Below, piece after piece: positions 1 to 64,000 of a stretch of 64,000 nt of DNA. The position numbers and the translations under genes were made by a program. The stretch is taken from the NCBI GenBank assembly GCA_902789245.1, contig CADAND010000012.1, positions 1 through 64,000 on the forward strand, given 5' to 3'. The notes under the pieces are model-generated. The model saw nothing but the letters and a program-made list of their open reading frames with translations. It was not told the origin of the DNA and made no database searches. The stretch comes from an uncultured Bacteroidia bacterium. Its GTDB lineage: Bacteria > Bacteroidota > Bacteroidia > Bacteroidales > UBA932. How positions within the stretch are numbered: position 1 is the stretch's first letter; each line of letters starts with the position of its first letter.

Positions 1-492
1 CGCGATGCCTCCGGGAATGAGCTGCCCGCCCAGGACGTTCAGCCAGCGGAAGGGTTTCATGGCGCCCGCCTGCATCTGCGCCACATGACGCGACTCATGA
101 ATGCCCAATTGCCGCATCCAAGGCGTCGTCTCGTCCGGGAAGGCGTCCGGGACCGTCAGCAGCTCCATGCGCCGCGGGGTCCAGGTCACCTGACCATTGG
201 AGTAGGCGGTCCAGGCGTGCAGGATGACGGGCATTTTGTTGCCGTAGGCCGCATTCGGGCGGATACCGATGCTGCCGCCCACGGGCGTGGCGGCCCGCTC
301 CAGCGTCTGCGCGTAGGCGCGCCCCAGCGAGTCGAGCCCGCGGGGGTAAATCACGCGGTAGGTCGGGGTCTCGATCTGGTCCCAGCGGAGTCCGCCCGGG
401 TCCGCTCCCATCGTGTGGAACTGGGCAGATACGGGTTTGGCCGCCCCGAACAGGAGCAGCCAAACGGTCAGTATCGTTTGCAGACGTCTCAT
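1..492 (-). CDS. Secreted PD40/TolB-like protein, N-terminal part (runs off the window)
   Basis: This is the first 164 codons of a minus-strand gene that continues beyond base 1. The ATG at 492-490 gives a signal peptide (MRRLQTILTVWLLLFGAAKP, then VSAQ). The mature part contains the motif HESRHVAQM near residue 142, which resembles the HExxH-like signature of large Bacteroidota proteins that pair a degenerate metallopeptidase-like N-terminus with PD40/WD40-like TolB repeats. The repeat part would lie outside the window, so the family call is inference from the N-terminus. A TAnnTTTG promoter box lies 7 nt upstream of the ATG, so the transcript should be nearly leaderless. Divergent from the next lipoprotein gene. 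Confidence 0.6.
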   Translation of the reverse strand, partial: MRRLQTILTVWLLLFGAAKPVSAQFHTMGADPGGLRWDQIETPTYRVIYPRGLDSLGRAYAQTLERAATPVGGSIGIRPNAAYGNKMPVILHAWTAYSNGQVTWTPRRMELLTVPDAFPDETTPWMRQLGIHESRHVAQMQAGAMKPFRWLNVLGGQLIPGGIA

Positions 493-498
493 TATCTG

Positions 499-506
499 CA
501 AATTTA
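499..506 (-). promoter_or_regulatory. Promoter box TAAATTTG
   Basis: On the minus strand this reads TAAATTTG, matching the Bacteroidota -7 consensus TAnnTTTG. It ends 7 nt before the start codon at 492. No clear TTTG -33 element was found at the right distance. Confidence 0.5.
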
Positions 507-536
507 ACTTTTTTTCGCTAACTTTATGGCTTGGCA

Positions 537-1505
537 ATGAAAAGGTCTGGATTCATATCGCTGCTGCTGGCGGCTGCGCTGCTGGCGGGCTGCCGGGGCG
601 GCGGACGGCCGCAGGAGGCTGCCGAGCCGCAGTTGCGCCCGTTCCCGTATCCCGAAGTCCCGGCGGTGTACTCCGATCCCCAGGAGCGGCGCGAATGGGT
701 TCTGGACCACTTCTGGGACGCTTTCCTGGCCGGCGAGGGCCCCTGCGACACGGGTGCCGTGCTGGGAGTGCGGCATTCCGATGTGGAGGGCCAGGTGGCG
801 CTTTTCACGCAGGAACTCGAGAAACTTCCGCTGCCGGAGGCGCAGCGCAAGATGCGCCATTTCTTCGAGCAGGTCGAGCAGCGCCAGGCGGCCGACACGG
901 CCTCGCACTTCTACCTGCTGATGGAGGAAATCGTCTCCCATTACCTCTACGATCCCAACTCCCCCGTGCGCAACGAAGATCTCTATCTTCCTTACGTCGA
1001 GGGACTTGCTTCGTCTCCCTATACACGCGATGCGGCCCGTCCGGGCTATGTCTATGAGGCGCAGATGTGCGCCCTTGCACCCGTGGGCAGCGTGGCGCCG
1101 GACTTCCGGTTCACGGACGCCCGCGGCCGTACGCACCACCTGCGTGATGTGAGCGCGCGCACGACCCTGCTTTTCTTCAGCAACCCCGGCTGCTACGCCT
1201 GTCGGGACATCATCGAGCGCGTGACTGCCATTCCCGGCATTGACGGGCGGATCTCCCGCGGGGAATTTGCCGTGGTCAACGTGTACATCGACGAGGACCT
1301 CGACGCCTGGCGCGCCTACGAACCCAACTACCCGCGCAACTGGTACTGCGGCTACGAACCCGACGGCCTGGTGCGCTCCGACCGGATTTACAACGTCCGG
1401 GCGATTCCGTCGCTGTACCTCCTCGGCGAGGGGCAGCGCATCCTGATGAAAGACGCCCCCGTGGAGCGGGTCGTCTCCTGGCTGCAAAATTCACAAAATC
1501 AATAA
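537..1505 (+). CDS. DUF5106/thioredoxin-like lipoprotein
   Basis: A 322-residue predicted lipoprotein. The start MKRSGFISLLLAAALLAGC gives a signal peptide ending in a lipobox (LLAGC), so I prefer the ATG at 537 to the TTG at 531. Residues about 25-180 match the helical DUF5106-type domain of Bacteroidota. The C-terminal half is thioredoxin-like with a CxxC redox motif (GCYACRD) and a cis-Pro-like AIPSLYLL segment near the end. The likely site is the periplasmic face of a membrane, in thiol-disulfide exchange; the substrate is unknown. It is followed 4 nt later by galM, so co-transcription is possible, but no functional link is evident. Confidence 0.75.
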   Translation: MKRSGFISLLLAAALLAGCRGGGRPQEAAEPQLRPFPYPEVPAVYSDPQERREWVLDHFWDAFLAGEGPCDTGAVLGVRHSDVEGQVALFTQELEKLPLPEAQRKMRHFFEQVEQRQAADTASHFYLLMEEIVSHYLYDPNSPVRNEDLYLPYVEGLASSPYTRDAARPGYVYEAQMCALAPVGSVAPDFRFTDARGRTHHLRDVSARTTLLFFSNPGCYACRDIIERVTAIPGIDGRISRGEFAVVNVYIDEDLDAWRAYEPNYPRNWYCGYEPDGLVRSDRIYNVRAIPSLYLLGEGQRILMKDAPVERVVSWLQNSQNQ

Positions 1506-1509
1506 CATC

Positions 1510-2556
1510 ATGGCTATCAACAGAAAACTTTGGGGCAGGACCCCTGATGGCAAGGCCATCTACAAGTACACCCTCACCAATGCCAGCGGCGCCTCCGTGG
1601 TGCTCGGCAGCGTGGGCGCCGCGATCGTGAGCGTCAATGTCCCCGACAAGAACGGCAAGCTCGGCGACGTCGCCCTCGGCTACGGCAAGCCCGAGCAGTA
1701 CTTCAACGACGGTCCGTACCTGGGCAAGTGCCCGGGCCGCTTCTCCAACCGCATCGCCAAAGGCAAGTTCACCCTCGACGGCAAGACCTATACGCTCCCG
1801 ATCAACAACGGTCCCAACCACCTGCACGGCGGTCCCGGCGGCTTCTCCGAGCAGGTCTGGGACTCCCGCAAGCGCAAGGGCGGCGTGGAGTTCAAGTATG
1901 TCTCCGCCGACGGCGAGATGGGCTATCCCGGCCAGGTGGTTGTCGTGGCGCGCTATGAGTGGAGCGATGAGAACGAGCTCCGCCTCACCTTCAGCGCCCG
2001 GTCCGACAAGAAGACGGTCATCAACCTGACGAACCACGCCTACTTCAACCTCAACTGCGGCGGTTCCATCCTGCGCCAGTTCCTGAAACTGAACTGCTCC
2101 GAGTACCTTCCGACCGATCCGGGCCTCATCCCGCTGGGTGAGCCGGAGGCGGTGGCGGGCACCCCGATGGACTTCCTCAACGGCAAGACCCTCGGCCGCG
2201 ACATCAAGAAGGTTTTCCCGGCCCTGAACTACGGCAAAGGCTACGACGCCTGCTTCGTGATTGACGGCTACCGCAAGGGCCAGCTCCAGGAGGCTGCCGA
2301 ACTGTGGTCCAACCGCAGCGGCCGCACGCTGAAGGTCTTCACGACCCAGCCGGGTATCCAGGTTTATACGGGCAACTGGCTCGGTGGCTGCCCCGTGGGC
2401 AAGCGCGGCCGCATCTACCATGACTACGAGGGTGTGGCCCTGGAGGCCCAGCACTTCCCGGACAGCCCCAACCAGCCGGCCTACCCGAGCACGGTCCTGC
2501 AGCCCGGCAAGGTTTACCACGAGGCCATCATCTTTGCATTCGGAGTCAAGAAATAA
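1510..2556 (+). CDS. galM: Galactose mutarotase (aldose 1-epimerase)
   Basis: 348 residues, the family's normal length. It interconverts alpha and beta anomers of aldohexoses. Family signatures visible: NGPNHLHGG (first histidine), TNHAYFNL (catalytic acid histidine), and [13 protein letters not shown], whose Glu is the catalytic base. There is no signal peptide, so it acts in the cytoplasm. The stop overlaps the thyA start by one base (TAATG), indicating translational coupling with a functionally unrelated gene. Confidence 0.93.
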
Positions 2557-3350
2557 TGAAGCAGTATCTTGACCTCCTGCAGGAAATCATGGACCACGGC
2601 GTGGAGAAGCACGATCGCACCGGGGTGGGCACGAAGAGCATCTTCGGCCACCAGATGCGTTTCGACCTCTCGCAGGGCTTCCCCCTGCTGACCACCAAGA
2701 AGGTCCACCTCAAGTCCATCATCTACGAGCTGCTCTGGTTCATCGCCGGCGACACGAACATCAAATACCTCAAGGACCACGGCGTGTCCATCTGGGACGA
2801 GTGGGCCGACGAGAACGGCGACCTGGGCCCGGTCTACGGGCACCAGTGGCGCAGCTGGCCCGCCCCCGACGGGCGCGCCATCGACCAGCTCTCGCAGGTG
2901 ATCGACACCATCAAACGGAATCCGGATTCCCGGAGGATGCTCGTGTCCGCCTGGAATCCCGCCGAGGTGGACAAGATGGCCCTGCCGCCCTGCCACTGCC
3001 TGTTCCAGTTTTACGTGGCGGACGGCAAGCTCTCCTGCCAGCTCTACCAGCGCAGCGCCGACACCTTCCTCGGCGTGCCCTTCAACATCGCTTCCTACGC
3101 CCTGCTGACGATGATGATCGCCCAGGTCTGCGGCTTGCAGCCGGGAGATTTCGTTCACACCACGGGCGACACGCACATCTACCTCAACCACTTCGACCAG
3201 GTGCGCGAGCAGCTCTCCCGCGAGCCGCGTGCGCTGCCGGTGATGAAACTCAACCCGGACGTGAAGGACATCTTCGACTTCACCTACGAGGACTTCACCC
3301 TGGAGGGCTACGACCCCTGGCCGGCAATCAAGGCTCCTGTGGCGGTATGA
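2556..3350 (+). CDS. thyA: Thymidylate synthase
   Basis: 264 residues, identical in length to E. coli ThyA. It methylates dUMP to dTMP using methylene-tetrahydrofolate. The nucleophile cysteine lies in [12 protein letters not shown], with the arginine-bearing [20 protein letters not shown] segment and the C-terminal [12 protein letters not shown]. The stop overlaps the folA start (ATGA), the classic arrangement: DHFR recycles the dihydrofolate that ThyA produces. Confidence 0.97.
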
Positions 3351-3835
3351 TGGAGAAATGCATGATCGTGGCGATGGCCGACGACCGCGCCATCGGCCGG
3401 GGCGGGACGATGCCCTGGCACCTGAAGGGGGACCTGCAGTACTTCAAGCGGGTCACGATGGGCTGCCCCGTGATCATGGGGCGGACCACCTTCGAATCCA
3501 TCGGGCGCCCGCTGCCCGGCCGCACCAACATCGTGCTCACGCGCCGCCCGGAGCCCATTCCCGGCACGGTGTGCGTGGACTCAATGGAGGCGGCATACGC
3601 GGCTGCGGGCGACGTGCCGCGGGTGTTCGTGATCGGAGGTGCGTCGGTCTACCAGGCCGCCATCGACACGATGGACCGCCTGTTTGTCACGCACATACGG
3701 ACGACAATTCCGGATGCGGATGCGCATTTTCCGGAAATTAATACCGATATTTGGACCGTGGAGGCGCGTTCGGGCCTGTTGAAGGACGCCGAGTCCGGCC
3801 TCGAGTACGAATTCGTCACCTACCTGAAGCGGTAG
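3347..3835 (+). CDS. folA: Dihydrofolate reductase
   Basis: 162 residues with DHFR landmarks: N-terminal [24 protein letters not shown] (substrate pocket, PWH), [23 protein letters not shown] (NADPH binding) and [10 protein letters not shown]. It reduces dihydrofolate to tetrahydrofolate. Two adjacent ATGs (3347 and 3350) are possible; 3347 overlaps the thyA stop as ATGA and is favoured by coupling. The stop codon is immediately followed by a palindromic repeat that could act as the transcript's 3' hairpin. Confidence 0.96.
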
Positions 3836-3859
3836 TCATTCCGGGCCTGACCCGGAATC
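3835..3859. repeat. Short palindromic repeat (GTCATTCCGGG...CCCGGAATC type)
   Basis: A 25-bp imperfect palindrome with arms ATTCCGGG/CCCGGAAT directly after the folA stop. The same unit recurs at 7121, 7766, 7819, 7922 and 40548, in both coding and intergenic positions. No T-run follows, so terminator function is uncertain. Confidence 0.8.
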
Positions 3860-3876
3860 TGGTAAGTTAGTAGAAG

Positions 3877-5238
3877 ATGGCAGGCAAAAGAGAAAAATTC
3901 GGCGGCCGCCTGGCCGTGATCCTGGCGATGGCGGGTTCCGCCATCGGGCTGGGCAATATCTGGCGCTTCCCCTACATGGTGGGGGAGCACGGCGGTGCCG
4001 CGTTCGTCTTCATCTACATCCTGGCCACAATCTTCATTTCGCTCCCGGTCTTCCTTGCGGAAGTCATGATCGGGCGGCGCAGCCACACCAACGCCCGCGA
4101 CGCTTTCGCGCGCCTGTCGCGCCACCACCCTTTCTGGCGGGCTGCCGGCTACCTGACCATCCTGATCCCGACGCTGATCGCCAGCTACTACAGCGTGATC
4201 GGCGGCTGGTCGGTCGAATACTTCGTCCAGTCCTGCGGGCTGACTTTCGTGAAAACGGCGCCGGAGCAGGTCAGCGGCCTGTTTGCGCCGTTCGTTTCCT
4301 CCACCTGGACTCCTGTCCTGATGCATCTGGTCTTCCTGGCCGCATGCGTGGGCGTCGTGGCCGGCGGTGTGAAGTCCGGCATCGAGAAGTTCAGCAAGGT
4401 GTCCCTGCCGGTCCTCTTTGTGCTGATCATCTTTATTCTGGGCTATTCCGTCGCCCTGCCCGGGGCCGGCGCGGGCGTCCGCTATCTGCTGCACCCCGAC
4501 TGGAGCGAGCTGACGCCGCGCACGTTCGCTTACGCGATGGGGCAGAGTTTCTTCTCGCTGTCGTTGGGCATGGGCGCCATCATCACCTATGGATCGTACG
4601 TCAGCAAACGGGAGAATATCCTCGTCACGAGTTCAGGTACGGCGGTCTCCGACCTGCTTTTCGCCATCCTGGCCGGCTTCGCCATCATGCCGGCGGTTTT
4701 CGCCGCCGGGATTGAGCCGGGCGCCGGGCCGGGCCTCATTTTTCAGACCGTTCCCTATGTCTTTTCGAAGATGGGCGCCGACCTGCCCGTGCTGAGCGCT
4801 GCCGTGTCGATCCTTTTCTTCCTGGCCATCATCGTGGCGGCGATGACTTCGCTGATCTCGCTCGTTGAGGTGGGCGTATCCTTCCTGATGGAGCGCAAGG
4901 GGCTTTCGCGCGGACGCGCCTGCCTGGTGGTATTCGCCATCTGCGGCTCGCTGGGTACACTCTGCTCGCTGTCCTTCGGCCCGCTCGCGGACGCGACGGT
5001 GGCGGGGATGAGCATCTTCGACCTGCTCGACTGGGTGTGTTCCAATATCTTGTTGCTGACGATGGCGCTGCTCTCCGTTCTCTTCGTCGGCTGGATCCTG
5101 CCCAGGCGGGTCGTGCGTGACGAATTCACGAACGGCGGGACCGTCAACGGACGGGTGTTCCCGGTACTGTATTTCCTGATCAAGTGGGTGGCGCCGATCG
5201 CGGTTGTCATCATCTTCTGCACCAATTTCATATTGTAG
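3877..5238 (+). CDS. Neurotransmitter:sodium symporter (NSS) family transporter, copy 1
   Basis: 453 residues, multispanning inner-membrane protein. The N-terminal REKFGGRLAVILAMAGSAIGLGNIWRFPY is the NSS/SNF signature: unwound TM1 with GSAIGLGNIWRFP, used for sodium and amino-acid binding in LeuT-type carriers. Later hydrophobic segments fit 11-12 helices. It probably imports an amino acid or related amine with sodium; the substrate cannot be read from sequence. Its stop abuts the start of a close paralog (TAG-ATG), so the two form a tandem-duplicated operon. Confidence 0.9.
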   Translation: MAGKREKFGGRLAVILAMAGSAIGLGNIWRFPYMVGEHGGAAFVFIYILATIFISLPVFLAEVMIGRRSHTNARDAFARLSRHHPFWRAAGYLTILIPTLIASYYSVIGGWSVEYFVQSCGLTFVKTAPEQVSGLFAPFVSSTWTPVLMHLVFLAACVGVVAGGVKSGIEKFSKVSLPVLFVLIIFILGYSVALPGAGAGVRYLLHPDWSELTPRTFAYAMGQSFFSLSLGMGAIITYGSYVSKRENILVTSSGTAVSDLLFAILAGFAIMPAVFAAGIEPGAGPGLIFQTVPYVFSKMGADLPVLSAAVSILFFLAIIVAAMTSLISLVEVGVSFLMERKGLSRGRACLVVFAICGSLGTLCSLSFGPLADATVAGMSIFDLLDWVCSNILLLTMALLSVLFVGWILPRRVVRDEFTNGGTVNGRVFPVLYFLIKWVAPIAVVIIFCTNFIL

Positions 5239-6603
5239 ATGGAGCGGCGTCGAGAATTGTTTGGCGGCCGCAGCGCGGCCATCTTCGCCCTGGCGGGCTC
5301 CGCCATCGGCTTGGGCAACATCTGGCGTTTCCCCTACATGGTGGGCCAGACGGGCGGCGCGGCCTTCATCATCATCTACCTGGTCTGCTGCCTGCTGCTC
5401 TCGCTGCCGATCTTCCTGGCGGAAGCCATCATCGGCCACCGCACGCAGGCGGGCACTTTCGGGGCCATGGAGCAGCTCGCGCCCGGCACGAAGTGGAAGT
5501 GGCTGGCCCTGCTGACGGTGGTCTCTCCTTTGATCATCCTGTCTTACTACAGCGTCGTGGGCGGCTGGTCCATTGGCTACCTGTGGCAGGCGCTGACCAG
5601 TGGGTTCCATGCGTCCGAGCTGGGCTCGGTCAGTTCCGCTTTCGACCATTTCATCACCAGCCCCGGCCGCGCGCTGTTCTGCCACACGCTCTTCCTGACC
5701 GGCTGCGCGGTCATCGTTTCGGCGGGCGTCAAGTCCGGCATCGAGCGCTTCAACAAATTCTCCATGCCGCTGCTCTTCGTGCTGATCGTGGTCATCATGA
5801 TTTATTCCTTGATGCTGCCCGGCTCCTCGGCCGGCGTGGAGTACCTGGTGAAGCCGGACTTCAGCAAGATCACGCCTTCGGGGGTGGCGGCGGCCATGGG
5901 GCAGAGTTTTTTCTCGCTTTCGCTGGGCGTGGGGACCATCCTGACGTATAGTTCATACATTCACAGCAAAGAAAACATTCTTGTTACAGGCTTGGGGACG
6001 GTCGGATTCGATTTGCTTTTCGCCTTGATTGCAGGCTTTGCCATCATGCCGGCGGTCTTCGCCGCCGGGATTGAGCCGGGCGCCGGCCCGGGACTCATCT
6101 TCGAAACGCTGCCATACATTTTCGCCCATATGGGCGCCTCAGCCCCCTGGCTGAGCGCTTTTGTGGCCGTACTTTTTTTTGTAACAATTGTGTTCGCAGC
6201 CTTCACCTCCGCCATCTCGATGTTCGAAGTGGGGGTGGCCTACCTCGTTGAGCAGCGGGGCCTGTCGCGGCGCCGCGCGACGCTGCTGATCTTCCTCGGC
6301 ACCTGGATGCTCGGTGCGCTCTGCTCGCTTTCCTTCGGGCCGCTGTCGGATGTAAAACTGTTCGGCCTGTCCATCTTCAGTTTCTGCGACACGCTGACCT
6401 CCAACTTCCTGATGACCTTCGGCGGCCTGCTCTTCGTCCTCTTTGTGGGCTGGAAGATGGACCGGAAGGTTGTCCGCGACGAGTTTACCTGCGGCGGCAC
6501 CGCCCGCTTCAACGGTGCCGTTTTCGACGCCTTCTGGTTCCTGCTGCGCTACATCGCCCCGCCCGCCATCGTCATCATCTTCCTGACGAATTTCTTTGTC
6601 TAA
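5239..6603 (+). CDS. NSS family transporter, copy 2
   Basis: 454 residues, paralogous along its length to the preceding gene: shared FGGR..AI..LAGSAIGLGNIWRFPYMVG, QSFFSLSLG, FAIMPAVFAAGIEPGAGPGL, LCSLSFGPL and a C-terminal KVVRDEFT segment. It carries the NSS TM1 signature and about 11-12 hydrophobic helices. The two copies diverge most in extracellular-loop and C-terminal segments, suggesting different substrates or dosage. There is no intergenic space from copy 1, so no separate promoter. A palindromic repeat follows 30 nt after the stop. Confidence 0.9.
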   Translation: MERRRELFGGRSAAIFALAGSAIGLGNIWRFPYMVGQTGGAAFIIIYLVCCLLLSLPIFLAEAIIGHRTQAGTFGAMEQLAPGTKWKWLALLTVVSPLIILSYYSVVGGWSIGYLWQALTSGFHASELGSVSSAFDHFITSPGRALFCHTLFLTGCAVIVSAGVKSGIERFNKFSMPLLFVLIVVIMIYSLMLPGSSAGVEYLVKPDFSKITPSGVAAAMGQSFFSLSLGVGTILTYSSYIHSKENILVTGLGTVGFDLLFALIAGFAIMPAVFAAGIEPGAGPGLIFETLPYIFAHMGASAPWLSAFVAVLFFVTIVFAAFTSAISMFEVGVAYLVEQRGLSRRRATLLIFLGTWMLGALCSLSFGPLSDVKLFGLSIFSFCDTLTSNFLMTFGGLLFVLFVGWKMDRKVVRDEFTCGGTARFNGAVFDAFWFLLRYIAPPAIVIIFLTNFFV

Positions 6604-6632
6604 ATGGCTGAGATTTTCGAAGGTGTATCGTC

Positions 6633-6739
6633 ATTCGCCGGTCGTGCGTTGGCGTTGTGGAGGGCGGAGCAGAAATTGGTTTTTCGAGCAACCGCACGAA
6701 AAATAATATCTGGCCGCCCGCGGGGGAGGACCGGCGAAT
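6633..6739 (-). repeat. Palindromic element copy A, core family CTCCACAACGCCAACGC
   Basis: 107 bp bounded by an 11-bp perfect inverted repeat (ATTCGCCGGTC at 6633-6643, GACCGGCGAAT at 6729-6739). On the minus strand it contains the 17-nt family core (6646-6662) and an internal hairpin with arms TTTTTCG/CGAAAAA. It lies between the NSS pair and the sigma factor gene. The same core is found at 8743, 14509 and 43076. Confidence 0.8.
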
Positions 6740-6783
6740 CTTCAGAATACCAGGCAGTTTTTCCGACATCCTCCGTTATCTAA

Positions 6784-7386
6784 GTGAAGACTCTTCAAGA
6801 AAACGTGTTGATAGATGAGAGGGACCTGGTGCACCGGTGTCGTACCGGCGAGCCGGGCGCAAGGCAGGAAATGTACGATATCTACGCAGGGCGGGTGCTG
6901 GCTGTGTGCCGGCGTTATCTCCGGGAGAGTGATCGCGCCCGGGATCTCGTGCACGACACCTTCCTGAAAGCCTGGGACTCCCTGGATTCTTTCCGTCCGC
7001 GCCGGACGGGCTCGCTGGGCGCTTGGCTGTCGCAGATTGCCGCCCACCTCGCCGTGGACGAGCTGCGCCGCAGCAAGCTCCTGATCCTATCGGGAGACGA
7101 CCAACCGGGGCTCGCAGAGAGTCATTCCGGGCTTGACCAGGAATCTCCTGTCAACGAGACCTGCCTGCGCCAGGCCCCAGTCGAGGAGTTGATCGAGCTG
7201 ATCGCTGCGCTGCCGGAAGGCTACCGGACGGTGTTCAACCTCTTCTGCCTCGACGGCCTGTCCCACCGGGAGATCGCCAGGCTGCTCGGCGTCACGGAGA
7301 AGACGTCACAGACGCAATACCTCAAGGCGAGGCACAAACTGGCCGCGATGATCGCGGCGAAATATGGAACGAATGAAAAGGAATAA
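6784..7386 (+). CDS. ECF-type RNA polymerase sigma factor
   Basis: 200 residues. Region 2 is seen at about residues 15-90 (ARQEMYDIYAGRVLAVCRRYL, then DLVHDTFLKAWDSLDSF). Region 4 is a helix-turn-helix at about 150-195 (LPEGYRTVFNLFCLDGLSHREIARLLG). Sigma-70 ECF family; it should direct transcription of a regulon controlled by the downstream membrane partner. The start is GTG at 6784. The linker between regions 2 and 4 includes an in-frame copy of the ATTCCGGG palindrome (7121-7145, residues SHSGLDQES), so the linker has been extended by a repeat. The gene overlaps the next one by 23 nt. Confidence 0.88.
   Translation: MKTLQENVLIDERDLVHRCRTGEPGARQEMYDIYAGRVLAVCRRYLRESDRARDLVHDTFLKAWDSLDSFRPRRTGSLGAWLSQIAAHLAVDELRRSKLLILSGDDQPGLAESHSGLDQESPVNETCLRQAPVEELIELIAALPEGYRTVFNLFCLDGLSHREIARLLGVTEKTSQTQYLKARHKLAAMIAAKYGTNEKE
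7121..7145. repeat. Palindromic repeat inside the sigma factor gene
   Basis: A copy of the GTCATTCCGGG...GGAATC unit, slightly degenerate in the right arm (CCAGGAATC). It is translated in frame in the region 2-region 4 linker, a position tolerant of insertion. Confidence 0.75.
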
Positions 7387-8713
7387 GAATCAGGAATGGA
7401 CCCGCGTCCTGCAGGAGCGGCTGCAGGATGCCCAGCTTCCGGCGCCGGACGACTACGCTTCCTGGTCCGGCCAGAAATCCCAGGCATTTCCTGCCACGTC
7501 CCCCAAAACCCAGGGGGACCGGCCAGAACACAGCGGTCATTCCTGGCCGGTGGCCTGGTGGCCGTGGGCCCTGGGCAGCGTTGCCGTCGCCGCCCTGGCC
7601 GGCATCCTCTTCCTCCGGACGCCGGACAACCATTCTCGACTCAACCCCTCGATCCCGCCCGTCGTCACCGAGTCACCCGCGCCCATCCCCGCCGAGTCAA
7701 CCCCCGCGCCGGCTGCCCCTGTAGCCATTCCGGCCACCCCTCCAGTCATTCCGATCACTTCCGTAGTCATTCCGGCCGAAGAGCCGGAATCCCCTGAACC
7801 TGCGATTGCCCAGAAAGAGATTCCGGGTCAAGCCCGGAATGACGAACCCACTGTCCGGAGTGGCGGGGCCCCTGTTCAGAACGACGGAGCCGCTCCTGCC
7901 GTTGATCCGGCCACCCCCATAGTCATTCCGGCCGAAGAGCCGGAATTTCCTGGCCTTCCCTTGGTGCCGGAAACCCCCGCCCGTCGCCGCCGTCCCCGAC
8001 TCTCCCTGCGCGTCCACGCGGCGTCCGTGAGTTCCGTGAACACGGCATCGGCGATCGGTGTTCCGTATAACGGAACGAACCAGTTCTCGGACGCAGTCAC
8101 CGACCAGAATGCTCCGGAGTTCTACTTCGGCAATGTTGCCGATGGCGGACTGGCGACCTCCACATTGGACAACGGGCAGTTATTCCCCGTAAAGGCGCAG
8201 AATACGGGATTGTTTCCGAACTATATGTCCGATTATGCCTCCAATATCATCAATCCCGTCGCCGTGCCCCGCGCACCGACGATTCCGATTTCCTTCGGCG
8301 TGAGTGCGGAACTGTCCCTGTCGCGCCACTGGTCCCTGCTGGCGGGCCTGGACTACACGCAGCGCAGTGGCTACCACGTGCTTGACAATACCCCTCAATC
8401 GCTCACGCTCCACTACCTGGGCATCCCGCTCGAGGCCCACTACGTCTTCTGGCCGGAGTGCCGCTTCCGCGTGTACCTGGGCGTCGGCGTAAAGGCCGAG
8501 AAGAGCTTCCTCGTCACGGGCGGAGAGCCGCTGAAGGATCCGTTCCTGTTCTCCGTGAACGCTCAGGCAGGTGCGGACGTGCGCATCTTCCCGGGCATCC
8601 GCCTCTACTTCTCGCCTGTCTTCTCCGGCTACCTGACCCACAGCGCCTATGCCAACACCTGGGATAGCCGTCCGCAGATCTCCCTCCGCGCCGGTCTGTC
8701 CTTCGACCTCTGA
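7364..8713 (+). CDS. Membrane-anchored sigma-factor partner with C-terminal outer-membrane beta-barrel-like domain
   Basis: 449 residues. N-terminal cytoplasmic stretch (about 1-60), one transmembrane helix (WPWALGSVAVAALAGILFL, about 67-85), a long Pro/Ala/Glu-rich linker (about 90-210), then a domain of alternating beta strands (about 220-449) like Bacteroidota porin/OMP_b-brl domains. The order TM-linker-barrel directly after an ECF sigma gene suggests an anti-sigma role, but no recognised ASD/ZAS motif is visible, so this is inference. The linker is built largely from in-frame palindromic repeats (VIPAEEPE twice, IPGQARND once). It starts inside the sigma gene (ATG 7364; ATG 7373 is an alternative). 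Confidence 0.75.
   Translation: MERMKRNKNQEWTRVLQERLQDAQLPAPDDYASWSGQKSQAFPATSPKTQGDRPEHSGHSWPVAWWPWALGSVAVAALAGILFLRTPDNHSRLNPSIPPVVTESPAPIPAESTPAPAAPVAIPATPPVIPITSVVIPAEEPESPEPAIAQKEIPGQARNDEPTVRSGGAPVQNDGAAPAVDPATPIVIPAEEPEFPGLPLVPETPARRRRPRLSLRVHAASVSSVNTASAIGVPYNGTNQFSDAVTDQNAPEFYFGNVADGGLATSTLDNGQLFPVKAQNTGLFPNYMSDYASNIINPVAVPRAPTIPISFGVSAELSLSRHWSLLAGLDYTQRSGYHVLDNTPQSLTLHYLGIPLEAHYVFWPECRFRVYLGVGVKAEKSFLVTGGEPLKDPFLFSVNAQAGADVRIFPGIRLYFSPVFSGYLTHSAYANTWDSRPQISLRAGLSFDL
7766..7946. repeat. Three palindromic repeat units in the periplasmic linker
   Basis: Units at 7766-7791 and 7922-7946 read GTCATTCCGGCC...GGCCGGAAT-like hairpins with a GAAGA loop. The unit at 7819-7843 is the inverse orientation (GATTCCGGG...CCCGGAATGAC). 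All are in frame; a degenerate extra copy starts at 7745. They encode the Pro/Glu-rich linker. Confidence 0.75.
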
Positions 8714-8719
8714 TCCGTC

Positions 8720-8772
8720 ATTCGCCGGTCTTCCCCTCCGCCCTCCACAACGCCAACGCACGACCGGCGAAT
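8720..8772 (+). repeat. Palindromic element copy B, core family CTCCACAACGCCAACGC
   Basis: 53 bp with the same 11-bp outer arms as copy A (8720-8730 and 8762-8772) and the 17-nt core at 8743-8759, but without the large internal hairpin. The core is in the opposite orientation to copy A. Both copies are preceded by GTC on the left and followed on the right by CAGGCAGTTTTTCCG (6751-6765 and 8785-8799). Confidence 0.8.
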
Positions 8773-8810
8773 CTCCTTCCGCTTCAGGCAGTTTTTCCGG
8801 CGAAGAGCGT

Positions 8811-8818
8811 TATATTTG
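8811..8818 (+). promoter_or_regulatory. Promoter box TATATTTG
   Basis: Matches TAnnTTTG and lies 20 nt upstream of the lipoprotein ATG at 8838. No exact TTTG was found at -33. Confidence 0.6.
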
Positions 8819-8837
8819 CAGATAACAACGCAAAACC

Positions 8838-9674
8838 ATGAAACAAAGATTTCTGTTCGTCCTGTGCGCGGTCCTTTGCCTGACCGCCTGTGACGGCCTT
8901 TTCCCCAAGCTGGAACCGACTCCGGTCATCGACCCTGTGGAGCCGATGACCGCGGAGGCGGCCTATGAGAAGATCCAGTCGAAACTCACCCCCTTCTCCC
9001 GCCGCGGCATCTACCGGAGCAAGGAGGTCGTCCCTGCCGAGACGATGCTGTACTACATGCCGTCCGGCACGTCCCGTGTGGAGAGCACCGTCCTGGTGAA
9101 GTCCCCGACCTGGGTGTTCAGCGTTGGGCCAGACGCCAATGCGAACGGGGCCGACGAGTGGCTGTATGTGTACGTGAATGCCTCCAACGGTGAATGGGGC
9201 GGCGAGATCCTGAAAGGGGAGTTGGTGGGCCTGACCTGGGAGACCATCCAGGAAAAGGCCGAGCTGCCGGACAATTTCACCCTGTTCGATGCAGAGACGC
9301 TGAATGACCCCGGTTATTCCCGTTGGGTGGAGATTGCTGAAGGTTCGCAGGAGATTGCCAAGAAAGGGCAGCATGCCTGGATCCGGCGCTATGACAGCGA
9401 CGAAGCATTGAAGCAGGCCTACAAAGGTTTCCTGACAAGCGGCGCTCCCTCCTGGGACAACCACACCTTGCTGCTGGTGGCCGGTTATGAGCAGACGGAA
9501 AACAACCCGTATGACCTGACCTATGCCAAGCAGGAGGACGGGAGCTGGCAGATCACGGTCTACCGCACGGAAAGTAAAGCGACGGCTATTCGCTGGTGGA
9601 CGCGTGCCATCTTCGTGGACAAGCTGGATCCCGACGCAGAAATCAAAGTCAAGACGCTTTACCTCGGACAGTAA
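8838..9674 (+). CDS. Hypothetical lipoprotein
   Basis: 278 residues starting MKQRFLFVLCAVLCLTAC, a signal peptide with lipobox LTAC, so it should be lipidated and membrane-anchored. The mature region is acidic, with no catalytic motif I recognise. The C-terminal third (TLLLVAGYEQTENNPYDLTYAKQEDG...) looks beta-rich. It has its own promoter box and is not closely linked to mutS (39 nt gap with a new promoter). Function unknown. Confidence 0.75.
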   Translation: MKQRFLFVLCAVLCLTACDGLFPKLEPTPVIDPVEPMTAEAAYEKIQSKLTPFSRRGIYRSKEVVPAETMLYYMPSGTSRVESTVLVKSPTWVFSVGPDANANGADEWLYVYVNASNGEWGGEILKGELVGLTWETIQEKAELPDNFTLFDAETLNDPGYSRWVEIAEGSQEIAKKGQHAWIRRYDSDEALKQAYKGFLTSGAPSWDNHTLLLVAGYEQTENNPYDLTYAKQEDGSWQITVYRTESKATAIRWWTRAIFVDKLDPDAEIKVKTLYLGQ

Positions 9675-9690
9675 GTCTGATTATTTTCGT

Positions 9691-9698
9691 ATCTTTGT
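9691..9698 (+). promoter_or_regulatory. Promoter box TATCTTTG for mutS
   Basis: Exact TAnnTTTG match 14 nt upstream of the mutS ATG, giving a very short leader. Confidence 0.6.
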
Positions 9699-9712
9699 CT
9701 ATTCTGTAAGTT

Positions 9713-12304
9713 ATGGCGAAGAAAGGCGAAGATACTCCGATGCTGAAGCAGTATTTCAGCATCAAGGCGCAGCACCCCGAGGCAGTCCTGCTCTACCGCG
9801 TCGGCGACTTCTATGAGACCTACTCGGACGACGCCGTCCTGGTGAGCAAGGTGCTCGGTCTGGTGCTCACGCGCCGCTCCAACGGCGAGAAGGGCGACAC
9901 CCCGATGGCCGGCTTCCCGCATCACGCCATCGAAGGCTATCTGCAGAAGCTCGTGCGAGGAGGATACAAGGTGGCCATCTGCGACCAGCTGGAGGACCCC
10001 GCGCTCGTCAAGAACAAGCTCGTCAAGCGCGGCATCACGGAGATCCTCACCCCCGGCATCGCCTTCGGCGAAGGCATGCTGGACCAGAAGGAGCACAACT
10101 ACCTCGCCGGCCTGACCTTCGAGGGCCAGAGCTGCGGTGCCGCCTTCCTGGACGTCTCCACGGGCACCTTCCAGGTGGCCCAGGGATCACTGGATTACAT
10201 AGGCACCCTGCTGAGCTCCCTCCAGCCGCGCGAGCTGGTGGTCCAGCGCGAGCTGCTGCGCGCGGTCAAGGAGCGCTACGGTGATTTCTATGCCACCGGC
10301 CTCGACGAATGGGCCTTCGTGCAGGACGCCGCCGTGGAGCGGCTCTGCAAACAGCTCAAAGTCCAGAGCCTGAAAGGCTTCGCCATCGACGGCTTCCCGC
10401 TGGCCGTCTGCTCGGCCGGCGCCCTGCTGGTCTATCTCGAACAGACGCAGCACGCGGGCCTGGGGAACATCTGCTCGATCGGCCGCATCGACGAAGAGAA
10501 GTTCGTCTGGATGGACAAGTTCACCTTCCGCAATCTCGAGATCTTCCAGAGCAACGCCGGTCGCGAAGGGGTGAGCCTCGTGGACGTGATCGACCGCTGC
10601 TGCACCCCGATGGGCGCGCGCCTGCTGCGCCAGTGGCTCGCCATGCCGGTCATGGACCTGGGCGAGCTGAACGCCCGCTACGACGTGGTGCAACTGCTCC
10701 ACGACAATGAGGAACTGCTCGCCGAGCTCCAGGGCGACCTGGGCGAGGTGGGCGACCTGGAGCGCATCATCGCCCGGGCCGCCACAGGCAAGATCCTCCC
10801 GCGCGAGGTGCGCCAGCTCGGCCGCTCGCTGAGCCGCATGACTCCCATCCGGGAGCGTTGCGCCGACACCGGCTGCGCAGCCCTCGACAAGCTTGTCAAG
10901 GGCCTGCACGACACGGACAAACTGCTCGGCCGCATCACGGCGACGCTCGCGGAGGATGCCTCCCAACTGGGCAGGGGCGACGTGATCGCCGCCGGCGTGG
11001 ACAAGAATCTGGACGAGCTGCGCGACATCTCGCGCGGCGGCAAGGACTACCTCCTCCAGATGCAGGCGCGCGAGAGCGAGCGAACGGGCATCGGTTCGCT
11101 GAAAATCAGCTACAACAACGTCTTCGGCTATTACATAGAAGTTCGCAACACCTTCCGCGACAAGGTCCCGCCGGAGTGGATCCGCAAACAGACCCTGGTC
11201 AACGCCGAGCGCTACATCACCCCCGAGCTGAAGGAATACGAAGAGAAGATCCTCGGCGCGGAGGCCGCCATTTATGAAATCGAGAGCCGCCTGTACGGCG
11301 AGCTCGTCGCCGAGATCCAGAAGTCCATCCGCCATATCCAGGAGAACTGCCGCATCCTTTCGCGCCTCGACGTCCTGCAGGGCTTCGCGCAGCAGGCCAT
11401 CGACCGGAATTACTGCCGGCCCGAGATGGACAAGGGCAATGTGCTGGACATCACGGCCGGGCGCCATCCCGTCATCGAGACGCTGATGCCCGTGGGCGAA
11501 GAATATGTCCCCAACGACATCCGGCTGGACAGCAAGGGCGAGCAGATCATCATCCTGACCGGTCCCAACATGGCCGGTAAATCGGCCCTCCTGCGCCAGA
11601 CCGCCCTCATCGTGCTGATGGCCCAGATCGGCTCCTTCGTGCCCGCCACGGCGGCGCGGATCGGCTATTTCGACAAGATTTTCACGCGCGTCGGCGCGAC
11701 GGACAACATCTCCCGCGGCGAGTCCACCTTCATGGTGGAGATGCTGGAGACCGCGATGATCATGCACAACCTCAGCGCCCGTTCGCTGGTGCTGCTGGAC
11801 GAGATCGGCCGCGGCACGTCCACCTACGACGGCATGTCCATCGCCCGCGCCCTCGTGGAATACATCCACCAGAACGGCAAGGGTGCCAAGACCCTCTTCG
11901 CCACGCACTACCACGAACTGAACGACCTTGAGGAGCAGTACCCCCGCGTCAGGAATTACCACATCGCCGTGAAGGAGGAGGGTAAGAACGTCATCTTCCT
12001 GCGGAAACTCCAGCCCGGCGGCGTGGCCCACAGCTTCGGTATCCACGTGGCGCGCCTCGCGGGCATGCCGCGCGAGGTGATCGAGTCCGCCGAGCGGACG
12101 CTGCGCGACCTGGAGCGGCGCGAGAAGCACGCCAGCGCCATGGCGATGGAGGATGACGGTTCCGTCCAGCTTTCTTTCTTCCAGCTCGACGACCCCACCC
12201 TCTCCGCGATCAAGGACAAACTCGCCGCCGCCGACCTCAACAACATGACGCCCCTGCAGGCCTTCGATCTGCTGCGTTCACTGAAAGGAGAACTGGGAAT
12301 TTAA
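9713..12304 (+). CDS. mutS: DNA mismatch repair protein MutS
   Basis: 863 residues, the normal length for MutS1. The N-terminal mismatch-recognition motif F-x-E is present (GDFYETY, Phe33 and Glu35). The C-terminal ATPase has Walker A GPNMAGKSALLRQ, Walker B LVLLDEIGRGTSTYDG and the ATHYHEL signature. It recognises base mismatches and small loops and recruits MutL. It is transcribed from its own promoter box and not operonic with its neighbours. Confidence 0.98.
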   Translation: MAKKGEDTPMLKQYFSIKAQHPEAVLLYRVGDFYETYSDDAVLVSKVLGLVLTRRSNGEKGDTPMAGFPHHAIEGYLQKLVRGGYKVAICDQLEDPALVKNKLVKRGITEILTPGIAFGEGMLDQKEHNYLAGLTFEGQSCGAAFLDVSTGTFQVAQGSLDYIGTLLSSLQPRELVVQRELLRAVKERYGDFYATGLDEWAFVQDAAVERLCKQLKVQSLKGFAIDGFPLAVCSAGALLVYLEQTQHAGLGNICSIGRIDEEKFVWMDKFTFRNLEIFQSNAGREGVSLVDVIDRCCTPMGARLLRQWLAMPVMDLGELNARYDVVQLLHDNEELLAELQGDLGEVGDLERIIARAATGKILPREVRQLGRSLSRMTPIRERCADTGCAALDKLVKGLHDTDKLLGRITATLAEDASQLGRGDVIAAGVDKNLDELRDISRGGKDYLLQMQARESERTGIGSLKISYNNVFGYYIEVRNTFRDKVPPEWIRKQTLVNAERYITPELKEYEEKILGAEAAIYEIESRLYGELVAEIQKSIRHIQENCRILSRLDVLQGFAQQAIDRNYCRPEMDKGNVLDITAGRHPVIETLMPVGEEYVPNDIRLDSKGEQIIILTGPNMAGKSALLRQTALIVLMAQIGSFVPATAARIGYFDKIFTRVGATDNISRGESTFMVEMLETAMIMHNLSARSLVLLDEIGRGTSTYDGMSIARALVEYIHQNGKGAKTLFATHYHELNDLEEQYPRVRNYHIAVKEEGKNVIFLRKLQPGGVAHSFGIHVARLAGMPREVIESAERTLRDLERREKHASAMAMEDDGSVQLSFFQLDDPTLSAIKDKLAAADLNNMTPLQAFDLLRSLKGELGI

Positions 12305-12409
12305 TTTTTCAGTCATCATTTTTGAAAGTCGGAGACGTTTGTGTAAAAGAATGCCGTGAAACTGAAAGGAAACGCCGGGGTCCGCTTGCGGCAGAATGGA
12401 TATAATATC

Positions 12410-12417
12410 TAACTTTG
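12410..12417 (+). promoter_or_regulatory. Promoter box TAACTTTG
   Basis: Exact TAnnTTTG match 28 nt upstream of the ATG at 12445. Confidence 0.6.
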
Positions 12418-12444
12418 CCACAAACGAAAAACCACAGTTTCAAG

Positions 12445-13719
12445 ATGAGAAAATCAATGATGGCCCTGGCGGCCCTTCTGACGCTCAGCGTCGCGGTCGC
12501 CTTCGCACAGCCCAAGCGGTCGGAAGTTGCCGTCCGCGCTCTGATGGAAGAAAACTCCCGTGCCGGAAACAACCTGAATTCTTACGAATTCTTCCCGATT
12601 CAGGATACCCCGGCGCCCAAGGGATACAAGCCCGTTTACATCAGCCATTACGGCCGCCACGGCTCCCGCTCCAACTGGGGCGGCAAGGCCTACCTCGGCG
12701 TGATCGGCGTCCTCGAGGCGGCCCAGCATGAGGGCCTGCTCACCCCGGACGGCGAGATGCTGCTCCAGGGCGCCCGCGACGTGCTGGCCGGCTGGGACGG
12801 CATGGACGGCCGCCTGTCGCAGCGCGGATCCCGCGAGCATGCCGCCCTTGCCGAGCGCATGTTCAAGCGCTATCCCGGCGTGTTCAAAGGAGAGAAGAAC
12901 GTCCGCGCCTTCTCCAGCACCGTGCAGCGCTGCATCATCAGCATGAATTCCTTCACCAACTCCCTGGTCCGTCAGAATCCCAAGCTGCAGATCCGCCTGG
13001 ACACCGGCGAGAAGTTCATGGACTACCTCGACAACGAGAAAGGCTGGGAGCGCCTCACGATGGGTGCGATGCGCAAGAGCTTCGAGTGGCTCAAGGATGT
13101 GCCGGACGACACGCTCGGCGTGATCACCCGCGTCTTCAACGACCCGGTGGCCGCCCGCAAGATCGTCAAGAACGCCCGTCAGTTCACCCAGGACGTGTAT
13201 GACACGGCCGTCGTGGCGGAAGATTTCGACATCCAGGAGAATCTCTACAGCGTGCTGCCCTTCGACGCGATCTATCGCCGCTGGGCGCAGAACAACATGT
13301 TCCTCTACCTGGGCCACTGCAACTCCGTCGAGGTCGGCGACAAGCGTGTGCCGATGGCGAAGTCTTGCGTGGAGGACATCGTGGCGAAAGCCGACGAGGC
13401 CCTCGCGACCGGGAACTACGCCGCCGACCTGCGTTTCGGCCACGACTATCCGCTGATGGCGCTCGTGAGCTACCTCGGCGTCGAGGGCGTGGGGGACCGT
13501 CTGGAGGTGGACGAGATCTGCGAGAAGTGGTTCGGCTTCTGGAACATCTGCATGGCAAGCAATTTGCAGATGATTTTCTACAGAAACAAGGCTGGCCACG
13601 TGCTCGTGAAATTCCTCTACCAGGAGCAGGAGCGCAATCTCCGCGGACTGGAGCCGGTCGTAGGACCCTACTACGACTGGGAGACCGTCAAGGCCAACCT
13701 TGAGGGTTATAAACGTTAA
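12445..13719 (+). CDS. Secreted histidine-type acid phosphatase
   Basis: 424 residues. The start at 12445 (MRKSMMALAALLTLSVAVAFAQ) gives a signal peptide; the ATG at 12415 overlaps the promoter box and is rejected. The branch-2 histidine phosphatase signature is present: ISHYGRHGSRS (RHGxR nucleophile loop, about residue 73) and a late His-Asp pair in RFGHDYPL (about residue 331) as proton donor. This family includes phytases, MINPP-like enzymes and glucose-1-phosphatases; the substrate is not determined. Likely periplasmic, scavenging phosphate. The stop overlaps the glycosyltransferase start (TAATG). Confidence 0.85.
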   Translation: MRKSMMALAALLTLSVAVAFAQPKRSEVAVRALMEENSRAGNNLNSYEFFPIQDTPAPKGYKPVYISHYGRHGSRSNWGGKAYLGVIGVLEAAQHEGLLTPDGEMLLQGARDVLAGWDGMDGRLSQRGSREHAALAERMFKRYPGVFKGEKNVRAFSSTVQRCIISMNSFTNSLVRQNPKLQIRLDTGEKFMDYLDNEKGWERLTMGAMRKSFEWLKDVPDDTLGVITRVFNDPVAARKIVKNARQFTQDVYDTAVVAEDFDIQENLYSVLPFDAIYRRWAQNNMFLYLGHCNSVEVGDKRVPMAKSCVEDIVAKADEALATGNYAADLRFGHDYPLMALVSYLGVEGVGDRLEVDEICEKWFGFWNICMASNLQMIFYRNKAGHVLVKFLYQEQERNLRGLEPVVGPYYDWETVKANLEGYKR

Positions 13720-15047
13720 TGTTGAAGCGACTGCTGATCATCACATATTACTGGCCCCCGACCGGTGGTTCGGGGGTTCAGCGTTGGGTGAAGTTCAGCA
13801 AATACCTGCCGGAGTTCGGCTGGCAGCCGGTCGTCTATACGCCGGAGAATCCCGAACAGCTCGCGCGCGACGAAAGTCTCCTCAACGACATTCCCGCCTG
13901 CGCGGAGGTCATCAAGACGCACATTTCCGAACCGTATGAGCTTTACCGCCGCCTGACCGGTGGTAAGGCGGGCCAGGAAGTCAATCCCGTCAACGCGCAG
14001 CGGAAGACCTGGAAGCAGCGCCTCTCGCTGTGGATCCGGGGCAATTGCTTCATCCCCGACCCGCGGGTCGGCTGGGTGCGCCCGTCGGTTCGTTTCCTGA
14101 AAAAGTATCTCCGGGAGCATCCCGTCGACGCCGTGGTCACCACGGGGCCGCCGCATTCGGTGCACCTGATCGGCCTGGGGTTGAAAAAAGCCCTCGGGCT
14201 GCGCTGGATCGCGGATTTCCGGGATCCGTGGACGGAGATGTTCTACTACAAACACCTCGGCCTTTCAGCCGCCGCCGACCGCCGTCACCGCCGGCTCGAG
14301 CAGGCCGTGCTGGACGGCGCGGACAAGATCATCAGCGTCAGTCCGCCCGTCGCCGCCGATTTCCAGGCCCGCACGAAGACCCCCGTCGTCCTGATAACCA
14401 ACGGCTTCGACGAAGCCGATTTTAGAGGCGAATCTCTGGCCAGCACGCCTGGGGTCCAGGGTTTCCCGGGCCAGAAAAAATGGCCCGAAAAATCCCTGGA
14501 CACCCCGGCTCCACAACGCCAACGCACGGAGATTCGCCTGGTACATACAGGCTTGTTCGCGGCAGATGGTAATCCGCTGAAGCTCTGGGACGCCCTGGCG
14601 GAGCGCTGCGAGGCCGATCCTGATTTCCGCGCCCGCCTGCAGATCCGCCTCGCCGGCAAGGTGGACGCCGCCATCACGGACGCCATCCGCGCCCGGGGCC
14701 TGGGCGACAACCTGGTCGAGCTGGGCTACCTCCCTCACGACGAGACCGTTCGCGAGCAGCGCGAGGCAGACATTCTCCTGTTGCCCCTTCGCCGCGAACC
14801 CGAGTACGCGAAGGTACTCCCCGGCAAGATTTTTGAATACTTGGCAGCACGACGACCCGTGTTGGGCATCGGCCAGGAAGACGGCGCAGCGGCCACCGTG
14901 CTGCGCGACGCCGCCGCCGGCGAAATGTTCGACTGGGACAAGAAAGAAGAGCTGCTGGCCTTCCTCGATGCAGCGCATCCGCAGACGGCCGGCATAGAAA
15001 AATACACCCGCCGCGCCCTCACGGAGCGGCTAGCTGAAGTGCTGTAA
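13719..15047 (+). CDS. Glycosyltransferase (GT4-like) with in-frame palindromic insertion
   Basis: 442 residues, GT-B fold. The N-terminal domain opens IITYYWPPTGGSGVQRWVKFSKYL, typical of GT4-like enzymes of envelope polysaccharide synthesis, followed by DFRDPW. The C-terminal domain has LVELGYLPHDETV and PGKIFEYLAARRPVL (nucleotide-sugar site, E-x7-E-like). Residues about 237-274 (RGESLASTPG to QRQRTEIR) are encoded by palindromic element C and interrupt the linker after ITNGFDEADF. This falls between the two Rossmann domains, so activity may be retained. It is directly followed by the YfhO-like gene with no gap. Confidence 0.82.
   Translation: MLKRLLIITYYWPPTGGSGVQRWVKFSKYLPEFGWQPVVYTPENPEQLARDESLLNDIPACAEVIKTHISEPYELYRRLTGGKAGQEVNPVNAQRKTWKQRLSLWIRGNCFIPDPRVGWVRPSVRFLKKYLREHPVDAVVTTGPPHSVHLIGLGLKKALGLRWIADFRDPWTEMFYYKHLGLSAAADRRHRRLEQAVLDGADKIISVSPPVAADFQARTKTPVVLITNGFDEADFRGESLASTPGVQGFPGQKKWPEKSLDTPAPQRQRTEIRLVHTGLFAADGNPLKLWDALAERCEADPDFRARLQIRLAGKVDAAITDAIRARGLGDNLVELGYLPHDETVREQREADILLLPLRREPEYAKVLPGKIFEYLAARRPVLGIGQEDGAAATVLRDAAAGEMFDWDKKEELLAFLDAAHPQTAGIEKYTRRALTERLAEVL
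14426..14539 (+). repeat. Palindromic element copy C inside the glycosyltransferase gene
   Basis: 114 bp (38 codons, frame-preserving) with 11-bp outer arms AGGCGAATCTC/GAGATTCGCCT. Inner stem: GGGGTCCAGGG (14451-14461) pairs with CCCTGGACACCCC (14494-14506). Apical stem: GGGCCA/TGGCCC around a poly-A loop. The 17-nt family core sits at 14509-14525, between the inner stem and the right outer arm. Confidence 0.85.
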
Positions 15048-17567
15048 ATGAAGAAGAATCTCCTGCTGTATGCCGGCATCATCGTCGGCTTGCTTGTGCT
15101 TTCCTACGCCTATGTGCCGCAGGTCCTGAGCGGCAAGATCGTCAACCAGAGCGACATCTCCGGCTGGCAGGGCATGTCCCACGAGATGATGGAATGGAAC
15201 GCCGCCCACCCCGACGACCAGACGGCCTGGACGGAGTCGATGTTCGGCGGCATGCCGACGGCCACGATCCATGCCTCCACGCGCGGCGACTGGACGCAGC
15301 AGATTTACGATTTCCTCCTGACAGGCCGCCGCCCGGCGACCTACCTCTTCATTTCGCTGCTCGGCGCCTGGCTGCTGATGCTCTCCCTCGGGATCCATCC
15401 GCTGCTGGCCGTTGGCGGCGCCATCGCCGTGACTTTCTGCTCCTACAACCTGCAGATTATCCAGGTCGGCCACAACACCAAGATGCAGGCCCTCGCCTTC
15501 CTCCCTTGGGTCCTTGCCGCCCTGATCTATACCTATAAGCGCGCCTTAGTCGGGCGCGGCAGTGCCTCCGCGCAGCCGTTCACCCGGGCAGGGTCGCGAA
15601 GCGATAGCGGAGCGGAGGCAGCTGCCGGTCCGGCGTCCTGGCTACCGGGTACCATCCTCGGCGCGGCGCTCTTCGGCCTGGCGCTGAGCTTCCAGGTCAA
15701 GGCGAACCATCCGCAGATCACCTACTATCTGGCTATCCTGATCCTAATCTACGTGATCGTCCTGGTCGTTTCGCTCCTTCGCGGCAACGGCTTCGGCAGT
15801 GCCCCCGCGCAGCCGGCCGCGAAGAAAACCCTTTGGGGCAGATTCTTCGCTGCCTCGGCCCTTCTGCTGGTTCTCGGCCTGGCCGGCATCGCCACCAACG
15901 CCACCAAGCTCCTGCCCACGATGGAATACACCCCGTACTCCATGCGCGGCGGCAGCACGGCGGCCTCCGAAGGCGGCGAAGGAGCCAAAGGCCTCGACCT
16001 GGATTACGCCACGGCCTGGTCCTACGGCTGGGAGGAACTCCCCAACCTGTTGATTCCCAATTTCAACGGCGGTTCGTCCGCCGGTGCGGTCAATCCCAAG
16101 CACTCGGAGACCTACGACCTGCTCAAGCGGGCCGGCCAGCCGAACCTCCGGGAAACGGCCAAGAACCTGCCGCTCTACTGGGGCCCGCAGCCCTTCACGG
16201 CGGGACCGATGTACCTGGGCGCCATCACGGTCTTCCTCTTCGTGCTGGGTCTGTTCCTGTATAAGGGGAAGGAGAAATGGTGGCTCGTGGCGGGGACCAT
16301 CCTTGCCGTGCTGCTCGCGCTGGGCAGCCATTTCCTCGCTTTCACGAAATTCTTCTACAACGTTGCGCCGCTCTACAACAAGTTCCGCACGGTCTCGATG
16401 GCGCTGACCGTGCTCCAGTTCACGCTCCCGATGTTGGGCTTCCTGGTGCTCGACCGCCTGGTCCGCGACCCGGAAACGGCGGCGCTCTTCCGCCAGAAGG
16501 GCTGGATTGCTGCGGCCATCACGGGCGGCTTCTGCGCCCTCTGTGTGCTATTCCCCGGCATCGCCGGGTCCTTCAGCGGCGCCACCGACGCCGGTCAGCC
16601 GGACGTGTTGGTGGATGCGCTCGCGTCCGACCGCCGCTACCTGCTGGTGATGGATGCACTGCGCTCGCTGCTGCTGATCGCGGCCGCCTTCGGGATCCTC
16701 TGGTGGGCGTTCGGCAGGTCTTCCCAGCGTGCCTCCGGACGGATGCTGGGTGCCTGCGCGCTGATTTCCGCGCTGGTGCTCTTCGACCTTGGCGTCGTGG
16801 GCAAGCGCTATCTCAATGACGACGACTTCGTCTCGCCGCGCGCCTTCCAGAGCCAGTTCGACAAGCGCCCCGTGGACGAACTGATCCTCTCCGACACCGA
16901 TCCTTCATTCCGTGTGCTGGATCTGACGGTGAACGTGTTCAACGACTCGCACCCGTCCTACTGGCACAAGAACATCGGCGGCTATTCGCCGGCCAAGCTG
17001 CAACGCTACCAGGAATTCATCGAGAGCACCCTGACGGGCGAGATCAACCAGATCTACAAGGCCCTCGGAGACGTCAAGACGCTCGCCGAGGCGGAGGCCG
17101 CGCTGCCTTACCTGCCGGGCCTCGCCTCCCTCAATTGCCGGTACATCATCCTTGACGGCGAGATGGCGCCGCTGCGCTATCCGTATGCAAGGGGGAACGC
17201 CTGGTTCGCGACGGAGGGCGAAAGTGCGCTGTCCTCCGTCGAGCTCATCTCCTACGCTCCCAACGAGCTCCGCTACCGCTATAGCAGCCCCGAGGCCGCG
17301 CGGCTGGTCTTCAGCGAAGTCTATTACCCGGTGGGTTGGACCCTGAAGGTGGAAGATACGGGCGAAGAACTTCCGATCGAGCTGGAAGGAACCCTGCTGC
17401 GCGCCGCCCAGGTGCCTGCCGGCGAGCACACGCTGGTGATGCGCTTCGACCCGCCGTCCTACCGGACCGGCGAAGCCGTCTCGCGCGCCACCTCCATCCT
17501 GCTGATCCTCGCATCTCCTTCCGCGACGACACCAGTAACCCCGCTCCTGCCCCGCCTTTTTCTGTGA
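15048..17567 (+). CDS. YfhO-like multispanning membrane protein
   Basis: 839 residues with about a dozen hydrophobic helices, an early DQTAWTESMFGGMPT segment and a large extracytoplasmic C-terminal domain (about 600-820), matching YfhO-family proteins. These are GT-C-like membrane proteins implicated in glycosylating cell-surface polymers, which fits the adjacent glycosyltransferase. Oddities: residues about 168-195 (LVGRGSASAQPF...AEAAAGPAS) come from an in-frame palindromic insertion, and the expected final hydrophobic helix stops abruptly (SILLILAS then PSATTPVTPLLPRLFL). The 3' end may therefore have been replaced or truncated. Confidence 0.75.
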   Translation: MKKNLLLYAGIIVGLLVLSYAYVPQVLSGKIVNQSDISGWQGMSHEMMEWNAAHPDDQTAWTESMFGGMPTATIHASTRGDWTQQIYDFLLTGRRPATYLFISLLGAWLLMLSLGIHPLLAVGGAIAVTFCSYNLQIIQVGHNTKMQALAFLPWVLAALIYTYKRALVGRGSASAQPFTRAGSRSDSGAEAAAGPASWLPGTILGAALFGLALSFQVKANHPQITYYLAILILIYVIVLVVSLLRGNGFGSAPAQPAAKKTLWGRFFAASALLLVLGLAGIATNATKLLPTMEYTPYSMRGGSTAASEGGEGAKGLDLDYATAWSYGWEELPNLLIPNFNGGSSAGAVNPKHSETYDLLKRAGQPNLRETAKNLPLYWGPQPFTAGPMYLGAITVFLFVLGLFLYKGKEKWWLVAGTILAVLLALGSHFLAFTKFFYNVAPLYNKFRTVSMALTVLQFTLPMLGFLVLDRLVRDPETAALFRQKGWIAAAITGGFCALCVLFPGIAGSFSGATDAGQPDVLVDALASDRRYLLVMDALRSLLLIAAAFGILWWAFGRSSQRASGRMLGACALISALVLFDLGVVGKRYLNDDDFVSPRAFQSQFDKRPVDELILSDTDPSFRVLDLTVNVFNDSHPSYWHKNIGGYSPAKLQRYQEFIESTLTGEINQIYKALGDVKTLAEAEAALPYLPGLASLNCRYIILDGEMAPLRYPYARGNAWFATEGESALSSVELISYAPNELRYRYSSPEAARLVFSEVYYPVGWTLKVEDTGEELPIELEGTLLRAAQVPAGEHTLVMRFDPPSYRTGEAVSRATSILLILASPSATTPVTPLLPRLFL
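15558..15626. repeat. In-frame palindromic insertion in the yfhO-like gene
   Basis: Arms GCAGTGCCTCCGC (15559-15571) and GCGGAGGCAGCTGC (15612-15625) pair with one bulge. An inner small hairpin TCGC-gaa-GCGA is present. It encodes a Ser/Ala/Gly-rich loop between two membrane helices, where the family has a short cytoplasmic or periplasmic loop. Confidence 0.65.
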
Positions 17568-17585
17568 GCTGTAACGTGCTGTAGA

Positions 17586-18473
17586 TCAGAAGATCCGCTG
17601 GGTCAGGGCGATGAAGTCTTCGACGCTGAGGCGCTCGGCGCGCAGGTCGAAGACCGGGTCGGAGGCGTCGAAACCCTCCGGCAGCAGCGGCTTGAGGGCG
17701 TTGCGCAGGGTCTTGCGCCGCTGGTTGAAAGCCGTTTTCACGACGGCCTTGAAGGCCTTCTCGTCGCAGCCGAGCTCCGTGCGGCCGTTGCGCCGCAGGC
17801 GGATCACGGCCGACTGCACCTTGGGCGGCGGGGCGAAGGCGCCGGAGCCGACGCTCAAGATGTAATCGATGTCATACCAGGCCTGAAGCAGCACCGAGAG
17901 GATGCCGTAGGTCTTGCTGCCGGGCTGCTCGGCGATGCGGTCCGCCACTTCCTTCTGGATCATGCAGACCACCTCGGGGATGCGGTCCTTGTCGTCGAGG
18001 ATCTTGAAGAAGATCTGCGAGGAGATGTTGTAGGGGAAATTGCCGATCACGCGGTATGCGCCCGGGAAGAGCTTGTGGATGTCCAGGCGCAGGTAGTCGG
18101 CCTGGTACAGCCGACCCTGCATGCCCGGGAAATGCGTCAGCAGATAATCCACGCTCTCCCCGTCCAGCTCCACCAGCTTCAGGTCGATGTCCTCCCGCTG
18201 CAGCAGGTACTGCGTCAGCACCCCCATTCCCGGTCCGATTTCCAACACATCCCTGACACTTCCTGCCGGGGAGAGTGCTGCCTCGCTGGACCGTGGCCAC
18301 CCATGGCCTCGTAAATGGGAGGGGCCCGCGCCGTCAGGCGTGGGAGGGATGAGCGAAGCGAAGTCTGGCGAGGCAGCACTCTCCCCGGCGGACAAAGCGG
18401 CAACAATTTTCTGAGCGACCGTGAGGTCGGTCAAAAAATGTTGGCCCAAGGCCTTTTTGGCACGAACTTCCAT
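17586..18473 (-). CDS. rsmA: 16S rRNA dimethyladenosine transferase with in-frame insertion
   Basis: 295 residues, about 30-40 longer than typical Bacteroidota KsgA. It dimethylates two adjacent adenosines in helix 45 of 16S rRNA. Landmarks: KKALGQHFLTD at the N-terminus, SAM motif I VLEIGPGMGVLTQYLL, catalytic motif GNFPYNISSQIFF and C-terminal FNQRRKTLRNALK. Residues about 29-72 are an insertion between the N-terminal helix and motif I, encoded by a repeat with a 22-bp perfect inverted repeat. The N-terminal region helps position rRNA, so the insertion could affect activity. It lies just downstream of mrp on the same strand. Confidence 0.93.
   Translation of the reverse strand: MEVRAKKALGQHFLTDLTVAQKIVAALSAGESAASPDFASLIPPTPDGAGPSHLRGHGWPRSSEAALSPAGSVRDVLEIGPGMGVLTQYLLQREDIDLKLVELDGESVDYLLTHFPGMQGRLYQADYLRLDIHKLFPGAYRVIGNFPYNISSQIFFKILDDKDRIPEVVCMIQKEVADRIAEQPGSKTYGILSVLLQAWYDIDYILSVGSGAFAPPPKVQSAVIRLRRNGRTELGCDEKAFKAVVKTAFNQRRKTLRNALKPLLPEGFDASDPVFDLRAERLSVEDFIALTQRIF
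18265..18389. repeat. In-frame palindromic insertion in rsmA (CCCTCCC family)
   Basis: A perfect 22-bp inverted repeat (18265-18286 and 18368-18389). On the minus strand the interior has two hairpins: CCCACGCC-tgac-GGCGCGGG, then CCCAT-n9-ATGGG, joined by GGCCCCTCCC. The interior matches the architecture of the hemW insertion at 52315-52449, although the stem sequences differ. Confidence 0.85.
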
Positions 18474-18476
18474 AGG

Positions 18477-19544
18477 CTAACCCAGTTTCTCGGCCAGCTT
18501 GCCGGCCAGCTCCACGAAGGCGAGACCGTCCGGGCGGTTTCCCAGGGCGGCGGGCTCACCGGCGTCGCCGCTCTCGCGGATGCCCTGCACCAGCGGAATG
18601 CGCCCCAGCAGGTCGACGCCCAACTCGCGCGCCATATCCGCGCCGCCGTCGCGGCCGAAAATGTAGTATTTCTCGTCCGGATGCTCCTCCGGCGTGAACC
18701 AGGCCATGTTTTCGACCAGGCCGAAGATGGGACGGTTCACGTTCTCGTTGCGGAACATGTTCACGCCCTTCTCCACGTCGGCGAGCGCCACGGTCTGCGG
18801 CGTCGTCACGATCACGGCACCCTCCATCGGGATGTCCTGCACCAGGCTGATGTGGATGTCGCCCGTGCCCGGGGGCATGTCGATGAGCAGGAAGTCGAGC
18901 GGACCCCACTTCACCTGCAGAATCATTTGCTTGAGGGCGTTGCAGGCCATCGGGCCGCGCCAGATCAGGGCCTGGCCCCGCTCGGCGAAGTAACCGATGG
19001 ACATCCACTTCACGCCGAACTTCTCCAGCGGGATGATGAGCTCCTGGCCCTCTTCCGCACCCGGCTCGGCGGCCGGCACGGCGCCCTCGGTACCCGTCAT
19101 CACGGGGATGGAGGGGCCATAGACGTCCGCGTCGGCGAGACCCACCCTGTAGCCCAGCCGCGCGAGCGCGCAGGCCAGGTTCACGGCCACGGTGGACTTG
19201 CCCACGCCGCCCTTGCCCGAAGCGATGCCGACGATGTGGCGCACCTCGGCGAGCTGTTCCAGGCCGAGGTTGAGGCCCTTTTTCTTCGGCTTCTCATCGT
19301 CGACGACGACGGTCTTGACCTCCGATGCGACGGAGGAAGGCAGGTGGCGGATCAGCGCCGCGCGGGCGCTGCCGATCAGGTACTCGGAGAGCGGGTCGCG
19401 GCGCTTGGGGAACGCCAGCGTCACGACCACCTTGCTGTCCGAGATCTCAATATCGTGCACCATGCCGATCTCGACGATGTCGCGGTCGGCTTTGGCGGGG
19501 TGGTGCACCTCGCGCAGCGCTTGCAGAATATCTTCTTTCGTCAT
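18477..19544 (-). CDS. Mrp/NBP35-family iron-sulfur cluster carrier ATPase
   Basis: 355 residues. N-terminal MIP18/DUF59-like domain (about 1-85), then a P-loop ATPase with deviant Walker A (IASGKGGVGKST, about 104-115), ADADVYGPSIP and LIDMPPGTGD. Proteins of this family bind and transfer Fe-S clusters. The C-terminal CxxC that bridges the cluster in E. coli Mrp/ApbC-type proteins is absent: the region reads ENMAWFTPEEHPDEKYYIFG, as I recall for Bacteroidota homologues. The stop of the upstream S46 peptidase abuts this start, suggesting co-transcription. Confidence 0.9.
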   Translation of the reverse strand: MTKEDILQALREVHHPAKADRDIVEIGMVHDIEISDSKVVVTLAFPKRRDPLSEYLIGSARAALIRHLPSSVASEVKTVVVDDEKPKKKGLNLGLEQLAEVRHIVGIASGKGGVGKSTVAVNLACALARLGYRVGLADADVYGPSIPVMTGTEGAVPAAEPGAEEGQELIIPLEKFGVKWMSIGYFAERGQALIWRGPMACNALKQMILQVKWGPLDFLLIDMPPGTGDIHISLVQDIPMEGAVIVTTPQTVALADVEKGVNMFRNENVNRPIFGLVENMAWFTPEEHPDEKYYIFGRDGGADMARELGVDLLGRIPLVQGIRESGDAGEPAALGNRPDGLAFVELAGKLAEKLG

Positions 19545-21655
19545 TATTCTTTCACGAGATTCATTTCGTTGAGGAGATAGCCGGCTCCGGCGTACTTGTC
19601 CAGCATCAGCAGGACGTAGCGGATATCGACGCAGATGCAGCGCTGCAGGTTCGGCTCGAACATCACGTCGCTGCTCATCGCCTCCCAGTTGCCGTCGAAG
19701 GCGAGGCCGATCAGGTTGCCGTCGGCATCCATCACCGGGCTGCCGGAATTGCCGCCCGTGATGTCGAGATTGGTCAAGAAGCAGGTCACGAGCTCGCCCT
19801 GGGCGTTGGCGTACTGGCCGTAGTCCTTGTTCTGGTAGATCTCCTTGAGCTTGGCCGGGACGATGAATTCATAGTTGCTCGGATCCTCCTTTTCCATCAC
19901 GCCCTTGAGGGTCGTGTAGTATTTATAGAGGACGCCGTCCTTGGGCTCGTAGCTCTTGACGGTTCCGTAGGTCAGGCGGCAGGTGCTGTTGGCGTCGGGA
20001 TAGCTGGGCTGGCCCTCGGTCCACTTGAGCAGGGCGGCGCCGTAGGCTTTGGAGGCCGCTGCGAGGTCCGCGCGTGCGGCGTTCGCCGTCTGGGTGAGCG
20101 GCTGGCTGGCGGCCGTGACGGCCTTGGCGAGCTGCACGGCCGGGTCGGCGGCCAGCAGTTTGGCGGTGATGGGCTTGGCGGCGAGCTTCTCGGGAGAGGT
20201 GAAAATGCTCTTCTTGAAGAGGTTGTCCACCAGCTTGCGGGTATCCATCGAGAGGATGCTCTTGCCGTTCAGCATCACGGCGTCGGCCGGATTCACGCGG
20301 GCCTTGTAGTGGTCGATCAGGGCGATGGCCACGTCGCGGTCCACGTTGCAATCATAGTCTTCGTACTCCTCCGCCAGCATGTCCATGACCGTGTCCAGGG
20401 TCTGCTGCACGAGGTTTTGGGTGTCAGCTCCCTGGTCCTGGGCGTTGAGGGCCATCTGCATGGAGCGGTCCATCGTGTTGGCGAAGCCCAGCAGCTCGAT
20501 GCGGCCGAGCGTCTCGGAGAGGAGGGTGACGGCCAGTTTCGGCGCCGTTGAGCCCTCGATGCTCGCCGCAATGCGGTCGATGGCGCCGCCGTAGGCTTCC
20601 TGGCGGGCAGGGTCGGCATTGATCCAGGCCGTCAGGTCGCGCTCCTTCTGCTCCTCGCGGCCGATGATGTCGAGGGCGGCGAAGGCTTCGCGCTCGCCGA
20701 TCCACTTCTTCCAGCCGTTGGAGGAGCTGGCGTACTTGTTGGCGTACTGCAGGCCGACCTTGCTGTCGGCGCGCATGGCCTTCCAGAGGACGTCCTGGCG
20801 GATGCCGCGGGCGTCGATCCGGACGTCATTGGTCGCGAGCATGTCCTGGAGCTGCGTGGCGGTCTGGAAGCGCTGCGTGCTGCCCGGGTAGCCCATGATC
20901 ATGGCGAAATCGCCTTCCTGCACGCCCTTGAGGGAGATGTTCAGGAACTGGCGCGGGCGCATCGGGACATTGCTGGGGGAATAGTCGGCGGGCTCGTTGT
21001 CCGCATCGGCATAGACGCGGAACATGGAGAAGTCGCAGGTGTGGCGCGGCCACATCCAGTTGTCGGTGTCGCCGCCGAACTTGCCGGCCGATGCGGGCGG
21101 GGCGCCCACGAAGCGCACATCACGGTAGATCTTGGAGACGATCAGGTACTGGACGTTGTCGTTGTAGAAGCTGACGATGCGTACCTGGCAGTTCGGATTG
21201 GCGTTCTGGGCAGCGTTGATCAGCTGCTGGCGGCTCTTGCCGGCCGCGAGCTCGTCGGTCACGTCGGTCATGCTCTGCAGGAAGCGCACGGTCAGGCCCG
21301 GGCAGGGGATCTCCTCGTCGCGGGAGAGGGCGAAATAGCCGTCCTCGAGGTAGTTGTGCTCCGTGGAGGAGAGCGCCTGGATATTGCTGTAGCCGCAGTG
21401 GTGGTTGGTCACCAGCAGGCCGCTGCCGGAGATGATCTCGGCCGTGCAGCCGCCGCCGAACTGGACGATGGCGTCCTTGATGGACGAGTTGTTCACGCTG
21501 TAGATCTGCTCCGGAGTCAGCCGGGAGCCCAGGTTGCGCAGGGCGTCGGCGTTCATTTTCTCGAGCAGGGGGAGGAGCCACATGCCCTCGTCGGCGCGCA
21601 GGGCGGCCGGCACCAGGAGCAGGGCGGTGGCAACGGTTAACAGGAATTTCTTCAT
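19544..21655 (-). CDS. S46 family dipeptidyl-peptidase, DPP7-type
   Basis: 703 residues with a signal peptide (MKKFLLTVATALLLVPAALRA). Catalytic elements of S46: His in LLVTNHHCGYSN (residues 85/86), Asp in GGDTDNWMWPRHTCDFSMFR, and Ser637 in TGGNSGSPV. Eighteen residues after the nucleophile the S1-pocket position is Gly (FDGNWE). DPP11 enzymes have Arg there for acidic P1 residues, so this copy should prefer hydrophobic P1 (DPP7-like). It is a periplasmic enzyme releasing dipeptides for amino-acid nutrition. The start at 21655 lies 1 nt after the rnhB stop. Confidence 0.92.
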   Translation of the reverse strand: MKKFLLTVATALLLVPAALRADEGMWLLPLLEKMNADALRNLGSRLTPEQIYSVNNSSIKDAIVQFGGGCTAEIISGSGLLVTNHHCGYSNIQALSSTEHNYLEDGYFALSRDEEIPCPGLTVRFLQSMTDVTDELAAGKSRQQLINAAQNANPNCQVRIVSFYNDNVQYLIVSKIYRDVRFVGAPPASAGKFGGDTDNWMWPRHTCDFSMFRVYADADNEPADYSPSNVPMRPRQFLNISLKGVQEGDFAMIMGYPGSTQRFQTATQLQDMLATNDVRIDARGIRQDVLWKAMRADSKVGLQYANKYASSSNGWKKWIGEREAFAALDIIGREEQKERDLTAWINADPARQEAYGGAIDRIAASIEGSTAPKLAVTLLSETLGRIELLGFANTMDRSMQMALNAQDQGADTQNLVQQTLDTVMDMLAEEYEDYDCNVDRDVAIALIDHYKARVNPADAVMLNGKSILSMDTRKLVDNLFKKSIFTSPEKLAAKPITAKLLAADPAVQLAKAVTAASQPLTQTANAARADLAAASKAYGAALLKWTEGQPSYPDANSTCRLTYGTVKSYEPKDGVLYKYYTTLKGVMEKEDPSNYEFIVPAKLKEIYQNKDYGQYANAQGELVTCFLTNLDITGGNSGSPVMDADGNLIGLAFDGNWEAMSSDVMFEPNLQRCICVDIRYVLLMLDKYAGAGYLLNEMNLVKE

Positions 21656-21656
21656 A

Positions 21657-22268
21657 TCAATCAAATAAACTTGGTTCCAATTCTTTGGGGTGGAAGGACT
21701 TGCGATGCTCCGGGCAGTAGCCGTGCGCCTTGATGGCGGCGATGTGCCCGGGGGTCGGATAGCCCATGTTGTGCTCCCATCCATATTGCGGGTACTCCCG
21801 CGCGAGCTCGCGCATGCACTCGTCCCGCCAGGTCTTGGCGAGCACGGAGGCCGCGGCGATGCTGGCGTACGTGGCGTCGCCGTGGACGACGGTCTGGTAG
21901 GGATAGCCGTCGAACGGGCGCCAGCGGTTGCCGTCCACCAGCAGGAAATCCGGCCGCACGCGCAGGTGCTGCACGGCGCGGCGCATGCCTTCCAGCGAGG
22001 CACCGAGGATGTTGAGGCGGTCGATCTCTTCGGCGCTCACGGCCTCGACGGCCCAGGCGACGGCCTCCCGCTCGATGATGGGGCGGAGCTCTTCGCGCGC
22101 CTTCTCGCTCATTTTCTTCGAGTCGTCCAGCAGGGGATGATGGAAATCGGCTGGCAGGATGACGGCGGCAGCATAGACCGGCCCCGCAAGGGGCCCGCGG
22201 CCCGCCTCGTCGCATCCGGCTTCCAGCCGGCCCGGCTCGAGATAGGGGAGAAGGGAAGGTTTGTGCAT
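21657..22268 (-). CDS. rnhB: Ribonuclease HII
   Basis: 203 residues. It removes ribonucleotides embedded in DNA and RNA primers. Signature residues: GCDEAGRGPLAGP (catalytic Asp-Glu), DDSKKMSEKAREEL, and ASIAAASVLAKTWRDECM. I choose ATG 22268 over 22277 because a promoter box TATCTTTG occupies 22275-22282, overlapping the upstream ATG. It is first in a minus-strand operon running into S46, mrp and rsmA. Confidence 0.96.
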   Translation of the reverse strand: MHKPSLLPYLEPGRLEAGCDEAGRGPLAGPVYAAAVILPADFHHPLLDDSKKMSEKAREELRPIIEREAVAWAVEAVSAEEIDRLNILGASLEGMRRAVQHLRVRPDFLLVDGNRWRPFDGYPYQTVVHGDATYASIAAASVLAKTWRDECMRELAREYPQYGWEHNMGYPTPGHIAAIKAHGYCPEHRKSFHPKELEPSLFD

Positions 22269-22274
22269 AACGCA

Positions 22275-22282
22275 CAAAGATA
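22275..22282 (-). promoter_or_regulatory. Promoter box TATCTTTG for rnhB
   Basis: Exact TAnnTTTG on the minus strand, 6 nt before the rnhB ATG, which decides the start codon. It lies just past the stop of the XRE gene. Confidence 0.6.
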
Positions 22283-22290
22283 CAAAAAAA

Positions 22291-22695
22291 CTACTGTTCC
22301 TTGCGGAGTTGCGCGAGCAGATATTGGTTGGACTGCGTGAGGGAATCCACGTTGCCCTGCAGCACCCGGTTCAGGCGGACTTCAGCGTCCAGCTTTTCCT
22401 GCAGGGACTGCAGGCGCTGCTCGTAGTCGTTCCGGATGGCTTGCTCCCGTTCGAACCGGGAGGGCTCCTCGCGGAGCAAATCCTCGATCTTTCCGCCGCA
22501 GAGCAGGGTTTCAACCGAGATTCCCAGCCGTTCGGCAATCAGGGGGATGGTCTTGTTGAACAGGCGGGTCCTTCCGCTCTCGAGCGATACGATGGTGGTC
22601 CGGCCGACGCCGATTTCCTCTGCCAGTTCTGCCTGGGAGAGGCCGGCCAGCTCGCGTGCCCGGCGCAGGTGGATATGGAAGAAGTCGTTTTGCAC
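22291..22695 (-). CDS. XRE-family HTH regulator with C-terminal coiled coil
   Basis: 134 residues. The Cro/C1-type HTH is at about residues 8-62 (RARELAGLSQAELAEEIGVGRTTIVSLESG). The C-terminus (about 75-134) is heptad-rich and charged (EREQAIRNDYEQRLQSLQEKLDAEV), likely a dimerising coiled coil. No ligand or peptidase domain. Its own promoter box is 4 nt from the ATG, and a perfect 7-bp inverted repeat lies further upstream (22748-22768), so autoregulation is plausible. The target genes are unknown. Confidence 0.85.
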   Translation of the reverse strand: MQNDFFHIHLRRARELAGLSQAELAEEIGVGRTTIVSLESGRTRLFNKTIPLIAERLGISVETLLCGGKIEDLLREEPSRFEREQAIRNDYEQRLQSLQEKLDAEVRLNRVLQGNVDSLTQSNQYLLAQLRKEQ

Positions 22696-22699
22696 GGTT

Positions 22700-22707
22700 C
22701 AAAGTTA
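22700..22707 (-). promoter_or_regulatory. Promoter box TAACTTTG for the XRE gene
   Basis: Exact TAnnTTTG on the minus strand immediately before the ATG at 22695, implying a nearly leaderless transcript. Confidence 0.55.
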
Positions 22708-22747
22708 TTCGGTGTGTCCGGTATATCGGTGCCGGAAATCTGCAACC

Positions 22748-22768
22748 ATGTTCATAAATTCTGAACAT
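22748..22768. promoter_or_regulatory. Candidate operator, ATGTTCA-N7-TGAACAT
   Basis: A perfect 7-bp inverted repeat with a 7-nt spacer in the 184-bp AT-rich divergent region between the XRE gene and the small ORF at 22880. Spacing of about one helical turn between half-sites fits a dimeric HTH protein. A second shorter repeat (TCCGG/CCGGA, 22717-22736) lies nearer the XRE start. Confidence 0.4.
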
Positions 22769-22879
22769 ATGATTAAAAAATATATTTTTTTCACTTCTGA
22801 CCCCCTTCGTACCCCCGGGTTCCTGTTGTTTTTTTCGCAACGCTGTTTCATTTTTGCAGAAAAACAAACCCGAACAGCC

Positions 22880-23062
22880 ATGAAAGAAAAAGAATCTGCC
22901 ACCGCCCGACTGTTCCGCCTCCTCGAGACGGAGCGCACCCTCTCCGATTTCCCCGCCGCCTGCCGGCGCCTGCGCGTCCTGCCCGGCGAACTCAATGAAT
23001 TCCTGCTCCTGGAAGTGGGAATCAGCGGGGAAGAATTAATCTTGCGACAGTGCGTAGAATGA
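22880..23062 (+). CDS. Small protein of unknown function (60 aa)
   Basis: ATG at 22880 gives a 60-residue charged protein: MKEKESATARLFRLLETERT, then a short helical segment and LNEFLLLEVGISGEELILRQ. Composition and codon use match neighbouring genes. The pattern resembles short Bacteroidota regulator-like or HTH-like fragments, but I recognise no family. It is divergent from the XRE regulator and 70 nt before EF-G2. The promoter is only weakly visible (CATTTTTG near 22850). Confidence 0.6.
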   Translation: MKEKESATARLFRLLETERTLSDFPAACRRLRVLPGELNEFLLLEVGISGEELILRQCVE

Positions 23063-23094
23063 TTTGCGAATGCTCATAAAAATGTTTAGATTTG
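23063..23094 (+). promoter_or_regulatory. Full promoter TTTG-N20-TAGATTTG for the EF-G paralog
   Basis: TTTG at 23063-23066, a 20-nt spacer and TAGATTTG at 23087-23094 fit the complete Bacteroidota sigma consensus. The -7 box is 38 nt upstream of the ATG at 23133. Confidence 0.7.
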
Positions 23095-23132
23095 TGGGCT
23101 TTGACTAATAATTAATACAGCATACGCAACAA

Positions 23133-25244
23133 ATGAAAGATTACTCTACCAAAGACATCCGCAATGTGGTCCTGCTCGGCGCTACGAAGTCCGGCAAGAC
23201 TTCACTTGCTGAATCCATGCTCTTTGAGGGCAAGGTGATCGACCGCAGAGGTACGATCGAAGACAAGAACACCCTTTCCGACAACGACGAACTCGAGAAG
23301 CTCAACCAGCGCTCCATCTACGCGACTCCGCTGTACGCCGAGTTCCAGGGCGCCAAGATCAACTTCATCGACACCCCGGGCTCCGACGACTTCATCGGCG
23401 GCGCCTACGCAGCCTTCCGGGTGTGCGAGAGCGGCGTGCTCGTGATCAACGCCCAGCAGGGCGTCGAGGTGGGCACGGAAAACTTCCTCCGCCTGGCCGA
23501 CACCAAGAAGCTTCCCCTCGTGGTCGCCATCAACCAGCTTGATGCGGAAAAGGCCGACTGGGACAACATCCAGAACTCCATCAAGGAGTCCTTCGGCAGC
23601 AAGGCCGTGTACGTGCAGTTCCCGGTGAACCCCGGCACCGCCTTCGACGGCTTCGTGGATGTCCTTACGATGAAATACTACCACTTCAAGGATGCCAACG
23701 GCACCCGCGAAGACCTTGAGATTCCCGCCAACCTGCAGGCCCAGGCCGAGGAGGCCCGCGCCGCCCTCGTCGAGAAGGCCGCAGAGTTTGACGACGCCTT
23801 GATGGAGAAGTACTTCGAGACGGGCGAGCTCACCGAGGAGGAGATCCACAAGGGACTCAACCTGGGTATCGCCTCCGGCGAGGCCTATCCCATCTTCTGC
23901 GTCAGCGCGAAGAAGGACATCGGCGTGAAGCGCCTGCTCGACTTCGTCAAGGACGTCGCTCCGGCTCCGGACGTGAAGGAAGGTGGCGCCCCCTCCCTGT
24001 TCATCTACAAGAACGACGTGGAGCAGCACCTCGGTGAGGTGTCCTACTTCAAGGTGATGAGCGGCTCCGTGACCGCCGGCATGGATCTCGAGGATCCCGC
24101 CACCGGCAACAAGGAGCGCCTCTCCGCCATCTACGCCGTCGCCGGCACCAAGAAGGAGTCCGTCACCACGCTGCACGCAGGCGACTTCGGCTGCGCCGTC
24201 AAGCTCAAGAACGGCCGCAGCAACACGACCCTCTCCCTGCCCGGCTCCAACATCAGCTACGACAAGATCCAGTATCCTGCCCCCAAGTACCGCTGCGCCA
24301 TCAAGGCCAAGGTCCAGCAGGACGAGCAGAAGCTCGGCGATGCCCTCAAGAAGATCGCTTCCACGGATCCGACCGTGATCGTCGAATACTCCAAGGAGCT
24401 CCGCCAGACCATCCTCAGCGGCAACGGCGAGCAGCATATCAACATCGTCAAGTGGCTGCTCAACAACGAGTACAAGCTCGACGTCGAGCTCTTCGCCCCG
24501 AAGGTGCCGTACCGCGAGACCATCACCAAGGTCGCGACCGCCCAGTACCGCCACAAGAAGCAGTCCGGCGGCGCCGGCCAGTTCGGTGAGGTCCACCTGC
24601 TGGTCTGCCCGGCCGAAGGCGAGCTGAATACCAAGTTCAAGATCGACGGCAAGGACACGCAGCTCAACATCAAGTCCCAGGATATCACCGACCTCGAGTG
24701 GGGCGGCAAGCTGGAGTTCTACAACTGCGTCGTCGGTGGCGCCATCGACCTCAGCTTCATGCCTGCTATCCTCAAGGGTATCAAGGAGCGTATGGTGGAA
24801 GGTCCTCTGACCGGTTCCTACGCCCGCGACATCCGCGTCTTCGTCTATGACGGCAAGATGCACCCGGTGGACTCCAAGGAAATCGCCTTCATCATCGCCG
24901 GCCGCAACGCCTTCCGTGAGGCCTTCCGCAACGCCGGTCCGAAGATCCTCGAGCCGATCTACGACGTCGAGGTCATGACCCCGGCCGAATACCAGGGCGC
25001 CGTGATGTCCGACCTGCAGAACCGCCGTGGCATCCTCGGCACGATGGGTGCCGACAAGGGCTTCGCCATCCTGAAGGCCCGCGTCCCTCTCGCTGAGCTC
25101 TACCGTTATTCCACCACGCTGAGCTCCCTGACCGCCGGCTCCGCCACCTTCACGATGGATTTTGCTGACTATCAGCCGGTTCCGGCCGACGTCCAGACCA
25201 AGCTCCTCGCGGAATACGCCGCCGCGGAGAAGGACGAAGACTAA
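23133..25244 (+). CDS. Elongation factor G paralog (EF-G2 type)
   Basis: 703 residues, full EF-G length with domains I-V; domain IV is seen around SGGAGQFGEVHLLV. The GTPase motifs are degenerate. G1 is GATKSGKTS, so the P-loop is kept but the GHVDAGKTT identity is lost. G3 is DTPGSDDF, where the catalytic His is replaced by Ser84. G4 is NQLD instead of NKxD (134-137). Bacteroides thetaiotaomicron EF-G2 is known to support translation without GTP hydrolysis under carbon limitation, and this looks like the same class. It has its own strong promoter and a rho-independent terminator, and is not in a ribosomal operon. Confidence 0.88.
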   Translation: MKDYSTKDIRNVVLLGATKSGKTSLAESMLFEGKVIDRRGTIEDKNTLSDNDELEKLNQRSIYATPLYAEFQGAKINFIDTPGSDDFIGGAYAAFRVCESGVLVINAQQGVEVGTENFLRLADTKKLPLVVAINQLDAEKADWDNIQNSIKESFGSKAVYVQFPVNPGTAFDGFVDVLTMKYYHFKDANGTREDLEIPANLQAQAEEARAALVEKAAEFDDALMEKYFETGELTEEEIHKGLNLGIASGEAYPIFCVSAKKDIGVKRLLDFVKDVAPAPDVKEGGAPSLFIYKNDVEQHLGEVSYFKVMSGSVTAGMDLEDPATGNKERLSAIYAVAGTKKESVTTLHAGDFGCAVKLKNGRSNTTLSLPGSNISYDKIQYPAPKYRCAIKAKVQQDEQKLGDALKKIASTDPTVIVEYSKELRQTILSGNGEQHINIVKWLLNNEYKLDVELFAPKVPYRETITKVATAQYRHKKQSGGAGQFGEVHLLVCPAEGELNTKFKIDGKDTQLNIKSQDITDLEWGGKLEFYNCVVGGAIDLSFMPAILKGIKERMVEGPLTGSYARDIRVFVYDGKMHPVDSKEIAFIIAGRNAFREAFRNAGPKILEPIYDVEVMTPAEYQGAVMSDLQNRRGILGTMGADKGFAILKARVPLAELYRYSTTLSSLTAGSATFTMDFADYQPVPADVQTKLLAEYAAAEKDED

Positions 25245-25260
25245 AAGACATTCCATTTTT

Positions 25261-25301
25261 GCGAGTAGCGCCCCGGAATATGGGACGCTACTCGCTTTTT
25301 T
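25261..25301 (+). terminator. Rho-independent terminator after EF-G2
   Basis: A perfect 10-bp stem GCGAGTAGCG (25261-25270) / CGCTACTCGC (25286-25295) followed by six T, 16 nt after the EF-G2 stop. Confidence 0.85.
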
Positions 25302-25303
25302 AT

Positions 25304-25311
25304 TATATTTG
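25304..25311 (+). promoter_or_regulatory. Promoter box TATATTTG
   Basis: Exact TAnnTTTG between the terminator and the ATG at 25319 (7 nt downstream). It rules out the longer reading frame that would start at 25259 inside the terminator. Confidence 0.6.
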
Positions 25312-25318
25312 TAGTGTA

Positions 25319-27229
25319 ATGACACTACTACTAACCGGAAGTCCGACCCGCTTCGGGGAGGATCGCTTTACTGATGATAACGGGTTGCTTGCCACTGTGC
25401 AGGCCGCGCTGCCGTTGTCTCCGCGCGTGCTGCTGGTCAGCGCGGCGCCGGACGACCGGGCTTTCACGGACTCTGTGCTGGAGTCCATGTCCGCCTGTAT
25501 CCGGAACTCCGGCATCTCGCCCTCCGGCGTGACGATGCTGGACCGGCGCAATGCGGACCGGGCGCCCGAGCTGGTGCGCAGTGCCGACTGGATCGTGCTC
25601 TGCGGCGGCCACGTGCCCACGCAGAACCGCTTCCTGCACGAGATCGGCCTCCGGGAGCTGCTCCGCGGCTTTGACGGGCTGGTGATGGGCTGCAGCGCGG
25701 GCTCGATGAATTGCGCGGAGCGCGTCTTCTCCCATCCCGAACTGGCCGGCGAGGCCACCGACCCGAACTACCCGCGCTGGCTGGAGGGCCTCGGGCTGAC
25801 GAAGCGCCAGATCGTGCCGCACTACGACCAGGTGCGCGGCGTGGTGCTGGACGGCAAGCGCCTCTTCGAGGACATCATCTTCCCGGAGAGCTGGCGCCAC
25901 ACTTTCTACACCTTCCCCGACGGGGGCTACATCCTCAGCAAGGACGGCCGCGAGACGCTGCACGGCCTCGCCTGGGAGATTTCGAACGGAACCATGCGGC
26001 AGGTTTCTGCCGAAAACGAAATATACAGCTTTATGAACGTCATATTCATTTCTCCACACTTCCCGCAGACCTACTGTCATTTCTGCTCGGGCCTGCGCCG
26101 CAACGGCGTGAACGTGCTGGGCATCGCGGATGCGCAGTACTACGAACTGAACAACGAGCTTCGCGGCGCCTTGACGGACTACTACAAGGTGAACAATCTC
26201 GGGGATTACGACGAGGTGTACCGCGCTGTGGCCTGGATGGCCCACAAGTATGGCAAGATCGACTGGATTGAGTCCAACAACGAATTCTGGCTGACGCAGG
26301 ACGCCCGCTTGCGCACGGACTTCAACGTGAACACCGGCATCAAGAGCGACCGCATCGCCGCGATCCGCAACAAGTCCGAAATGAAGAAATACTACGCCCT
26401 GGGCGGCATCCCGACCGCCCGGCAGATCAAAGGATCGGAGGGCGAGGCGAAGATCCGGGCTTTTGTGAAGAAGACCGGCTTCCCCGTCATCGCCAAGCCC
26501 GACAGCGGCATGGGCGCCAGCGGGACCGCCAAGATCCATGACGGGCAGGAGCTGGATGCCTGGTTCGCCGCCCATCCGGACAAGCTCGGAGAGTTCGTGA
26601 TCGAAGAATTCATCACCGGCCTGCTGGTGAGCTACGACGCGATCTTCAACTCGAAGGGCGAGCCCATCTTTGAGAACAACACCGTCTTCCCGACGCCCAT
26701 CATGGACATTGTCCACGACAATCTGGAGACCTGTTACTGGACCAACAAGGCTGTCCCGGCCAAGCTCGCGGCCATCGGCCGACGCACCGTCAAGGCCTTC
26801 GGCATCACGAGCCGCTTCGTGCACCTGGAGTTCTTCCAGCTGGACCGCGACCGCGCGGGGCTCGGCAAGAAGGGCGACTACGTGGGCCTGGAAGTCAACA
26901 TGCGCCCGCCGGGCGGCTACACGCCCGATATGATGAACTTCGCGCATGACACCGACGTCTTCCAGATCTGGGCGGACATGGTGGCATTCGACGAAGCCCG
27001 CAAGCCGCAGGGCGAACAGTACTACTGCGCCTACGCCGCCCGGCGCGACTGCTATACCTACAAGCATGGCCACGATGAGATCATGGCCCGCTTCGGCGCT
27101 GCGGTCCGCATGGCGGAGCGCGTCCCGCCCGCCCTGTCGGATGATCTCTGCGACATGGCCTACATTGCCCGCTTTGCGGACCGGAAGGACGTCGACCGCT
27201 TCTTCTCCTTCGTCTGCGAGCGCAGTTAG
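25319..27229 (+). CDS. Peptidase S51-like / ATP-grasp fusion protein
   Basis: 636 residues in one uninterrupted frame. Residues 1-237 are a class I glutamine-amidotransferase-fold peptidase of family S51 (dipeptidase E/cyanophycinase): LCGGHVPTQNRFL, nucleophile elbow GLVMGCSAGSMNCAE, late His in PHYDQVRG. Residues about 239-636 are an ATP-grasp ligase: GFPVIAKPDSGMGASGT (ATP loop), FVIEEFITG, and VGLEVNMRPPGGYTPDM (metal-binding Glu/Asn). An internal ATG at 26033 begins MNVIFISPHFPQ, where a stand-alone ATP-grasp protein would start, so the gene is a fusion of two usually separate proteins. It may form or trim a peptide-like bond; the substrate is unknown. Confidence 0.82.
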   Translation: MTLLLTGSPTRFGEDRFTDDNGLLATVQAALPLSPRVLLVSAAPDDRAFTDSVLESMSACIRNSGISPSGVTMLDRRNADRAPELVRSADWIVLCGGHVPTQNRFLHEIGLRELLRGFDGLVMGCSAGSMNCAERVFSHPELAGEATDPNYPRWLEGLGLTKRQIVPHYDQVRGVVLDGKRLFEDIIFPESWRHTFYTFPDGGYILSKDGRETLHGLAWEISNGTMRQVSAENEIYSFMNVIFISPHFPQTYCHFCSGLRRNGVNVLGIADAQYYELNNELRGALTDYYKVNNLGDYDEVYRAVAWMAHKYGKIDWIESNNEFWLTQDARLRTDFNVNTGIKSDRIAAIRNKSEMKKYYALGGIPTARQIKGSEGEAKIRAFVKKTGFPVIAKPDSGMGASGTAKIHDGQELDAWFAAHPDKLGEFVIEEFITGLLVSYDAIFNSKGEPIFENNTVFPTPIMDIVHDNLETCYWTNKAVPAKLAAIGRRTVKAFGITSRFVHLEFFQLDRDRAGLGKKGDYVGLEVNMRPPGGYTPDMMNFAHDTDVFQIWADMVAFDEARKPQGEQYYCAYAARRDCYTYKHGHDEIMARFGAAVRMAERVPPALSDDLCDMAYIARFADRKDVDRFFSFVCERS

Positions 27230-27351
27230 GACTTTCGTTTTTGGGTCGAATTCTTTCAATAATAGCTTACAGGGGCGCGAGAGGCTTCACCGCTTGCAGA
27301 AAAATCGTACCTTAGTAAGACGCGAACAACACTTAACAACTCATACCATTT

Positions 27352-28140
27352 ATGAAAACCATTTTCAAAACCATTACCGTTGCCATGGGGCTGGCGCTCC
27401 TGATGCCGGGTATCTCCGGCCGGGCCCAGGTCTATGCCGACTCCTCGACTCAGCTCGACAAGTATCTCGTCCCCGTGACCACGCCCACCGCGGCGCCGGA
27501 TGCGCAGGGATTCCTCGGCCGTTGGATGCTCCTTGAGCCGATCAGCAAGCCGAACCGTTCCAACACGGTCTTTGTGGACAGCTACATCCGCGAGGCCTTC
27601 GCAGTGCAGTACTTCAAGGGCCAGCTCGGCGACGTCCTCCCGAAGGACGGCGACAAGATCAAGGTGACCGTCGAGTACCAGCCGCCGGTGAATCTGCAGG
27701 GCGGCCGCCCGATGGGCTTCGGCATGGAAGCTCCCAAGTACGAGCAGAAGAAAGTTACCCTGAAGTGGCACGCTTTCGACAGCAAGATGCCGAACGTGAA
27801 GCTCTTCCGCTTCGCCACCAACCTCACCGAGGACCGCTACGGCGTGATCTTCTGGGCCTGCACCGTGGTCAACTGCGAGGAGGACATCCCCAACGTGCGT
27901 CTCGCCGTCGGTTCCAACTCCGCTTCCATGTGGTGGGTGAACGGTGAAGAGGCCGTCATCCTGTCCGGCGACCGCCGCCGCGTCATGGACGATGCCGCTT
28001 CCCAGCGCCTGACCCTCAAGAAGGGTCGCAACGTCATCTGGGGCGCCGTCATCAACGGCCCCGGCATGTCCGATTTCTGCTGCCGCTTCATCGACGAGGC
28101 CGGCAAGCCTGTCAAGAACATCACCCTTTCCACGAAATAA
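27352..28140 (+). CDS. Secreted protein of unknown function upstream of GH43
   Basis: 262 residues with a signal peptide (MKTIFKTITVAMGLALLMPG...GRAQ). The mature protein is beta-rich, with segments such as GRWMLLEPISKPNRSNTVFVDSYIREAF and ASMWWVNGEEAVILSGDRR that resemble carbohydrate-binding sandwich modules found beside Bacteroidota acetyl-xylan esterase and GH43 proteins. It has no catalytic triad that I can see. Only 3 nt separate it from the GH43 gene, so the two probably act on the same glycan. A weak promoter-like TACCTTAG lies at 27307. Confidence 0.7.
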   Translation: MKTIFKTITVAMGLALLMPGISGRAQVYADSSTQLDKYLVPVTTPTAAPDAQGFLGRWMLLEPISKPNRSNTVFVDSYIREAFAVQYFKGQLGDVLPKDGDKIKVTVEYQPPVNLQGGRPMGFGMEAPKYEQKKVTLKWHAFDSKMPNVKLFRFATNLTEDRYGVIFWACTVVNCEEDIPNVRLAVGSNSASMWWVNGEEAVILSGDRRRVMDDAASQRLTLKKGRNVIWGAVINGPGMSDFCCRFIDEAGKPVKNITLSTK

Positions 28141-28143
28141 TCG

Positions 28144-29601
28144 ATGCGCCATATGAAAACCAAGAATATTCTTCTCGCGGGCGCTTTCGCCCTGTTTGGT
28201 CTGACTGCAGCCGCCCAGGTGGGCGCGCCCTATATCCACGACCCGTCCACGATCATGGAGTGCGACGGCAAATACTACACCTTCGGTACCGGTGGCGGCG
28301 GTCTGATCTCCGCTGACGGTTGGGTGTGGGAGAGCGGCGCTGTCCGTCCCGGCGGCGGTGCTGCCCCGGATGCCATCAAGATCGGCGACCGTTACCTGGT
28401 CGGTTACAGCGCCACCGGTGGTGGTCTCGGCGGCGGTCACGCCGGCCGCATCCTCACGATGTGGAACAAGACCCTCGATCCGAACTCCCCGGACTTCGCT
28501 TACAGCGATCCGATCGAAGTGGCTCATTCTGAGGTTGATGAAGACTGCGACGCCATCGATATCGGCTTCCTCATGGATCCGAACGGCCGCCTCTTCTGCA
28601 CCTTCGGCACCTACTTCGGCAACATCCGCATGGTCGAGCTCGATCCTGCCACGGGTGCCCGCAAGGAAGGCGCCAAGGACATCGACGTGGCTATCGACTG
28701 CGAGGCCTCCTCGATGATGTATCAAGATGGCTGGTACTACCTGCTCGGCACCCACGGCACCTGCTGCGACGGCGCCAACTCCACCTACAACATCATCGTC
28801 GGCCGCTCCCGCAGCCCGTTCGGTCCGTTCCTCGACAACCTGGGCCGCGACATGCTCCAGGGTGGTGGCAAGATGGTCGTCGCTGCTGAGGACCGCCGCT
28901 TCGGCGCCGGCCACTTCGGCCGCTTCGTCGTCGAGCCGGGCGTCGAGAAGATGTCCTTCCACTGGGAGGCTGACCTCGACCTCAGCGGCCGCAGCACCCT
29001 CGCCATCCGTCCGATCATCTGGAAGAACGGTTGGCCGGAGGCCGGCGAGATCCTCGACAATGGCACCTACAAGATTCTCTCCCGCCGTCGTGGCTACGCC
29101 CTCGAGCTCACCGTGGACTTCGTCCGCGCAGCCGGTGGCATGCGTGGTTTCGGCCGCCAGGCCAATGAGCCTGTCGTCAAGGTCGAGAACCAGAAGCTGG
29201 AGGAGGTGATCGGTGGCTGGCCGGAAGGCAACATCGACGTGCGCGCCAACGACTACATGGCCCGTCCTCACCAGAAGTGGACGATCGAGGCCGTTCCCGA
29301 GGCCGGTGGCTATCTCGGCGGTCCGTACTACAAGATCGTGATCGAAGGCACCAACCGTGCTCTCGCCGCCGCCGGTGGCCAGGAGCTCGTCACCGTGCCC
29401 GAGTTCTCCGGCGCAGACGAGCAGCTCTGGAAGATCGAGCAGCTGACCGACGGCACCTGGCGCATCGCGCCGAAGGCCATCCCCGGCTGCCACCATCCCG
29501 AGAAGTTCTGCCTCTACTCCGTCGCTGACAGCACCCCGACCCTGGCGAAGTTCGACTTCAACAACGACAACGCCAAGTGGGACATCAAGCTCGTGAAGTA
29601 A
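28144..29601 (+). CDS. Secreted GH43-like glycosidase with ricin-type C-terminal module
   Basis: 485 residues with a signal peptide (ATG 28153 is an equally good start). The five-bladed propeller region starts APYIHDPSTIMECDGKYYTFGTG (Asp general base). A second Asp lies in DAIDIGFLMDPNGRLF, and a candidate acid Glu in CEASSMMYQDGWYYLLGTHG, all as in GH43 arabinanases/arabinofuranosidases. The C-terminal part (about 370-485, with QLWKIEQLTDGTWRI) looks like a beta-trefoil/RICIN module for sugar binding. Likely periplasmic or surface degradation of arabinose-containing plant polysaccharide. Ends in a strong terminator. Confidence 0.82.
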   Translation: MRHMKTKNILLAGAFALFGLTAAAQVGAPYIHDPSTIMECDGKYYTFGTGGGGLISADGWVWESGAVRPGGGAAPDAIKIGDRYLVGYSATGGGLGGGHAGRILTMWNKTLDPNSPDFAYSDPIEVAHSEVDEDCDAIDIGFLMDPNGRLFCTFGTYFGNIRMVELDPATGARKEGAKDIDVAIDCEASSMMYQDGWYYLLGTHGTCCDGANSTYNIIVGRSRSPFGPFLDNLGRDMLQGGGKMVVAAEDRRFGAGHFGRFVVEPGVEKMSFHWEADLDLSGRSTLAIRPIIWKNGWPEAGEILDNGTYKILSRRRGYALELTVDFVRAAGGMRGFGRQANEPVVKVENQKLEEVIGGWPEGNIDVRANDYMARPHQKWTIEAVPEAGGYLGGPYYKIVIEGTNRALAAAGGQELVTVPEFSGADEQLWKIEQLTDGTWRIAPKAIPGCHHPEKFCLYSVADSTPTLAKFDFNNDNAKWDIKLVK

Positions 29602-29618
29602 TTTAGAGTACTCCCAAT

Positions 29619-29654
29619 AAAAAGCTATCCTCAACCGGGGATAGCTTTTTTTTT
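29619..29654 (+). terminator. Rho-independent terminator
   Basis: Stem AAAGCTATCC / GGATAGCTTT with loop TCAACCGG followed by a run of T, 18 nt after the GH43 stop and directly before the aspS promoter. Confidence 0.88.
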
Positions 29655-29655
29655 G

Positions 29656-29663
29656 TACATTTG
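29656..29663 (+). promoter_or_regulatory. Promoter box TACATTTG for aspS
   Basis: Exact TAnnTTTG, 27 nt upstream of the aspS ATG and immediately after the T-tract of the previous terminator. Confidence 0.65.
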
Positions 29664-29690
29664 TAGATTGGAAAATTATAAACTATAAAT

Positions 29691-31462
<1,772 letters not shown>

Positions 31463-31466
<4 letters not shown>

Positions 31467-32470
31467 GGATCCAACTGAACTACGATTTGCTCGCGCAGAA
31501 TACCTTCCGGATGAAGGTGTCCTGCGCGTGCTATGTCGAGTACGAGACCGTGAAGGAGCTGGAGGGGCTCAACTTCGACCGCCTTCCGCAGCCCCTGCTG
31601 CACATCGGCGCGGGGAGCAACCTCCTCTTCACCGGGGACTTCCCGGGCACGGTCCTGCACTCGAACATCGAGTTCATCAAATACGTGGACGTGGGCCTCG
31701 ACGAGGTGCCCGTCATGGTCGGCGCCGGGGTGGTCTGGGACCACTTCGTCGAAGAAGCCTGCCGCCACGGCCTCTGGGGCGCGGAGAACCTCTCGCTCAT
31801 CCCGGGCGAGGTGGGAGCCGCCGCCGTGCAGAACATCGGCGCCTACGGCGTGGAGGTGAAGGATATCATCTCCGGCGTCGTGGCCTTCGACCTGCAGGAG
31901 CGCAAGAAAGTGAAATTCACCCGCGAAGAATGCCGCTACGGCTACCGTGACTCCCTCTTCAAGCAGCCGGAGTCCAAGGGCCGCTACGTCGTCACGAGCG
32001 TGCTCTTCCGCCTGACGCGCAAGCACAGTCCGCGCCTGGAGTACAAGGGCGTGCGCGACGCGCTCTCCTCTGTCTCGGACCTCACCCCCCAGCAGGTGCG
32101 CGACGCCATCATCCGCATCCGGCGGCAGAAGCTGCCCGATCCCGAGGAGATCGGCAGCGCCGGGAGCTTCTTCAAGAACCCGGTCGTGAGCCGGGAGGAC
32201 TTTGCGCGCATTTCGCCCGACGGGAGTGCCCCGCACTACGACCTGCCGGACGGCACGGTCAAGGTGCCCGCCGCCTGGATGATTGACCAGTGCGGCTTCA
32301 AGGGCGCGACGGAAGGCGGCGCGGCCGTGTATGAGCAGCAGCCGCTCGTCATCGTCAACGCCAGCGGGCAGGCCTCCCCGCAGGAGGTCCTCTCCCTCGA
32401 ACAACGCATCATCAACGGGGTGCGCGAACGCTTCGGCGTCACGCTGCACCCGGAAGTAGAGCACATATGA
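31463..32470 (+). CDS. murB: UDP-N-acetylenolpyruvoylglucosamine reductase
   Basis: 335 residues. FAD-dependent second step of UDP-MurNAc synthesis. Motifs: [17 protein letters not shown] (FAD), [33 protein letters not shown] (Tyr insertion typical of the E. coli-type enzyme), [13 protein letters not shown] (catalytic Ser) and a C-terminal Glu in LHPEVEHI. The start is GTG 31463, overlapping the aspS stop as GTGA. The frame-open region upstream is only the shadow of aspS. It overlaps murA by 4 nt. Confidence 0.95.
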
Positions 32471-33774
32471 GCAGATTTGTCATCGAAGGCGGACATCGCC
32501 TCAGCGGCGAAATCGTCCCCCAGGGCGCGAAGAACGAGGCCCTGGAGGTGATCAGCGCCGTCCTCCTCACCGCAGAGCCGGTCACCATCAGCAATGTCCC
32601 GGAGATCCTGGACATCAAGAACCTCATCGATCTGCTGCGCGGGATGGGCGTGGGCGTGGAGCGCCACGCCAAGGGGGAGTACACCTTCACTGCGAGCCAT
32701 GTCAACGAGTTCTACATCCGCAGCGCGGAGTTTGTGCAGAAGTGTGCACAGCTGCGCGGCTCCGTGCTCGTGGTCGGTCCGCTGCTGGCCCGCTTTGGCA
32801 GCGCCTTCTTCCCCAAGCCGGGCGGCGACAAGATCGGCCGGCGCCGCGTGGACACGCACATCGAGGGCTTCATGCGCCTGGGCGCGAAATGCGCCTACGA
32901 CACCGCCAAGCAGGCCTACAGCTTCTCCTCGGGCCGCTCGATGAAGGGTTGCTACATGCTGCTGGACGAGGCCTCCGTGACCGGTACGGCCAACATCGTG
33001 ATGGCCGCCACCCTCGCGGAAGGCACCACCACCATCTACAATGCCGCCTGCGAACCCTACGTGCAGCAGCTCTGCAAGCTGCTCACCGCGATGGGCGCGC
33101 AGATCGAGGGCATCGGCTCCAACCTGCTCACCATCCACGGCGTGAAGGCGCTCCACGGCGCGCAGCACAAGATCCTGCCCGACATGATCGAGGTCGGCTC
33201 CTTCATCGGCATGGCCGCGATCACGCAGAGCGAGCTCACCATCAAGGACGTGTGCTGGGAGCAGCTCGGCATCATCCCCGAGTGCTTCCGCCGCCTGGGC
33301 GTGAAGCTGCAGCAGCGCGGCGACGACATCTACATCCCCGCGCAGCAGAGCTACGAGATCGAATCCTTCATCGACGGCTCCATCATGACCATCGCCGACG
33401 CCCCCTGGCCCGGCCTGACCCCGGACCTGCTGTCCGTGATGCTGGTCGTGGCCACGCAGTGCAAGGGGAGCGTGCTCATCCACCAGAAGATGTTCGAGAG
33501 CCGCCTGTTCTTCGTGGACAAGCTGATCGACATGGGTGCGCAGATCATCCTCTGCGACCCGCACCGGGCCGTGGTGATCGGCCACGACCACAAGATCAAC
33601 CTCCGCGCGGGCCGGATGACCTCTCCGGACATCCGTGCGGGTATCGCGATGCTGCTGGCGGCGATGTCCGCCCAGGGCACTTCCACCATCGACAACATCG
33701 AGCAGATCGACCGGGGCTACGAGGACATTGAAGGCCGCCTGAATGCGCTCGGTGCCCATATTGAAAGAAAATAG
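32467..33774 (+). CDS. murA: UDP-N-acetylglucosamine 1-carboxyvinyltransferase, Cys-to-Asp variant
   Basis: 435 residues, EPSP-synthase-like fold, starting GGHRLSGEIVPQGAKNEALEVI with the catalytic Lys. It transfers enolpyruvate to UDP-GlcNAc in the first committed step of peptidoglycan synthesis. The catalytic loop reads PKPGGDKIGRRRVDTHIEGF: residue 121 is Asp (codon 32827-32829), where E. coli MurA has Cys115, the residue alkylated by fosfomycin. Asp variants are known from other bacteria and are intrinsically fosfomycin-insensitive. Coupled to murB by ATGA overlap. Confidence 0.96.
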   Translation: MSRFVIEGGHRLSGEIVPQGAKNEALEVISAVLLTAEPVTISNVPEILDIKNLIDLLRGMGVGVERHAKGEYTFTASHVNEFYIRSAEFVQKCAQLRGSVLVVGPLLARFGSAFFPKPGGDKIGRRRVDTHIEGFMRLGAKCAYDTAKQAYSFSSGRSMKGCYMLLDEASVTGTANIVMAATLAEGTTTIYNAACEPYVQQLCKLLTAMGAQIEGIGSNLLTIHGVKALHGAQHKILPDMIEVGSFIGMAAITQSELTIKDVCWEQLGIIPECFRRLGVKLQQRGDDIYIPAQQSYEIESFIDGSIMTIADAPWPGLTPDLLSVMLVVATQCKGSVLIHQKMFESRLFFVDKLIDMGAQIILCDPHRAVVIGHDHKINLRAGRMTSPDIRAGIAMLLAAMSAQGTSTIDNIEQIDRGYEDIEGRLNALGAHIERK

Positions 33775-33777
33775 ACT

Positions 33778-35946
33778 ATGCAGGTACTCAAATTCGGAGG
33801 CAGTTCGGTCGCGGATGCGACCCGCATGTCCCAGGTGATCGATATCGTGCAGGCCGCCGTGGCTCGCGACCGCACCATCCTGATCAGTTCGGCCATCAGC
33901 GGCTGTACGGACGCGCTGATTGCTATCGGCCAGGAGCAGGATCCCGCCGCCCGCGCGCAGCAGATCGAAGCGCTGCGCAGCCGGCACCACGCCATCGCCC
34001 GGCGCCTCTTCACGGGCGCCGAGCGCGAGGCCATGATCGCGGAGCTGGACGGCCTCTTCGAGGAGCTGTCCGCCGCGCCCGCCGAGGCCTGCGTGACCTT
34101 CGGCGAACTCTTCTCCACGCGCATCCTGGCGCGCAAGTTCGCCTGCGAGGATGTCCCCACCAAGTGGCTGGACTCCCGCCAGCTCGTGCGCACGCTCGGC
34201 GGTGTCGTGGCCGAAGGCCTGACCTATACCAACATTCTCACGGCCGTGCAGGCGGCGCCTGAGGTGCGGCTTTTCGTCGCGCCGGGCTTCATCGCCTCCG
34301 ACGGCGACGGCCGCGTGACCACGCTGGGCCGCGGCGGCTCCGACTACAGCGCTGCGCTCTTCGCCGCCGGCGCCAAGGCCTCCGCACTCGAGATATGGAC
34401 CGACGTGCCCGGCATGATGAGCGCCAACCCGAAGGTCGTCCCGGCCGCCGTCAGCATCCCCGACATTTCCTACAAGGCCGCCCTGACCCTGGCGGAGAAC
34501 GGCGCCAAGGTGCTCTACGCACCGACCGTCAAGCCCGCGATGGAGGCAGGCATCGCCTTCTGGATCAAGAATACCTTCGATCCCAAGCACCCCGGCACGC
34601 TCGTATCCGGCCGCCCGGCCGTGAAGGCGGGCGAGTGGATGGGCGTGACCAGCCTCAAGCATGCCGACAAGGGAGAATCCGTGGTCTGCCTGGTCGGCGA
34701 ATCGATACCGTCCCGGGCCTCCGCCGCCGGCCGCATCCGCGCGGCGCTTTCCGAAGCCGGCATCCTGCCGCTCGGCGAAGTCACGGGCGAGGGCGACGCC
34801 TTCTTCATCCGTGTGCGCCCGACCGTCGAGAACGCCGCCGTGGGCGCCATCCACCGGGAGTTCTTCGAGGCCCGGGCCGTGACCGTGATCCCCGTCTTCA
34901 TCGCGGGCTACGGGGCCGTGGGCCACGAACTGGTGCGCCTTGTCGGCCTGAGCGCAGACCGCATCGCCGCCCGGCGCGGCCGCTCCATCCGCATCATGGG
35001 ACTGGCCAACAGCCGCCGCTTCGTCGTGGACCTGCGCGGCATCCGGCCCGAAGAGGCCGACGCCCGGCTTGAGGCCGGGGAGAATGCCGCCGGCGGCGCC
35101 TTCATCGACGCCGTGCTCGCCAGCGCGCCGCGCGGCGCCGTGTTCGTGGACTGCACGAACGACGAGTGTCTGCACGAGCGATATGCGGAGCTTTTCCGCG
35201 GCGGGCTCAACATCGTGACCTCCAACCGCCGCTCCCTCGCCCTGCCCTACGTGCAGTATGCCGCCCTCAAGGCGGAGGCCCGCCAGAACGGGGCATTCTT
35301 CCGCTACGACACCACGGTGGGCAACTCCCTGCCGATCCTGGAGTCCATCGCCAGCGACGCCAACTGCAGCGACGGCATCGAAGCCATCGAGGCCGTGGTC
35401 TCCTGCACCCTGAATTACATCATCACGGGCTACGACGGCGACAAGCGCGACAGCCTCGCAACCCTGCTGCGCCACGCGCAGGACGAGGGCCTGACCGAGT
35501 CCGACCCGCGCACCGACCTGGGCGGCAAGGACGTGCTCCGCAAGCTGCTCATCCTCGCCCGCGAGGCCGGCGTGCCGCTCGAGGCGGACGACGTGCAGAT
35601 CACCCCGATGCTCGGTCCCGAATTCTTCGACTGCCCGCTGGACGAATTTTATCGCAAACTGGCCGAGTACGAGCCGCAGTTCGTCGCCCTCGAGGCGGAA
35701 CTGGACGCCGCCGGTGAACGCCGTCGCTTCGTGGCCTCGCTGCGCCGCGACCCCGCCGCCCGCCACGGCTACCGCGCCGAGATCAAGATGCAGCGCGTCG
35801 GCCCCGACAGCCCCTTCTACTGGATCAGCGGCACGGAGAACGTGACCCTGGTCCGCAGCGAGTACTCCGCGCCGCTGGTGATCAAAGGCGCGGGAGAGGG
35901 CGTCCGCCTGGCCGCCACCGGCATCATAAAAGACATATTGATGTAG
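33778..35946 (+). CDS. thrA: Bifunctional aspartokinase/homoserine dehydrogenase with a shortened regulatory region
   Basis: 722 residues against about 810-820 for typical ThrA/MetL. The aspartokinase domain is at about 1-290 (VLKFGGSSVAD; LGRGGSDYSAALFA). The homoserine dehydrogenase domain is at about 365-722 (VFIAGYGAVGHELVRL; TTVGNSLPILESI; GYDGDKRDSLATLLRHAQDEGL). Between them only one ACT-like unit is visible (ESVVCLVGESIPSRASAAGRIRAALSEAGI...VRPTVENAAVGAIHREFFE). The first ACT unit after IKNTFDPKHPGTLVSG appears missing, which matches the deficit of about 90 residues. Threonine feedback may be altered. It heads the dap-rich cluster. Confidence 0.93.
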   Translation: MQVLKFGGSSVADATRMSQVIDIVQAAVARDRTILISSAISGCTDALIAIGQEQDPAARAQQIEALRSRHHAIARRLFTGAEREAMIAELDGLFEELSAAPAEACVTFGELFSTRILARKFACEDVPTKWLDSRQLVRTLGGVVAEGLTYTNILTAVQAAPEVRLFVAPGFIASDGDGRVTTLGRGGSDYSAALFAAGAKASALEIWTDVPGMMSANPKVVPAAVSIPDISYKAALTLAENGAKVLYAPTVKPAMEAGIAFWIKNTFDPKHPGTLVSGRPAVKAGEWMGVTSLKHADKGESVVCLVGESIPSRASAAGRIRAALSEAGILPLGEVTGEGDAFFIRVRPTVENAAVGAIHREFFEARAVTVIPVFIAGYGAVGHELVRLVGLSADRIAARRGRSIRIMGLANSRRFVVDLRGIRPEEADARLEAGENAAGGAFIDAVLASAPRGAVFVDCTNDECLHERYAELFRGGLNIVTSNRRSLALPYVQYAALKAEARQNGAFFRYDTTVGNSLPILESIASDANCSDGIEAIEAVVSCTLNYIITGYDGDKRDSLATLLRHAQDEGLTESDPRTDLGGKDVLRKLLILAREAGVPLEADDVQITPMLGPEFFDCPLDEFYRKLAEYEPQFVALEAELDAAGERRRFVASLRRDPAARHGYRAEIKMQRVGPDSPFYWISGTENVTLVRSEYSAPLVIKGAGEGVRLAATGIIKDILM

Positions 35947-35949
35947 CGT

Positions 35950-36927
35950 ATGGACCTTTTCCGTCAAATCCTGTCATTCGATTCCACCTCCGGCAGCGAG
36001 CGGGAGCTGGGGCAGTGGCTTGCCGCGCACCTGGAGGCTCCCTTCGTGGAGACCTTCGAGGTCGGCGACGGCACGCTGAATGTGCTGCTGCGCTGGAGCG
36101 GGACGCCCCGCGTGGTGTTCTGCTCGCACATGGACACGGTGCCTCCCTACATCCCGCCGACCTTCACCGAAGACCGCGTCCTCGGGCGCGGCTCCTGCGA
36201 CGCCAAGGGGCAGTTCTACGCGATGTATCGCGCCTGCCAGCGCCTGGCGGCAGCAGGGGAGAAGGACTTCGCCCTGCTCATCGTGAGCGGGGAGGAGACG
36301 GGCTCCTGGGGCGCCAAGGCCTTCTCGAAGACGGGCTTCACCGCGCCGCTGCTGGTCGTGGGCGAGCCCACGGACAACTGCATGGTGAGCGCCTCCAAGG
36401 GCACCAAGCGCTTCGATCTGACCTTCACCGGCAAGGCCTTCCACTCCGGCTATCCGGAGCACGGCGTGAGCGCGGTGGAGCTGTTCGTCGATTTCATGAA
36501 CGCGCTCCGTGCGGCCGGTTTCCCCGACGACCCGGTGCTGGGACCCACCACCTGGAACGTCGGCCGCCTCTCAAGCGACAACCCCCAGAACATCCTCAGT
36601 CCGCAGCTGAGCTGTCGGCTGTATTTCCGCACCACCTTCGCCTCCGACGACGCCGTGGTGGCGTGGATGCGTGCGCAGGCCTCCGACCGACTCCGGGTGG
36701 AAGAGATCGGCGGCGACGCGCCCGCGCGCTACTTCACACTCCCGGGCTTCCCCACGAAGCCGGTCGCCTTCGGCAGCGACGCCCCGCACCTGACGGGCTT
36801 CGCGCAGAAGATCATCTGCGGGCCGGGCACGATCACCGTCGCGCACCGCGACGACGAGTTCCTGTCCCTGTCCGATCTCCAACAAGCTATCAACAATTAC
36901 GTCAAGATATATGAAAGTTATCATTAG
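35950..36927 (+). CDS. M20-family deacylase, candidate succinyl-diaminopimelate desuccinylase
   Basis: 325 residues. Di-zinc M20 peptidase motifs: CSHMDTVPPY, GRGSCDAKGQFYAM, VSGEETGSWGAKAF (catalytic Glu), GEPTDNCMVSASKG and a late His in TVAHRDDEFLSL. The fold covers ArgE, DapE and LysK activities. Its position between thrA and dapB, and the presence of dapD in the same cluster, make DapE the most likely function. It is shorter than E. coli DapE (375), so ArgE/LysK-like alternatives remain. It overlaps dapB by 17 nt. Confidence 0.8.
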   Translation: MDLFRQILSFDSTSGSERELGQWLAAHLEAPFVETFEVGDGTLNVLLRWSGTPRVVFCSHMDTVPPYIPPTFTEDRVLGRGSCDAKGQFYAMYRACQRLAAAGEKDFALLIVSGEETGSWGAKAFSKTGFTAPLLVVGEPTDNCMVSASKGTKRFDLTFTGKAFHSGYPEHGVSAVELFVDFMNALRAAGFPDDPVLGPTTWNVGRLSSDNPQNILSPQLSCRLYFRTTFASDDAVVAWMRAQASDRLRVEEIGGDAPARYFTLPGFPTKPVAFGSDAPHLTGFAQKIICGPGTITVAHRDDEFLSLSDLQQAINNYVKIYESYH

Positions 36928-37573
36928 CGGTTACGGCAAGATGGGCCACATGGTCGAGGCCGTGCTGCAGCGCCGCGGCATCGAGCTCGTGTGCGCCAGC
37001 GAAGATGTCTGCGCCATTCCGAAGGAAGTGGCGAAGGAGTGTGTCTGCATCGATTTCACGACCCCGGAGGCCTTCCGGGCCAATTATAAGACCCTCGCGG
37101 CCAACTTCAAGGCCGTCGTCGTGGGCACCACCGGCTGGTACGACATCAAGGATCAGGTCTTCGCCGCCTTTGAGGCCGCCGGCACCCCGATGATCTGGGG
37201 CTCCAACTTCTCCGTGGGCGTGATCGCCCTGTTCGCCGGCATCGCCCGCACCTGCCAGGTGCTCAAGGGCCACGGCTACACCCCGCACGTCGAGGAGATC
37301 CACCACATCCACAAGCTGGACGCGCCCAGCGGCACGGCCAAGAGCATCGGCGTGCTGATTTCGGACTTCCTGGGCGAGGAGCCGAAGATCGACTCCCAGC
37401 GCATCGGCGAGGTCCCCGGCACGCACATCGCCGAATTCCTTTCCGAAGTGGACAAACTGACCTTCACCCACGAAGCCTTCTCCCGCCAGGGCTTCGCGGA
37501 AGGCGCCGTCGACGCCGCCCTCATGACCGAAGGCCTGACCGGCTGCCACGAGTTCAAGGATCTGATTCTGTAG
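36911..37573 (+). CDS. dapB: 4-hydroxy-tetrahydrodipicolinate reductase
   Basis: 220 residues, about 20-50 shorter than E. coli DapB, as in Bacteroidota. The NAD(P) site begins MKVIISGYGKMGHMVE. Further landmarks are VVGTTGWYD, SNFSVGVIALF and catalytic EEIHHIHKLDAPSGTAK. Reduces hydroxytetrahydrodipicolinate on the way to DAP and lysine. After it the cluster is interrupted for about 3 kb by minus-strand genes before resuming with dapA. Confidence 0.95.
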   Translation: MKVIISGYGKMGHMVEAVLQRRGIELVCASEDVCAIPKEVAKECVCIDFTTPEAFRANYKTLAANFKAVVVGTTGWYDIKDQVFAAFEAAGTPMIWGSNFSVGVIALFAGIARTCQVLKGHGYTPHVEEIHHIHKLDAPSGTAKSIGVLISDFLGEEPKIDSQRIGEVPGTHIAEFLSEVDKLTFTHEAFSRQGFAEGAVDAALMTEGLTGCHEFKDLIL

Positions 37574-37616
37574 GCCGGAATTGGTAACAGGAAACAGGCA
37601 TTTTCCGGTTTACTCG

Positions 37617-37934
37617 TCATTCAACCGGCTCCAGATAATTCACCTTCTTCCCGGTCCTCAGCGCATACTCGATCTCGCTCCGGGTGCTCTCACCGATGTA
37701 CCCGCCAACGTTGATCACATAGATGGCGTCCGCCATGTCGATCTTGCGCTTGTGCATGTCGTCCAGCATTTCCTTGGTGCCCTCGGTCCAGACCTCGTCG
37801 TCGCCGGAGTGCCCGAAGAGCCCGACGCTGATCACGATGTTGCCTTCGAGCGTCAGCCTCTTCTGCGCCTCCAGGAACTGCTCCTTGAAGCGCGTGCTTC
37901 CGCAAAGGGTTATGATGGGGTATTTGCCGAGCAT
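37617..37934 (-). CDS. Nucleoside 2-deoxyribosyltransferase-like / DUF4406-like protein
   Basis: 105 residues from ATG 37934. Rossmann-like start YPIITLCGSTRFKEQFLEAQ (GSTRF nucleotide-binding loop), then DMADAIYVINVGGYIGESTRSEIEYAL with the conserved D-S/T-x-S/E pattern of the deoxyribosyltransferase superfamily. Reaction unverified; it may act on a nucleoside or nucleotide base linkage. A longer frame up to 38015 would overlap the upstream gene, and the chosen start leaves 17 nt to its stop. It is third gene of the MazG/helicase operon by spacing, although its GC looks closer to the host genes. Confidence 0.75.
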   Translation of the reverse strand: MLGKYPIITLCGSTRFKEQFLEAQKRLTLEGNIVISVGLFGHSGDDEVWTEGTKEMLDDMHKRKIDMADAIYVINVGGYIGESTRSEIEYALRTGKKVNYLEPVE

Positions 37935-37951
37935 CTTTTGAAGCAGATTGG

Positions 37952-39682
37952 TTACCTCGGAATGAACCGGGACAAGTACTCCCGAAGTGATGGATTGCAA
38001 GCATAGACATAGCAACCCTTGATTCCCCGGGACATCATAACTTTGTAGGAGTTAATCAAGTATTTCTTCAATTCTTCTGCGTCTGCGCCACGCTGAACAT
38101 TCGAATCAAAATGCTTGGACGGATCAATGATGATTTGATTCTTGTCCTTGTCATAATCGATTTCTTCTCCGAAAATGACCCCGACATAATTCAAGTCGTA
38201 GCCCTGCGTGGTGTGGATACAGCCTATTTCATCGATGGAACTCGGACGGAGAATCCACTCCATATTGCTCATGTTCCAAATGTATTTATACCCCTCAATG
38301 GTAATGTCTTCCAAACCCCGGCGCTTTACCTCTTCCAACGAATTGCAGCCCTTTGAAATCCACTCCCAGGAATAACCTGCGACCGAACGGCAAAGCCCAA
38401 TCTCCTTGTCTTTGCGTTTGATCGCCTGGATCATATCTTGGATGTGCTCAAACAACCTGAAATCATAGTTCACAATCTCGTTCCTTACCAAACCTTCCTC
38501 GCATTTGAATATCCTCGACAGATAATCAATATATTCCTGGCCGCCCTTGCACCTCATCTGTGAAAACAGCCAATGATTGCTGACAGAGACTTGCTCCCGA
38601 TTGAACGCTCGTAGATACTGTTCTTCCGTGATGTCGCTTCCCTTGACGGTCTGAGCAGAATCATATACAAGAATCGAATACTTGCTGCGATTCAAGATCC
38701 AATCCAGAGAAGTATAATCATTGGGGTCTGCACCTTCTCCGTATATGGCCTCCGTCGTCTGCTTATACGAACCCATCCAGCTGATATTCTTATACTGAGG
38801 CAGGCGATGCGCTTCATCCACAAGCAGGACATCAAATTCTTCATTCGAAATGTCCGAAGGGCCGATCACCATATTCGCCTTCAACCCATGGCCCGTTTGC
38901 CGGAAAACGGCCTTCAGCGTCTTCCGGATAGACGCCATAGGCATAACCAGGGCGACCTTTAAGGGGCCGTTTTCATTAACGTACGCTGCAATCTTCCGGC
39001 GGATTCGAAGATATGGGGACAGCTCCTCTTCATCATCCGTCTCATCCATCGCGACAGCCGTCGCGTTGATCAGCCGGTTCAAAATGTTGACAAGCACGAC
39101 GCTCTTTCCTGTTCCGGCGGAGCCGTGCAAAACAAAAGAGCTTTTTATGCCAGCCCGAAGTTTATCAATGACATCATCCAAAGCGGAATAACAGGCAACC
39201 GACTGCTCCTCCGTCAGGGAATTGTACGGAGAGAATTTGAACAGGTCCGAGTTGAGGATGTCATCGTAGTTCTTGGACGCCAGCTGCATGTTCTGGAGCT
39301 TCTGCCAGATTGAACCGATTTTCGCCTGATACTTTTCGCGCTGGAAGTAATTATGCTTCTGGGACTGGCCTCCATTCCTATTCAGGAGATTCAGCTTGTT
39401 GTCAGCAGACACCAGCTGGATCAAGGATTGCTCGATGTCCAGGATTGCCGATTTGTTGAATTCGTTGTCAAACAGGATATGTATTTCCTTTAAGGACTTT
39501 CTCTCGGGGTTGTCCAGATGCTGGGTCATACGGTTGCTCGCGCTGCTGGTTTCTCCGATATAAACGTCCTTCGAGTTGGTGATCAGATACACGACGGGCC
39601 AATCCGTGCCGTTTGGAAGAAGCCGGACTTCCTCCAGGCCGGTTTTATCAAATCGAAAGGTTCTGATCTCGCTAGAGTTCAT
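37952..39682 (-). CDS. GIY-YIG nuclease domain fused to DUF2075 (Schlafen group 3-like) helicase
   Basis: 576 residues. N-terminal GIY-YIG domain at about 25-100 (VVYLITNSKDVYIGETSSASNRMTQHL), matching the Tyr...Tyr-Ile-Gly pattern and the Arg of this nuclease fold. P-loop ATPase from about residue 165 (SFVLHGSAGTGKSVVLVN Walker A; FDVLLVDEAHRLP Walker B; later CIHTTQGYDLNYVGVIFG and VMMSRGIKGCYVYA), matching DUF2075/SLFN-type SF1 helicases. Clearly lower GC than the flanks. The start at 39682 overlaps the MazG gene by 11 nt. Domain content suggests nucleic-acid restriction or defence; function unproven. Confidence 0.82.
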   Translation of the reverse strand: MNSSEIRTFRFDKTGLEEVRLLPNGTDWPVVYLITNSKDVYIGETSSASNRMTQHLDNPERKSLKEIHILFDNEFNKSAILDIEQSLIQLVSADNKLNLLNRNGGQSQKHNYFQREKYQAKIGSIWQKLQNMQLASKNYDDILNSDLFKFSPYNSLTEEQSVACYSALDDVIDKLRAGIKSSFVLHGSAGTGKSVVLVNILNRLINATAVAMDETDDEEELSPYLRIRRKIAAYVNENGPLKVALVMPMASIRKTLKAVFRQTGHGLKANMVIGPSDISNEEFDVLLVDEAHRLPQYKNISWMGSYKQTTEAIYGEGADPNDYTSLDWILNRSKYSILVYDSAQTVKGSDITEEQYLRAFNREQVSVSNHWLFSQMRCKGGQEYIDYLSRIFKCEEGLVRNEIVNYDFRLFEHIQDMIQAIKRKDKEIGLCRSVAGYSWEWISKGCNSLEEVKRRGLEDITIEGYKYIWNMSNMEWILRPSSIDEIGCIHTTQGYDLNYVGVIFGEEIDYDKDKNQIIIDPSKHFDSNVQRGADAEELKKYLINSYKVMMSRGIKGCYVYACNPSLREYLSRFIPR

Positions 39683-40001
39683 CGTATTTTGTAGCCACCC
39701 CTTTGGCCTTTTCGACAGGATATTTCCGCGCATTCTCCGCCATTTTTTCACGAACAATCGCCGGGACGTCAAGCTGGTATTTGCTCGCAATGAGGAACGC
39801 ATAGTTGAAGACATCGGCCAGTTCTTCCTTCACTTTGCCGATATTTGCTTCCTCCGGCTTTTTCCAGAGATAAAGCTCCATCAACTCCGAAGCCTCTATG
39901 GATAATGCCACCGCCAGGTCCTTTGGATTATGAAACTGATCCCAGTCGCGTTCTTCCGTAAACCGGTCTATTTCGGTCATCAATTCTTTGAATTCGTTCA
40001 T
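39672..40001 (-). CDS. MazG-like nucleotide pyrophosphohydrolase
   Basis: 109 residues, all-alpha. The MazG metal site is present as ExxE and ExxD pairs: IEASELMELYLW and KEELADVFNYA. Such proteins hydrolyse NTPs or dNTPs to monophosphates and are common in phages and defence-linked operons. It is the first gene of the operon, directly coupled to the GIY-YIG/helicase gene, with a complete promoter upstream. Codon use and GC are lower than the surrounding dap genes. Confidence 0.85.
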   Translation of the reverse strand: MNEFKELMTEIDRFTEERDWDQFHNPKDLAVALSIEASELMELYLWKKPEEANIGKVKEELADVFNYAFLIASKYQLDVPAIVREKMAENARKYPVEKAKGVATKYDEL

Positions 40002-40024
40002 GGTGGATGTGTTCTATGCCCTCT

Positions 40025-40056
40025 CAAAAATAAGTAATCCTCGGGATTATTGCAAA
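40025..40056 (-). promoter_or_regulatory. Full promoter with palindrome in the spacer (MazG operon)
   Basis: Minus strand: TTTG (40056-40053), a 20-nt spacer, then TATTTTTG (40032-40025). The spacer holds a perfect inverted repeat TAATCC-tcg-GGATTA (40035-40049), positioned as an operator would be for repression between the two promoter elements. Confidence 0.6.
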
Positions 40057-40081
40057 AAACCCGTCCGAAGTGTTTGCAATT

Positions 40082-40246
40082 TCACATCACCGCATACCGC
40101 TCCACCTCCTTTCCTCCGCGATAGATCGCCCAGCCCTTCTTGCCGCTGGGCAGGGTGATGCCGCCATACCAGCAGCCGGGCTGTCTCCCCGCCGCCTTGG
40201 CCCGCCTGAGGGCCTCTTCGGGATTCCTGAAGTAGTGTGTGACCAT
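40082..40246 (-). CDS. Small protein of unknown function (54 aa)
   Basis: ATG at 40246 to TGA at 40082. It reads MVTHYFRNPEEALRRAKAAG, then a Gly/Trp-rich stretch (CWYGGITLPSGKKGWAIYRGG) and KEVERYAVM. The composition looks like a genuine small basic protein with an N-terminal helix and a beta hairpin. A TACCTTTG promoter box lies 5 nt upstream. GC is host-like. No family recognised. It lies between the MazG operon and the palindrome cluster. Confidence 0.6.
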   Translation of the reverse strand: MVTHYFRNPEEALRRAKAAGRQPGCWYGGITLPSGKKGWAIYRGGKEVERYAVM

Positions 40247-40251
40247 GGTGG

Positions 40252-40259
40252 CAAAGGTA
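40252..40259 (-). promoter_or_regulatory. Promoter box TACCTTTG for the 54-aa ORF
   Basis: Exact TAnnTTTG on the minus strand directly before ATG 40246, supporting expression of this short gene. Confidence 0.5.
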
Positions 40260-40330
40260 CAAGTGCGTTTTGCCAGTCATTGTCACGGCGTCAATTATTT
40301 GCTTGTTGGGACCCTTCCGCAGAGTGCAGG

Positions 40331-40572
40331 CCGGGAGCGCTGGGGCCCTGTTTTGCTCCTGGGACACGTTTTTTGCGGTTCCCGGGAGCAAAATGGGCCG
40401 CTGGCGCTCCCGGCGGGAGCTTGCATTTGGGGAAGGTCTCATTTTAGGTGGCGGACCTTCCCCGCTGAATGTGGATTCTACTGCTGTCAGGGCGGTTTTC
40501 CATGGGGAAGGTGTCGGGGCTGAAATCAGACCTTTCCCATAGGAGGGGATTCCGGGTCAAGCCCGGAATGAC
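40331..40572. repeat. Cluster of four palindromes in a gene-free spacer
   Basis: About 400 bp (40247-40657) hold no convincing gene. Within them are four hairpins. 40331-40413 is a long stem whose arms start CCGGGAGCGC and end GCGCTCCCGG and also pair TTTTGCTCC with GGAGCAAAA. 40429-40463 has GGGGAAGGTC/GACCTTCCCC. 40502-40541 has TGGGGAAGGT/ACCTTTCCCA, imperfect. 40548-40572 is a GATTCCGGG...GGAATGAC unit. The second and third share GGGGAAGGT, so they are related. Likely repeat insertions beside the dapA promoter. Confidence 0.75.
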
Positions 40573-40605
40573 TATGAGGTGCCGGACATGAGGATGGCGG
40601 GGATT

Positions 40606-40635
40606 TTTGTTTATTAAAAAAGTTTATTATCTTTA
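40606..40635 (+). promoter_or_regulatory. Promoter TTTG-N18-TATCTTTA for dapA
   Basis: TTTG at 40606-40609 and TATCTTTA at 40628-40635 (one mismatch to TAnnTTTG), 22 nt upstream of ATG 40658. It gives the second half of the dap cluster its own promoter. Confidence 0.5.
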
Positions 40636-40657
40636 ACGGCAGTTAGTAAATTAGTGT

Positions 40658-41548
40658 ATGCGTATGAAACCTCTTGTTCTGCAAGGATGCGGCACGGCGC
40701 TGGTGACCCCCTTCACCGCGGACGGTGCCGTCGATTATGAAGCCTACGCCCGGATGGTGGACCGTCAGGTGGCCTCCGGCGTGGATTTTCTCGTTCCCCT
40801 CGCCACGACCGGCGAGACCCCTACGCTCTCCGCCGGCGAGAAAACGGCCATCTACCAGGTGGTCAAAGAGCATGCCCAGGGCCTGCCCCTGATGCCCGGC
40901 GTGGGCGTGAACAGCCTCCCCGACACGCTCGCCAACATCCGGCTGCTGGAGCCGCTGGGTGCCGACGCGCTGCTCGTGGTCGTCCCGTATTACAACAAGC
41001 CGACCCAGCAGGGTCAGTATGAATATTTCAAGGCCGTGGCCGCGGAGACCTCCCTGCCGGTCATCATCTACAACGTGCCCGGCCGCACCGGCGCCAACAT
41101 GCTGCCGGACACGGTCATCCGCCTGGCGAACGACGTCCCCAACATCCGGGGCATCAAGGAAGCCTCCGGCAACTATGACCAGGTCAGCGAGATCCTGCGC
41201 CGCGCCCCGAAGGACTTCACCGTCCTGAGCGGCGACGACGACATGACCCTCGCCTTCATGGCGACGGGCGCCCACGGCGTCATCTCCGTGGCGTCCAACA
41301 TCGCCCCGAAGGAGGTCTCGCAGATGGTCAAGGCCATGCAGGAGGGGCGCCTCGAGGAGGCCCGCACCCTGCACCACCGCCTCTTCCCGCTCTTCAAGGC
41401 CTGCTTCGTGGAGTCCAACCCGATCCCGGCCAAGGCCGCGCTCGCGCAGCTCGGCGTGATCGGCGAGACGGTGCGCCTGCCGCTTGCCACGGCTTCCGAT
41501 GCCACCAAGACATTGATGCAGAAAGTTTTAGGGGAGTTATGGAAATAA
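40658..41548 (+). CDS. dapA: 4-hydroxy-tetrahydrodipicolinate synthase
   Basis: 296 residues, TIM barrel. It condenses pyruvate and aspartate semialdehyde. Motifs: GCGTALVTPFTADGAVD, PLATTGETPTLS, VVPYYNKPTQQG (catalytic Tyr), YNVPGRTGANM, and IKEASGNYDQ with the Schiff-base Lys. ATG 40664 is an alternative start six bases later. It overlaps dapD by 10 nt. Confidence 0.96.
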   Translation: MRMKPLVLQGCGTALVTPFTADGAVDYEAYARMVDRQVASGVDFLVPLATTGETPTLSAGEKTAIYQVVKEHAQGLPLMPGVGVNSLPDTLANIRLLEPLGADALLVVVPYYNKPTQQGQYEYFKAVAAETSLPVIIYNVPGRTGANMLPDTVIRLANDVPNIRGIKEASGNYDQVSEILRRAPKDFTVLSGDDDMTLAFMATGAHGVISVASNIAPKEVSQMVKAMQEGRLEEARTLHHRLFPLFKACFVESNPIPAKAALAQLGVIGETVRLPLATASDATKTLMQKVLGELWK

Positions 41549-42312
41549 GCAGAGAGCGATTCGAAGAAGTCATTGCCGCGCTGGAGGCCGGCCAGCTGCG
41601 CGTCGCCGAGAAGGTGAACGGCGCCTGGAAGGTGAACCGCGAGGTCAAGGAAGTGATCCTCGCCGGCTTCAAGCTCGGCGTGATCAAGGACATGTCCCAC
41701 GGGGATTTCCCCTTCTTCGACAAGGACACCTATCCGGTGAAGGCGTTCAAGCCGGAGGACGGCGTGCGCATCGTGCCGGGCGGCACGAGCATCCGCCGCG
41801 GCGCCTACGTGGCCCCGGGCACCATCGTCATGCCCCCGTCCTACATCAATGTCGGCGCCTATGTCGACAGCGGCACCATGGTGGACAGCCACGTGACCAT
41901 CGGCTCCTGCGCCCAGATCGGCAAGAACATCCACATTTCCGCCGCCACGCAGATCGGCGGCGTGCTCGAGCCGGCCGGCGCCATGCCGACCATCATCGAG
42001 GACGGTGCATTCGTGGGCGGCAACTGCGGCATTTACGAGGGCACCATCGTGCAGGAAGGCGCGGTGATTGCTTCCGGCGTCATCATCACCGCCGCCACGG
42101 CCATCTTTGACGCCACGACGGGCGAGTTCGTGCCGCGCAACGCGGACGGCCGCGTGGTCGTGCCGCGCGGGGCCGTGGTCGTGTCCGGTAGCAAGCCGCT
42201 GAAGCGCGGCCCGGGTGCGGGCAGCGGCGTGTCGCTTTATTGCCCGGTCATCGTCAAGTACCGCGACGAGAAGACGGCCGGTTCCGTGGTTCTCGAAGAT
42301 TTGCTACGCTAG
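41539..42312 (+). CDS. dapD: Tetrahydrodipicolinate N-succinyltransferase
   Basis: 257 residues. Left-handed parallel beta-helix with hexapeptide repeats (about 95-190): GAYVAPGTIVMPPSYINVGAYVDSGTMVDSHVTIGSCAQIG, then GGVLEPAGAMPTIIEDGAFVGGNCGIYEG. Succinylates tetrahydrodipicolinate. It is slightly shorter than E. coli DapD (274). Its presence commits this organism's pathway to the acyl (succinylase) branch and supports the M20 gene as dapE. It sits in an operon between dapA and dapF. Confidence 0.95.
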   Translation: MEISRERFEEVIAALEAGQLRVAEKVNGAWKVNREVKEVILAGFKLGVIKDMSHGDFPFFDKDTYPVKAFKPEDGVRIVPGGTSIRRGAYVAPGTIVMPPSYINVGAYVDSGTMVDSHVTIGSCAQIGKNIHISAATQIGGVLEPAGAMPTIIEDGAFVGGNCGIYEGTIVQEGAVIASGVIITAATAIFDATTGEFVPRNADGRVVVPRGAVVVSGSKPLKRGPGAGSGVSLYCPVIVKYRDEKTAGSVVLEDLLR

Positions 42313-42314
42313 AA

Positions 42315-43211
42315 ATGATAGAGCTCCATAAATACTCGGGTGCAGGCAACGACTTCGTCGTGCTGGACGGCCGGAAGGAGGATGTCTCCGAGTTCCGGAC
42401 GGCCGGGCGCATTGCCGCGCTGTGCGACCGCCGGACGGGCTTCGCCGCGGCGGACGGACGCATCGGCGCCGACGGACTGATGATCCTGACCGGGGACCCG
42501 GACTACGATTTCCGGATGGAGTACTACAATTCCGACGGTTCCGGCGGGATGATGTGCGGCAACGGCGGGCGCTGCATCGTGGCGTTTGCCGACGCGCTCG
42601 GACTGAAGCCGGCCGACGGCCGCGTGTTCCGCTTCGTCGCCGCCGACGGCGAGCATACGGGCGAGATCCTCACCCGCGAGGGCGACTGCAAGACGGTGCG
42701 CCTGCGGATGATCGACGTGCACGAATTCCGTCCCGCGCTGGACGGCTGGTTCCTGGACACGGGCACGCGTCATTTCGTGCGCTTCGTGCCGGATGTCGAG
42801 GCCGTCGATATCGAGAAAGAGGGGTATGCGGCGCGCTGGGACCCGCTTTTTGCGCCCATCGGCGCCAACGCCAATTTCGTGTCTGTCGATCCGGACGGGA
42901 CGCTGCGCGTGCGCACCTTCGAGAAGGGTGTGGAGGCGGAGACGCTCGCCTGCGGCACCGGCATCACCGCCTCGGCCATCGCAGCATATTTGACGACGGA
43001 TGCCTTCCTTCGCGCCGGGGGACCAAGTTTTGCCGGGCAAGATAAAATTGCCCGTCAAATACTTGGTCGCCCCTGCTCCACAACGCCAACGCTCGCATCC
43101 GTCGAGTTTGGTATCCAGGCGCGGATTGCGCGGCTGAGCGTGGATTTTGTGCCTGGAAAGGATTGTTTTACTGACGTTTATCTGACCGGACCTGCCGATG
43201 AAATACGATAA
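42315..43211 (+). CDS. dapF: Diaminopimelate epimerase with in-frame palindromic insertion
   Basis: 298 residues; start ATG 42315 (IELHKYSGAGNDFVVLDG). Both catalytic cysteines are present: MMCGNGGRC (first) and ETLACGTGITASAIA (second). It epimerises LL-DAP to meso-DAP for lysine and peptidoglycan. After AAYLTTDAFLRA, residues about 227-263 are encoded by palindromic element D. The normal family sequence resumes at GIQARIARLSVDF. The insertion follows the active-site helix in a loop, so the enzyme may still work, but this deserves testing because dapF is expected to be essential. The gene's end overlaps the aminotransferase start by 14 nt. Confidence 0.93.
   Translation: MIELHKYSGAGNDFVVLDGRKEDVSEFRTAGRIAALCDRRTGFAAADGRIGADGLMILTGDPDYDFRMEYYNSDGSGGMMCGNGGRCIVAFADALGLKPADGRVFRFVAADGEHTGEILTREGDCKTVRLRMIDVHEFRPALDGWFLDTGTRHFVRFVPDVEAVDIEKEGYAARWDPLFAPIGANANFVSVDPDGTLRVRTFEKGVEAETLACGTGITASAIAAYLTTDAFLRAGGPSFAGQDKIARQILGRPCSTTPTLASVEFGIQARIARLSVDFVPGKDCFTDVYLTGPADEIR
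42994..43104 (+). repeat. Palindromic element copy D inside dapF
   Basis: 111 bp (37 codons). Outer arms CGACGGATGC (42994-43003) / GCATCCGTCG (43095-43104). Inner stem GACCAAGT/ACTTGGTC, apical GGGCAA/TTGCCC around an A-rich loop. The 17-nt core CTCCACAACGCCAACGC is at 43076-43092. Every stem differs in sequence from copy C yet still pairs. Confidence 0.85.
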
Positions 43212-44319
43212 GTTCTTCTCCGACGACGTCGGATCCTTCATGCGCTCCCCGGTGCGCGAGATCTTCAAGAAAGTGGATCTCTCGGCGATCTATTCCTTCG
43301 CCGGCGGCTACCCCGACGCGGCCACCTTCCCCATCGACGACATCCGCCGCATCAGCGCGCAGGTGCTCGAAAAATACGGCGCCAAGGCGCTCCAGTACGG
43401 AGCGACGCAGGGTGTGCCGGAGCTGCGGGAAGTCATCGCGCGCCGCTACGGCGTGGCGCTGGAGAACGTCCAGATCACGACCTCCTCGCAGCAGGGCATC
43501 GACGTCTGCACGCGTGTGCTCATCAACCCCGGCGACGTCGTCCTGACCACCGCCCCGACCTACCTCGGCGCCCTGCAGTCCTTCAAGTCCTATCGCGCAG
43601 ACATCCGCATCCTGGGAGAGTACAAAGGAAAGGCGAAGTTCTGCTACGTGATTCCCGACTTCCAGAACCCGAGCGGGGAGACGATGACGCTCGAAGAGCG
43701 CCAGGAGCTGGTCGCGCTGGCGCGCGAACAGGATTTCCTCATCGTCGAAGACAGCCCGTACCGCGAGCTGCGCTACAGCGGCGAGCCGGTGCCGACCATC
43801 TACTCGCTCGCGCCCGAGCGGACCCTCCACCTGGGCAGCTTCTCCAAGATCTTCGCCCCGGGCTTCCGTCTCGGCTGGATGCTCGGCCCCGTGGAGCTGC
43901 TGGACCAGATCTACGTCTGCAAGCAGTCGCTGGACCTCTGCCCGCCCATCCTGGACCAGTACATGGCCGCGGAATTCATGGGCAGCGGCGCCCTCGACGC
44001 CAACCTGCAGAAGAGCATCGCCCTCTACCGCACCAAGCGCGACCTGATGCTCTCGCTGCTCGCGAAATACATGCCGGAAGGCGTCCGCTGGACGCACCCG
44101 GAGGGCGGCCTGTTCCTCTTCCTGACCCTGCCGGAAGGCTTCGACACCGTAGCGCTCTACGACCGCGCCCTGTCGGCCGGGGTCGCCTACGTGGCCGGTT
44201 CCTTCTTCTATCCCGACGGCTCGCACCGCAACACGATGCGGATGAATTTCTCCTTCCTGGACGCATCCCGGATGGAGGCCGGCATCAAGCTGCTCGCGCA
44301 AGTCATTCAGCAAAAGTAA
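43198..44319 (+). CDS. PLP-dependent class I/II aminotransferase, candidate N-succinyl-DAP aminotransferase
   Basis: 373 residues, fold type I. FAGGYPDAATFPID, QYGATQGVPELREVIARRYG, VIPDFQNPSGETMT (PLP-binding), SFSKIFAPGFRLGWM (Schiff-base Lys) and a C-terminal MRMNFSF. Sequence style is that of the LysN/2-aminoadipate group, broad-specificity enzymes. Because it overlaps dapF and dapC is otherwise missing, it probably supplies the DapC step, transferring an amino group from glutamate to N-succinyl-keto-pimelate. This is inference from context. Confidence 0.85.
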   Translation: MKYDKFFSDDVGSFMRSPVREIFKKVDLSAIYSFAGGYPDAATFPIDDIRRISAQVLEKYGAKALQYGATQGVPELREVIARRYGVALENVQITTSSQQGIDVCTRVLINPGDVVLTTAPTYLGALQSFKSYRADIRILGEYKGKAKFCYVIPDFQNPSGETMTLEERQELVALAREQDFLIVEDSPYRELRYSGEPVPTIYSLAPERTLHLGSFSKIFAPGFRLGWMLGPVELLDQIYVCKQSLDLCPPILDQYMAAEFMGSGALDANLQKSIALYRTKRDLMLSLLAKYMPEGVRWTHPEGGLFLFLTLPEGFDTVALYDRALSAGVAYVAGSFFYPDGSHRNTMRMNFSFLDASRMEAGIKLLAQVIQQK

Positions 44320-44336
44320 TTCAATCCCCAAAACCC

Positions 44337-45041
44337 ATGAAAAAATACAGCATTCTGATCCTTGTGGCGCTGCTCGCTCTCGCAGCCTGTCAGCCCAAAA
44401 CCGCCTCGGACACGGCCACGTTCGGCCTGCTGGGCGATGTGAAAGAAGTTTTCCTCTATGTGCTGGACCCGGACGAGGAAGAGACCGGCAGCGTGGAAGG
44501 CTCGCTGGAGTACACCTTTGACGCGCAGGGCCGCGTGACCCAGGATGAGTACGGCCACACCTATCAGTACGACGCAGACGGCCTGCTCACCAACAGCCGC
44601 GTTCCCGGCACCGAGATGCTCAGGGACCAGAACGGCCGCCTCACCTCCTACGACAGCACCTCCTTCGACGACTGGGGCGAGGAGGATTTCGATATCATGG
44701 ACTTCTTCAAGGCCAAGTACAGCTATGACGCCAAGGGCCGCCCCGTGACCGAGGAGCTCAACGGCTGGGAGTGGGAGAGCACCCGCACGAACTACTTCGA
44801 GGGCGACAAGGTTTATCCTTCCTCCACCACGTTCGTGAGCGCCTCCGAAGGCTGGAACGAAGAAGGCACCATCACCTACACGTACACGGAGTTCGACGCC
44901 AGGGGCAACTGGATCGAGCGCACGGTCCGCACGGAGACCAAGAGCTGGGAAGAGCCCTGGGAGGAGAACATGGAGCCGGAAGTCGAGACGGAGGTCTCCG
45001 AAGTCCGCCAGCGCCGCGTCATTTCCTATTGGTCTGAATAA
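44337..45041 (+). CDS. Lipoprotein with YD/RHS-like repeats
   Basis: 234 residues. The signal peptide MKKYSILILVALLALAAC ends in a lipobox (LAAC). The mature region contains short repeats of the form YTFDAQGRVT, YQYDADGLLTN, YSYDAKGRPVTEE and YTEFDARGNWIERT, resembling YD/RHS beta-hairpin repeats. Very acidic. Possibly a surface-anchored structural or binding protein. It follows the aminotransferase by 17 nt, with no clear functional link. Confidence 0.75.
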   Translation: MKKYSILILVALLALAACQPKTASDTATFGLLGDVKEVFLYVLDPDEEETGSVEGSLEYTFDAQGRVTQDEYGHTYQYDADGLLTNSRVPGTEMLRDQNGRLTSYDSTSFDDWGEEDFDIMDFFKAKYSYDAKGRPVTEELNGWEWESTRTNYFEGDKVYPSSTTFVSASEGWNEEGTITYTYTEFDARGNWIERTVRTETKSWEEPWEENMEPEVETEVSEVRQRRVISYWSE

Positions 45042-45051
45042 TTGATTCCGG

Positions 45052-45621
45052 ATGCCGGTCTTACGCATACGGACTGCCCTGTCGGCGGCACTTCTGGTGC
45101 TGCTGACAGCCTGCACGTTCCGGCCGTCGCTTCAGCAGCAGGTCGAGCAGCGCCTCACCTTGCTGAGTCGGACCGCCGAGCTGGGGACCGTCGAATATAC
45201 CGTCCGCAAAGCCGTCCGCGCCCGCGACGAGGGCGATTGGTTCAAGATCGGCAACCGCCGCATCCTCTTCTCCTGCACGGCCTACATCAAGGCCGGCATC
45301 AACCTGGAGCAGCTGTCGCTGGACAAGGTCGTAGTGGACGAGAGCACGCGCTCCGTCTCGCTGGTCCTGCCCCACGCGACGGTCCTCTCCATCAATCTGC
45401 CGCCGGAGGAGATCCGCCTCGAGTACGAGGATGTGACGGGCTTCCGCCAGAAGTTCAGCGACCAGGAGCGCCAGGCCCTGCTGAAGCAGGGGGAGCGCGA
45501 CATCGTCCGGGACATCCCCTCGCTGGGGATCCTCGCCGAGGCGGAGGAGAATGCGCTTGAGTTTTTCCGCCCGATGCTGGAGCAGATGGGCTTTAAGAAC
45601 GTCCAAATCAGTTTCGAATGA
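45052..45621 (+). CDS. DUF4230 family protein, copy 1
   Basis: 189 residues. N-terminal hydrophobic segment ending in LLTAC (possible lipobox), then VEQRLTLLSRTAELGTVEYTVRKAV and a repeated-strand region (FSCTAYIKAGINLEQLSLDKVVVDE, VSLVLPHATVLSINLPPEEI), as in DUF4230. It is paired with a second DUF4230 gene overlapping by 4 nt (ATGA). Function unknown; the conserved architecture (signal/TM plus a periplasmic domain with a C-terminal helix) suggests an envelope complex of two related subunits. Confidence 0.8.
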   Translation: MPVLRIRTALSAALLVLLTACTFRPSLQQQVEQRLTLLSRTAELGTVEYTVRKAVRARDEGDWFKIGNRRILFSCTAYIKAGINLEQLSLDKVVVDESTRSVSLVLPHATVLSINLPPEEIRLEYEDVTGFRQKFSDQERQALLKQGERDIVRDIPSLGILAEAEENALEFFRPMLEQMGFKNVQISFE

Positions 45622-46253
45622 GCAAAGGCGCCCGCATACCGCTTCGCTACCTGCTGCCGCTCACGCTGCTGCTGGCCATCGTTCTGGTGCTGCTGCTCGA
45701 ACCCCGGCGGATGCAGCGCAGCCGCGAACTGGAGATTGAGCGCACGGCGGCCATCGTGGAGCAGGTGCGCAGCATCGGCGAACTGTCCAGCGCCGGCTTC
45801 TACGAGGAGCTGGTGCTGACCGACCGGGACGAGTCCTATTTCAGCGAACTGATGCGCGCCAGCGGCCTGAGCCGCCTGACCGGGAGCGGCGATTTTGTGA
45901 TTATCTGCAAGGGGCGCGTGCGCGCCGGATTCGACCTGACCAAGATCCAGGAGAGCGATTTCTCCTTCTCCGGCGACACCCTGCGCCTGATCCTCCCGCC
46001 TGTGGAAATCCTGGACGTGGTGCTCAACCCCGCCGATTATGAGCACTTCTCCGGCCACCGGACGCACGAGGAGACGACGGCTATCCTGCTGCAGGCCAAG
46101 CAACGCCTGCGCTCCGACGCCATCCGCGAGGGCATCCTGAACCAGGCGGAGCTCTCCGCCGAAGCCCACCTCCGGCGCCTCCTGTCCGCCATGGGTTACC
46201 GGGAGGTACTCATCACCTTCAGCAAGGAGTATCCGTTCCGGCCCGGGGAATAG
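45618..46253 (+). CDS. DUF4230 family protein, copy 2
   Basis: 211 residues with one N-terminal transmembrane helix (LRYLLPLTLLLAIVLVLLL). It shares the pattern of copy 1: VIICKGRVRAGFDLTKIQESDFSF, LRLILPPVEILDVVLNPADYE and a C-terminal helix ending MGYREVLITFS (compare MGFKNVQISFE in copy 1). Tandem paralogs in a coupled operon, probably co-functioning at the inner-membrane surface. The transcript ends in a strong terminator at 46289. Confidence 0.8.
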   Translation: MSKGARIPLRYLLPLTLLLAIVLVLLLEPRRMQRSRELEIERTAAIVEQVRSIGELSSAGFYEELVLTDRDESYFSELMRASGLSRLTGSGDFVIICKGRVRAGFDLTKIQESDFSFSGDTLRLILPPVEILDVVLNPADYEHFSGHRTHEETTAILLQAKQRLRSDAIREGILNQAELSAEAHLRRLLSAMGYREVLITFSKEYPFRPGE

Positions 46254-46288
46254 CTTGCATTTCCGTCATGCCCGACCTTTTACCAGTC

Positions 46289-46318
46289 ATGCCCGACCTG
46301 ATCGGGCATCTTTTTTTT
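46289..46318 (+). terminator. Rho-independent terminator
   Basis: Stem ATGCCCGA/TCGGGCAT followed by eight T, 35 nt after the DUF4230 copy 2 stop. An upstream partial copy of the left arm (ATGCCCGACC, 46268) suggests repeat origin. Confidence 0.85.
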
Positions 46319-46337
46319 GTGTATTCAAAAAAAGTTG

Positions 46338-46345
46338 TATCTTTG
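46338..46345 (+). promoter_or_regulatory. Promoter box TATCTTTG for tRNA-Val
   Basis: Exact TAnnTTTG, 11 nt upstream of the mature tRNA 5' end, as usual for Bacteroidota tRNA genes. Confidence 0.65.
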
Positions 46346-46356
46346 CAGTCCCATTC

Positions 46357-46431
46357 GAGGCTTTAGCTCAGTTGGTTCAGAGCGCTTGCTTGACAGGCAA
46401 GAGGTCAGCAGTTCAAATCTGCTAAGCCTCA
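46357..46431 (+). tRNA. tRNA-Val (anticodon GAC)
   Basis: 75 nt cloverleaf. Acceptor GAGGCTT/AAGCCTC; D-arm GCTC...GAGC; anticodon stem CTTGC/GCAAG with loop TTGACAG giving anticodon GAC (reads GUC/GUU valine codons); variable AGGTC; T-arm AGCAG-TTCAAAT-CTGCT; discriminator A. CCA is not encoded. The overlapping reading frame is spurious. Confidence 0.95.
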
Positions 46432-46436
46432 CTACC

Positions 46437-46466
46437 AAAAATCCCCGCCACTCTGGCGGGGATTTT
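46437..46466. terminator. Bidirectional terminator between tRNA-Val and GH43
   Basis: Stem AATCCCCGCC/GGCGGGGATT with T-tracts on both strands (TTTT on plus, TTTTT on minus). It serves both the tRNA and the convergent minus-strand GH43 gene. Confidence 0.8.
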
Positions 46467-46471
46467 CGTGT

Positions 46472-48082
46472 TTATTTCCTCCGGGCGAAGACGAAGTCCT
46501 CGAGCTCGCACAGGGAGCGGTCCGGGGTGTCGGATTCGAAGACGAAGTAGAGGGCGTGCTTGCCTTTCATCTTCGCGGCTTTGCGGACGCGGGCGCATTT
46601 CTGGACGACTTGCTGCGGCTCGCGGCCGCTCAGCTTGATGACGCCGAGGCGGGTGCCGTGGCGCGGGTGGTCGGCCATGATGACGATGCGGCCCCTGACG
46701 CCCTGGGGCAGCAGGCGAAGCAGCAGTTTCTTCGCCCGGGCGGCCTTCAGGCCGTCGAAGTTGAAGTACTTGTATCCGACGACGGAGCCGGCGGTGTTGT
46801 TCACCACCGGGTTGTGGCTGACGCGCAGGTCGTACGGGTCGCCCTCGCCGTCCCAGCTGAGGCGCAGCGGCTCGATGTAGGAGCCGGAGTACTTGTTGCC
46901 GAGGTTGTCCTTCTCGGCCGGCCGGGGACCGGTGAACCAGCAGGCGATGCCTGCGGAATGGCGCTCCAGCGGGTTGAGGCCGCCGAGCTCGAAGCCCTCG
47001 GAGGTGTATTCCGCCTCGGAGATCTCTACCTTGCCGTCCGGGCCCTCCGTGACCTTGACCTCGATCGGAGCCACCATGGCCTGCCGGTCGAAGCCGCCGA
47101 GGCCCGCCTGGCGGTGGTAGAAGATGTACCACTGGCCCTTGATCTCGCAGATGCTGCCGTGCGTGTTGCCGCCCGGCGCGGCGGTATAGATGGGCCGGCC
47201 GTCCTCGTCCACGTCACGCCCGCGGGCGTCGATCACCGTGCCGCCGTAGGTCCAGGGACCCAGCGGGGAGTTGCTCCAGGCCCAGGCGAGGGTATTGTTG
47301 GCCTCGGGCAGGCCGAAGTCGCCGTCCGCCGTCCAGCGGCTGTACACGAAGACGTATTTATCCTTGATCTTGCGGATGGAAGAAGCTTCGAAGAAGCGGA
47401 ATTCGCCGCTCTGGTTGAGGTGGGAGACCATGTCCGTGACGACCTGCGCGCCTTTCTTGACGGTGCACATCGTCTCCGGATCGAGCTCGGCGCCGAAGGA
47501 CTGCTGGAAGCCCCAGTAGCCATAGACGCGGCCGTCGTCGTCAATGAAGGCGGCCGGGTCGAAGCCCAGCACGCCGACGGTGCGGCGGGGGTTCTTCGGA
47601 TCCCAGTTGCAGACGGTGAACGGTCCGTCCGGCCGGTCGGCGCGGGCGATCATGGAGTTGCGCCCGGGGGCCTGGGTGTTGGGATACAGATAATAAGTTT
47701 TCCTGCCGTCCGGGCCGACTTTCTCCACCACGTCGGGGGCGTAGAGGATGTCTCCCTTGCCGTCCGGGTTGAGGGGCTCCCCGTTGGCGTCCAGGCGGGA
47801 CTCGAAGATCACGCCGTCGAAGCGCCAGTGCTGCAGGTCGTCCACGGAAGCGGACCACACGACCTGGTTGCGGCCGCAGTAGGTGGTCTGCTCGATGTCG
47901 TGGGAGCCGTAGATGTAGACGCGGTACTGGCCGGGGTTGTCGGGATCCTCGAAGATGTAGGGCTCGCCGTCCGGGATGTATTCCCACAGGGGAAGGTAAG
48001 GGTTGGCGGCGCCGGCGGTGGCGCAAATCAGGAAGGCGCCGCCCAGCAGGGCGGCCAGACGGGAGAACAGCGGGTGTTTCAT
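46472..48082 (-). CDS. Secreted GH43 glycosidase with C-terminal carbohydrate-binding-like module
   Basis: 536 residues with a signal peptide (MKHPLFSRLAALLGGAFLICATAGA). The propeller catalytic domain spans about 30-350: PYIFEDPDNPGQYRVYIYGSHD and ILYAPDVVEKVGPDGRKTYYLY (acidic residues of the N-terminal blades), GVLGFDPAAFIDDDGRVYGYWG (Asp), and FRFFEASSIRKIKDKYVFVYS (acid Glu). Beta-sandwich CBM6-like module at about 400-536. Subfamily unknown; typical substrates are arabinoxylan or arabinan. Monocistronic, since the NlpC gene upstream is separate. Confidence 0.88.
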   Translation of the reverse strand: MKHPLFSRLAALLGGAFLICATAGAANPYLPLWEYIPDGEPYIFEDPDNPGQYRVYIYGSHDIEQTTYCGRNQVVWSASVDDLQHWRFDGVIFESRLDANGEPLNPDGKGDILYAPDVVEKVGPDGRKTYYLYPNTQAPGRNSMIARADRPDGPFTVCNWDPKNPRRTVGVLGFDPAAFIDDDGRVYGYWGFQQSFGAELDPETMCTVKKGAQVVTDMVSHLNQSGEFRFFEASSIRKIKDKYVFVYSRWTADGDFGLPEANNTLAWAWSNSPLGPWTYGGTVIDARGRDVDEDGRPIYTAAPGGNTHGSICEIKGQWYIFYHRQAGLGGFDRQAMVAPIEVKVTEGPDGKVEISEAEYTSEGFELGGLNPLERHSAGIACWFTGPRPAEKDNLGNKYSGSYIEPLRLSWDGEGDPYDLRVSHNPVVNNTAGSVVGYKYFNFDGLKAARAKKLLLRLLPQGVRGRIVIMADHPRHGTRLGVIKLSGREPQQVVQKCARVRKAAKMKGKHALYFVFESDTPDRSLCELEDFVFARRK

Positions 48083-48110
48083 GTCGTTTGGTGTTATCGT
48101 GTATTGTGTG

Positions 48111-48974
48111 TCATCGCACCCGGAGGCGGTCGCCGAGGTGGAGGATGGATTTCTTCGTCAGGCCGTTCATCTCCATCAGGGAGTCCACGGAGATGTCGAA
48201 CTTGCGGGCGATCTTGCCGAGGGTGTCGCCGCCGCGGACGGTGTAGAACTCGGCCGAGGAGGCCTCTTCGGTGCGCCAGGTGCCGTCGGCGTTCAGGAGG
48301 AAGTCGCGGTCGCCGGCCGGCTCCTTGTACTTGCCGTTCTCGTCCAGGAAGGCCCAGGTGCCGTCCGGGAAGAGGACCAGCGTCCGCTCGGTCACGGCAT
48401 TGATCACGGAGTCGCGGGCGGCCCCCGTCTTGCTGCGGAGCAGCCCCGGCAGGTCCACGTGGTCCGCCGGCTCTTTGTCCTTTTTCTTCTTCTCTTTCAC
48501 CTTTTCTTCCGGCGGGAAGTCGGGCAGGATGCGGCGCACGCCGAGGAAGCGCTGCGCGTAGTACGGCTCGTTGATATGGGAGATGGTGACGCCCGAGCTG
48601 GAGGCGTGGATGAAGGTGAAATTCTTGTTCAGGCTGTCCGCCGCGATGAAGATGCCCACGTGTCCGGGGGTCTTCTTGGTGCTGCGCCCGCCGAAGCCCT
48701 TGACCTCCCGGCCGTTCTTGGCCTGCTCGGAGGAGGTGCGGGAGAGCTTATAGCCGAATTGCTTGAAGACGTAGCAGGTGAAGCCCGTGCAGTCGAAGCT
48801 CTCCGGGCCGTTGCCGCCGTATTTGTAGGGCTTGCCCAGGTGCTGTCCGGCCTCCTTGATGATGGCGTCGGCGACCTGGCGCGGGTTTTCCTGCGCGGAG
48901 TCCGGCGTCTGGGCTGTCAGCGGACCGGAGCAGAGCAGCAGCAAGGCTGCCATGAGGTGGAGGCGGAATCGCAT
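48111..48974 (-). CDS. NlpC/P60 peptidase with C-terminal LysM
   Basis: 287 residues, secreted (MRFRLHLMAALLLLCSGPLTAQ). NlpC/P60 domain at about 30-155: catalytic Cys in ESFDCTGFTCYVF, His in TPGHVGIFIA and a third polar residue in FTFIHASSSGV. The usual LRPGDLVFF strand between NGREVK and GHVGI is shortened here to GFGGRSTKKT, an odd deletion near the active site. A Lys-rich linker is followed by a LysM motif at the C-terminus (YTVRGGDTLGKIARKFDISVDSLMEMNGL). Likely cell-wall peptide hydrolase. ATG 48974 is chosen because a promoter box sits at 48981-48988. Confidence 0.9.
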   Translation of the reverse strand: MRFRLHLMAALLLLCSGPLTAQTPDSAQENPRQVADAIIKEAGQHLGKPYKYGGNGPESFDCTGFTCYVFKQFGYKLSRTSSEQAKNGREVKGFGGRSTKKTPGHVGIFIAADSLNKNFTFIHASSSGVTISHINEPYYAQRFLGVRRILPDFPPEEKVKEKKKKDKEPADHVDLPGLLRSKTGAARDSVINAVTERTLVLFPDGTWAFLDENGKYKEPAGDRDFLLNADGTWRTEEASSAEFYTVRGGDTLGKIARKFDISVDSLMEMNGLTKKSILHLGDRLRVR

Positions 48975-48980
48975 ATCGTA

Positions 48981-48988
48981 CAAATATA
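48981..48988 (-). promoter_or_regulatory. Promoter box TATATTTG for the NlpC/P60 gene
   Basis: Exact TAnnTTTG on the minus strand, 6 nt before ATG 48974, excluding the upstream ATG at 48992. Confidence 0.6.
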
Positions 48989-49052
48989 GCAAGAATTATG
49001 CGTACGTGTTCTTTCAAATGGACCGGAAAATCCGGGATACGCGGAAAATTGC

Positions 49053-49060
49053 TATCTTTG
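49053..49060 (+). promoter_or_regulatory. Promoter box TATCTTTG for the M24 peptidase
   Basis: Exact TAnnTTTG, 8 nt before ATG 49069. It rules out in-frame extension upstream. Confidence 0.6.
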
Positions 49061-49068
49061 TCTTTGCT

Positions 49069-50481
49069 ATGTTTGAAAAACAGGTCTATATCGCGCGTCG
49101 TCAGGAGCTGCTGAAGCGCATGGAAGGACAGCGGGGCATCGCCCTCTTCCTCGGGAATGTGGAATCTCCCGCCCAGTACGGAGACAACTGCTACAAATGG
49201 CGCCAGGACAGTAACTGGCTCTATTTCTTCGGCATCGACGAGCCGCGCTTCGCGGCCACGATCGACCTGGAGACGGGGCAGGAGACGGTCTATGCCGACG
49301 ACTTCAGCCTCGACGATATCATCTGGATGGGCCCCATGCCCTCCGTCCGCTCGCTGGCAGACAGCGTGGGCGTGGCGAACACCGCCCCGTACGACGCCCT
49401 CGCGGCGGCGCTGAAGGGCCGTCAGGTGCATTTCCTGCCCGCTTCCCGCCACTACAACCAGCTGCTGCTCTCCAAGCTGCTCGGGCTCCGGCCCGAGGAG
49501 ACCGTGAGCGCGGGCAAGGCCGGCTGCGCCAAGGCTTCCGAGCCGCTGGTGCGGGCCGTCATCGAGATGCGCCTCATCAAGGATGAGCGCGAGATCGCGA
49601 GCATCGACGCCGCCTGCAACCTCGGCTTCGAGATGCACACCATCGCCCGCCGCGGCATCCGCCCGGGCCGCATCGAGCAGGAGATCGTGGGCGATATGGA
49701 AGGCCTGGCCCTCGCGAAGGGCTGGGGTGTCAGCTTCGCCACCATCCTCACCCAGCACGGCGAGATTTTCCACTGCCACAGCCACGAAATGCCTGTCGAG
49801 CCGGGCAAGCTGATGGTGATCGACGCCGGCGTGGAGGCGAACGACCACTACGCTTCCGACTTCACCCGCACCTATCCGACTTCCGGCCGCTTCACGCAGA
49901 AGCAGCGCGATATCTACCAGACTGTCTATGAGTGCAACGAGCTGGCGTTCAGCATGATCCGCCCGGGCATCGCCTACCGCGACGTCCACCTGGCGGTGGC
50001 CGAGCACATGCTCGACAACCTGCGCCAGCTGGACCTGGTGCGCGGTGACCTGGCCGGTATGGTCGAGGACGGCATCGCCGGGCTCTTCATGCCGCACGGC
50101 CTGGGGCACAACATGGGCCTGGACGTGCACGACATGGAGGATCTGGGCGAGAACCTGGTGGGCTACGGCGAGGGCCAGACCCGCTCCCCGCAGCTCGGCC
50201 TGGGCAGCCTGCGCATGGCGCGCGTGCTGCAGCCGGGCCACGTCATCACCGACGAGCCGGGCATCTACTTCATCCCGGCCCTGATCGAGCAGTGGAAGAA
50301 GGACGGCGCCGACGGCGGCCGCGTCAACTACGCAAAACTGAAGGACTACTTCGATTTCGGCGGCATCCGCCTCGAGGACGACGTGCTCGTGACCGAGGGC
50401 GGCGCGCGCCGGCTGGGCGCCAAGCGCCTGCCCATCGCGCCGGACGAGATCGAAACGATTATGCAAAACGAACAAATTTAG
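49069..50481 (+). CDS. Xaa-Pro aminopeptidase-like M24 metallopeptidase
   Basis: 470 residues. N-terminal aminopeptidase P domain (IALFLGNVESPAQYGDNCYKWRQDSNWLYFFG) and a C-terminal pita-bread fold with the five metal ligands in VIDAGVEANDHYASDFTRTYP (two Asp), GLGHNMGLDVHD (His), DEPGIYF (Glu) and RLEDDVLVTEGG (Glu). Cleaves N-terminal residues before proline; cytoplasmic. The fabG ATG lies 4 nt after its stop, so co-transcription is likely. Confidence 0.93.
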   Translation: MFEKQVYIARRQELLKRMEGQRGIALFLGNVESPAQYGDNCYKWRQDSNWLYFFGIDEPRFAATIDLETGQETVYADDFSLDDIIWMGPMPSVRSLADSVGVANTAPYDALAAALKGRQVHFLPASRHYNQLLLSKLLGLRPEETVSAGKAGCAKASEPLVRAVIEMRLIKDEREIASIDAACNLGFEMHTIARRGIRPGRIEQEIVGDMEGLALAKGWGVSFATILTQHGEIFHCHSHEMPVEPGKLMVIDAGVEANDHYASDFTRTYPTSGRFTQKQRDIYQTVYECNELAFSMIRPGIAYRDVHLAVAEHMLDNLRQLDLVRGDLAGMVEDGIAGLFMPHGLGHNMGLDVHDMEDLGENLVGYGEGQTRSPQLGLGSLRMARVLQPGHVITDEPGIYFIPALIEQWKKDGADGGRVNYAKLKDYFDFGGIRLEDDVLVTEGGARRLGAKRLPIAPDEIETIMQNEQI

Positions 50482-50485
50482 AGAT

Positions 50486-51223
50486 ATGAGCTTACTGGAA
50501 GGAAAAGTCGCCCTCATCACGGGCGCATCCCGGGGCATTGGCAAGGCCATTGCCCTCCAATTTGCCGCCGAAGGGGCGGACATCGCATTCACCGATATCA
50601 AGGTTAACGAAGATACCGTAAAGGAACTGGAGGCGCTTGGCGTCAAGGTGCGCGCGTATGCATCCAACGCCGCCGACTTTGCCCAGACCCACGAGACCGT
50701 GGAGCAGATTCTGGCCGACTTCGGCCACATCGACATCCTGGTCAACAACGCCGGCATCACACGTGACGGTCTGATGCTCCGCATGGACGAGGCCCAGTGG
50801 GACGCCGTCATCAACGTGAACCTCAAGTCGGCCTACAACTACATCCACGCGGTCACGCCCATCATGGCGCGCCAGCGCGGGGGCAGCATCATCAACATGT
50901 CCTCCGTGGTGGGTGTCAGCGGCAACGCCGGCCAGTGCAACTATTCCGCGTCGAAGGCGGGCCTGATCGGCCTGGCCAAGTCGATTGCCAAGGAGATGGG
51001 CCCCCGCGGCATCCGCGCCAACTGCATTGCCCCGGGCTTCATCATTTCCGACATGACCGCCGCCCTCCCCGAGGAGGTGCGCGAGGCTTGGGTCAAGCAG
51101 ATTCCGCTGCGTCGCGGCGGCACGCCGGAGGACGTCGCCAAGGTGGCGCTCTTCCTCGCGAGCGACCTCTCCTCGTATGTCAGCGGACAGGTCATCCACT
51201 GCTGCGGCGCGATGAACTGCTAG
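50486..51223 (+). CDS. fabG: 3-oxoacyl-ACP reductase
   Basis: 245 residues, short-chain dehydrogenase. NADPH site TGASRGIGKAIALQFA; NNAGITRDGLMLRM; catalytic Ser-Tyr-Lys in NMSSVVG and QCNYSASKAGL; FabG-type C-terminus (LSSYVSGQVIHCCGAMNC). Reduces beta-ketoacyl-ACP in fatty-acid elongation; other SDR substrates are possible, since no other fab genes are adjacent. Confidence 0.9.
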   Translation: MSLLEGKVALITGASRGIGKAIALQFAAEGADIAFTDIKVNEDTVKELEALGVKVRAYASNAADFAQTHETVEQILADFGHIDILVNNAGITRDGLMLRMDEAQWDAVINVNLKSAYNYIHAVTPIMARQRGGSIINMSSVVGVSGNAGQCNYSASKAGLIGLAKSIAKEMGPRGIRANCIAPGFIISDMTAALPEEVREAWVKQIPLRRGGTPEDVAKVALFLASDLSSYVSGQVIHCCGAMNC

Positions 51224-51227
51224 CCGG

Positions 51228-51971
51228 ATGGACCCCCGCCTGAACTCCTTAAGCTTGAAAACTTCCCTCTCGGCCCTGCTGGACCTCGTCCTGCCGAGAG
51301 TGTGCGTGGTGTGCGGCCGTCCCCTCATTCCGCAGGAGCGGCATCTCTGCCTGGAGTGCCTCTCCGACCTGCCGGAGACCCGCTATGCCCCGCTCGGCCA
51401 CAACCCGATGGCCGATCGTTTCAACGCTAAGATTCAGGTCGATGAATATGAGCCGTATGCGTATGCTGCGGCTCTTTATCATTATCGGGCAGAGTCCGGC
51501 TACAAGAAGATCTCCCAGGCGCTCAAGTACCACCGCAACTTCGGCGCGGGCCGCTGGGCCGCCGGGTTGCTGGGGGAGCGTCTGGCCGCTTCGCCGCTCT
51601 ACGCGGACGTGGACCTGGTGGTCCCCGTGCCGCTGCACTGGGCCCGGCGTTGGGAGCGCGGCTACAACCAGGCGGCCGTGATCGCGCGGGAGGTGGCGCG
51701 GGTGCTCGGCGCGGCTTGCGCGGAGCGCCTGCTTCTGCGCCGCCGCCGCACCCGCAGCCAGACGCATCTGCACGGCGAGGCCAAGGCGGCCAATGTCGCG
51801 GACGCCTTCACGCTGCGGGCGAAGGAAGTCCCCGCAGCACGGCATATCCTGCTGGTGGATGATGTGTTTACGACGGGCGCCACGCTGGCGGCCTGCCACC
51901 GGGCTCTGCGGCGTGCCTATGGCCCACAGGTCCGCATCTCCGTCGCCACCCTCGCCGCCGTCGGCGAATAA
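51228..51971 (+). CDS. ComF-family phosphoribosyltransferase-like protein
   Basis: 247 residues. N-terminal double zinc ribbon CVVCGRPLI and LCLECLSDL, then DLVVPVPLHWARRWERGYNQAAVIA and the PRPP loop HILLVDDVFTTGATLAACH. Homologous to ComF/GntX proteins involved in natural transformation or DNA uptake in other bacteria; the role in Bacteroidota is not established. Spaced 4 nt from fabG. Confidence 0.88.
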   Translation: MDPRLNSLSLKTSLSALLDLVLPRVCVVCGRPLIPQERHLCLECLSDLPETRYAPLGHNPMADRFNAKIQVDEYEPYAYAAALYHYRAESGYKKISQALKYHRNFGAGRWAAGLLGERLAASPLYADVDLVVPVPLHWARRWERGYNQAAVIAREVARVLGAACAERLLLRRRRTRSQTHLHGEAKAANVADAFTLRAKEVPAARHILLVDDVFTTGATLAACHRALRRAYGPQVRISVATLAAVGE

Positions 51972-52013
51972 CTGTCATAGCTCATTTTCGAACCAAGATC
52001 TGTGAGCTGTAAC

Positions 52014-52066
52014 TTATTGATTGATAATCAATAACTGATTTTTACTCCCCCTTTTTTCGGGGGAGT
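52014..52066. repeat. Two perfect hairpins between convergent genes
   Basis: The AT-rich 133-bp gap holds TTATTGATT-gat-AATCAATAA (52014-52034) and ACTCCCCC-ttttttc-GGGGGAGT (52044-52066). The second could terminate transcription in either direction but lacks a clean T-tract. The AT-rich composition differs from both flanking genes. Confidence 0.6.
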
Positions 52067-52104
52067 ATAAAATAGTAAATATCTGAAAATTAGTTAATTG
52101 CAGA

Positions 52105-53304
52105 TCACAGAAGATCGGCAATAATACTATCGCTAATGAACCATTGATTTTCTGGGATACGGACGTGTCCGCCGGGAAGGCGTTCCAGGCGGCCGTCGGC
52201 CAGCATCGCGGCGGCTTTGTCTGCCTCCAGCAGCCCTTCCGCCACGCCCCGCGCCGTCCGCAGCCCCAGCATCACCGTCTCCTCCCGCGCTTCTTCCTCA
52301 GACAATCGTTCTTGTCCCCCGCGCAGCGGCCAACTGCCCCCTGAAACGTCCGGCTGCGCCGGACCCCTCCCATCTGGCGATGGGCCCCTCCCTCTTATGA
52401 TGCCGAGGGTGGCACAGTTTTCTGGGGCAACTGCCGCCTGCGCCGGGGGAAGTGCGTTGATATTCCAGGAACGGGTGTGACCATCGAACGAGTGGGCGCC
52501 GGGACCGAGGCCGACGTAGGGGTGGCGGGACCAGTAGGCGCTGTTGTGGACGGCCTCGAAGCCGGGCAGGGCCCAGTTGGAGATCTCGTAGTGGCCGTAG
52601 CCGGCAGCGTGCAGGCTGTCGCAGAGGAGGCGGTACTGTGCGGCGCACTGCTCCTGCGTGGCCTCTTCGTAGCGCCCCTCGCGCACCATCTTTCCGAGCG
52701 CGCTGTCCTCCTCGATGCTGAGCTGGTAGGCGCTGACGTGCTCGGGACGCCAGGCCACGATCTCGCGGAGCGTTTCGGCCAGGGTGGCTTCCGAGAGTTG
52801 CGAGAGTCCGAAAATCAGGTCCACGCTGATGTTTTTCACGCCGGCGTCCCGCAGGATGCGGAAAGCCTGGCGGGCGTGCGCGGCGTCGTGGCGCCGGTTC
52901 ATCCAGCGGAGGATCCCGTCGTCGAGCGACTGCACGCCCATGCTCACGCGGTTGACTCCCAGCTCCAGCAGCCCGCGGACGTACTCCGCTCCCTTCTCGA
53001 CGATATCCTCCGGATTCACCTCGACCGTAAACTCCGTAAAGGGAACGCCCCCCGTCATCAGCGAAGCTGCTGCCATCTTTCGTAGCAACGAAAGAGGCAG
53101 CACACTGGGTGTGCCGCCTCCGATATAGAGCGTATTCAGGTCGCGGGTGGCCTCGATCTCGTCCCGGCGAAGGGACGCCTCGGCGCAGACCGCCGCCGTG
53201 AAATCTTCAAACAACTGCGCGTCCCGTCCCCGGCAGGCGATTTCCGAGTAGAAATCGCAATAGGTGCAGAAACTCCTGCAGAAAGGGACGTGCAGATAGA
53301 CCAT
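52105..53304 (-). CDS. hemW: Radical-SAM heme chaperone HemW-like protein with in-frame insertion
   Basis: 399 residues. The radical SAM cluster motif CRSFCTYC (Cx3Cx2C) is near the N-terminus, followed by LYIGGGTPSVLP, VEVNPEDI and RVSMGVQSLDD. HemW-like proteins bind heme and were long misannotated as HemN; they lack CPO activity. Residues about 285-330 (PPAQAAVAPENC...GGQERL) are encoded by a palindromic repeat between the conserved HSFDGHTRSWNI and EEEAREETVMLGLRT segments, replacing the normal short loop. The start abuts the stop of the upstream coiled-coil gene (TAAATG). Confidence 0.9.
   Translation of the reverse strand: MVYLHVPFCRSFCTYCDFYSEIACRGRDAQLFEDFTAAVCAEASLRRDEIEATRDLNTLYIGGGTPSVLPLSLLRKMAAASLMTGGVPFTEFTVEVNPEDIVEKGAEYVRGLLELGVNRVSMGVQSLDDGILRWMNRRHDAAHARQAFRILRDAGVKNISVDLIFGLSQLSEATLAETLREIVAWRPEHVSAYQLSIEEDSALGKMVREGRYEEATQEQCAAQYRLLCDSLHAAGYGHYEISNWALPGFEAVHNSAYWSRHPYVGLGPGAHSFDGHTRSWNINALPPAQAAVAPENCATLGIIRGRGPSPDGRGPAQPDVSGGSWPLRGGQERLSEEEAREETVMLGLRTARGVAEGLLEADKAAAMLADGRLERLPGGHVRIPENQWFISDSIIADLL
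52315..52449. repeat. In-frame palindromic insertion in hemW (CCCTCCC family)
   Basis: About 135 bp with imperfect outer arms (CGCAG.CGGC.TGCCCC, 52322-52340, against GGGGCA.GCCG.CTGCG, 52424-52442). Inner hairpins are CCGGC-tgc-GCCGG, CCCATC-tggc-GATGGG and CCCTC-ttatgatgcc-GAGGG, linked by CCCCTCCC boxes. Same box order as in the rsmA insertion. Confidence 0.8.
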
Positions 53305-54219
53305 TTAGCGGAGCAGAAGCTCGCCGTGGCCAAGCTGCGCCTGCGTGGTGTAGGCGTTGACGGTATAGACGCCCTTCTGGAAGGAGCCGATGTTGTTGAT
53401 GTAGATGCCCAGATCCACCTCCTTGCCCTGGTAGTCGACCTCGCGGGAAGCGGTGGCGTCCAGCGTCTCGCCGCCAAAGGTAAAGGTCGTGCCGCGGCCG
53501 TCGGAGAGCAGGTTGCCTGCCGGATCGGTCACGCGCACATAGACGCGCACCGGGCCGCGCGGGGCGAGCTCATTCTCCACGAGGCTGAGGTTCACCAGGA
53601 AACGGGCGACGCGGTTGGCCTTGTCGGTGATCTTGTCGTTGTTGTTGTAGGCGTACATCACGAAGTTGTGGGCCTTCAGCACGGAGCCGGCGGCCACGCG
53701 GTCGTTCAGGACCTCCACCTGCTGGGTCAGCTGGGTGTTGATCTGCTTGGTCTCCTCTGCTTCCCGGCGGGCCGTGGCGGCCTCCTGGGCGAGCTGGCGG
53801 TTCAGGGTGTTGAGGGAATCGATCTGGTTGATGTAGCCGCGCATGATGGAGCGCAGGGTACCGAGCTCCTTCTCATACTGGCGGATCTTGGCGCGGTCCG
53901 TGGCCTCGGACTTCTTCACGCGGTCCAGCAGCTGGGCGATCTCCTCACGGGAGGAATCCAGCTGGGCGTTGATGGAGTCGTACTCGGACGAGAGGTTCTC
54001 GTAGTCGCTCTGCAGGGCCTGGATCTGCTCGGTAAGGTCGATCTTCTCCTGGTTCAGTTCTTCCACGAGGGTGCTCTTGGAACTCCACACATAAATGAGG
54101 GCGGCGGCGAGGGCGATGGCGAGGACGATCATCACGATCATCACGGTCTTCAGACCGCCGTTGGCTTTCTTTTCAGCTTGCTGTCTTTCCAGCTTCTCGA
54201 TAGGGTCTTCTCTTTCCAT
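53305..54219 (-). CDS. Inner-membrane protein with periplasmic coiled coil
   Basis: 304 residues. Short cytoplasmic N-terminus, one transmembrane helix (TVMIVMIVLAIALAAALIYVW, about 25-45), then a long heptad-rich coiled coil (about 50-165). The C-terminal beta-rich domain (about 170-304) includes VRVYVRVTDPAGNLLSD and TFTFGGETLDATASREVDYQGKEVDLGIYI. No enzymatic motif. It may scaffold an envelope process. Upstream on the same transcript as hemW. Confidence 0.78.
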   Translation of the reverse strand: MEREDPIEKLERQQAEKKANGGLKTVMIVMIVLAIALAAALIYVWSSKSTLVEELNQEKIDLTEQIQALQSDYENLSSEYDSINAQLDSSREEIAQLLDRVKKSEATDRAKIRQYEKELGTLRSIMRGYINQIDSLNTLNRQLAQEAATARREAEETKQINTQLTQQVEVLNDRVAAGSVLKAHNFVMYAYNNNDKITDKANRVARFLVNLSLVENELAPRGPVRVYVRVTDPAGNLLSDGRGTTFTFGGETLDATASREVDYQGKEVDLGIYINNIGSFQKGVYTVNAYTTQAQLGHGELLLR

Positions 54220-54245
54220 GATTGTTCTATTTTGAATTCCGGGTG

Positions 54246-54274
54246 CAAAAATAGCAAAAAATATGCTAATTTTG
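54246..54274. promoter_or_regulatory. Divergent promoter boxes
   Basis: Minus-strand TATTTTTG (54246-54253) serves the coiled-coil gene (start 54219). Plus-strand TAATTTTG (54267-54274) serves the gene at 54280. The second box lies 5 nt before its ATG, ruling out the long upstream frame extension of that gene. Confidence 0.55.
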
Positions 54275-54279
54275 TAATT

Positions 54280-54744
54280 ATGAAATATATAATACGCTCA
54301 CTGAAATATTATTGCTACCTGATTCTCCTGCTGACGCTGATTATCCTGGCGCTGGTGCTGACGGGTTTCGTGGAGGCCGATCTCTCCAAAATGTTCATCA
54401 ACGGCTATGATTCCCTCTGGCAGATTGCGCTGATCATGCTGGCTTTCGCGGCCCTCTACCCGCGATTCGGCTTCTCGAAGCGCACCGCGCACGTGTACGG
54501 CGCTCCGGAGGAGATCCGCGCCGACGTCGTCCGCGTGATGGAGACGCTGGGCTATCGCCTGGAAGCAGAAAAAGACGGCGCCTGGAGCTTCCTGCGCCGC
54601 TCCGGCCTGTCCCGGGCCCTGAAGATGTGGGAAGACCGCATCACGCTCACGCCCTCGGGCGCGGGCCTGGAGGTCGAAGGCCTGACGCGCGACCTCGTCC
54701 GGGTCGTCTCCGGGCTTGAGACTATTCAGCGTCAAGATGCGTAG
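54280..54744 (+). CDS. Small two-helix membrane protein of unknown function
   Basis: 154 residues. Two hydrophobic segments (CYLILLLTLIILALVLTGF and LWQIALIMLAFAALYPRFGF), then a soluble alpha/beta domain (about 65-154: ADVVRVMETLGYRLEAEKDG, DRITLTPSGAGLEVEGL). The order TM-TM-domain resembles small Bacteroidota envelope proteins, but I recognise no family. The last 23 nt overlap the convergent DUF3109 gene. Confidence 0.75.
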   Translation: MKYIIRSLKYYCYLILLLTLIILALVLTGFVEADLSKMFINGYDSLWQIALIMLAFAALYPRFGFSKRTAHVYGAPEEIRADVVRVMETLGYRLEAEKDGAWSFLRRSGLSRALKMWEDRITLTPSGAGLEVEGLTRDLVRVVSGLETIQRQDA

Positions 54745-55321
54745 CGGCTGCGCACAACGCCTCATAGAAATCCTCTCCGAAGACCTTCGTGAGAGGATTT
54801 TTTAGAAATTGATAGACCCGGATTCCCTCCCGGGCGCCCTTCTCGCAGGCCGGCTTGCAGATGTCCCAGTGATGGACGTTGAGGGCCAGCCCGCCGCCGG
54901 TCAGCTTCGTGACGCGGATCGGGTAGAGCGAGCAGGAGGCGGGCTTGACGCGCCCGGCCATCTCGATGGCGCAGAGGCACTCGCCCTCCGGGCCGAAGTG
55001 GCAGAAGGCGCAGGGGCAGTCCTGCGTGCCCGGCAGGGGCGGCATCAGCGGCGTGACGATGTCGTCGTCCCGGTCCACTTCGAAGAAGCCCTTGGCGTCC
55101 ACGGCTGCGCGTCCCTCGCCGGTCATCAGCTCACGGTAGGCCGGGTAGTCGCGTTCCAGGCCCTCCAGCTCGGCTTCGTCGAGCGGCGCGCCGCTGTCGC
55201 CGGCGATGCAGCAGGCTCCGCGGCAGACGGCGTAATCGCAGGCAAAATATTCCGAAACGACATCCTCCGACACGAGGATGTCGCCAATCTGGATAATCAT
55301 TCCGAATCTTCCCTTTCCCAT
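54722..55321 (-). CDS. DUF3109 family cysteine-rich protein
   Basis: 199 residues from ATG 55321, or 192 from ATG 55300, which aligns better with the family start IQIGDILVSEDVV. Conserved cysteine clusters: FACDYAVCRGACC, CPCAFCHF...CLCAIEMAG and CSLYPI, with CKPACEKG, a pattern suited to metal or Fe-S binding (UPF0153/DUF3109-like). Function unknown. ATG 55321 overlaps the upstream M16 stop by one base (TGATG), so the gene is translationally coupled to it. Confidence 0.85.
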   Translation of the reverse strand: MGKGRFGMIIQIGDILVSEDVVSEYFACDYAVCRGACCIAGDSGAPLDEAELEGLERDYPAYRELMTGEGRAAVDAKGFFEVDRDDDIVTPLMPPLPGTQDCPCAFCHFGPEGECLCAIEMAGRVKPASCSLYPIRVTKLTGGGLALNVHHWDICKPACEKGAREGIRVYQFLKNPLTKVFGEDFYEALCAAATHLDAE

Positions 55322-57891
55322 CAGATAATCGTGTATTCGACCTCTCCGCCCTCGGAGAGGATGTCCAAAATCTCGCGGACGCCCGCCACGGATATCCGCT
55401 GGACGGCGCCCTTGTAGTCCGTAATCAGGTCCCGGCCCTCGCTGTAGCGGATCAGGACGTCTTCCATCAGGGTCTCCGGCTGGTTGTAGCGGAGCTCCAG
55501 CTCCTTGAGGAGGGTCGCCTTGGCCGCGCGGACCTCGGCTTCGGAGACCTCCAGCTCGTCCAGCCGGCGGGTCACGCTGCGCACGGCGTCCAGCAGGGCG
55601 CCGGTGTCGCCCGGCCGGATGCCGGCGGGCAGGCCGTTCTCCGGGCAGGGATGGCAGTTGATGTAGACGGACACCCGCTCCGAGGGGAAAAGCTCCAGCC
55701 TGTCGCTGACCTCCGCCCAGGCCCCCTGTTCAGCCAGGGCGCCGGCGATCCGCTGCCGGATCAGCATGCAGGCCACCTGGAAGGAGAGATAGCTCTCGAG
55801 CTTGTAGGGCAGCGCGGCCGACCGCACCACGTTGACGCCGATCTCGCTGCCGCCGATCACCCCTGCGGCAGATTCTTCCGTGCGGGAAACGGTGCCGGTG
55901 GCGAAGCGGCTCTCCACGCGCGGGCGGCTGGAGATGCGTTTGTCCGTCCGGAATGCGCCCAGCGTACGGAGGAGCTCCTTCTTGAGCGCCTCCTCCTCGA
56001 GGTCGCCCATCAGCAGGAGGACGCCGTCCCCGGCCTTGTCGAAAAGGCTCTCGAAATACTGCTCCGCCCGGGCGGGCAGGTCCTTGGAGAGGCAGGCGAG
56101 CTGCTTGCGCTCGGGGTAGAAGAAGTCCGGGCGCAGGATGTCGTCCATGATGGAATTGACGTCGCGCGGGGAATTGACCTCGCGGTCCCGCCGCAGGGCA
56201 TCCTCCTGCCGGTAGATGGCAAAGGCTTCCGCGTCGGGCTCCCGGCTGTCGGCGAGCCGGAGCAGCGCCTGCATGAGGCGGGAAAACTCCGCCGCCGGGG
56301 CGCGCCCGCTGATGCGCAGGTCGGAGAGCGAGGCGGCCGGCTGCAGGGAGATCCCGCTCGCGCCGAGCCGCTCGCGGAATTCCGCACCGCTCATCCCGTC
56401 CACGCGGCTGATGGTGAGCATGTCGCCGACGAAGGCGCTCTCGCCGGCCTGCAGGCCTGGGACCTCGGCCACACCGCCGCGCAGCAGCAGCGTGTAGTAG
56501 AACTCGCGCGGCGTGTTCATTTTCTTATAGATGACCTTCATCCCGTTGGAGAAGGTCCACAGGCGCCCGCCGGAGAGCGGCTCTGGGGCGTCCCCGCTCA
56601 GGCGGATCCGTTTGGCCGTCACCGGCCGTTCCGGCAGCGGCGCGAGTTCCGCCGCCGTGCCCCCGCCGGTCTTCGCCCAGGTCTCCGTGAAAGAGCGGCG
56701 CAGCGCGTCGCGGTCCACGTCGGTCCGGGGCAGGTCCAGGCGCAGGGTGAGGTTGTGTGCGGGGTCCAGCAGGGCGCGGGCGAAGCCGTTGAACAGTGCC
56801 AGTTCGCGCTCGTCGTCGAGCCGGCGCGCGCCGATGAAGACGCTCAGCATGTCGCCCGAGGCGAGATGGGCACCGTATAGATAGGAGGCGACGCAGCGGT
56901 CGATGTATTCTTCGTTGCGGAGCTTGCGCGCACCCTCACGGCGGGCCTCGGCGACCTGCCAGTCGCGTGCTTCGACGAATTCGTCCAGGCTGGCGCCGTC
57001 GCGGTCCAGTCCGGCGAGTACGGACGCGACGCAGCGCACGGCGCTGTCCAGTTGCTTCGCGGCGGTGTAGATGGTCAGCGTGTGCCGTTCGTCTTCCGGC
57101 CCCTGCGCGCTGTCCTGGTAGCGGAACCGCACGTCGGCCAGAGGGAGGCCGGCGGCGCGGAAACGCTGCTCGATGCGCCGTCCGGCGATGCGCCCGAGCT
57201 GCTCGGCGTAGGCCTGCATGATCAGGGGCTGGGGCGTGTCCATGGCAGCCCTGGGCAGCCGCTGGGTGCGGTAGATGACGTTGATGGCGGCCACCTCCCG
57301 TCCCGCCTGCTGCGAGACGAGCAGGGAGAGCGAGTCGCTGGGTGTCCAGCGGTAGGCGACGCCCGGATAGTTGTAGTCCAGCGCGGGCACCATCATCGAC
57401 AGCAGGCCCATCCGTTCGCGGATCCTGGCCGCGTCGATGTCGCCGCTGATGATGATCGCCTGCGGCTTGCGGTAGGCCGCGGCGATGTCGAAGAGCATCA
57501 GCAGGGTGGAGTCCGCGACGCTCTCATTGTGCGTGGGCACGTCGTGGAAAGAGAACAGGGCCGCATCGGCCGGCAGGGAGATGAAGCCCTTCGGGCCGTA
57601 GCCGATGCCGTTTTCCGCCAGGAAGCGGTAGGGGACGCGTTTGCCGAAATGCGGCAGTTCCCGCAGGAGTTCGCGCGCCTGCGAAATATCCCGCCGGCCG
57701 CGCTGCACCAGCGCGAAATCGGCATAGCCCTTCCGGTCCGGATTGGTGACCAGATAGAACTGGATGCCGTCGGGCAGGCTGCCCCTTTTGATTTCCGGGG
57801 CGGTGCCAAGGGACGGAAGCCCCTGTCCGTGCATCATAAAGGAGGACAACAAGAGCAGCAGGCATGAAATATGCTTGAGTAACTTCCGCAT
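55321..57891 (-). CDS. Secreted M16-like protein without the zinc-binding motif
   Basis: 856 residues from ATG 57891, with a signal peptide (MRKLLKHISCLLLLLSSFMM). Shape matches two M16 (insulinase/PqqL-like) units: N-terminal unit KRGSLPDGIQFYLVTNP, C-terminal unit LWTFSNGMKVIYKKMNTPREFYYTLLLRGG. The HxxEH zinc motif that should follow is absent: the first unit reads LRELPHFGKRVPYRFLAENGIGYGP. It is thus predicted to be a non-catalytic partner or structural subunit, unless an active partner gene lies elsewhere. A promoter box TACTTTTG precedes the ATG. Confidence 0.8.
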   Translation of the reverse strand: MRKLLKHISCLLLLLSSFMMHGQGLPSLGTAPEIKRGSLPDGIQFYLVTNPDRKGYADFALVQRGRRDISQARELLRELPHFGKRVPYRFLAENGIGYGPKGFISLPADAALFSFHDVPTHNESVADSTLLMLFDIAAAYRKPQAIIISGDIDAARIRERMGLLSMMVPALDYNYPGVAYRWTPSDSLSLLVSQQAGREVAAINVIYRTQRLPRAAMDTPQPLIMQAYAEQLGRIAGRRIEQRFRAAGLPLADVRFRYQDSAQGPEDERHTLTIYTAAKQLDSAVRCVASVLAGLDRDGASLDEFVEARDWQVAEARREGARKLRNEEYIDRCVASYLYGAHLASGDMLSVFIGARRLDDERELALFNGFARALLDPAHNLTLRLDLPRTDVDRDALRRSFTETWAKTGGGTAAELAPLPERPVTAKRIRLSGDAPEPLSGGRLWTFSNGMKVIYKKMNTPREFYYTLLLRGGVAEVPGLQAGESAFVGDMLTISRVDGMSGAEFRERLGASGISLQPAASLSDLRISGRAPAAEFSRLMQALLRLADSREPDAEAFAIYRQEDALRRDREVNSPRDVNSIMDDILRPDFFYPERKQLACLSKDLPARAEQYFESLFDKAGDGVLLLMGDLEEEALKKELLRTLGAFRTDKRISSRPRVESRFATGTVSRTEESAAGVIGGSEIGVNVVRSAALPYKLESYLSFQVACMLIRQRIAGALAEQGAWAEVSDRLELFPSERVSVYINCHPCPENGLPAGIRPGDTGALLDAVRSVTRRLDELEVSEAEVRAAKATLLKELELRYNQPETLMEDVLIRYSEGRDLITDYKGAVQRISVAGVREILDILSEGGEVEYTII

Positions 57892-57899
57892 AACTTTTG

Positions 57900-57929
57900 C
57901 AAAAGTAAAAAAGAAAATCATTACATTTG
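57900..57929. promoter_or_regulatory. Divergent promoter boxes TACTTTTG (minus) and TACATTTG (plus)
   Basis: The minus-strand box at 57900-57907 serves the M16-like gene; the plus-strand box at 57922-57929 serves the TPR gene (ATG 57971, 41 nt downstream). The two -7 boxes are only 14 bp apart, so the promoters overlap. Confidence 0.6.
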
Positions 57930-57970
57930 CAGATAGGTCGATTCAAAACTAACAAACCGATAACAAAAAA

Positions 57971-58903
57971 ATGAAAAAATTAATTGTCACCCTCGCAGCG
58001 CTCGCCGTTGCCTTCGGTTCCGCCTTCGCCCAGGATCTGGCAGCCGTGACCGAAATCTACAATGCCGGTGCGGAAGCCGTTTCCGCCGGTGAGAAGGAAA
58101 ATGCTCTGAAATCTTTTGAGGAAGCCCTCAAGCTTGCCGAAGCCCTTGGCGAAGAAGGCCAGGAGGTGGTGACAAACTGCAAGAATATTATCCCCAACCT
58201 GAAACTTTCCCTCGCGAAGGACCTCGTGAAGGCCTCCAAGTTCGACGAGGCTGTCGCCGCCCTCGCAGAGGCTGAGAAGGTCGCCGAGGCGTATGAGGCT
58301 TTCAGCGTGGCCGACGAGGCCAAGGGTCTGATCCCCCAGGTGAAGCTCTCCAAGGCCAACGGTCTGTACAAGGCCAAGGAGTTTGACGCCGCTGCCGCTG
58401 CTTTCCAGGAGATCCTGGATGCGGATCCGGCCAACGGCACCGCCGCCTTCTACAAGGGCGCCGCGCTCGTCGGTGCTGGCAAGAACGATGAGGCCAAGGC
58501 CGCTTTCGAGCTCGCTGCCGCCAACGGCCAGGAGGCCAATGCCAAGAAGCAGCTCGGCAACATCTACCTGAAGGAGGCTTCCGCCGACCTCAAGGCCAAG
58601 AAGTATGCCGATGCCGTCGCCGCTGCCGTGAAGGCCAACGAGTACGCTCCCAACGCACAGGCGCTCCAGCTCGCCGGCCAGGCTTCGCAGGCCGCCGGTA
58701 AGAACAACGACGCCATCAAGTACTTCGAGCAGTACCTCGAGGCCGCACCGAACGCCAGCAACGCCGGTGCCATCGCCTACACCGTCGGTGCGCTCTACCA
58801 GACCGCCAAGAACAACGCCAAGGCCAAGGAGTTCTACACCAAGGCCGCCAGCGATCCCAAGTACGGCGCCGAGGCCAAGAAGATGCTTGACGCCCTGAAG
58901 TAA
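57971..58903 (+). CDS. Secreted TPR-repeat protein
   Basis: 310 residues with a signal peptide (MKKLIVTLAALAVAFGSAFAQ). The rest consists of helical TPR-like repeats rich in Ala/Lys (for example ALKSFEEALKLAEALGEEGQ, AAAAFQEILDADPANGTAAFYKG, AIKYFEQYLEAAPNASNAGA). Probably a periplasmic protein-protein scaffold. The stop overlaps the U32 start (TAATG). Confidence 0.85.
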   Translation: MKKLIVTLAALAVAFGSAFAQDLAAVTEIYNAGAEAVSAGEKENALKSFEEALKLAEALGEEGQEVVTNCKNIIPNLKLSLAKDLVKASKFDEAVAALAEAEKVAEAYEAFSVADEAKGLIPQVKLSKANGLYKAKEFDAAAAAFQEILDADPANGTAAFYKGAALVGAGKNDEAKAAFELAAANGQEANAKKQLGNIYLKEASADLKAKKYADAVAAAVKANEYAPNAQALQLAGQASQAAGKNNDAIKYFEQYLEAAPNASNAGAIAYTVGALYQTAKNNAKAKEFYTKAASDPKYGAEAKKMLDALK

Positions 58904-60696
58904 TGCAGGCGCTCGAGCTGCTGGCCCCCGCCAGGAACAAAGAAATCGGCATCGCAGCCATTGACTGCGGTGCCGATGCCGTATATATCGCGGGTCCGGA
59001 TTTCGGTGCCCGCAAGGCGGCGGGCAACAGTTTCGAAGACATCGCGGAACTCTGCACCTACGCCCATCGTTTCGGGGTGCGGATTTTCGTGACATTCAAT
59101 ACCCTGTGGCGGGATGGGGAGGAGGAGGAAGCGCATGCACAGCTGCTCCGCGCCCAGGAGGCCGGGGCGGATGCCTTCATCATCCGCGAGCCCCGGATCG
59201 CTGCCTGGGACGACATCACCATCCCCATCCACGCCTCCACCCAGTGTGCCATCCGCGACGTGGCGCGCGCCCGGTTCTATGAGTCGCTGGGCTGCGAACG
59301 CATCATCCTGGAGCGTGAACTCTCGCTCGCGCAGATCCGCGAGATCTGCTCCGCCGTGTCCTGCGAGGTGGAGTGTTTCGTGCACGGAGCGCTTTGCGTG
59401 GGCTACAGCGGAGAGTGCCGCCTGTCCGAGTACATCGACGGGCGGAGCGCGGACCGCGGCGAATGCATCCAGGCCTGCCGCTCGCTCTACGACCTTGTCG
59501 ACGGAGACGGTCACGTGCTGGTGCGGGGCAAGGCCCTGCTGTCGCTGAAGGATTTCAACCTGAAGGCCCGGCTGGAGGAGCTGGCCGACGCCGGCGTGTG
59601 CTCCTTCAAGATCGAGGGACGCCTCAAGAATGCCTCTTACGTCAAGAACGTCGTGCGGGACTACTCCCTGGCGCTGGATGCGCTGGTGGCCAAGTACCCT
59701 GAGCGTTACCGCCGCGCCTCCTGGGGCGAAGTGACGGGCGGCTTCACGCCCGACACCGCCAAGACCTTCAACCGCGGCTACACCGAGCTTTTCCTGGACG
59801 GAAAGCGCGGCAAGTGGTCCTCGATGGACGCCCCCAAGTCGATGGGCGAGGCCGTCGGGACGGTGCAGCGCATCCGCCGGACGCCCGGGCAGGGGATGCA
59901 GTTCGGCATCAAACCCCTGCAGCGGGGGCTGGAGCTGCACAACGGCGACGGTTTCGCCATCGCGACCGCCGACGGCGTGACGGGCTTCCGCGGCGACGTC
60001 TGCGAGGGCCTGCAGGTCCGCTGCAAGGACGTCCCCGACCTCCGGGAGGGGATGACCCTGTACCGCAACGTCAGCGCCGCCTTCGAGAAGATTCTCGACA
60101 CGCAGACCTGCCGCCGGGAGATCCCGGTGCGCCTTTCCGTGCGGGTGCACGGGAAATACGTCCTCGACGTGCACGCGCTCACGCAGGACGGCCGCGAGGT
60201 GCTGAGCCCCTTCCACACCGATGTGGAGACGGCCGAAAACCGCGAGCGCGCCGAGGCGATGCTGCGCGAGCAGCTCGGCAAGCGCAGCGGCGTGTACCGC
60301 TTCGCCGTGGACGAGCTCCTCGTCGAAACCGCCGGCGGCAAGCTCCCGCTCCTGAGCGCCGCTACGCTGAACGGCATCCGCCGCCTCGTTGCTGAAGACC
60401 TGGACGGTATCCGCTGGCAACCGAATGTCCGCTGCCGGTCCCGCGAGGCAGGTGCGTGGGCGCCGGATCGCGTTAGCGATTATCCGGCCATCCCCCTTGA
60501 GGGGGTGCAGGGGGTGAAGGCGTATCAGAGCGCATCTCTGATGCGCTCCAAGTATTGTATTCGCTACGAATTGGGACTCTGCCCGAAGTACCAGGGTGCC
60601 AAACCTCCGCAGGAGCTGTTCCTGCTCAACAACGGCCGCCGCCTGGCGCTCCGCTTCGACTGCGCCGCCTGCGAAATGACCGTGAACGCCATATAG
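58903..60696 (+). CDS. Peptidase U32 family protein (RlhA/TrhP-like)
   Basis: 597 residues. U32 signature ECFVHGALCVGYSGECRLSEYIDGR and GECIQACRSLY, plus SFKIEGRLKNASYVKNVV. Enzymes of this group include RlhA (23S rRNA C2501 hydroxylation) and TrhP (tRNA 5-hydroxyuridine); both need a Cys-rich Fe-S-like site, and cysteines are present here and in the C-terminal KYCIRYELGLCPKY. Which substrate is used cannot be decided. Between NVRCRSREAG and LMRSKYC the coding sequence contains three consecutive hairpins (60462-60542), possibly a degenerate repeat insertion replacing conserved family sequence. Confidence 0.85.
   Translation: MQALELLAPARNKEIGIAAIDCGADAVYIAGPDFGARKAAGNSFEDIAELCTYAHRFGVRIFVTFNTLWRDGEEEEAHAQLLRAQEAGADAFIIREPRIAAWDDITIPIHASTQCAIRDVARARFYESLGCERIILERELSLAQIREICSAVSCEVECFVHGALCVGYSGECRLSEYIDGRSADRGECIQACRSLYDLVDGDGHVLVRGKALLSLKDFNLKARLEELADAGVCSFKIEGRLKNASYVKNVVRDYSLALDALVAKYPERYRRASWGEVTGGFTPDTAKTFNRGYTELFLDGKRGKWSSMDAPKSMGEAVGTVQRIRRTPGQGMQFGIKPLQRGLELHNGDGFAIATADGVTGFRGDVCEGLQVRCKDVPDLREGMTLYRNVSAAFEKILDTQTCRREIPVRLSVRVHGKYVLDVHALTQDGREVLSPFHTDVETAENRERAEAMLREQLGKRSGVYRFAVDELLVETAGGKLPLLSAATLNGIRRLVAEDLDGIRWQPNVRCRSREAGAWAPDRVSDYPAIPLEGVQGVKAYQSASLMRSKYCIRYELGLCPKYQGAKPPQELFLLNNGRRLALRFDCAACEMTVNAI
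60462..60542. repeat. Three consecutive hairpins inside the U32 gene
   Basis: GCCGGAT...ATCCGGC enclosing CGC-gtta-GCG (60462-60488), CCCCC-ttga-GGGGG (60491-60504) and ATCAGAG-cgcat-CTCTGAT (60524-60542). They are coding and in frame, encoding a segment (residues about 515-545) that does not look like the conserved family core. Confidence 0.55.
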
Positions 60697-60701
60697 ATAT
60701 C

Positions 60702-61247
60702 ATGAAAGAGAAGAAATCCTACAACCTGCTGATCACCATCTGGTTATGGGTGGTCCTGATCGGTATCCTGCCCGTCCTGGGGCGCAACCTCCTGGTCTCC
60801 CTGCAATTCGGCATGGGTGTTCCCGCGTATTACAAGGTGCCCTACGCCCTGCTGATTCTGGGCGGTCTGGTCTATCTGTGCGGATACATCCTCCTGGCAT
60901 GCAAGCGCAAGCCCGGGGTGTGGCTGATTTTCCTGTCCCTTCCCGTCGCCTACGCCCTGGCCCAGCTGGACTTGTACTTTTTCGGCCTGCCCGGCTCCGG
61001 CAGCGGCGGGGTCATGTTCCTGGTCTATGTCATCTTCCCGTTACTGCTGAACCTCGTCACCGCAGGTCTGCTTTTCCTGCGCAGGCGCGGCCTTTCCGGC
61101 TGGGACCTGCTGCGCAGGCGGGAACCGGCGGCGGAACAGCCCGCGGAACAGCCCGCAGAGGGTAAACTAGAAGATCTTCGGGAGGAAGATGATCAGGCCG
61201 ATGGCGGCAGCGGCGAGGGCGCAGACGAGGACGCCGGCCGCGCATAG
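60702..61247 (+). CDS. Four-helix membrane protein of unknown function
   Basis: 181 residues with four hydrophobic stretches (LLITIWLWVVLIGILPVLG; YALLILGGLVYLCGYILLA; VWLIFLSLPVAYALAQLDLYFF; VMFLVYVIFPLLLNLVTAGLLFL) and an acidic, low-complexity tail (AAEQPAEQPAEGKLEDLREEDDQ...). The last 81 nt are antisense to dgkA: the tail is the mirror of the dgkA 3' end. The overlap is real unless the gene actually ends earlier through a sequence error. Function unknown. Confidence 0.65.
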   Translation: MKEKKSYNLLITIWLWVVLIGILPVLGRNLLVSLQFGMGVPAYYKVPYALLILGGLVYLCGYILLACKRKPGVWLIFLSLPVAYALAQLDLYFFGLPGSGSGGVMFLVYVIFPLLLNLVTAGLLFLRRRGLSGWDLLRRREPAAEQPAEQPAEGKLEDLREEDDQADGGSGEGADEDAGRA

Positions 61248-61535
61248 ATCCTTGATGTCGCCGATGCGCTTGTCCTGCTCCGGCTGGACGACGTCGCAGA
61301 CGCGCTCCAGGGCGGAGTTGAGGATCTCAGCCGCAAAAACGAGCCCGATGGCGAACGCCACCAGGGCCCATTCAGTCAGGGAAATCCGGAAGATAAAACC
61401 GGCCGCGAGGACCAGGATGGTCGCGAGGAGATGCACCCAGGCATTGTGCTCCTCACGGAACAGTACGCCGACGCCGCGGAATGCGAAGCGGAAGCTTCGC
61501 AGCACTTTTTTAAAAGAAAAACATTGATTATCCAT
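61167..61535 (-). CDS. dgkA: Diacylglycerol kinase / undecaprenol kinase family protein
   Basis: 122 residues, three-helix membrane enzyme. SFRFAFRGVGVLFREEHNAWVH and EILNSALERVCD (the conserved E-x-x-N-[ST]-A-[IL]-E active-site helix) identify DgkA-type kinases; in this group the substrate may be undecaprenol rather than diacylglycerol. ATG 61535 is chosen because the promoter box TATCTTTG lies at 61559-61566; the upstream ATG at 61571 lies beyond it. The 3' end overlaps the convergent membrane gene by 81 nt. Confidence 0.9.
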   Translation of the reverse strand: MDNQCFSFKKVLRSFRFAFRGVGVLFREEHNAWVHLLATILVLAAGFIFRISLTEWALVAFAIGLVFAAEILNSALERVCDVVQPEQDKRIGDIKDLCAAGVLVCALAAAAIGLIIFLPKIF

Positions 61536-61537
61536 GG

Positions 61538-61566
61538 TCAGAACGGCGCAGTTCTGAACAAAGATA
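61538..61566 (-). promoter_or_regulatory. dgkA promoter and leader inverted repeat
   Basis: Minus-strand -7 box TATCTTTG at 61559-61566, followed at the presumed transcription start by a perfect 7-bp inverted repeat TCAGAAC-ggcgca-GTTCTGA (61538-61557), ending 2 nt before the ATG. It could be an operator or a leader hairpin masking the translation start. Confidence 0.55.
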
Positions 61567-61577
61567 ATCATTTTTTC

Positions 61578-62753
61578 TCATTCCAGCGCAAATGTGATTT
61601 CCACATCGCCGAAACGGCCGGTCAGCGTGCCGCCGCCCCGGGCGAAGACCTCGTCGAAATAGTTGCGCGTGAGCTGGCCGCGCCAGACGATGTCGTCCTT
61701 GTCCTTGTAGGGGATGTCCAGTTCGAATCCGTATGCTTTGGAGTTGTACTTGACCACGGCGCTGCATTTCCAGCTGGTGGTCGTGCCCCCGTCGTCCTCG
61801 ATCACCATGAAGGCGATCTTCTCCATCTGTTCGGTGAAATTGGTCAACAGGAGGGCGTTGAAGGGGACCTTGCGGTTGAGCTGGCTGCGCTTGATGACGA
61901 CCATCAGGTCCGTCAGGCTGGGCGAGTAGTTCTTCAGATCGTCGTCCTTGGAGGCCTTGAAGCCGTCCACGGCGCCTGTCTTGATGAAGAACTCGCTGGC
62001 GCCGCCGAACCAGGAATCATAGTTGCGCAGCATCTTGAAATCGCGGATGCTGAGGATGTATTCATTCTCGTCCCCCTTTCCCTTGTCTTTCGTGGCTTTG
62101 GTGGGGGCGGATTCCTCGAAGAGCTCGAACGGGGTGAAGCCCGCGTCGTCGTTGCGGTTGATCACCCAGACCGGGCGCTCGCGCGCCACCTGCTCGGTCA
62201 CGATCACGGAGTCTACCACGTGGGCGCCGTGGCTGTCGATGCGCACTTCATAGCCGTAGTTGGCTTCGGCGCCGTAGCCCGGATCGAAGGTGACGATGGG
62301 GAAGTCCTGGCCGTTCCATTCCTCGGAATAGGGCCAGTAGATCTGCATGTCGGACTCGCTGAGCGCGTTGATATAGCGCTCCACGTCCGCCGCACCGGCC
62401 TTGGTGCCATATTTGTCCGACAGATAGTTGGCGAAAAGCTCCCGCAGGGGCACCGGGTAGCCGCCGGCCTTGGTGGCGCGGGTCTGCGGACTGTCGCCTA
62501 CGCCCGCGCCCGGAGCCTCGAAGAGATCCGTGAGGCGGTATTCCTCGTCATAGCCGTGCCCGGAGGAAGACGTGACGGCATCATAGACTTCATCGAGGTG
62601 CCCGCTCTCGAGCGGCAGGTCGGAGAGCATCTTGGCCACGTCCGACAGGGAAAAGAGGCCCTGGTCGGCCGTCGGATCAAAGGGTTGTTTCTCGCCGCAG
62701 GAGGCGAGGGCAAGGGCGCAGAACAGCGCCACGGAGAATCGGAGTGTTTTCAT
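61578..62753 (-). CDS. Large hypothetical lipoprotein
   Basis: 391 residues. ATG 62753 gives a signal peptide with lipobox (MKTLRFSVALFCALALASC). The mature region starts with a helical part (about 30-115) followed by beta-rich segments. No catalytic motif recognised. Typical of Bacteroidota surface or periplasmic lipoproteins. A weak TCAATTTG box lies near 62780 on the minus strand. Confidence 0.78.
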   Translation of the reverse strand: MKTLRFSVALFCALALASCGEKQPFDPTADQGLFSLSDVAKMLSDLPLESGHLDEVYDAVTSSSGHGYDEEYRLTDLFEAPGAGVGDSPQTRATKAGGYPVPLRELFANYLSDKYGTKAGAADVERYINALSESDMQIYWPYSEEWNGQDFPIVTFDPGYGAEANYGYEVRIDSHGAHVVDSVIVTEQVARERPVWVINRNDDAGFTPFELFEESAPTKATKDKGKGDENEYILSIRDFKMLRNYDSWFGGASEFFIKTGAVDGFKASKDDDLKNYSPSLTDLMVVIKRSQLNRKVPFNALLLTNFTEQMEKIAFMVIEDDGGTTTSWKCSAVVKYNSKAYGFELDIPYKDKDDIVWRGQLTRNYFDEVFARGGGTLTGRFGDVEITFALE

Positions 62754-62877
62754 TTTTGCAAACAGTTTAGACTGCTGCAAATTGACAAACAATTATCCGA
62801 TTTGTTGTCCGATTAATCGTTTAATTTCCGGTGGATGGCCCAAAGGCGCTGACAGGCAGCTGCTGCCTGCGACGCGG

Positions 62878-63747
62878 TCAGGCGGAGAACCGAACGAAAC
62901 GTACTTTTTTGTAGAAATCGGGGAGATTCTGTACGTTTTTGAAGCCCGCGGTGCGGAAGACCCCGGCCGTTTCGGGCCCGAGTGCCTCGTTGATCTCGAC
63001 GAGGCCGACCCCGCCCGGCCGCAGGAAGCGCTGTGCCCAGCGCGCGACGGCCCGGTAGAAACGCAGCGGATCGTCGTCCGGCACAAAGAGCGCGAGCCCC
63101 GGCTCCCAGTCCAGCACATTGGGTCGCATCTGTGCCCGCTCGCGCTCCAGCACATAGGGCGGATTGCTGACGATCAGATCGAACGGGCCATACGGGAAGA
63201 CCTGCTCCGTGTCCAACACGTCCGCCTGCAGAAACTCCGGACTTTGGCGGACAAGGCCGCTGCCGCCAAACTGATTCCGGGCATAACCCAACGCTCTCTC
63301 CGACAAGTCGAGGCCGATGACTTCGGCGTCCCGGATGTCCAGCGCGATGCTCCAGGCGATGCAGCCCGAGCCGGTGCAGAGGTCGAGCACCCGCGGCGCG
63401 CGCTCCAGATCCATCTCCTGCAGCGTCCGGACGGCCTCGGCTACGAGCAGCTCCGTCTCGGGACGCGGCACGAGCACACCGGGCCCCACGGCGAAACGCC
63501 GGTCGCAGAACTCCGCCACGCCCAGTACATACTGGATCGGCTCGCCGGCGCACAGCCGCTCCAGGTCGGCCGTGAGCTCCGGCAGCTGTGCCTCCGGGAC
63601 GGCCGTCTGCGGCTCCACGATGTGCGTGTAGTTCGTCACGCCCAGCAGCTCACGGCAGAGCATCAAAACCAAACCCCTCGCCTCCGGCGAAGGGTACAGC
63701 TTTTCGAGGCGGGCGGCGCCGTCGCGGATGAAATCGGCGAGCAGCAC
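62878..63747 (-). CDS. prmC: Peptide chain release factor glutamine methyltransferase
   Basis: 289 residues. It methylates the GGQ glutamine of RF1/RF2. N-terminal helical domain; PIQYVLGVAEFCDRRFAVGPGVLVPRPETE (PrmC hallmark); SAM motif VLDLCTGSGCIAWSIAL; catalytic VSNPPYV. The start is GTG at 63747, overlapping the ddl stop (TAGTG). A hairpin (CAGGCAG/CTGCCTG, 62853-62869) follows the stop but lacks a T-run. Confidence 0.96.
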   Translation of the reverse strand: MLLADFIRDGAARLEKLYPSPEARGLVLMLCRELLGVTNYTHIVEPQTAVPEAQLPELTADLERLCAGEPIQYVLGVAEFCDRRFAVGPGVLVPRPETELLVAEAVRTLQEMDLERAPRVLDLCTGSGCIAWSIALDIRDAEVIGLDLSERALGYARNQFGGSGLVRQSPEFLQADVLDTEQVFPYGPFDLIVSNPPYVLERERAQMRPNVLDWEPGLALFVPDDDPLRFYRAVARWAQRFLRPGGVGLVEINEALGPETAGVFRTAGFKNVQNLPDFYKKVRFVRFSA

Positions 63748-64000
63748 TAGCAGTTCTCGATGAGGGTGCTCAGGAAGGCGGTCATGTCCAGACCCGCCGT
63801 GCGGACCATCTTGGGCACGAGCGAGGCGCTCGTCATGCCCGGGATGGTGTTGATTTCCAGGAAGTAGAGACCATCCTCGGCGAGGATCCAGTCCATGCGG
63901 ACGACGCCGCGGCAGCCGAGGCGGAAGTAGATCTCGGCCGTGGTGTCCTGGACCTGCTTGCGGACCTCGTCGGAGACGGGGGCCGGGCAGATCTCCTGGC
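63747..64000 (-). CDS. ddl: D-alanine--D-alanine ligase, C-terminal part
   Basis: The last 83 codons of a gene entering from beyond the window end. It ends VVRMDWILAEDGLYFLEINTIPGMT, then SASLVPKMVRTAGLDM. The EINTIPGMT motif holds the Mg-binding Glu and Asn of Ddl ATP-grasp enzymes. Makes the D-Ala-D-Ala terminus of peptidoglycan stem peptides. The stop is coupled to prmC. Confidence 0.9.
   Translation of the reverse strand, partial: QEICPAPVSDEVRKQVQDTTAEIYFRLGCRGVVRMDWILAEDGLYFLEINTIPGMTSASLVPKMVRTAGLDMTAFLSTLIENC

What the first reader, a model, noticed from the sequence alone, without database searches (positions are those of the whole stretch)
14426..43104. In-frame palindromic element with a constant 17-nt core and covarying stems in two conserved genes
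Copies C (glycosyltransferase, 14426-14539) and D (dapF, 42994-43104) are 114 and 111 bp, both multiples of 3. Both are built as outer arm, inner stem, apical stem with A-rich loop, core CTCCACAACGCCAACGC, outer arm. Stem sequences differ between copies but stay complementary: outer AGGCGAATCTC/GAGATTCGCCT versus CGACGGATGC/GCATCCGTCG; inner GTCCAGGG/CCCTGGAC versus GACCAAGT/ACTTGGTC; apical GGGCCA/TGGCCC versus GGGCAA/TTGCCC. Such covariation points to selection on folding as DNA or RNA. The host proteins resume conserved sequence after the insert. The arrangement resembles the Rickettsia palindromic elements, which also insert in frame. I know of no described equivalent in Bacteroidota.
Basis: partly seen in the sequence, partly recalled or inferred. 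Interest (0 to 1): 0.78.

Follow-up and report, generated by a model that had tools for sequence, protein, structure and literature searches.

The report
In-frame palindromic elements in rumen Bacteroidales
A family of roughly 110-base hairpin-forming mobile DNA pieces sits between genes and, in frame, inside many conserved genes of a genus of rumen bacteria, and its two arms stay matched while its middle is sometimes flipped, so it is a natural laboratory for how repeat DNA rewrites proteins.

Summary
Copies C and D are real, in frame, and belong to a family with 33 places in this genome (E<=0.05) and members in 21 of 151 genomes of the genus. Inserts lie in frame in conserved genes (GT, dapF, rfbD twice, pyrK, a UDP-sugar dehydrogenase here; trpC, atpG, prmC, ispG, rnpA and others in relatives); all 39 ORFs I chose to scan match Pfam. 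Orthologues without the insert exist. At the GT site five species keep the fold, with 5 of 35 pairs changed on both sides. So it works like the Rickettsia palindromic elements, in another phylum. Matched arms plus spacer inversion is the signature of replication template switching, so covariation need not mean selection on an RNA. Dispersal by RAYT-type transposases is plausible but only moderately supported (5 of 32 Y1 matches within 2 kb of a copy, 1.3 expected; 21 of 21 carriers have a RAYT-like match). New variant of a known kind; no wet evidence.

The parts
13719..15047 (+). host gene of copy C: glycosyltransferase, 442 aa with the insert
   Evidence: PF13439 and PF13579 before the insert, PF13692 after it; of 22 relatives fetched the site was visible in 20 and none has the element
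14426..14436 (+). copy C left outer arm AGGCGAATCTC
   Evidence: no counterpart seen in insert-free orthologues
14447..14509 (+). copy C inner and apical hairpin with A-rich loop
   Evidence: 4 of 24 inner-helix pairs change on both sides among 5 orthologues
14509..14525 (+). copy C unpaired core CTCCACAACGCCAACGC
   Evidence: first 12 bases identical in 6 of 6 species with the GT insert
14529..14539 (+). copy C right outer arm GAGATTCGCCT, overlapping codons E-I-R-L
   Evidence: insert-free G015 reads AAGATCCGCCT (KIRL) here
42315..43211 (+). host gene of copy D: dapF, diaminopimelate epimerase
   Evidence: TIGR00652 above cut-off, PF01678; AlphaFold model mean pLDDT 91.2
42994..43003 (+). 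copy D left outer arm CGACGGATGC
   Evidence: absent from the insert-free orthologue RUG11407
43004..43075 (+). copy D linker, inner and apical hairpin
43076..43092 (+). copy D unpaired core
43095..43104 (+). copy D right outer arm GCATCCGTCG, overlapping codons (A)-S-V-E
   Evidence: RUG11407 reads GTATCCGTCC here without the element
6630..6741 (-). copy A, full element with arms ATTCGCCGGTC/GACCGGCGAAT
   Evidence: orthologous place in G112 holds a truncated remnant in the opposite orientation
8718..8775 (+). copy B, internal-deletion derivative (hairpin mostly lost), same arms as A
   Evidence: in G112 a full element sits between nearly the same arms in the opposite orientation

Best explanation
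This is a genus-restricted (as far as searched) family of non-autonomous palindromic mobile elements that work like the Rickettsia palindromic elements: short, nearly stop-free hairpin DNA that lands between genes and, when the length is a multiple of three and the site is a tolerant loop, is translated as an extra ~35-residue loop of an otherwise normal protein. After insertion the hairpin is remodelled by template switching during DNA replication: the polymerase copies one arm onto the other, which keeps (and may create from the flanking DNA) self-complementary outer stems that differ between copies, flips the middle, and also makes internal deletions. Shown: family, in-frame insertion, orthologues without the insert, fold maintenance at one locus, opposite orientations between species. 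Inferred: translation, template switching as the cause, and single-strand transposition by RAYT-like Y1 transposases as the way it spreads.
For: Family: 33 places at E<=0.05 in this genome; 21 of 151 genus genomes. In frame: all 39 ORFs that I picked for scanning carry a Pfam family over its cut-off, though not every match straddles the insert; in 25 of 29 plus-oriented copies of the AT-rich hairpin type in these ORFs the hairpin is read in one frame (..NYFS..), 3 in another, 1 without the motif (shared insertions not removed). Insert-free orthologues: the GT insert is in 6 of the 12 species with GT DNA identity >=0.80 (own genome included, G112 with a deleted hairpin) and in none of the 20 relatives visible; the dapF insert is absent in RUG11407, the closest DapF listed. 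Insert modelled as disordered: residues 237-246 and 252-258 have pLDDT<50 in a model of mean 91.2. Arms diverse but self-complementary: 54 of 114 copies score >=8 against 3.4% of 2258 mispairings. Fold kept at orthologous positions: 98.3% of 175 cells paired, 5 pairs and 8 cells changed on both sides; slid controls 0-1 pairs; shuffles reach the 5 pairs in 18 of 500 and the covariation score in 0 of 500. Inversion (local score inverted/direct): L128 155/57, L153 47/12, L132 44/14, prmC of G090 against G097 137/39; direct at L143, L145, L151 and GT. Internal deletions at the GT locus in G112, at L139 and in copy B. Template switching is described as causing both arm homogenisation and spacer inversion (PMC8604942, abstract).
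Against: Three one-sided changes in the GT outer helix include G-U pairs each, which also fits point mutation under selection for an RNA stem. The 12-base core is identical in 6 of 6 GT orthologues at 82-91% DNA identity to the window, which neutral decay would not predict and template switching does not explain. Inversion is seen only between species; independent insertions in opposite orientation into the same arms are not excluded, least of all for A and B whose arms resemble a separate short repeat. Arms shared by many copies of this genome (GGCTTGCC/GGCAAGCC) suggest arms can travel with the element. 60 of 114 copies have no strong outer stem. The RAYT link is moderate only.
Confidence: 0.6

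Rival explanations
1. Functional structured RNA (or DNA) element: the hairpin plus unpaired core is selected for a role in mRNA stability, regulation or processing, and the stems covary because pairing is selected.
For: Compensatory changes and G-U states at orthologous positions; core unchanged in 6 of 6 GT orthologues and present in two reading frames.
Against: Copies lie in both orientations relative to genes and in unrelated genes and spacers; inversion and internal deletions are tolerated; no Rfam match inside the element in 7 loci searched; 130 of 151 genus genomes show no copy at E<=1e-4 with strict filters.
Confidence: 0.2
2. REP/REPIN-type element moved in trans by a RAYT transposase, with hairpin and core as its recognition parts (a mechanism of dispersal, compatible with the best explanation).
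For: A RAYT-like gene (its only NCBIfam match is NF047646, 39.7 bits, below the cut-off of 80) has its Y1 match 385 bp from a copy in both G000:C22 and G112:C26. 5 of 32 Y1 matches in seven genomes have a copy within 2 kb, 1.29 expected, Poisson P 0.01. 21 of 21 genomes with copies have a RAYT-like match at E<=1e-10 against 103 of 130 without (P 0.011). Another RAYT-like ORF, G000:C8:80427-81272, lies 132 bp from the copy at C8:80183-80295. Read on the other strand the core ends GTGGAG at the hairpin foot, like a GT[AG]G tag (by eye).
Against: The two best cases are one orthologous locus; several Y1 matches are weak (E 0.01-0.2); the G000 gene is split by a frameshift or assembly error; copies with CTCCGC lack the GT[AG]G tag; RAYT-like genes are also in most genomes without copies; in 0 of 10 RAYT loci of genomes L338-L347 was a copy found at E<=0.05 (one chance-level match at 0.92); elements and RAYTs may share insertion hot spots.
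Confidence: 0.5
3. Inverton: a site-specific recombinase flips the segment between the arms.
For: Middle inverted between the same arms at three G000/G112 loci and in prmC; invertons are known in gut Bacteroidales (recalled; search listing only).
Against: Arms share no sequence between most copies, unlike sites of one recombinase; many copies lie in housekeeping coding regions where a flip only changes the loop peptide.
Confidence: 0.08
4. Ancestral protein domain kept in all homologues.
For: None beyond the shared GT insert in one group of species.
Against: Orthologues without it, same DNA in unrelated genes and spacers and in several frames.
Confidence: 0.01

Closest known systems
Rickettsia palindromic elements (RPE), also Wolbachia protein-coding palindromes
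   Same: About 100-150 bp palindromes, intergenic and in frame inside conserved protein genes, tolerated by the one enzyme tested (passages of PMC10969869 and PMC2229807 read; the original Rickettsia paper was not held).
   Different: Another phylum; self-complementary outer arms that differ between copies; conserved unpaired core beside the hairpin; opposite orientations of the middle between species. Sequence similarity to RPE families was not tested.
GTAG- and CGTC-tagged REPs, including intragenic REPs
   Same: Small palindromes, some inside genes; CGTC REPs were reported in Bacteroidetes (PMC3733652, passages and section 15 read). The short repeat CGTCATTCGCCGGCTCCGACCGGCGAAT of this genome (18 pattern matches at 17 distinct places) looks like one (by eye).
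   Different: The present element is about three to five times longer, has an outer stem that differs between copies and a 12-base core; no clear tetranucleotide tag in all copies.
REP doublets (REPINs) with RAYT / TnpA-REP, Bacteroidetes subclass 2.6 'atypical secondary structures'
   Same: RAYT-like genes are common in the genus (98 of 151 genomes over the Pfam cut-off; 124 of 151 by protein search) and some lie beside copies; subclass 2.6 in Bacteroidetes is flanked by atypical structures (PMC6006769, passages read).
   Different: Association here is moderate, and the subclass of this RAYT was not tested.
Template-switch evolution of inverted repeats
   Same: Arm homogenisation and spacer inversion in coding DNA (PMC8604942) and creation or repair of perfect stems (PMC8794818); abstracts read.
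   Different: Those are sporadic repeats in yeast genes and in RNA genes; here a mobile family recurs in dozens of places.

Membership tests
Rickettsia palindromic elements | palindrome of about 100-150 bp folding into a long stem-loop | tested here: met
   111-114 bp, strong predicted folds
Rickettsia palindromic elements | in-frame insertion in conserved protein genes, host sequence resumes after it | tested here: met
   all 39 ORFs picked for scanning match Pfam; insert-free orthologues
Rickettsia palindromic elements | also present in intergenic regions | tested here: met
   21 of 28 own copies tested are not in a coding-like ORF (one search lists the 7 that are)
Rickettsia palindromic elements | sequence homology to an RPE family of Rickettsia | not tested
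   no RPE sequence was fetched; the element is in another phylum
REP/REPIN with RAYT | GT[AG]G guide tetranucleotide at the hairpin foot | tested here: inconclusive
   by eye: GTGG near the foot on the complementary strand in CTCCAC copies, GCGG in CTCCGC copies
REP/REPIN with RAYT | flanks a RAYT gene | tested here: inconclusive
   5 of 32 Y1 matches within 2 kb, 1.29 expected, two of them one locus; one more RAYT-like ORF 132 bp from a copy
REP/REPIN with RAYT | cleaved and moved by the transposase | not testable with these tools
   needs biochemistry
Site-specific inverton | inverted repeats share a recombinase consensus | tested here: not met
   arms unrelated between most copies
Site-specific inverton | both orientations in one population | not testable with these tools
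   no reads available; orientations differ between species only
Rfam RNA families | match to a described structured RNA | tested here: not met
   7 loci, one match at E 0.81 outside the element

The most novel reading that the evidence does not exclude
A protein-coding mobile palindrome whose outer stem is not its own but is written from the target: replication template switching at the hairpin copies the native flank (in GT and dapF the right arm overlaps host codons that an insert-free relative also has, and the left arm has no native counterpart) into an inverted repeat, after which the middle can flip in frame and give the host protein an alternative loop peptide.
Probability: 0.3. Interest if true: 0.85.

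Novelty: new variant of a known kind. Interest (0 to 1): 0.7.

Why it matters
In-frame palindromes have been described mainly from Rickettsia and Wolbachia, obligate intracellular bacteria with reduced genomes. A rumen/gut Bacteroidales genus with many species, repeated insertions at the same protein loops, orthologous copies with and without the insert, and opposite orientations between species makes the origin of protein-coding repeats testable, and it is a warning that textbook covariation in hairpins may come from replication rather than from selection on RNA.

Tried and rejected
Exact core as the family mark: only 2 of 80 relatives had a hit at <=1 mismatch, which suggested a species-specific repeat; the covariance model then found members in 20 further genomes. 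trpC as a case of inversion: rejected, because G140 carries a different element inserted beside what looks like a relic of the same minus-oriented one. UDP-sugar dehydrogenase plus/minus copies: arms too diverged to call inversion. L138 in G112 as an empty site proving that the right arm is native: rejected, since GCGGCAAGCC also equals the end of a deleted element. L133 as an empty site: the place is rearranged in G112. Of 33 own places compared with G112, 14 had both flanks on one stretch; I scored orientation at 10 of these; L139 and L138 gave no orientation and L148 only leaned to direct (28 against 18); L136, L144, L149 and the pyrK place differ too much and were not scored. A standalone hairpin GGCTTGCC..GGCAAGCC as target of that arm class: none in 328 kb of own sequence held (overlapping loci counted more than once) nor in the window. 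RAYT gene as a clean partner: the RAYT of >=95% identity occurs only in G000 and G112 among the matches listed (next 60%, G015). phmmer of the RAYT against solved structures gave only matches at E 0.86 or worse. For the arm test I kept 86 of 110 model matches: 22 opposite-strand duplicates and two weak further matches (in L324 and L335) were dropped. G112 was left out of the pair count because its hairpin is deleted. Whether out-of-frame genic copies exist was not tested, since my ORF test finds in-frame ones only.

Full report
What is there. Copies C and D are as described, at the stated places, and the 17-mer core is far beyond chance. The whole genome holds 9 exact cores and 17 with at most one mismatch. 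A covariance model built from 17 copies finds 33 places in the genome at E<=0.05 when opposite-strand duplicates are removed (my count). It finds members in 21 of 151 genomes of the genus at E<=1e-4, with at most 25 candidates scored per genome, so these are lower bounds. The nearest named relatives of the host by DapF are rumen Bacteroidales MAGs; the genus is probably Cryptobacteroides, which I infer from lower-ranking named hits.

Anatomy. A full copy is: left outer arm, a short C-rich linker, an inner hairpin with an apical stem, an unpaired core CTCC[AG]CAACGCC(NN)CGC, then the right outer arm. The inner hairpin comes in types: an AT-rich one (most copies of this genome, and in frame in many genes of relatives) and the one of C and D (GGGTCCAGGG.../...CCCTGGAC). 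A third variant has GGAGTCTTCCAGAC on the left and no core on the right (for example C2:102825, L385). The outer arms vary widely and are self-complementary: 54 of 114 copies (28 own, 86 from relatives) score 8 or more, against 3.4% of 2258 arms paired with another copy's partner; 60 do not reach 8. Two arm classes recur in this genome, GGCTTGCC and ATTCGCCGGTC; the second resembles a separate short hairpin with 17 distinct places, as if the long element sat in its loop.

In-frame insertions. 52 of 114 copies lie in an ORF with coding-like third-position GC, a rough filter that includes some false ORFs. I picked 39 likely ORFs and scanned them against Pfam (one of the 40 entries is the same rfbD gene twice); all 39 have a family above its cut-off, though not every match straddles the insert. 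In this genome: GT, dapF, rfbD at two sites, a dihydroorotate-dehydrogenase electron-transfer subunit (pyrK) and a UDP-sugar dehydrogenase. In relatives: trpC, a methionine-synthase-like protein, atpG, an ABC protein, an MBOAT protein, a radical-SAM protein with a HemN C-terminal match, citrate lyase ligase, mutY-like, ispG, mannose-6-phosphate isomerase, prmC, rnpA, citX and others (gene names inferred from the Pfam families). C and D read the core in different frames (APGVQ..APQR against RAGGP..STTP). Of 29 plus-oriented copies of the AT-rich type in these ORFs, 25 use the ..NYFS.. frame, 3 another, and one has lost the motif (read; shared insertions not removed); five of six frames of that hairpin are stop-free, so this bias hints at a filter on the peptide. 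The AlphaFold model of DapF is confident (mean pLDDT 91.2) except in the insert, where residues 237-246 and 252-258 fall below 50.

Presence and absence. The GT insert occurs in G000, G182, G129, G256, G151 and, with its hairpin deleted, in G112; G090, G140, G236, G097, G015 and G008, also at 80% DNA identity or more, lack it, as do the 20 relatives whose site was visible (2 of 22 were not). DapF: the closest orthologue listed, RUG11407, lacks it, RUG14425 has the same type with a matching arm change, two others carry the other hairpin type at the same spot, and still others carry different repeats there. The loop is a hot spot. In both genes the right arm overlaps codons that an insert-free relative also has, while the left arm has no native counterpart. 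This is suggestive only, because the left side lies in a variable linker.

Covariation. On the five full GT orthologues, 98.3% of 175 cells pair; 5 of 35 pairs change on both sides, 3 vary on one side (each with a G-U state), 3 cells are unpaired. Slid controls reach 0-1 double changes; shuffles reach the 5 pairs in 18 of 500 and the covariation score in 0 of 500. Alone this would argue for selection on folding. But comparison with G112, for which I held 701 kb, shows another process: of seven loci where orientation can be read, three (L128, L153 which is copy B, and L132 which is copy A) have the middle or its remnant inverted, four have it direct (three further loci were uninformative, one leaning to direct). 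prmC of G090 and G097 shows the same flip inside a coding gene. Arm homogenisation together with spacer inversion is what template switching between inverted repeats produces (abstracts of PMC8604942 and PMC8794818). I therefore take remodelling by replication as the more likely cause of the matched arms, without excluding selection; the unchanged 12-base core is not explained by it.

Dispersal. RAYT-like Y1 transposase genes are common in the genus (98 of 151 genomes over the Pfam cut-off; 124 of 151 by protein search). All 21 genomes with copies have such a match, against 103 of 130 without (P 0.011). One gene has its Y1 match 385 bp from a copy in G000 and in G112 at the same locus; 5 of 32 Y1 matches in seven genomes have a copy within 2 kb, 1.29 expected under a uniform model, P 0.01; a further RAYT-like ORF of G000 lies 132 bp from a copy. 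The gene beside the copy is intact in G112 and split in G000 by a frameshift or assembly error. Several Y1 matches are weak, and RAYT loci of genomes without copies show none nearby. So mobilisation by a RAYT is plausible, not shown.

What is in print. My searches listed in-frame palindromes in Rickettsia and Wolbachia, intragenic REPs in several other bacteria, CGTC REPs in Bacteroidetes and atypical RAYT-flanking structures in Bacteroidetes, but no report of in-frame palindromic elements in this genus. Most subscription journals are not in that library.

Verdict. A real and unusual family: like the Rickettsia palindromic elements in how it works, not shown to be one by descent, and with two features that I did not see described for them in the passages read: self-complementary arms that differ between copies, and opposite orientations of the middle at orthologous places.

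Noticed in passing
L397 (G112:C26) and L378 (G000:C22), upstream of the RAYT gene: The left arm plus linker is amplified as a tandem array of about 15 bases (GGCTTGCCATCCCCA in G112) next to the element.
   Followed up: partly
L070 (G006) and L090 (G009): dapF of other species carries long in-frame tandem peptide repeats, including one of cysteine-rich units, at other sites.
   Followed up: no
L157, L161, L174: The dapF loop of other species holds a different short repeat in frame (peptides CHPERSEGS, CHPEPVEGS, CHSERSEES).
   Followed up: no
L292 (G140 trpC): Nested in-frame repeats: a second element type inserted beside a likely relic of the minus-oriented element that G151 and G182 keep whole.
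   Followed up: partly
G000:C7:54095-54206 (L133) against G112:C72: The two flanks of this copy match opposite strands about 2.9 kb apart in G112, so the element sits at a rearrangement breakpoint.
   Followed up: no
L136 (G000:C10:68434) against G112:C56: At the orthologous place G112 has the short ATTCGCCGG hairpin instead of the long element.
   Followed up: no
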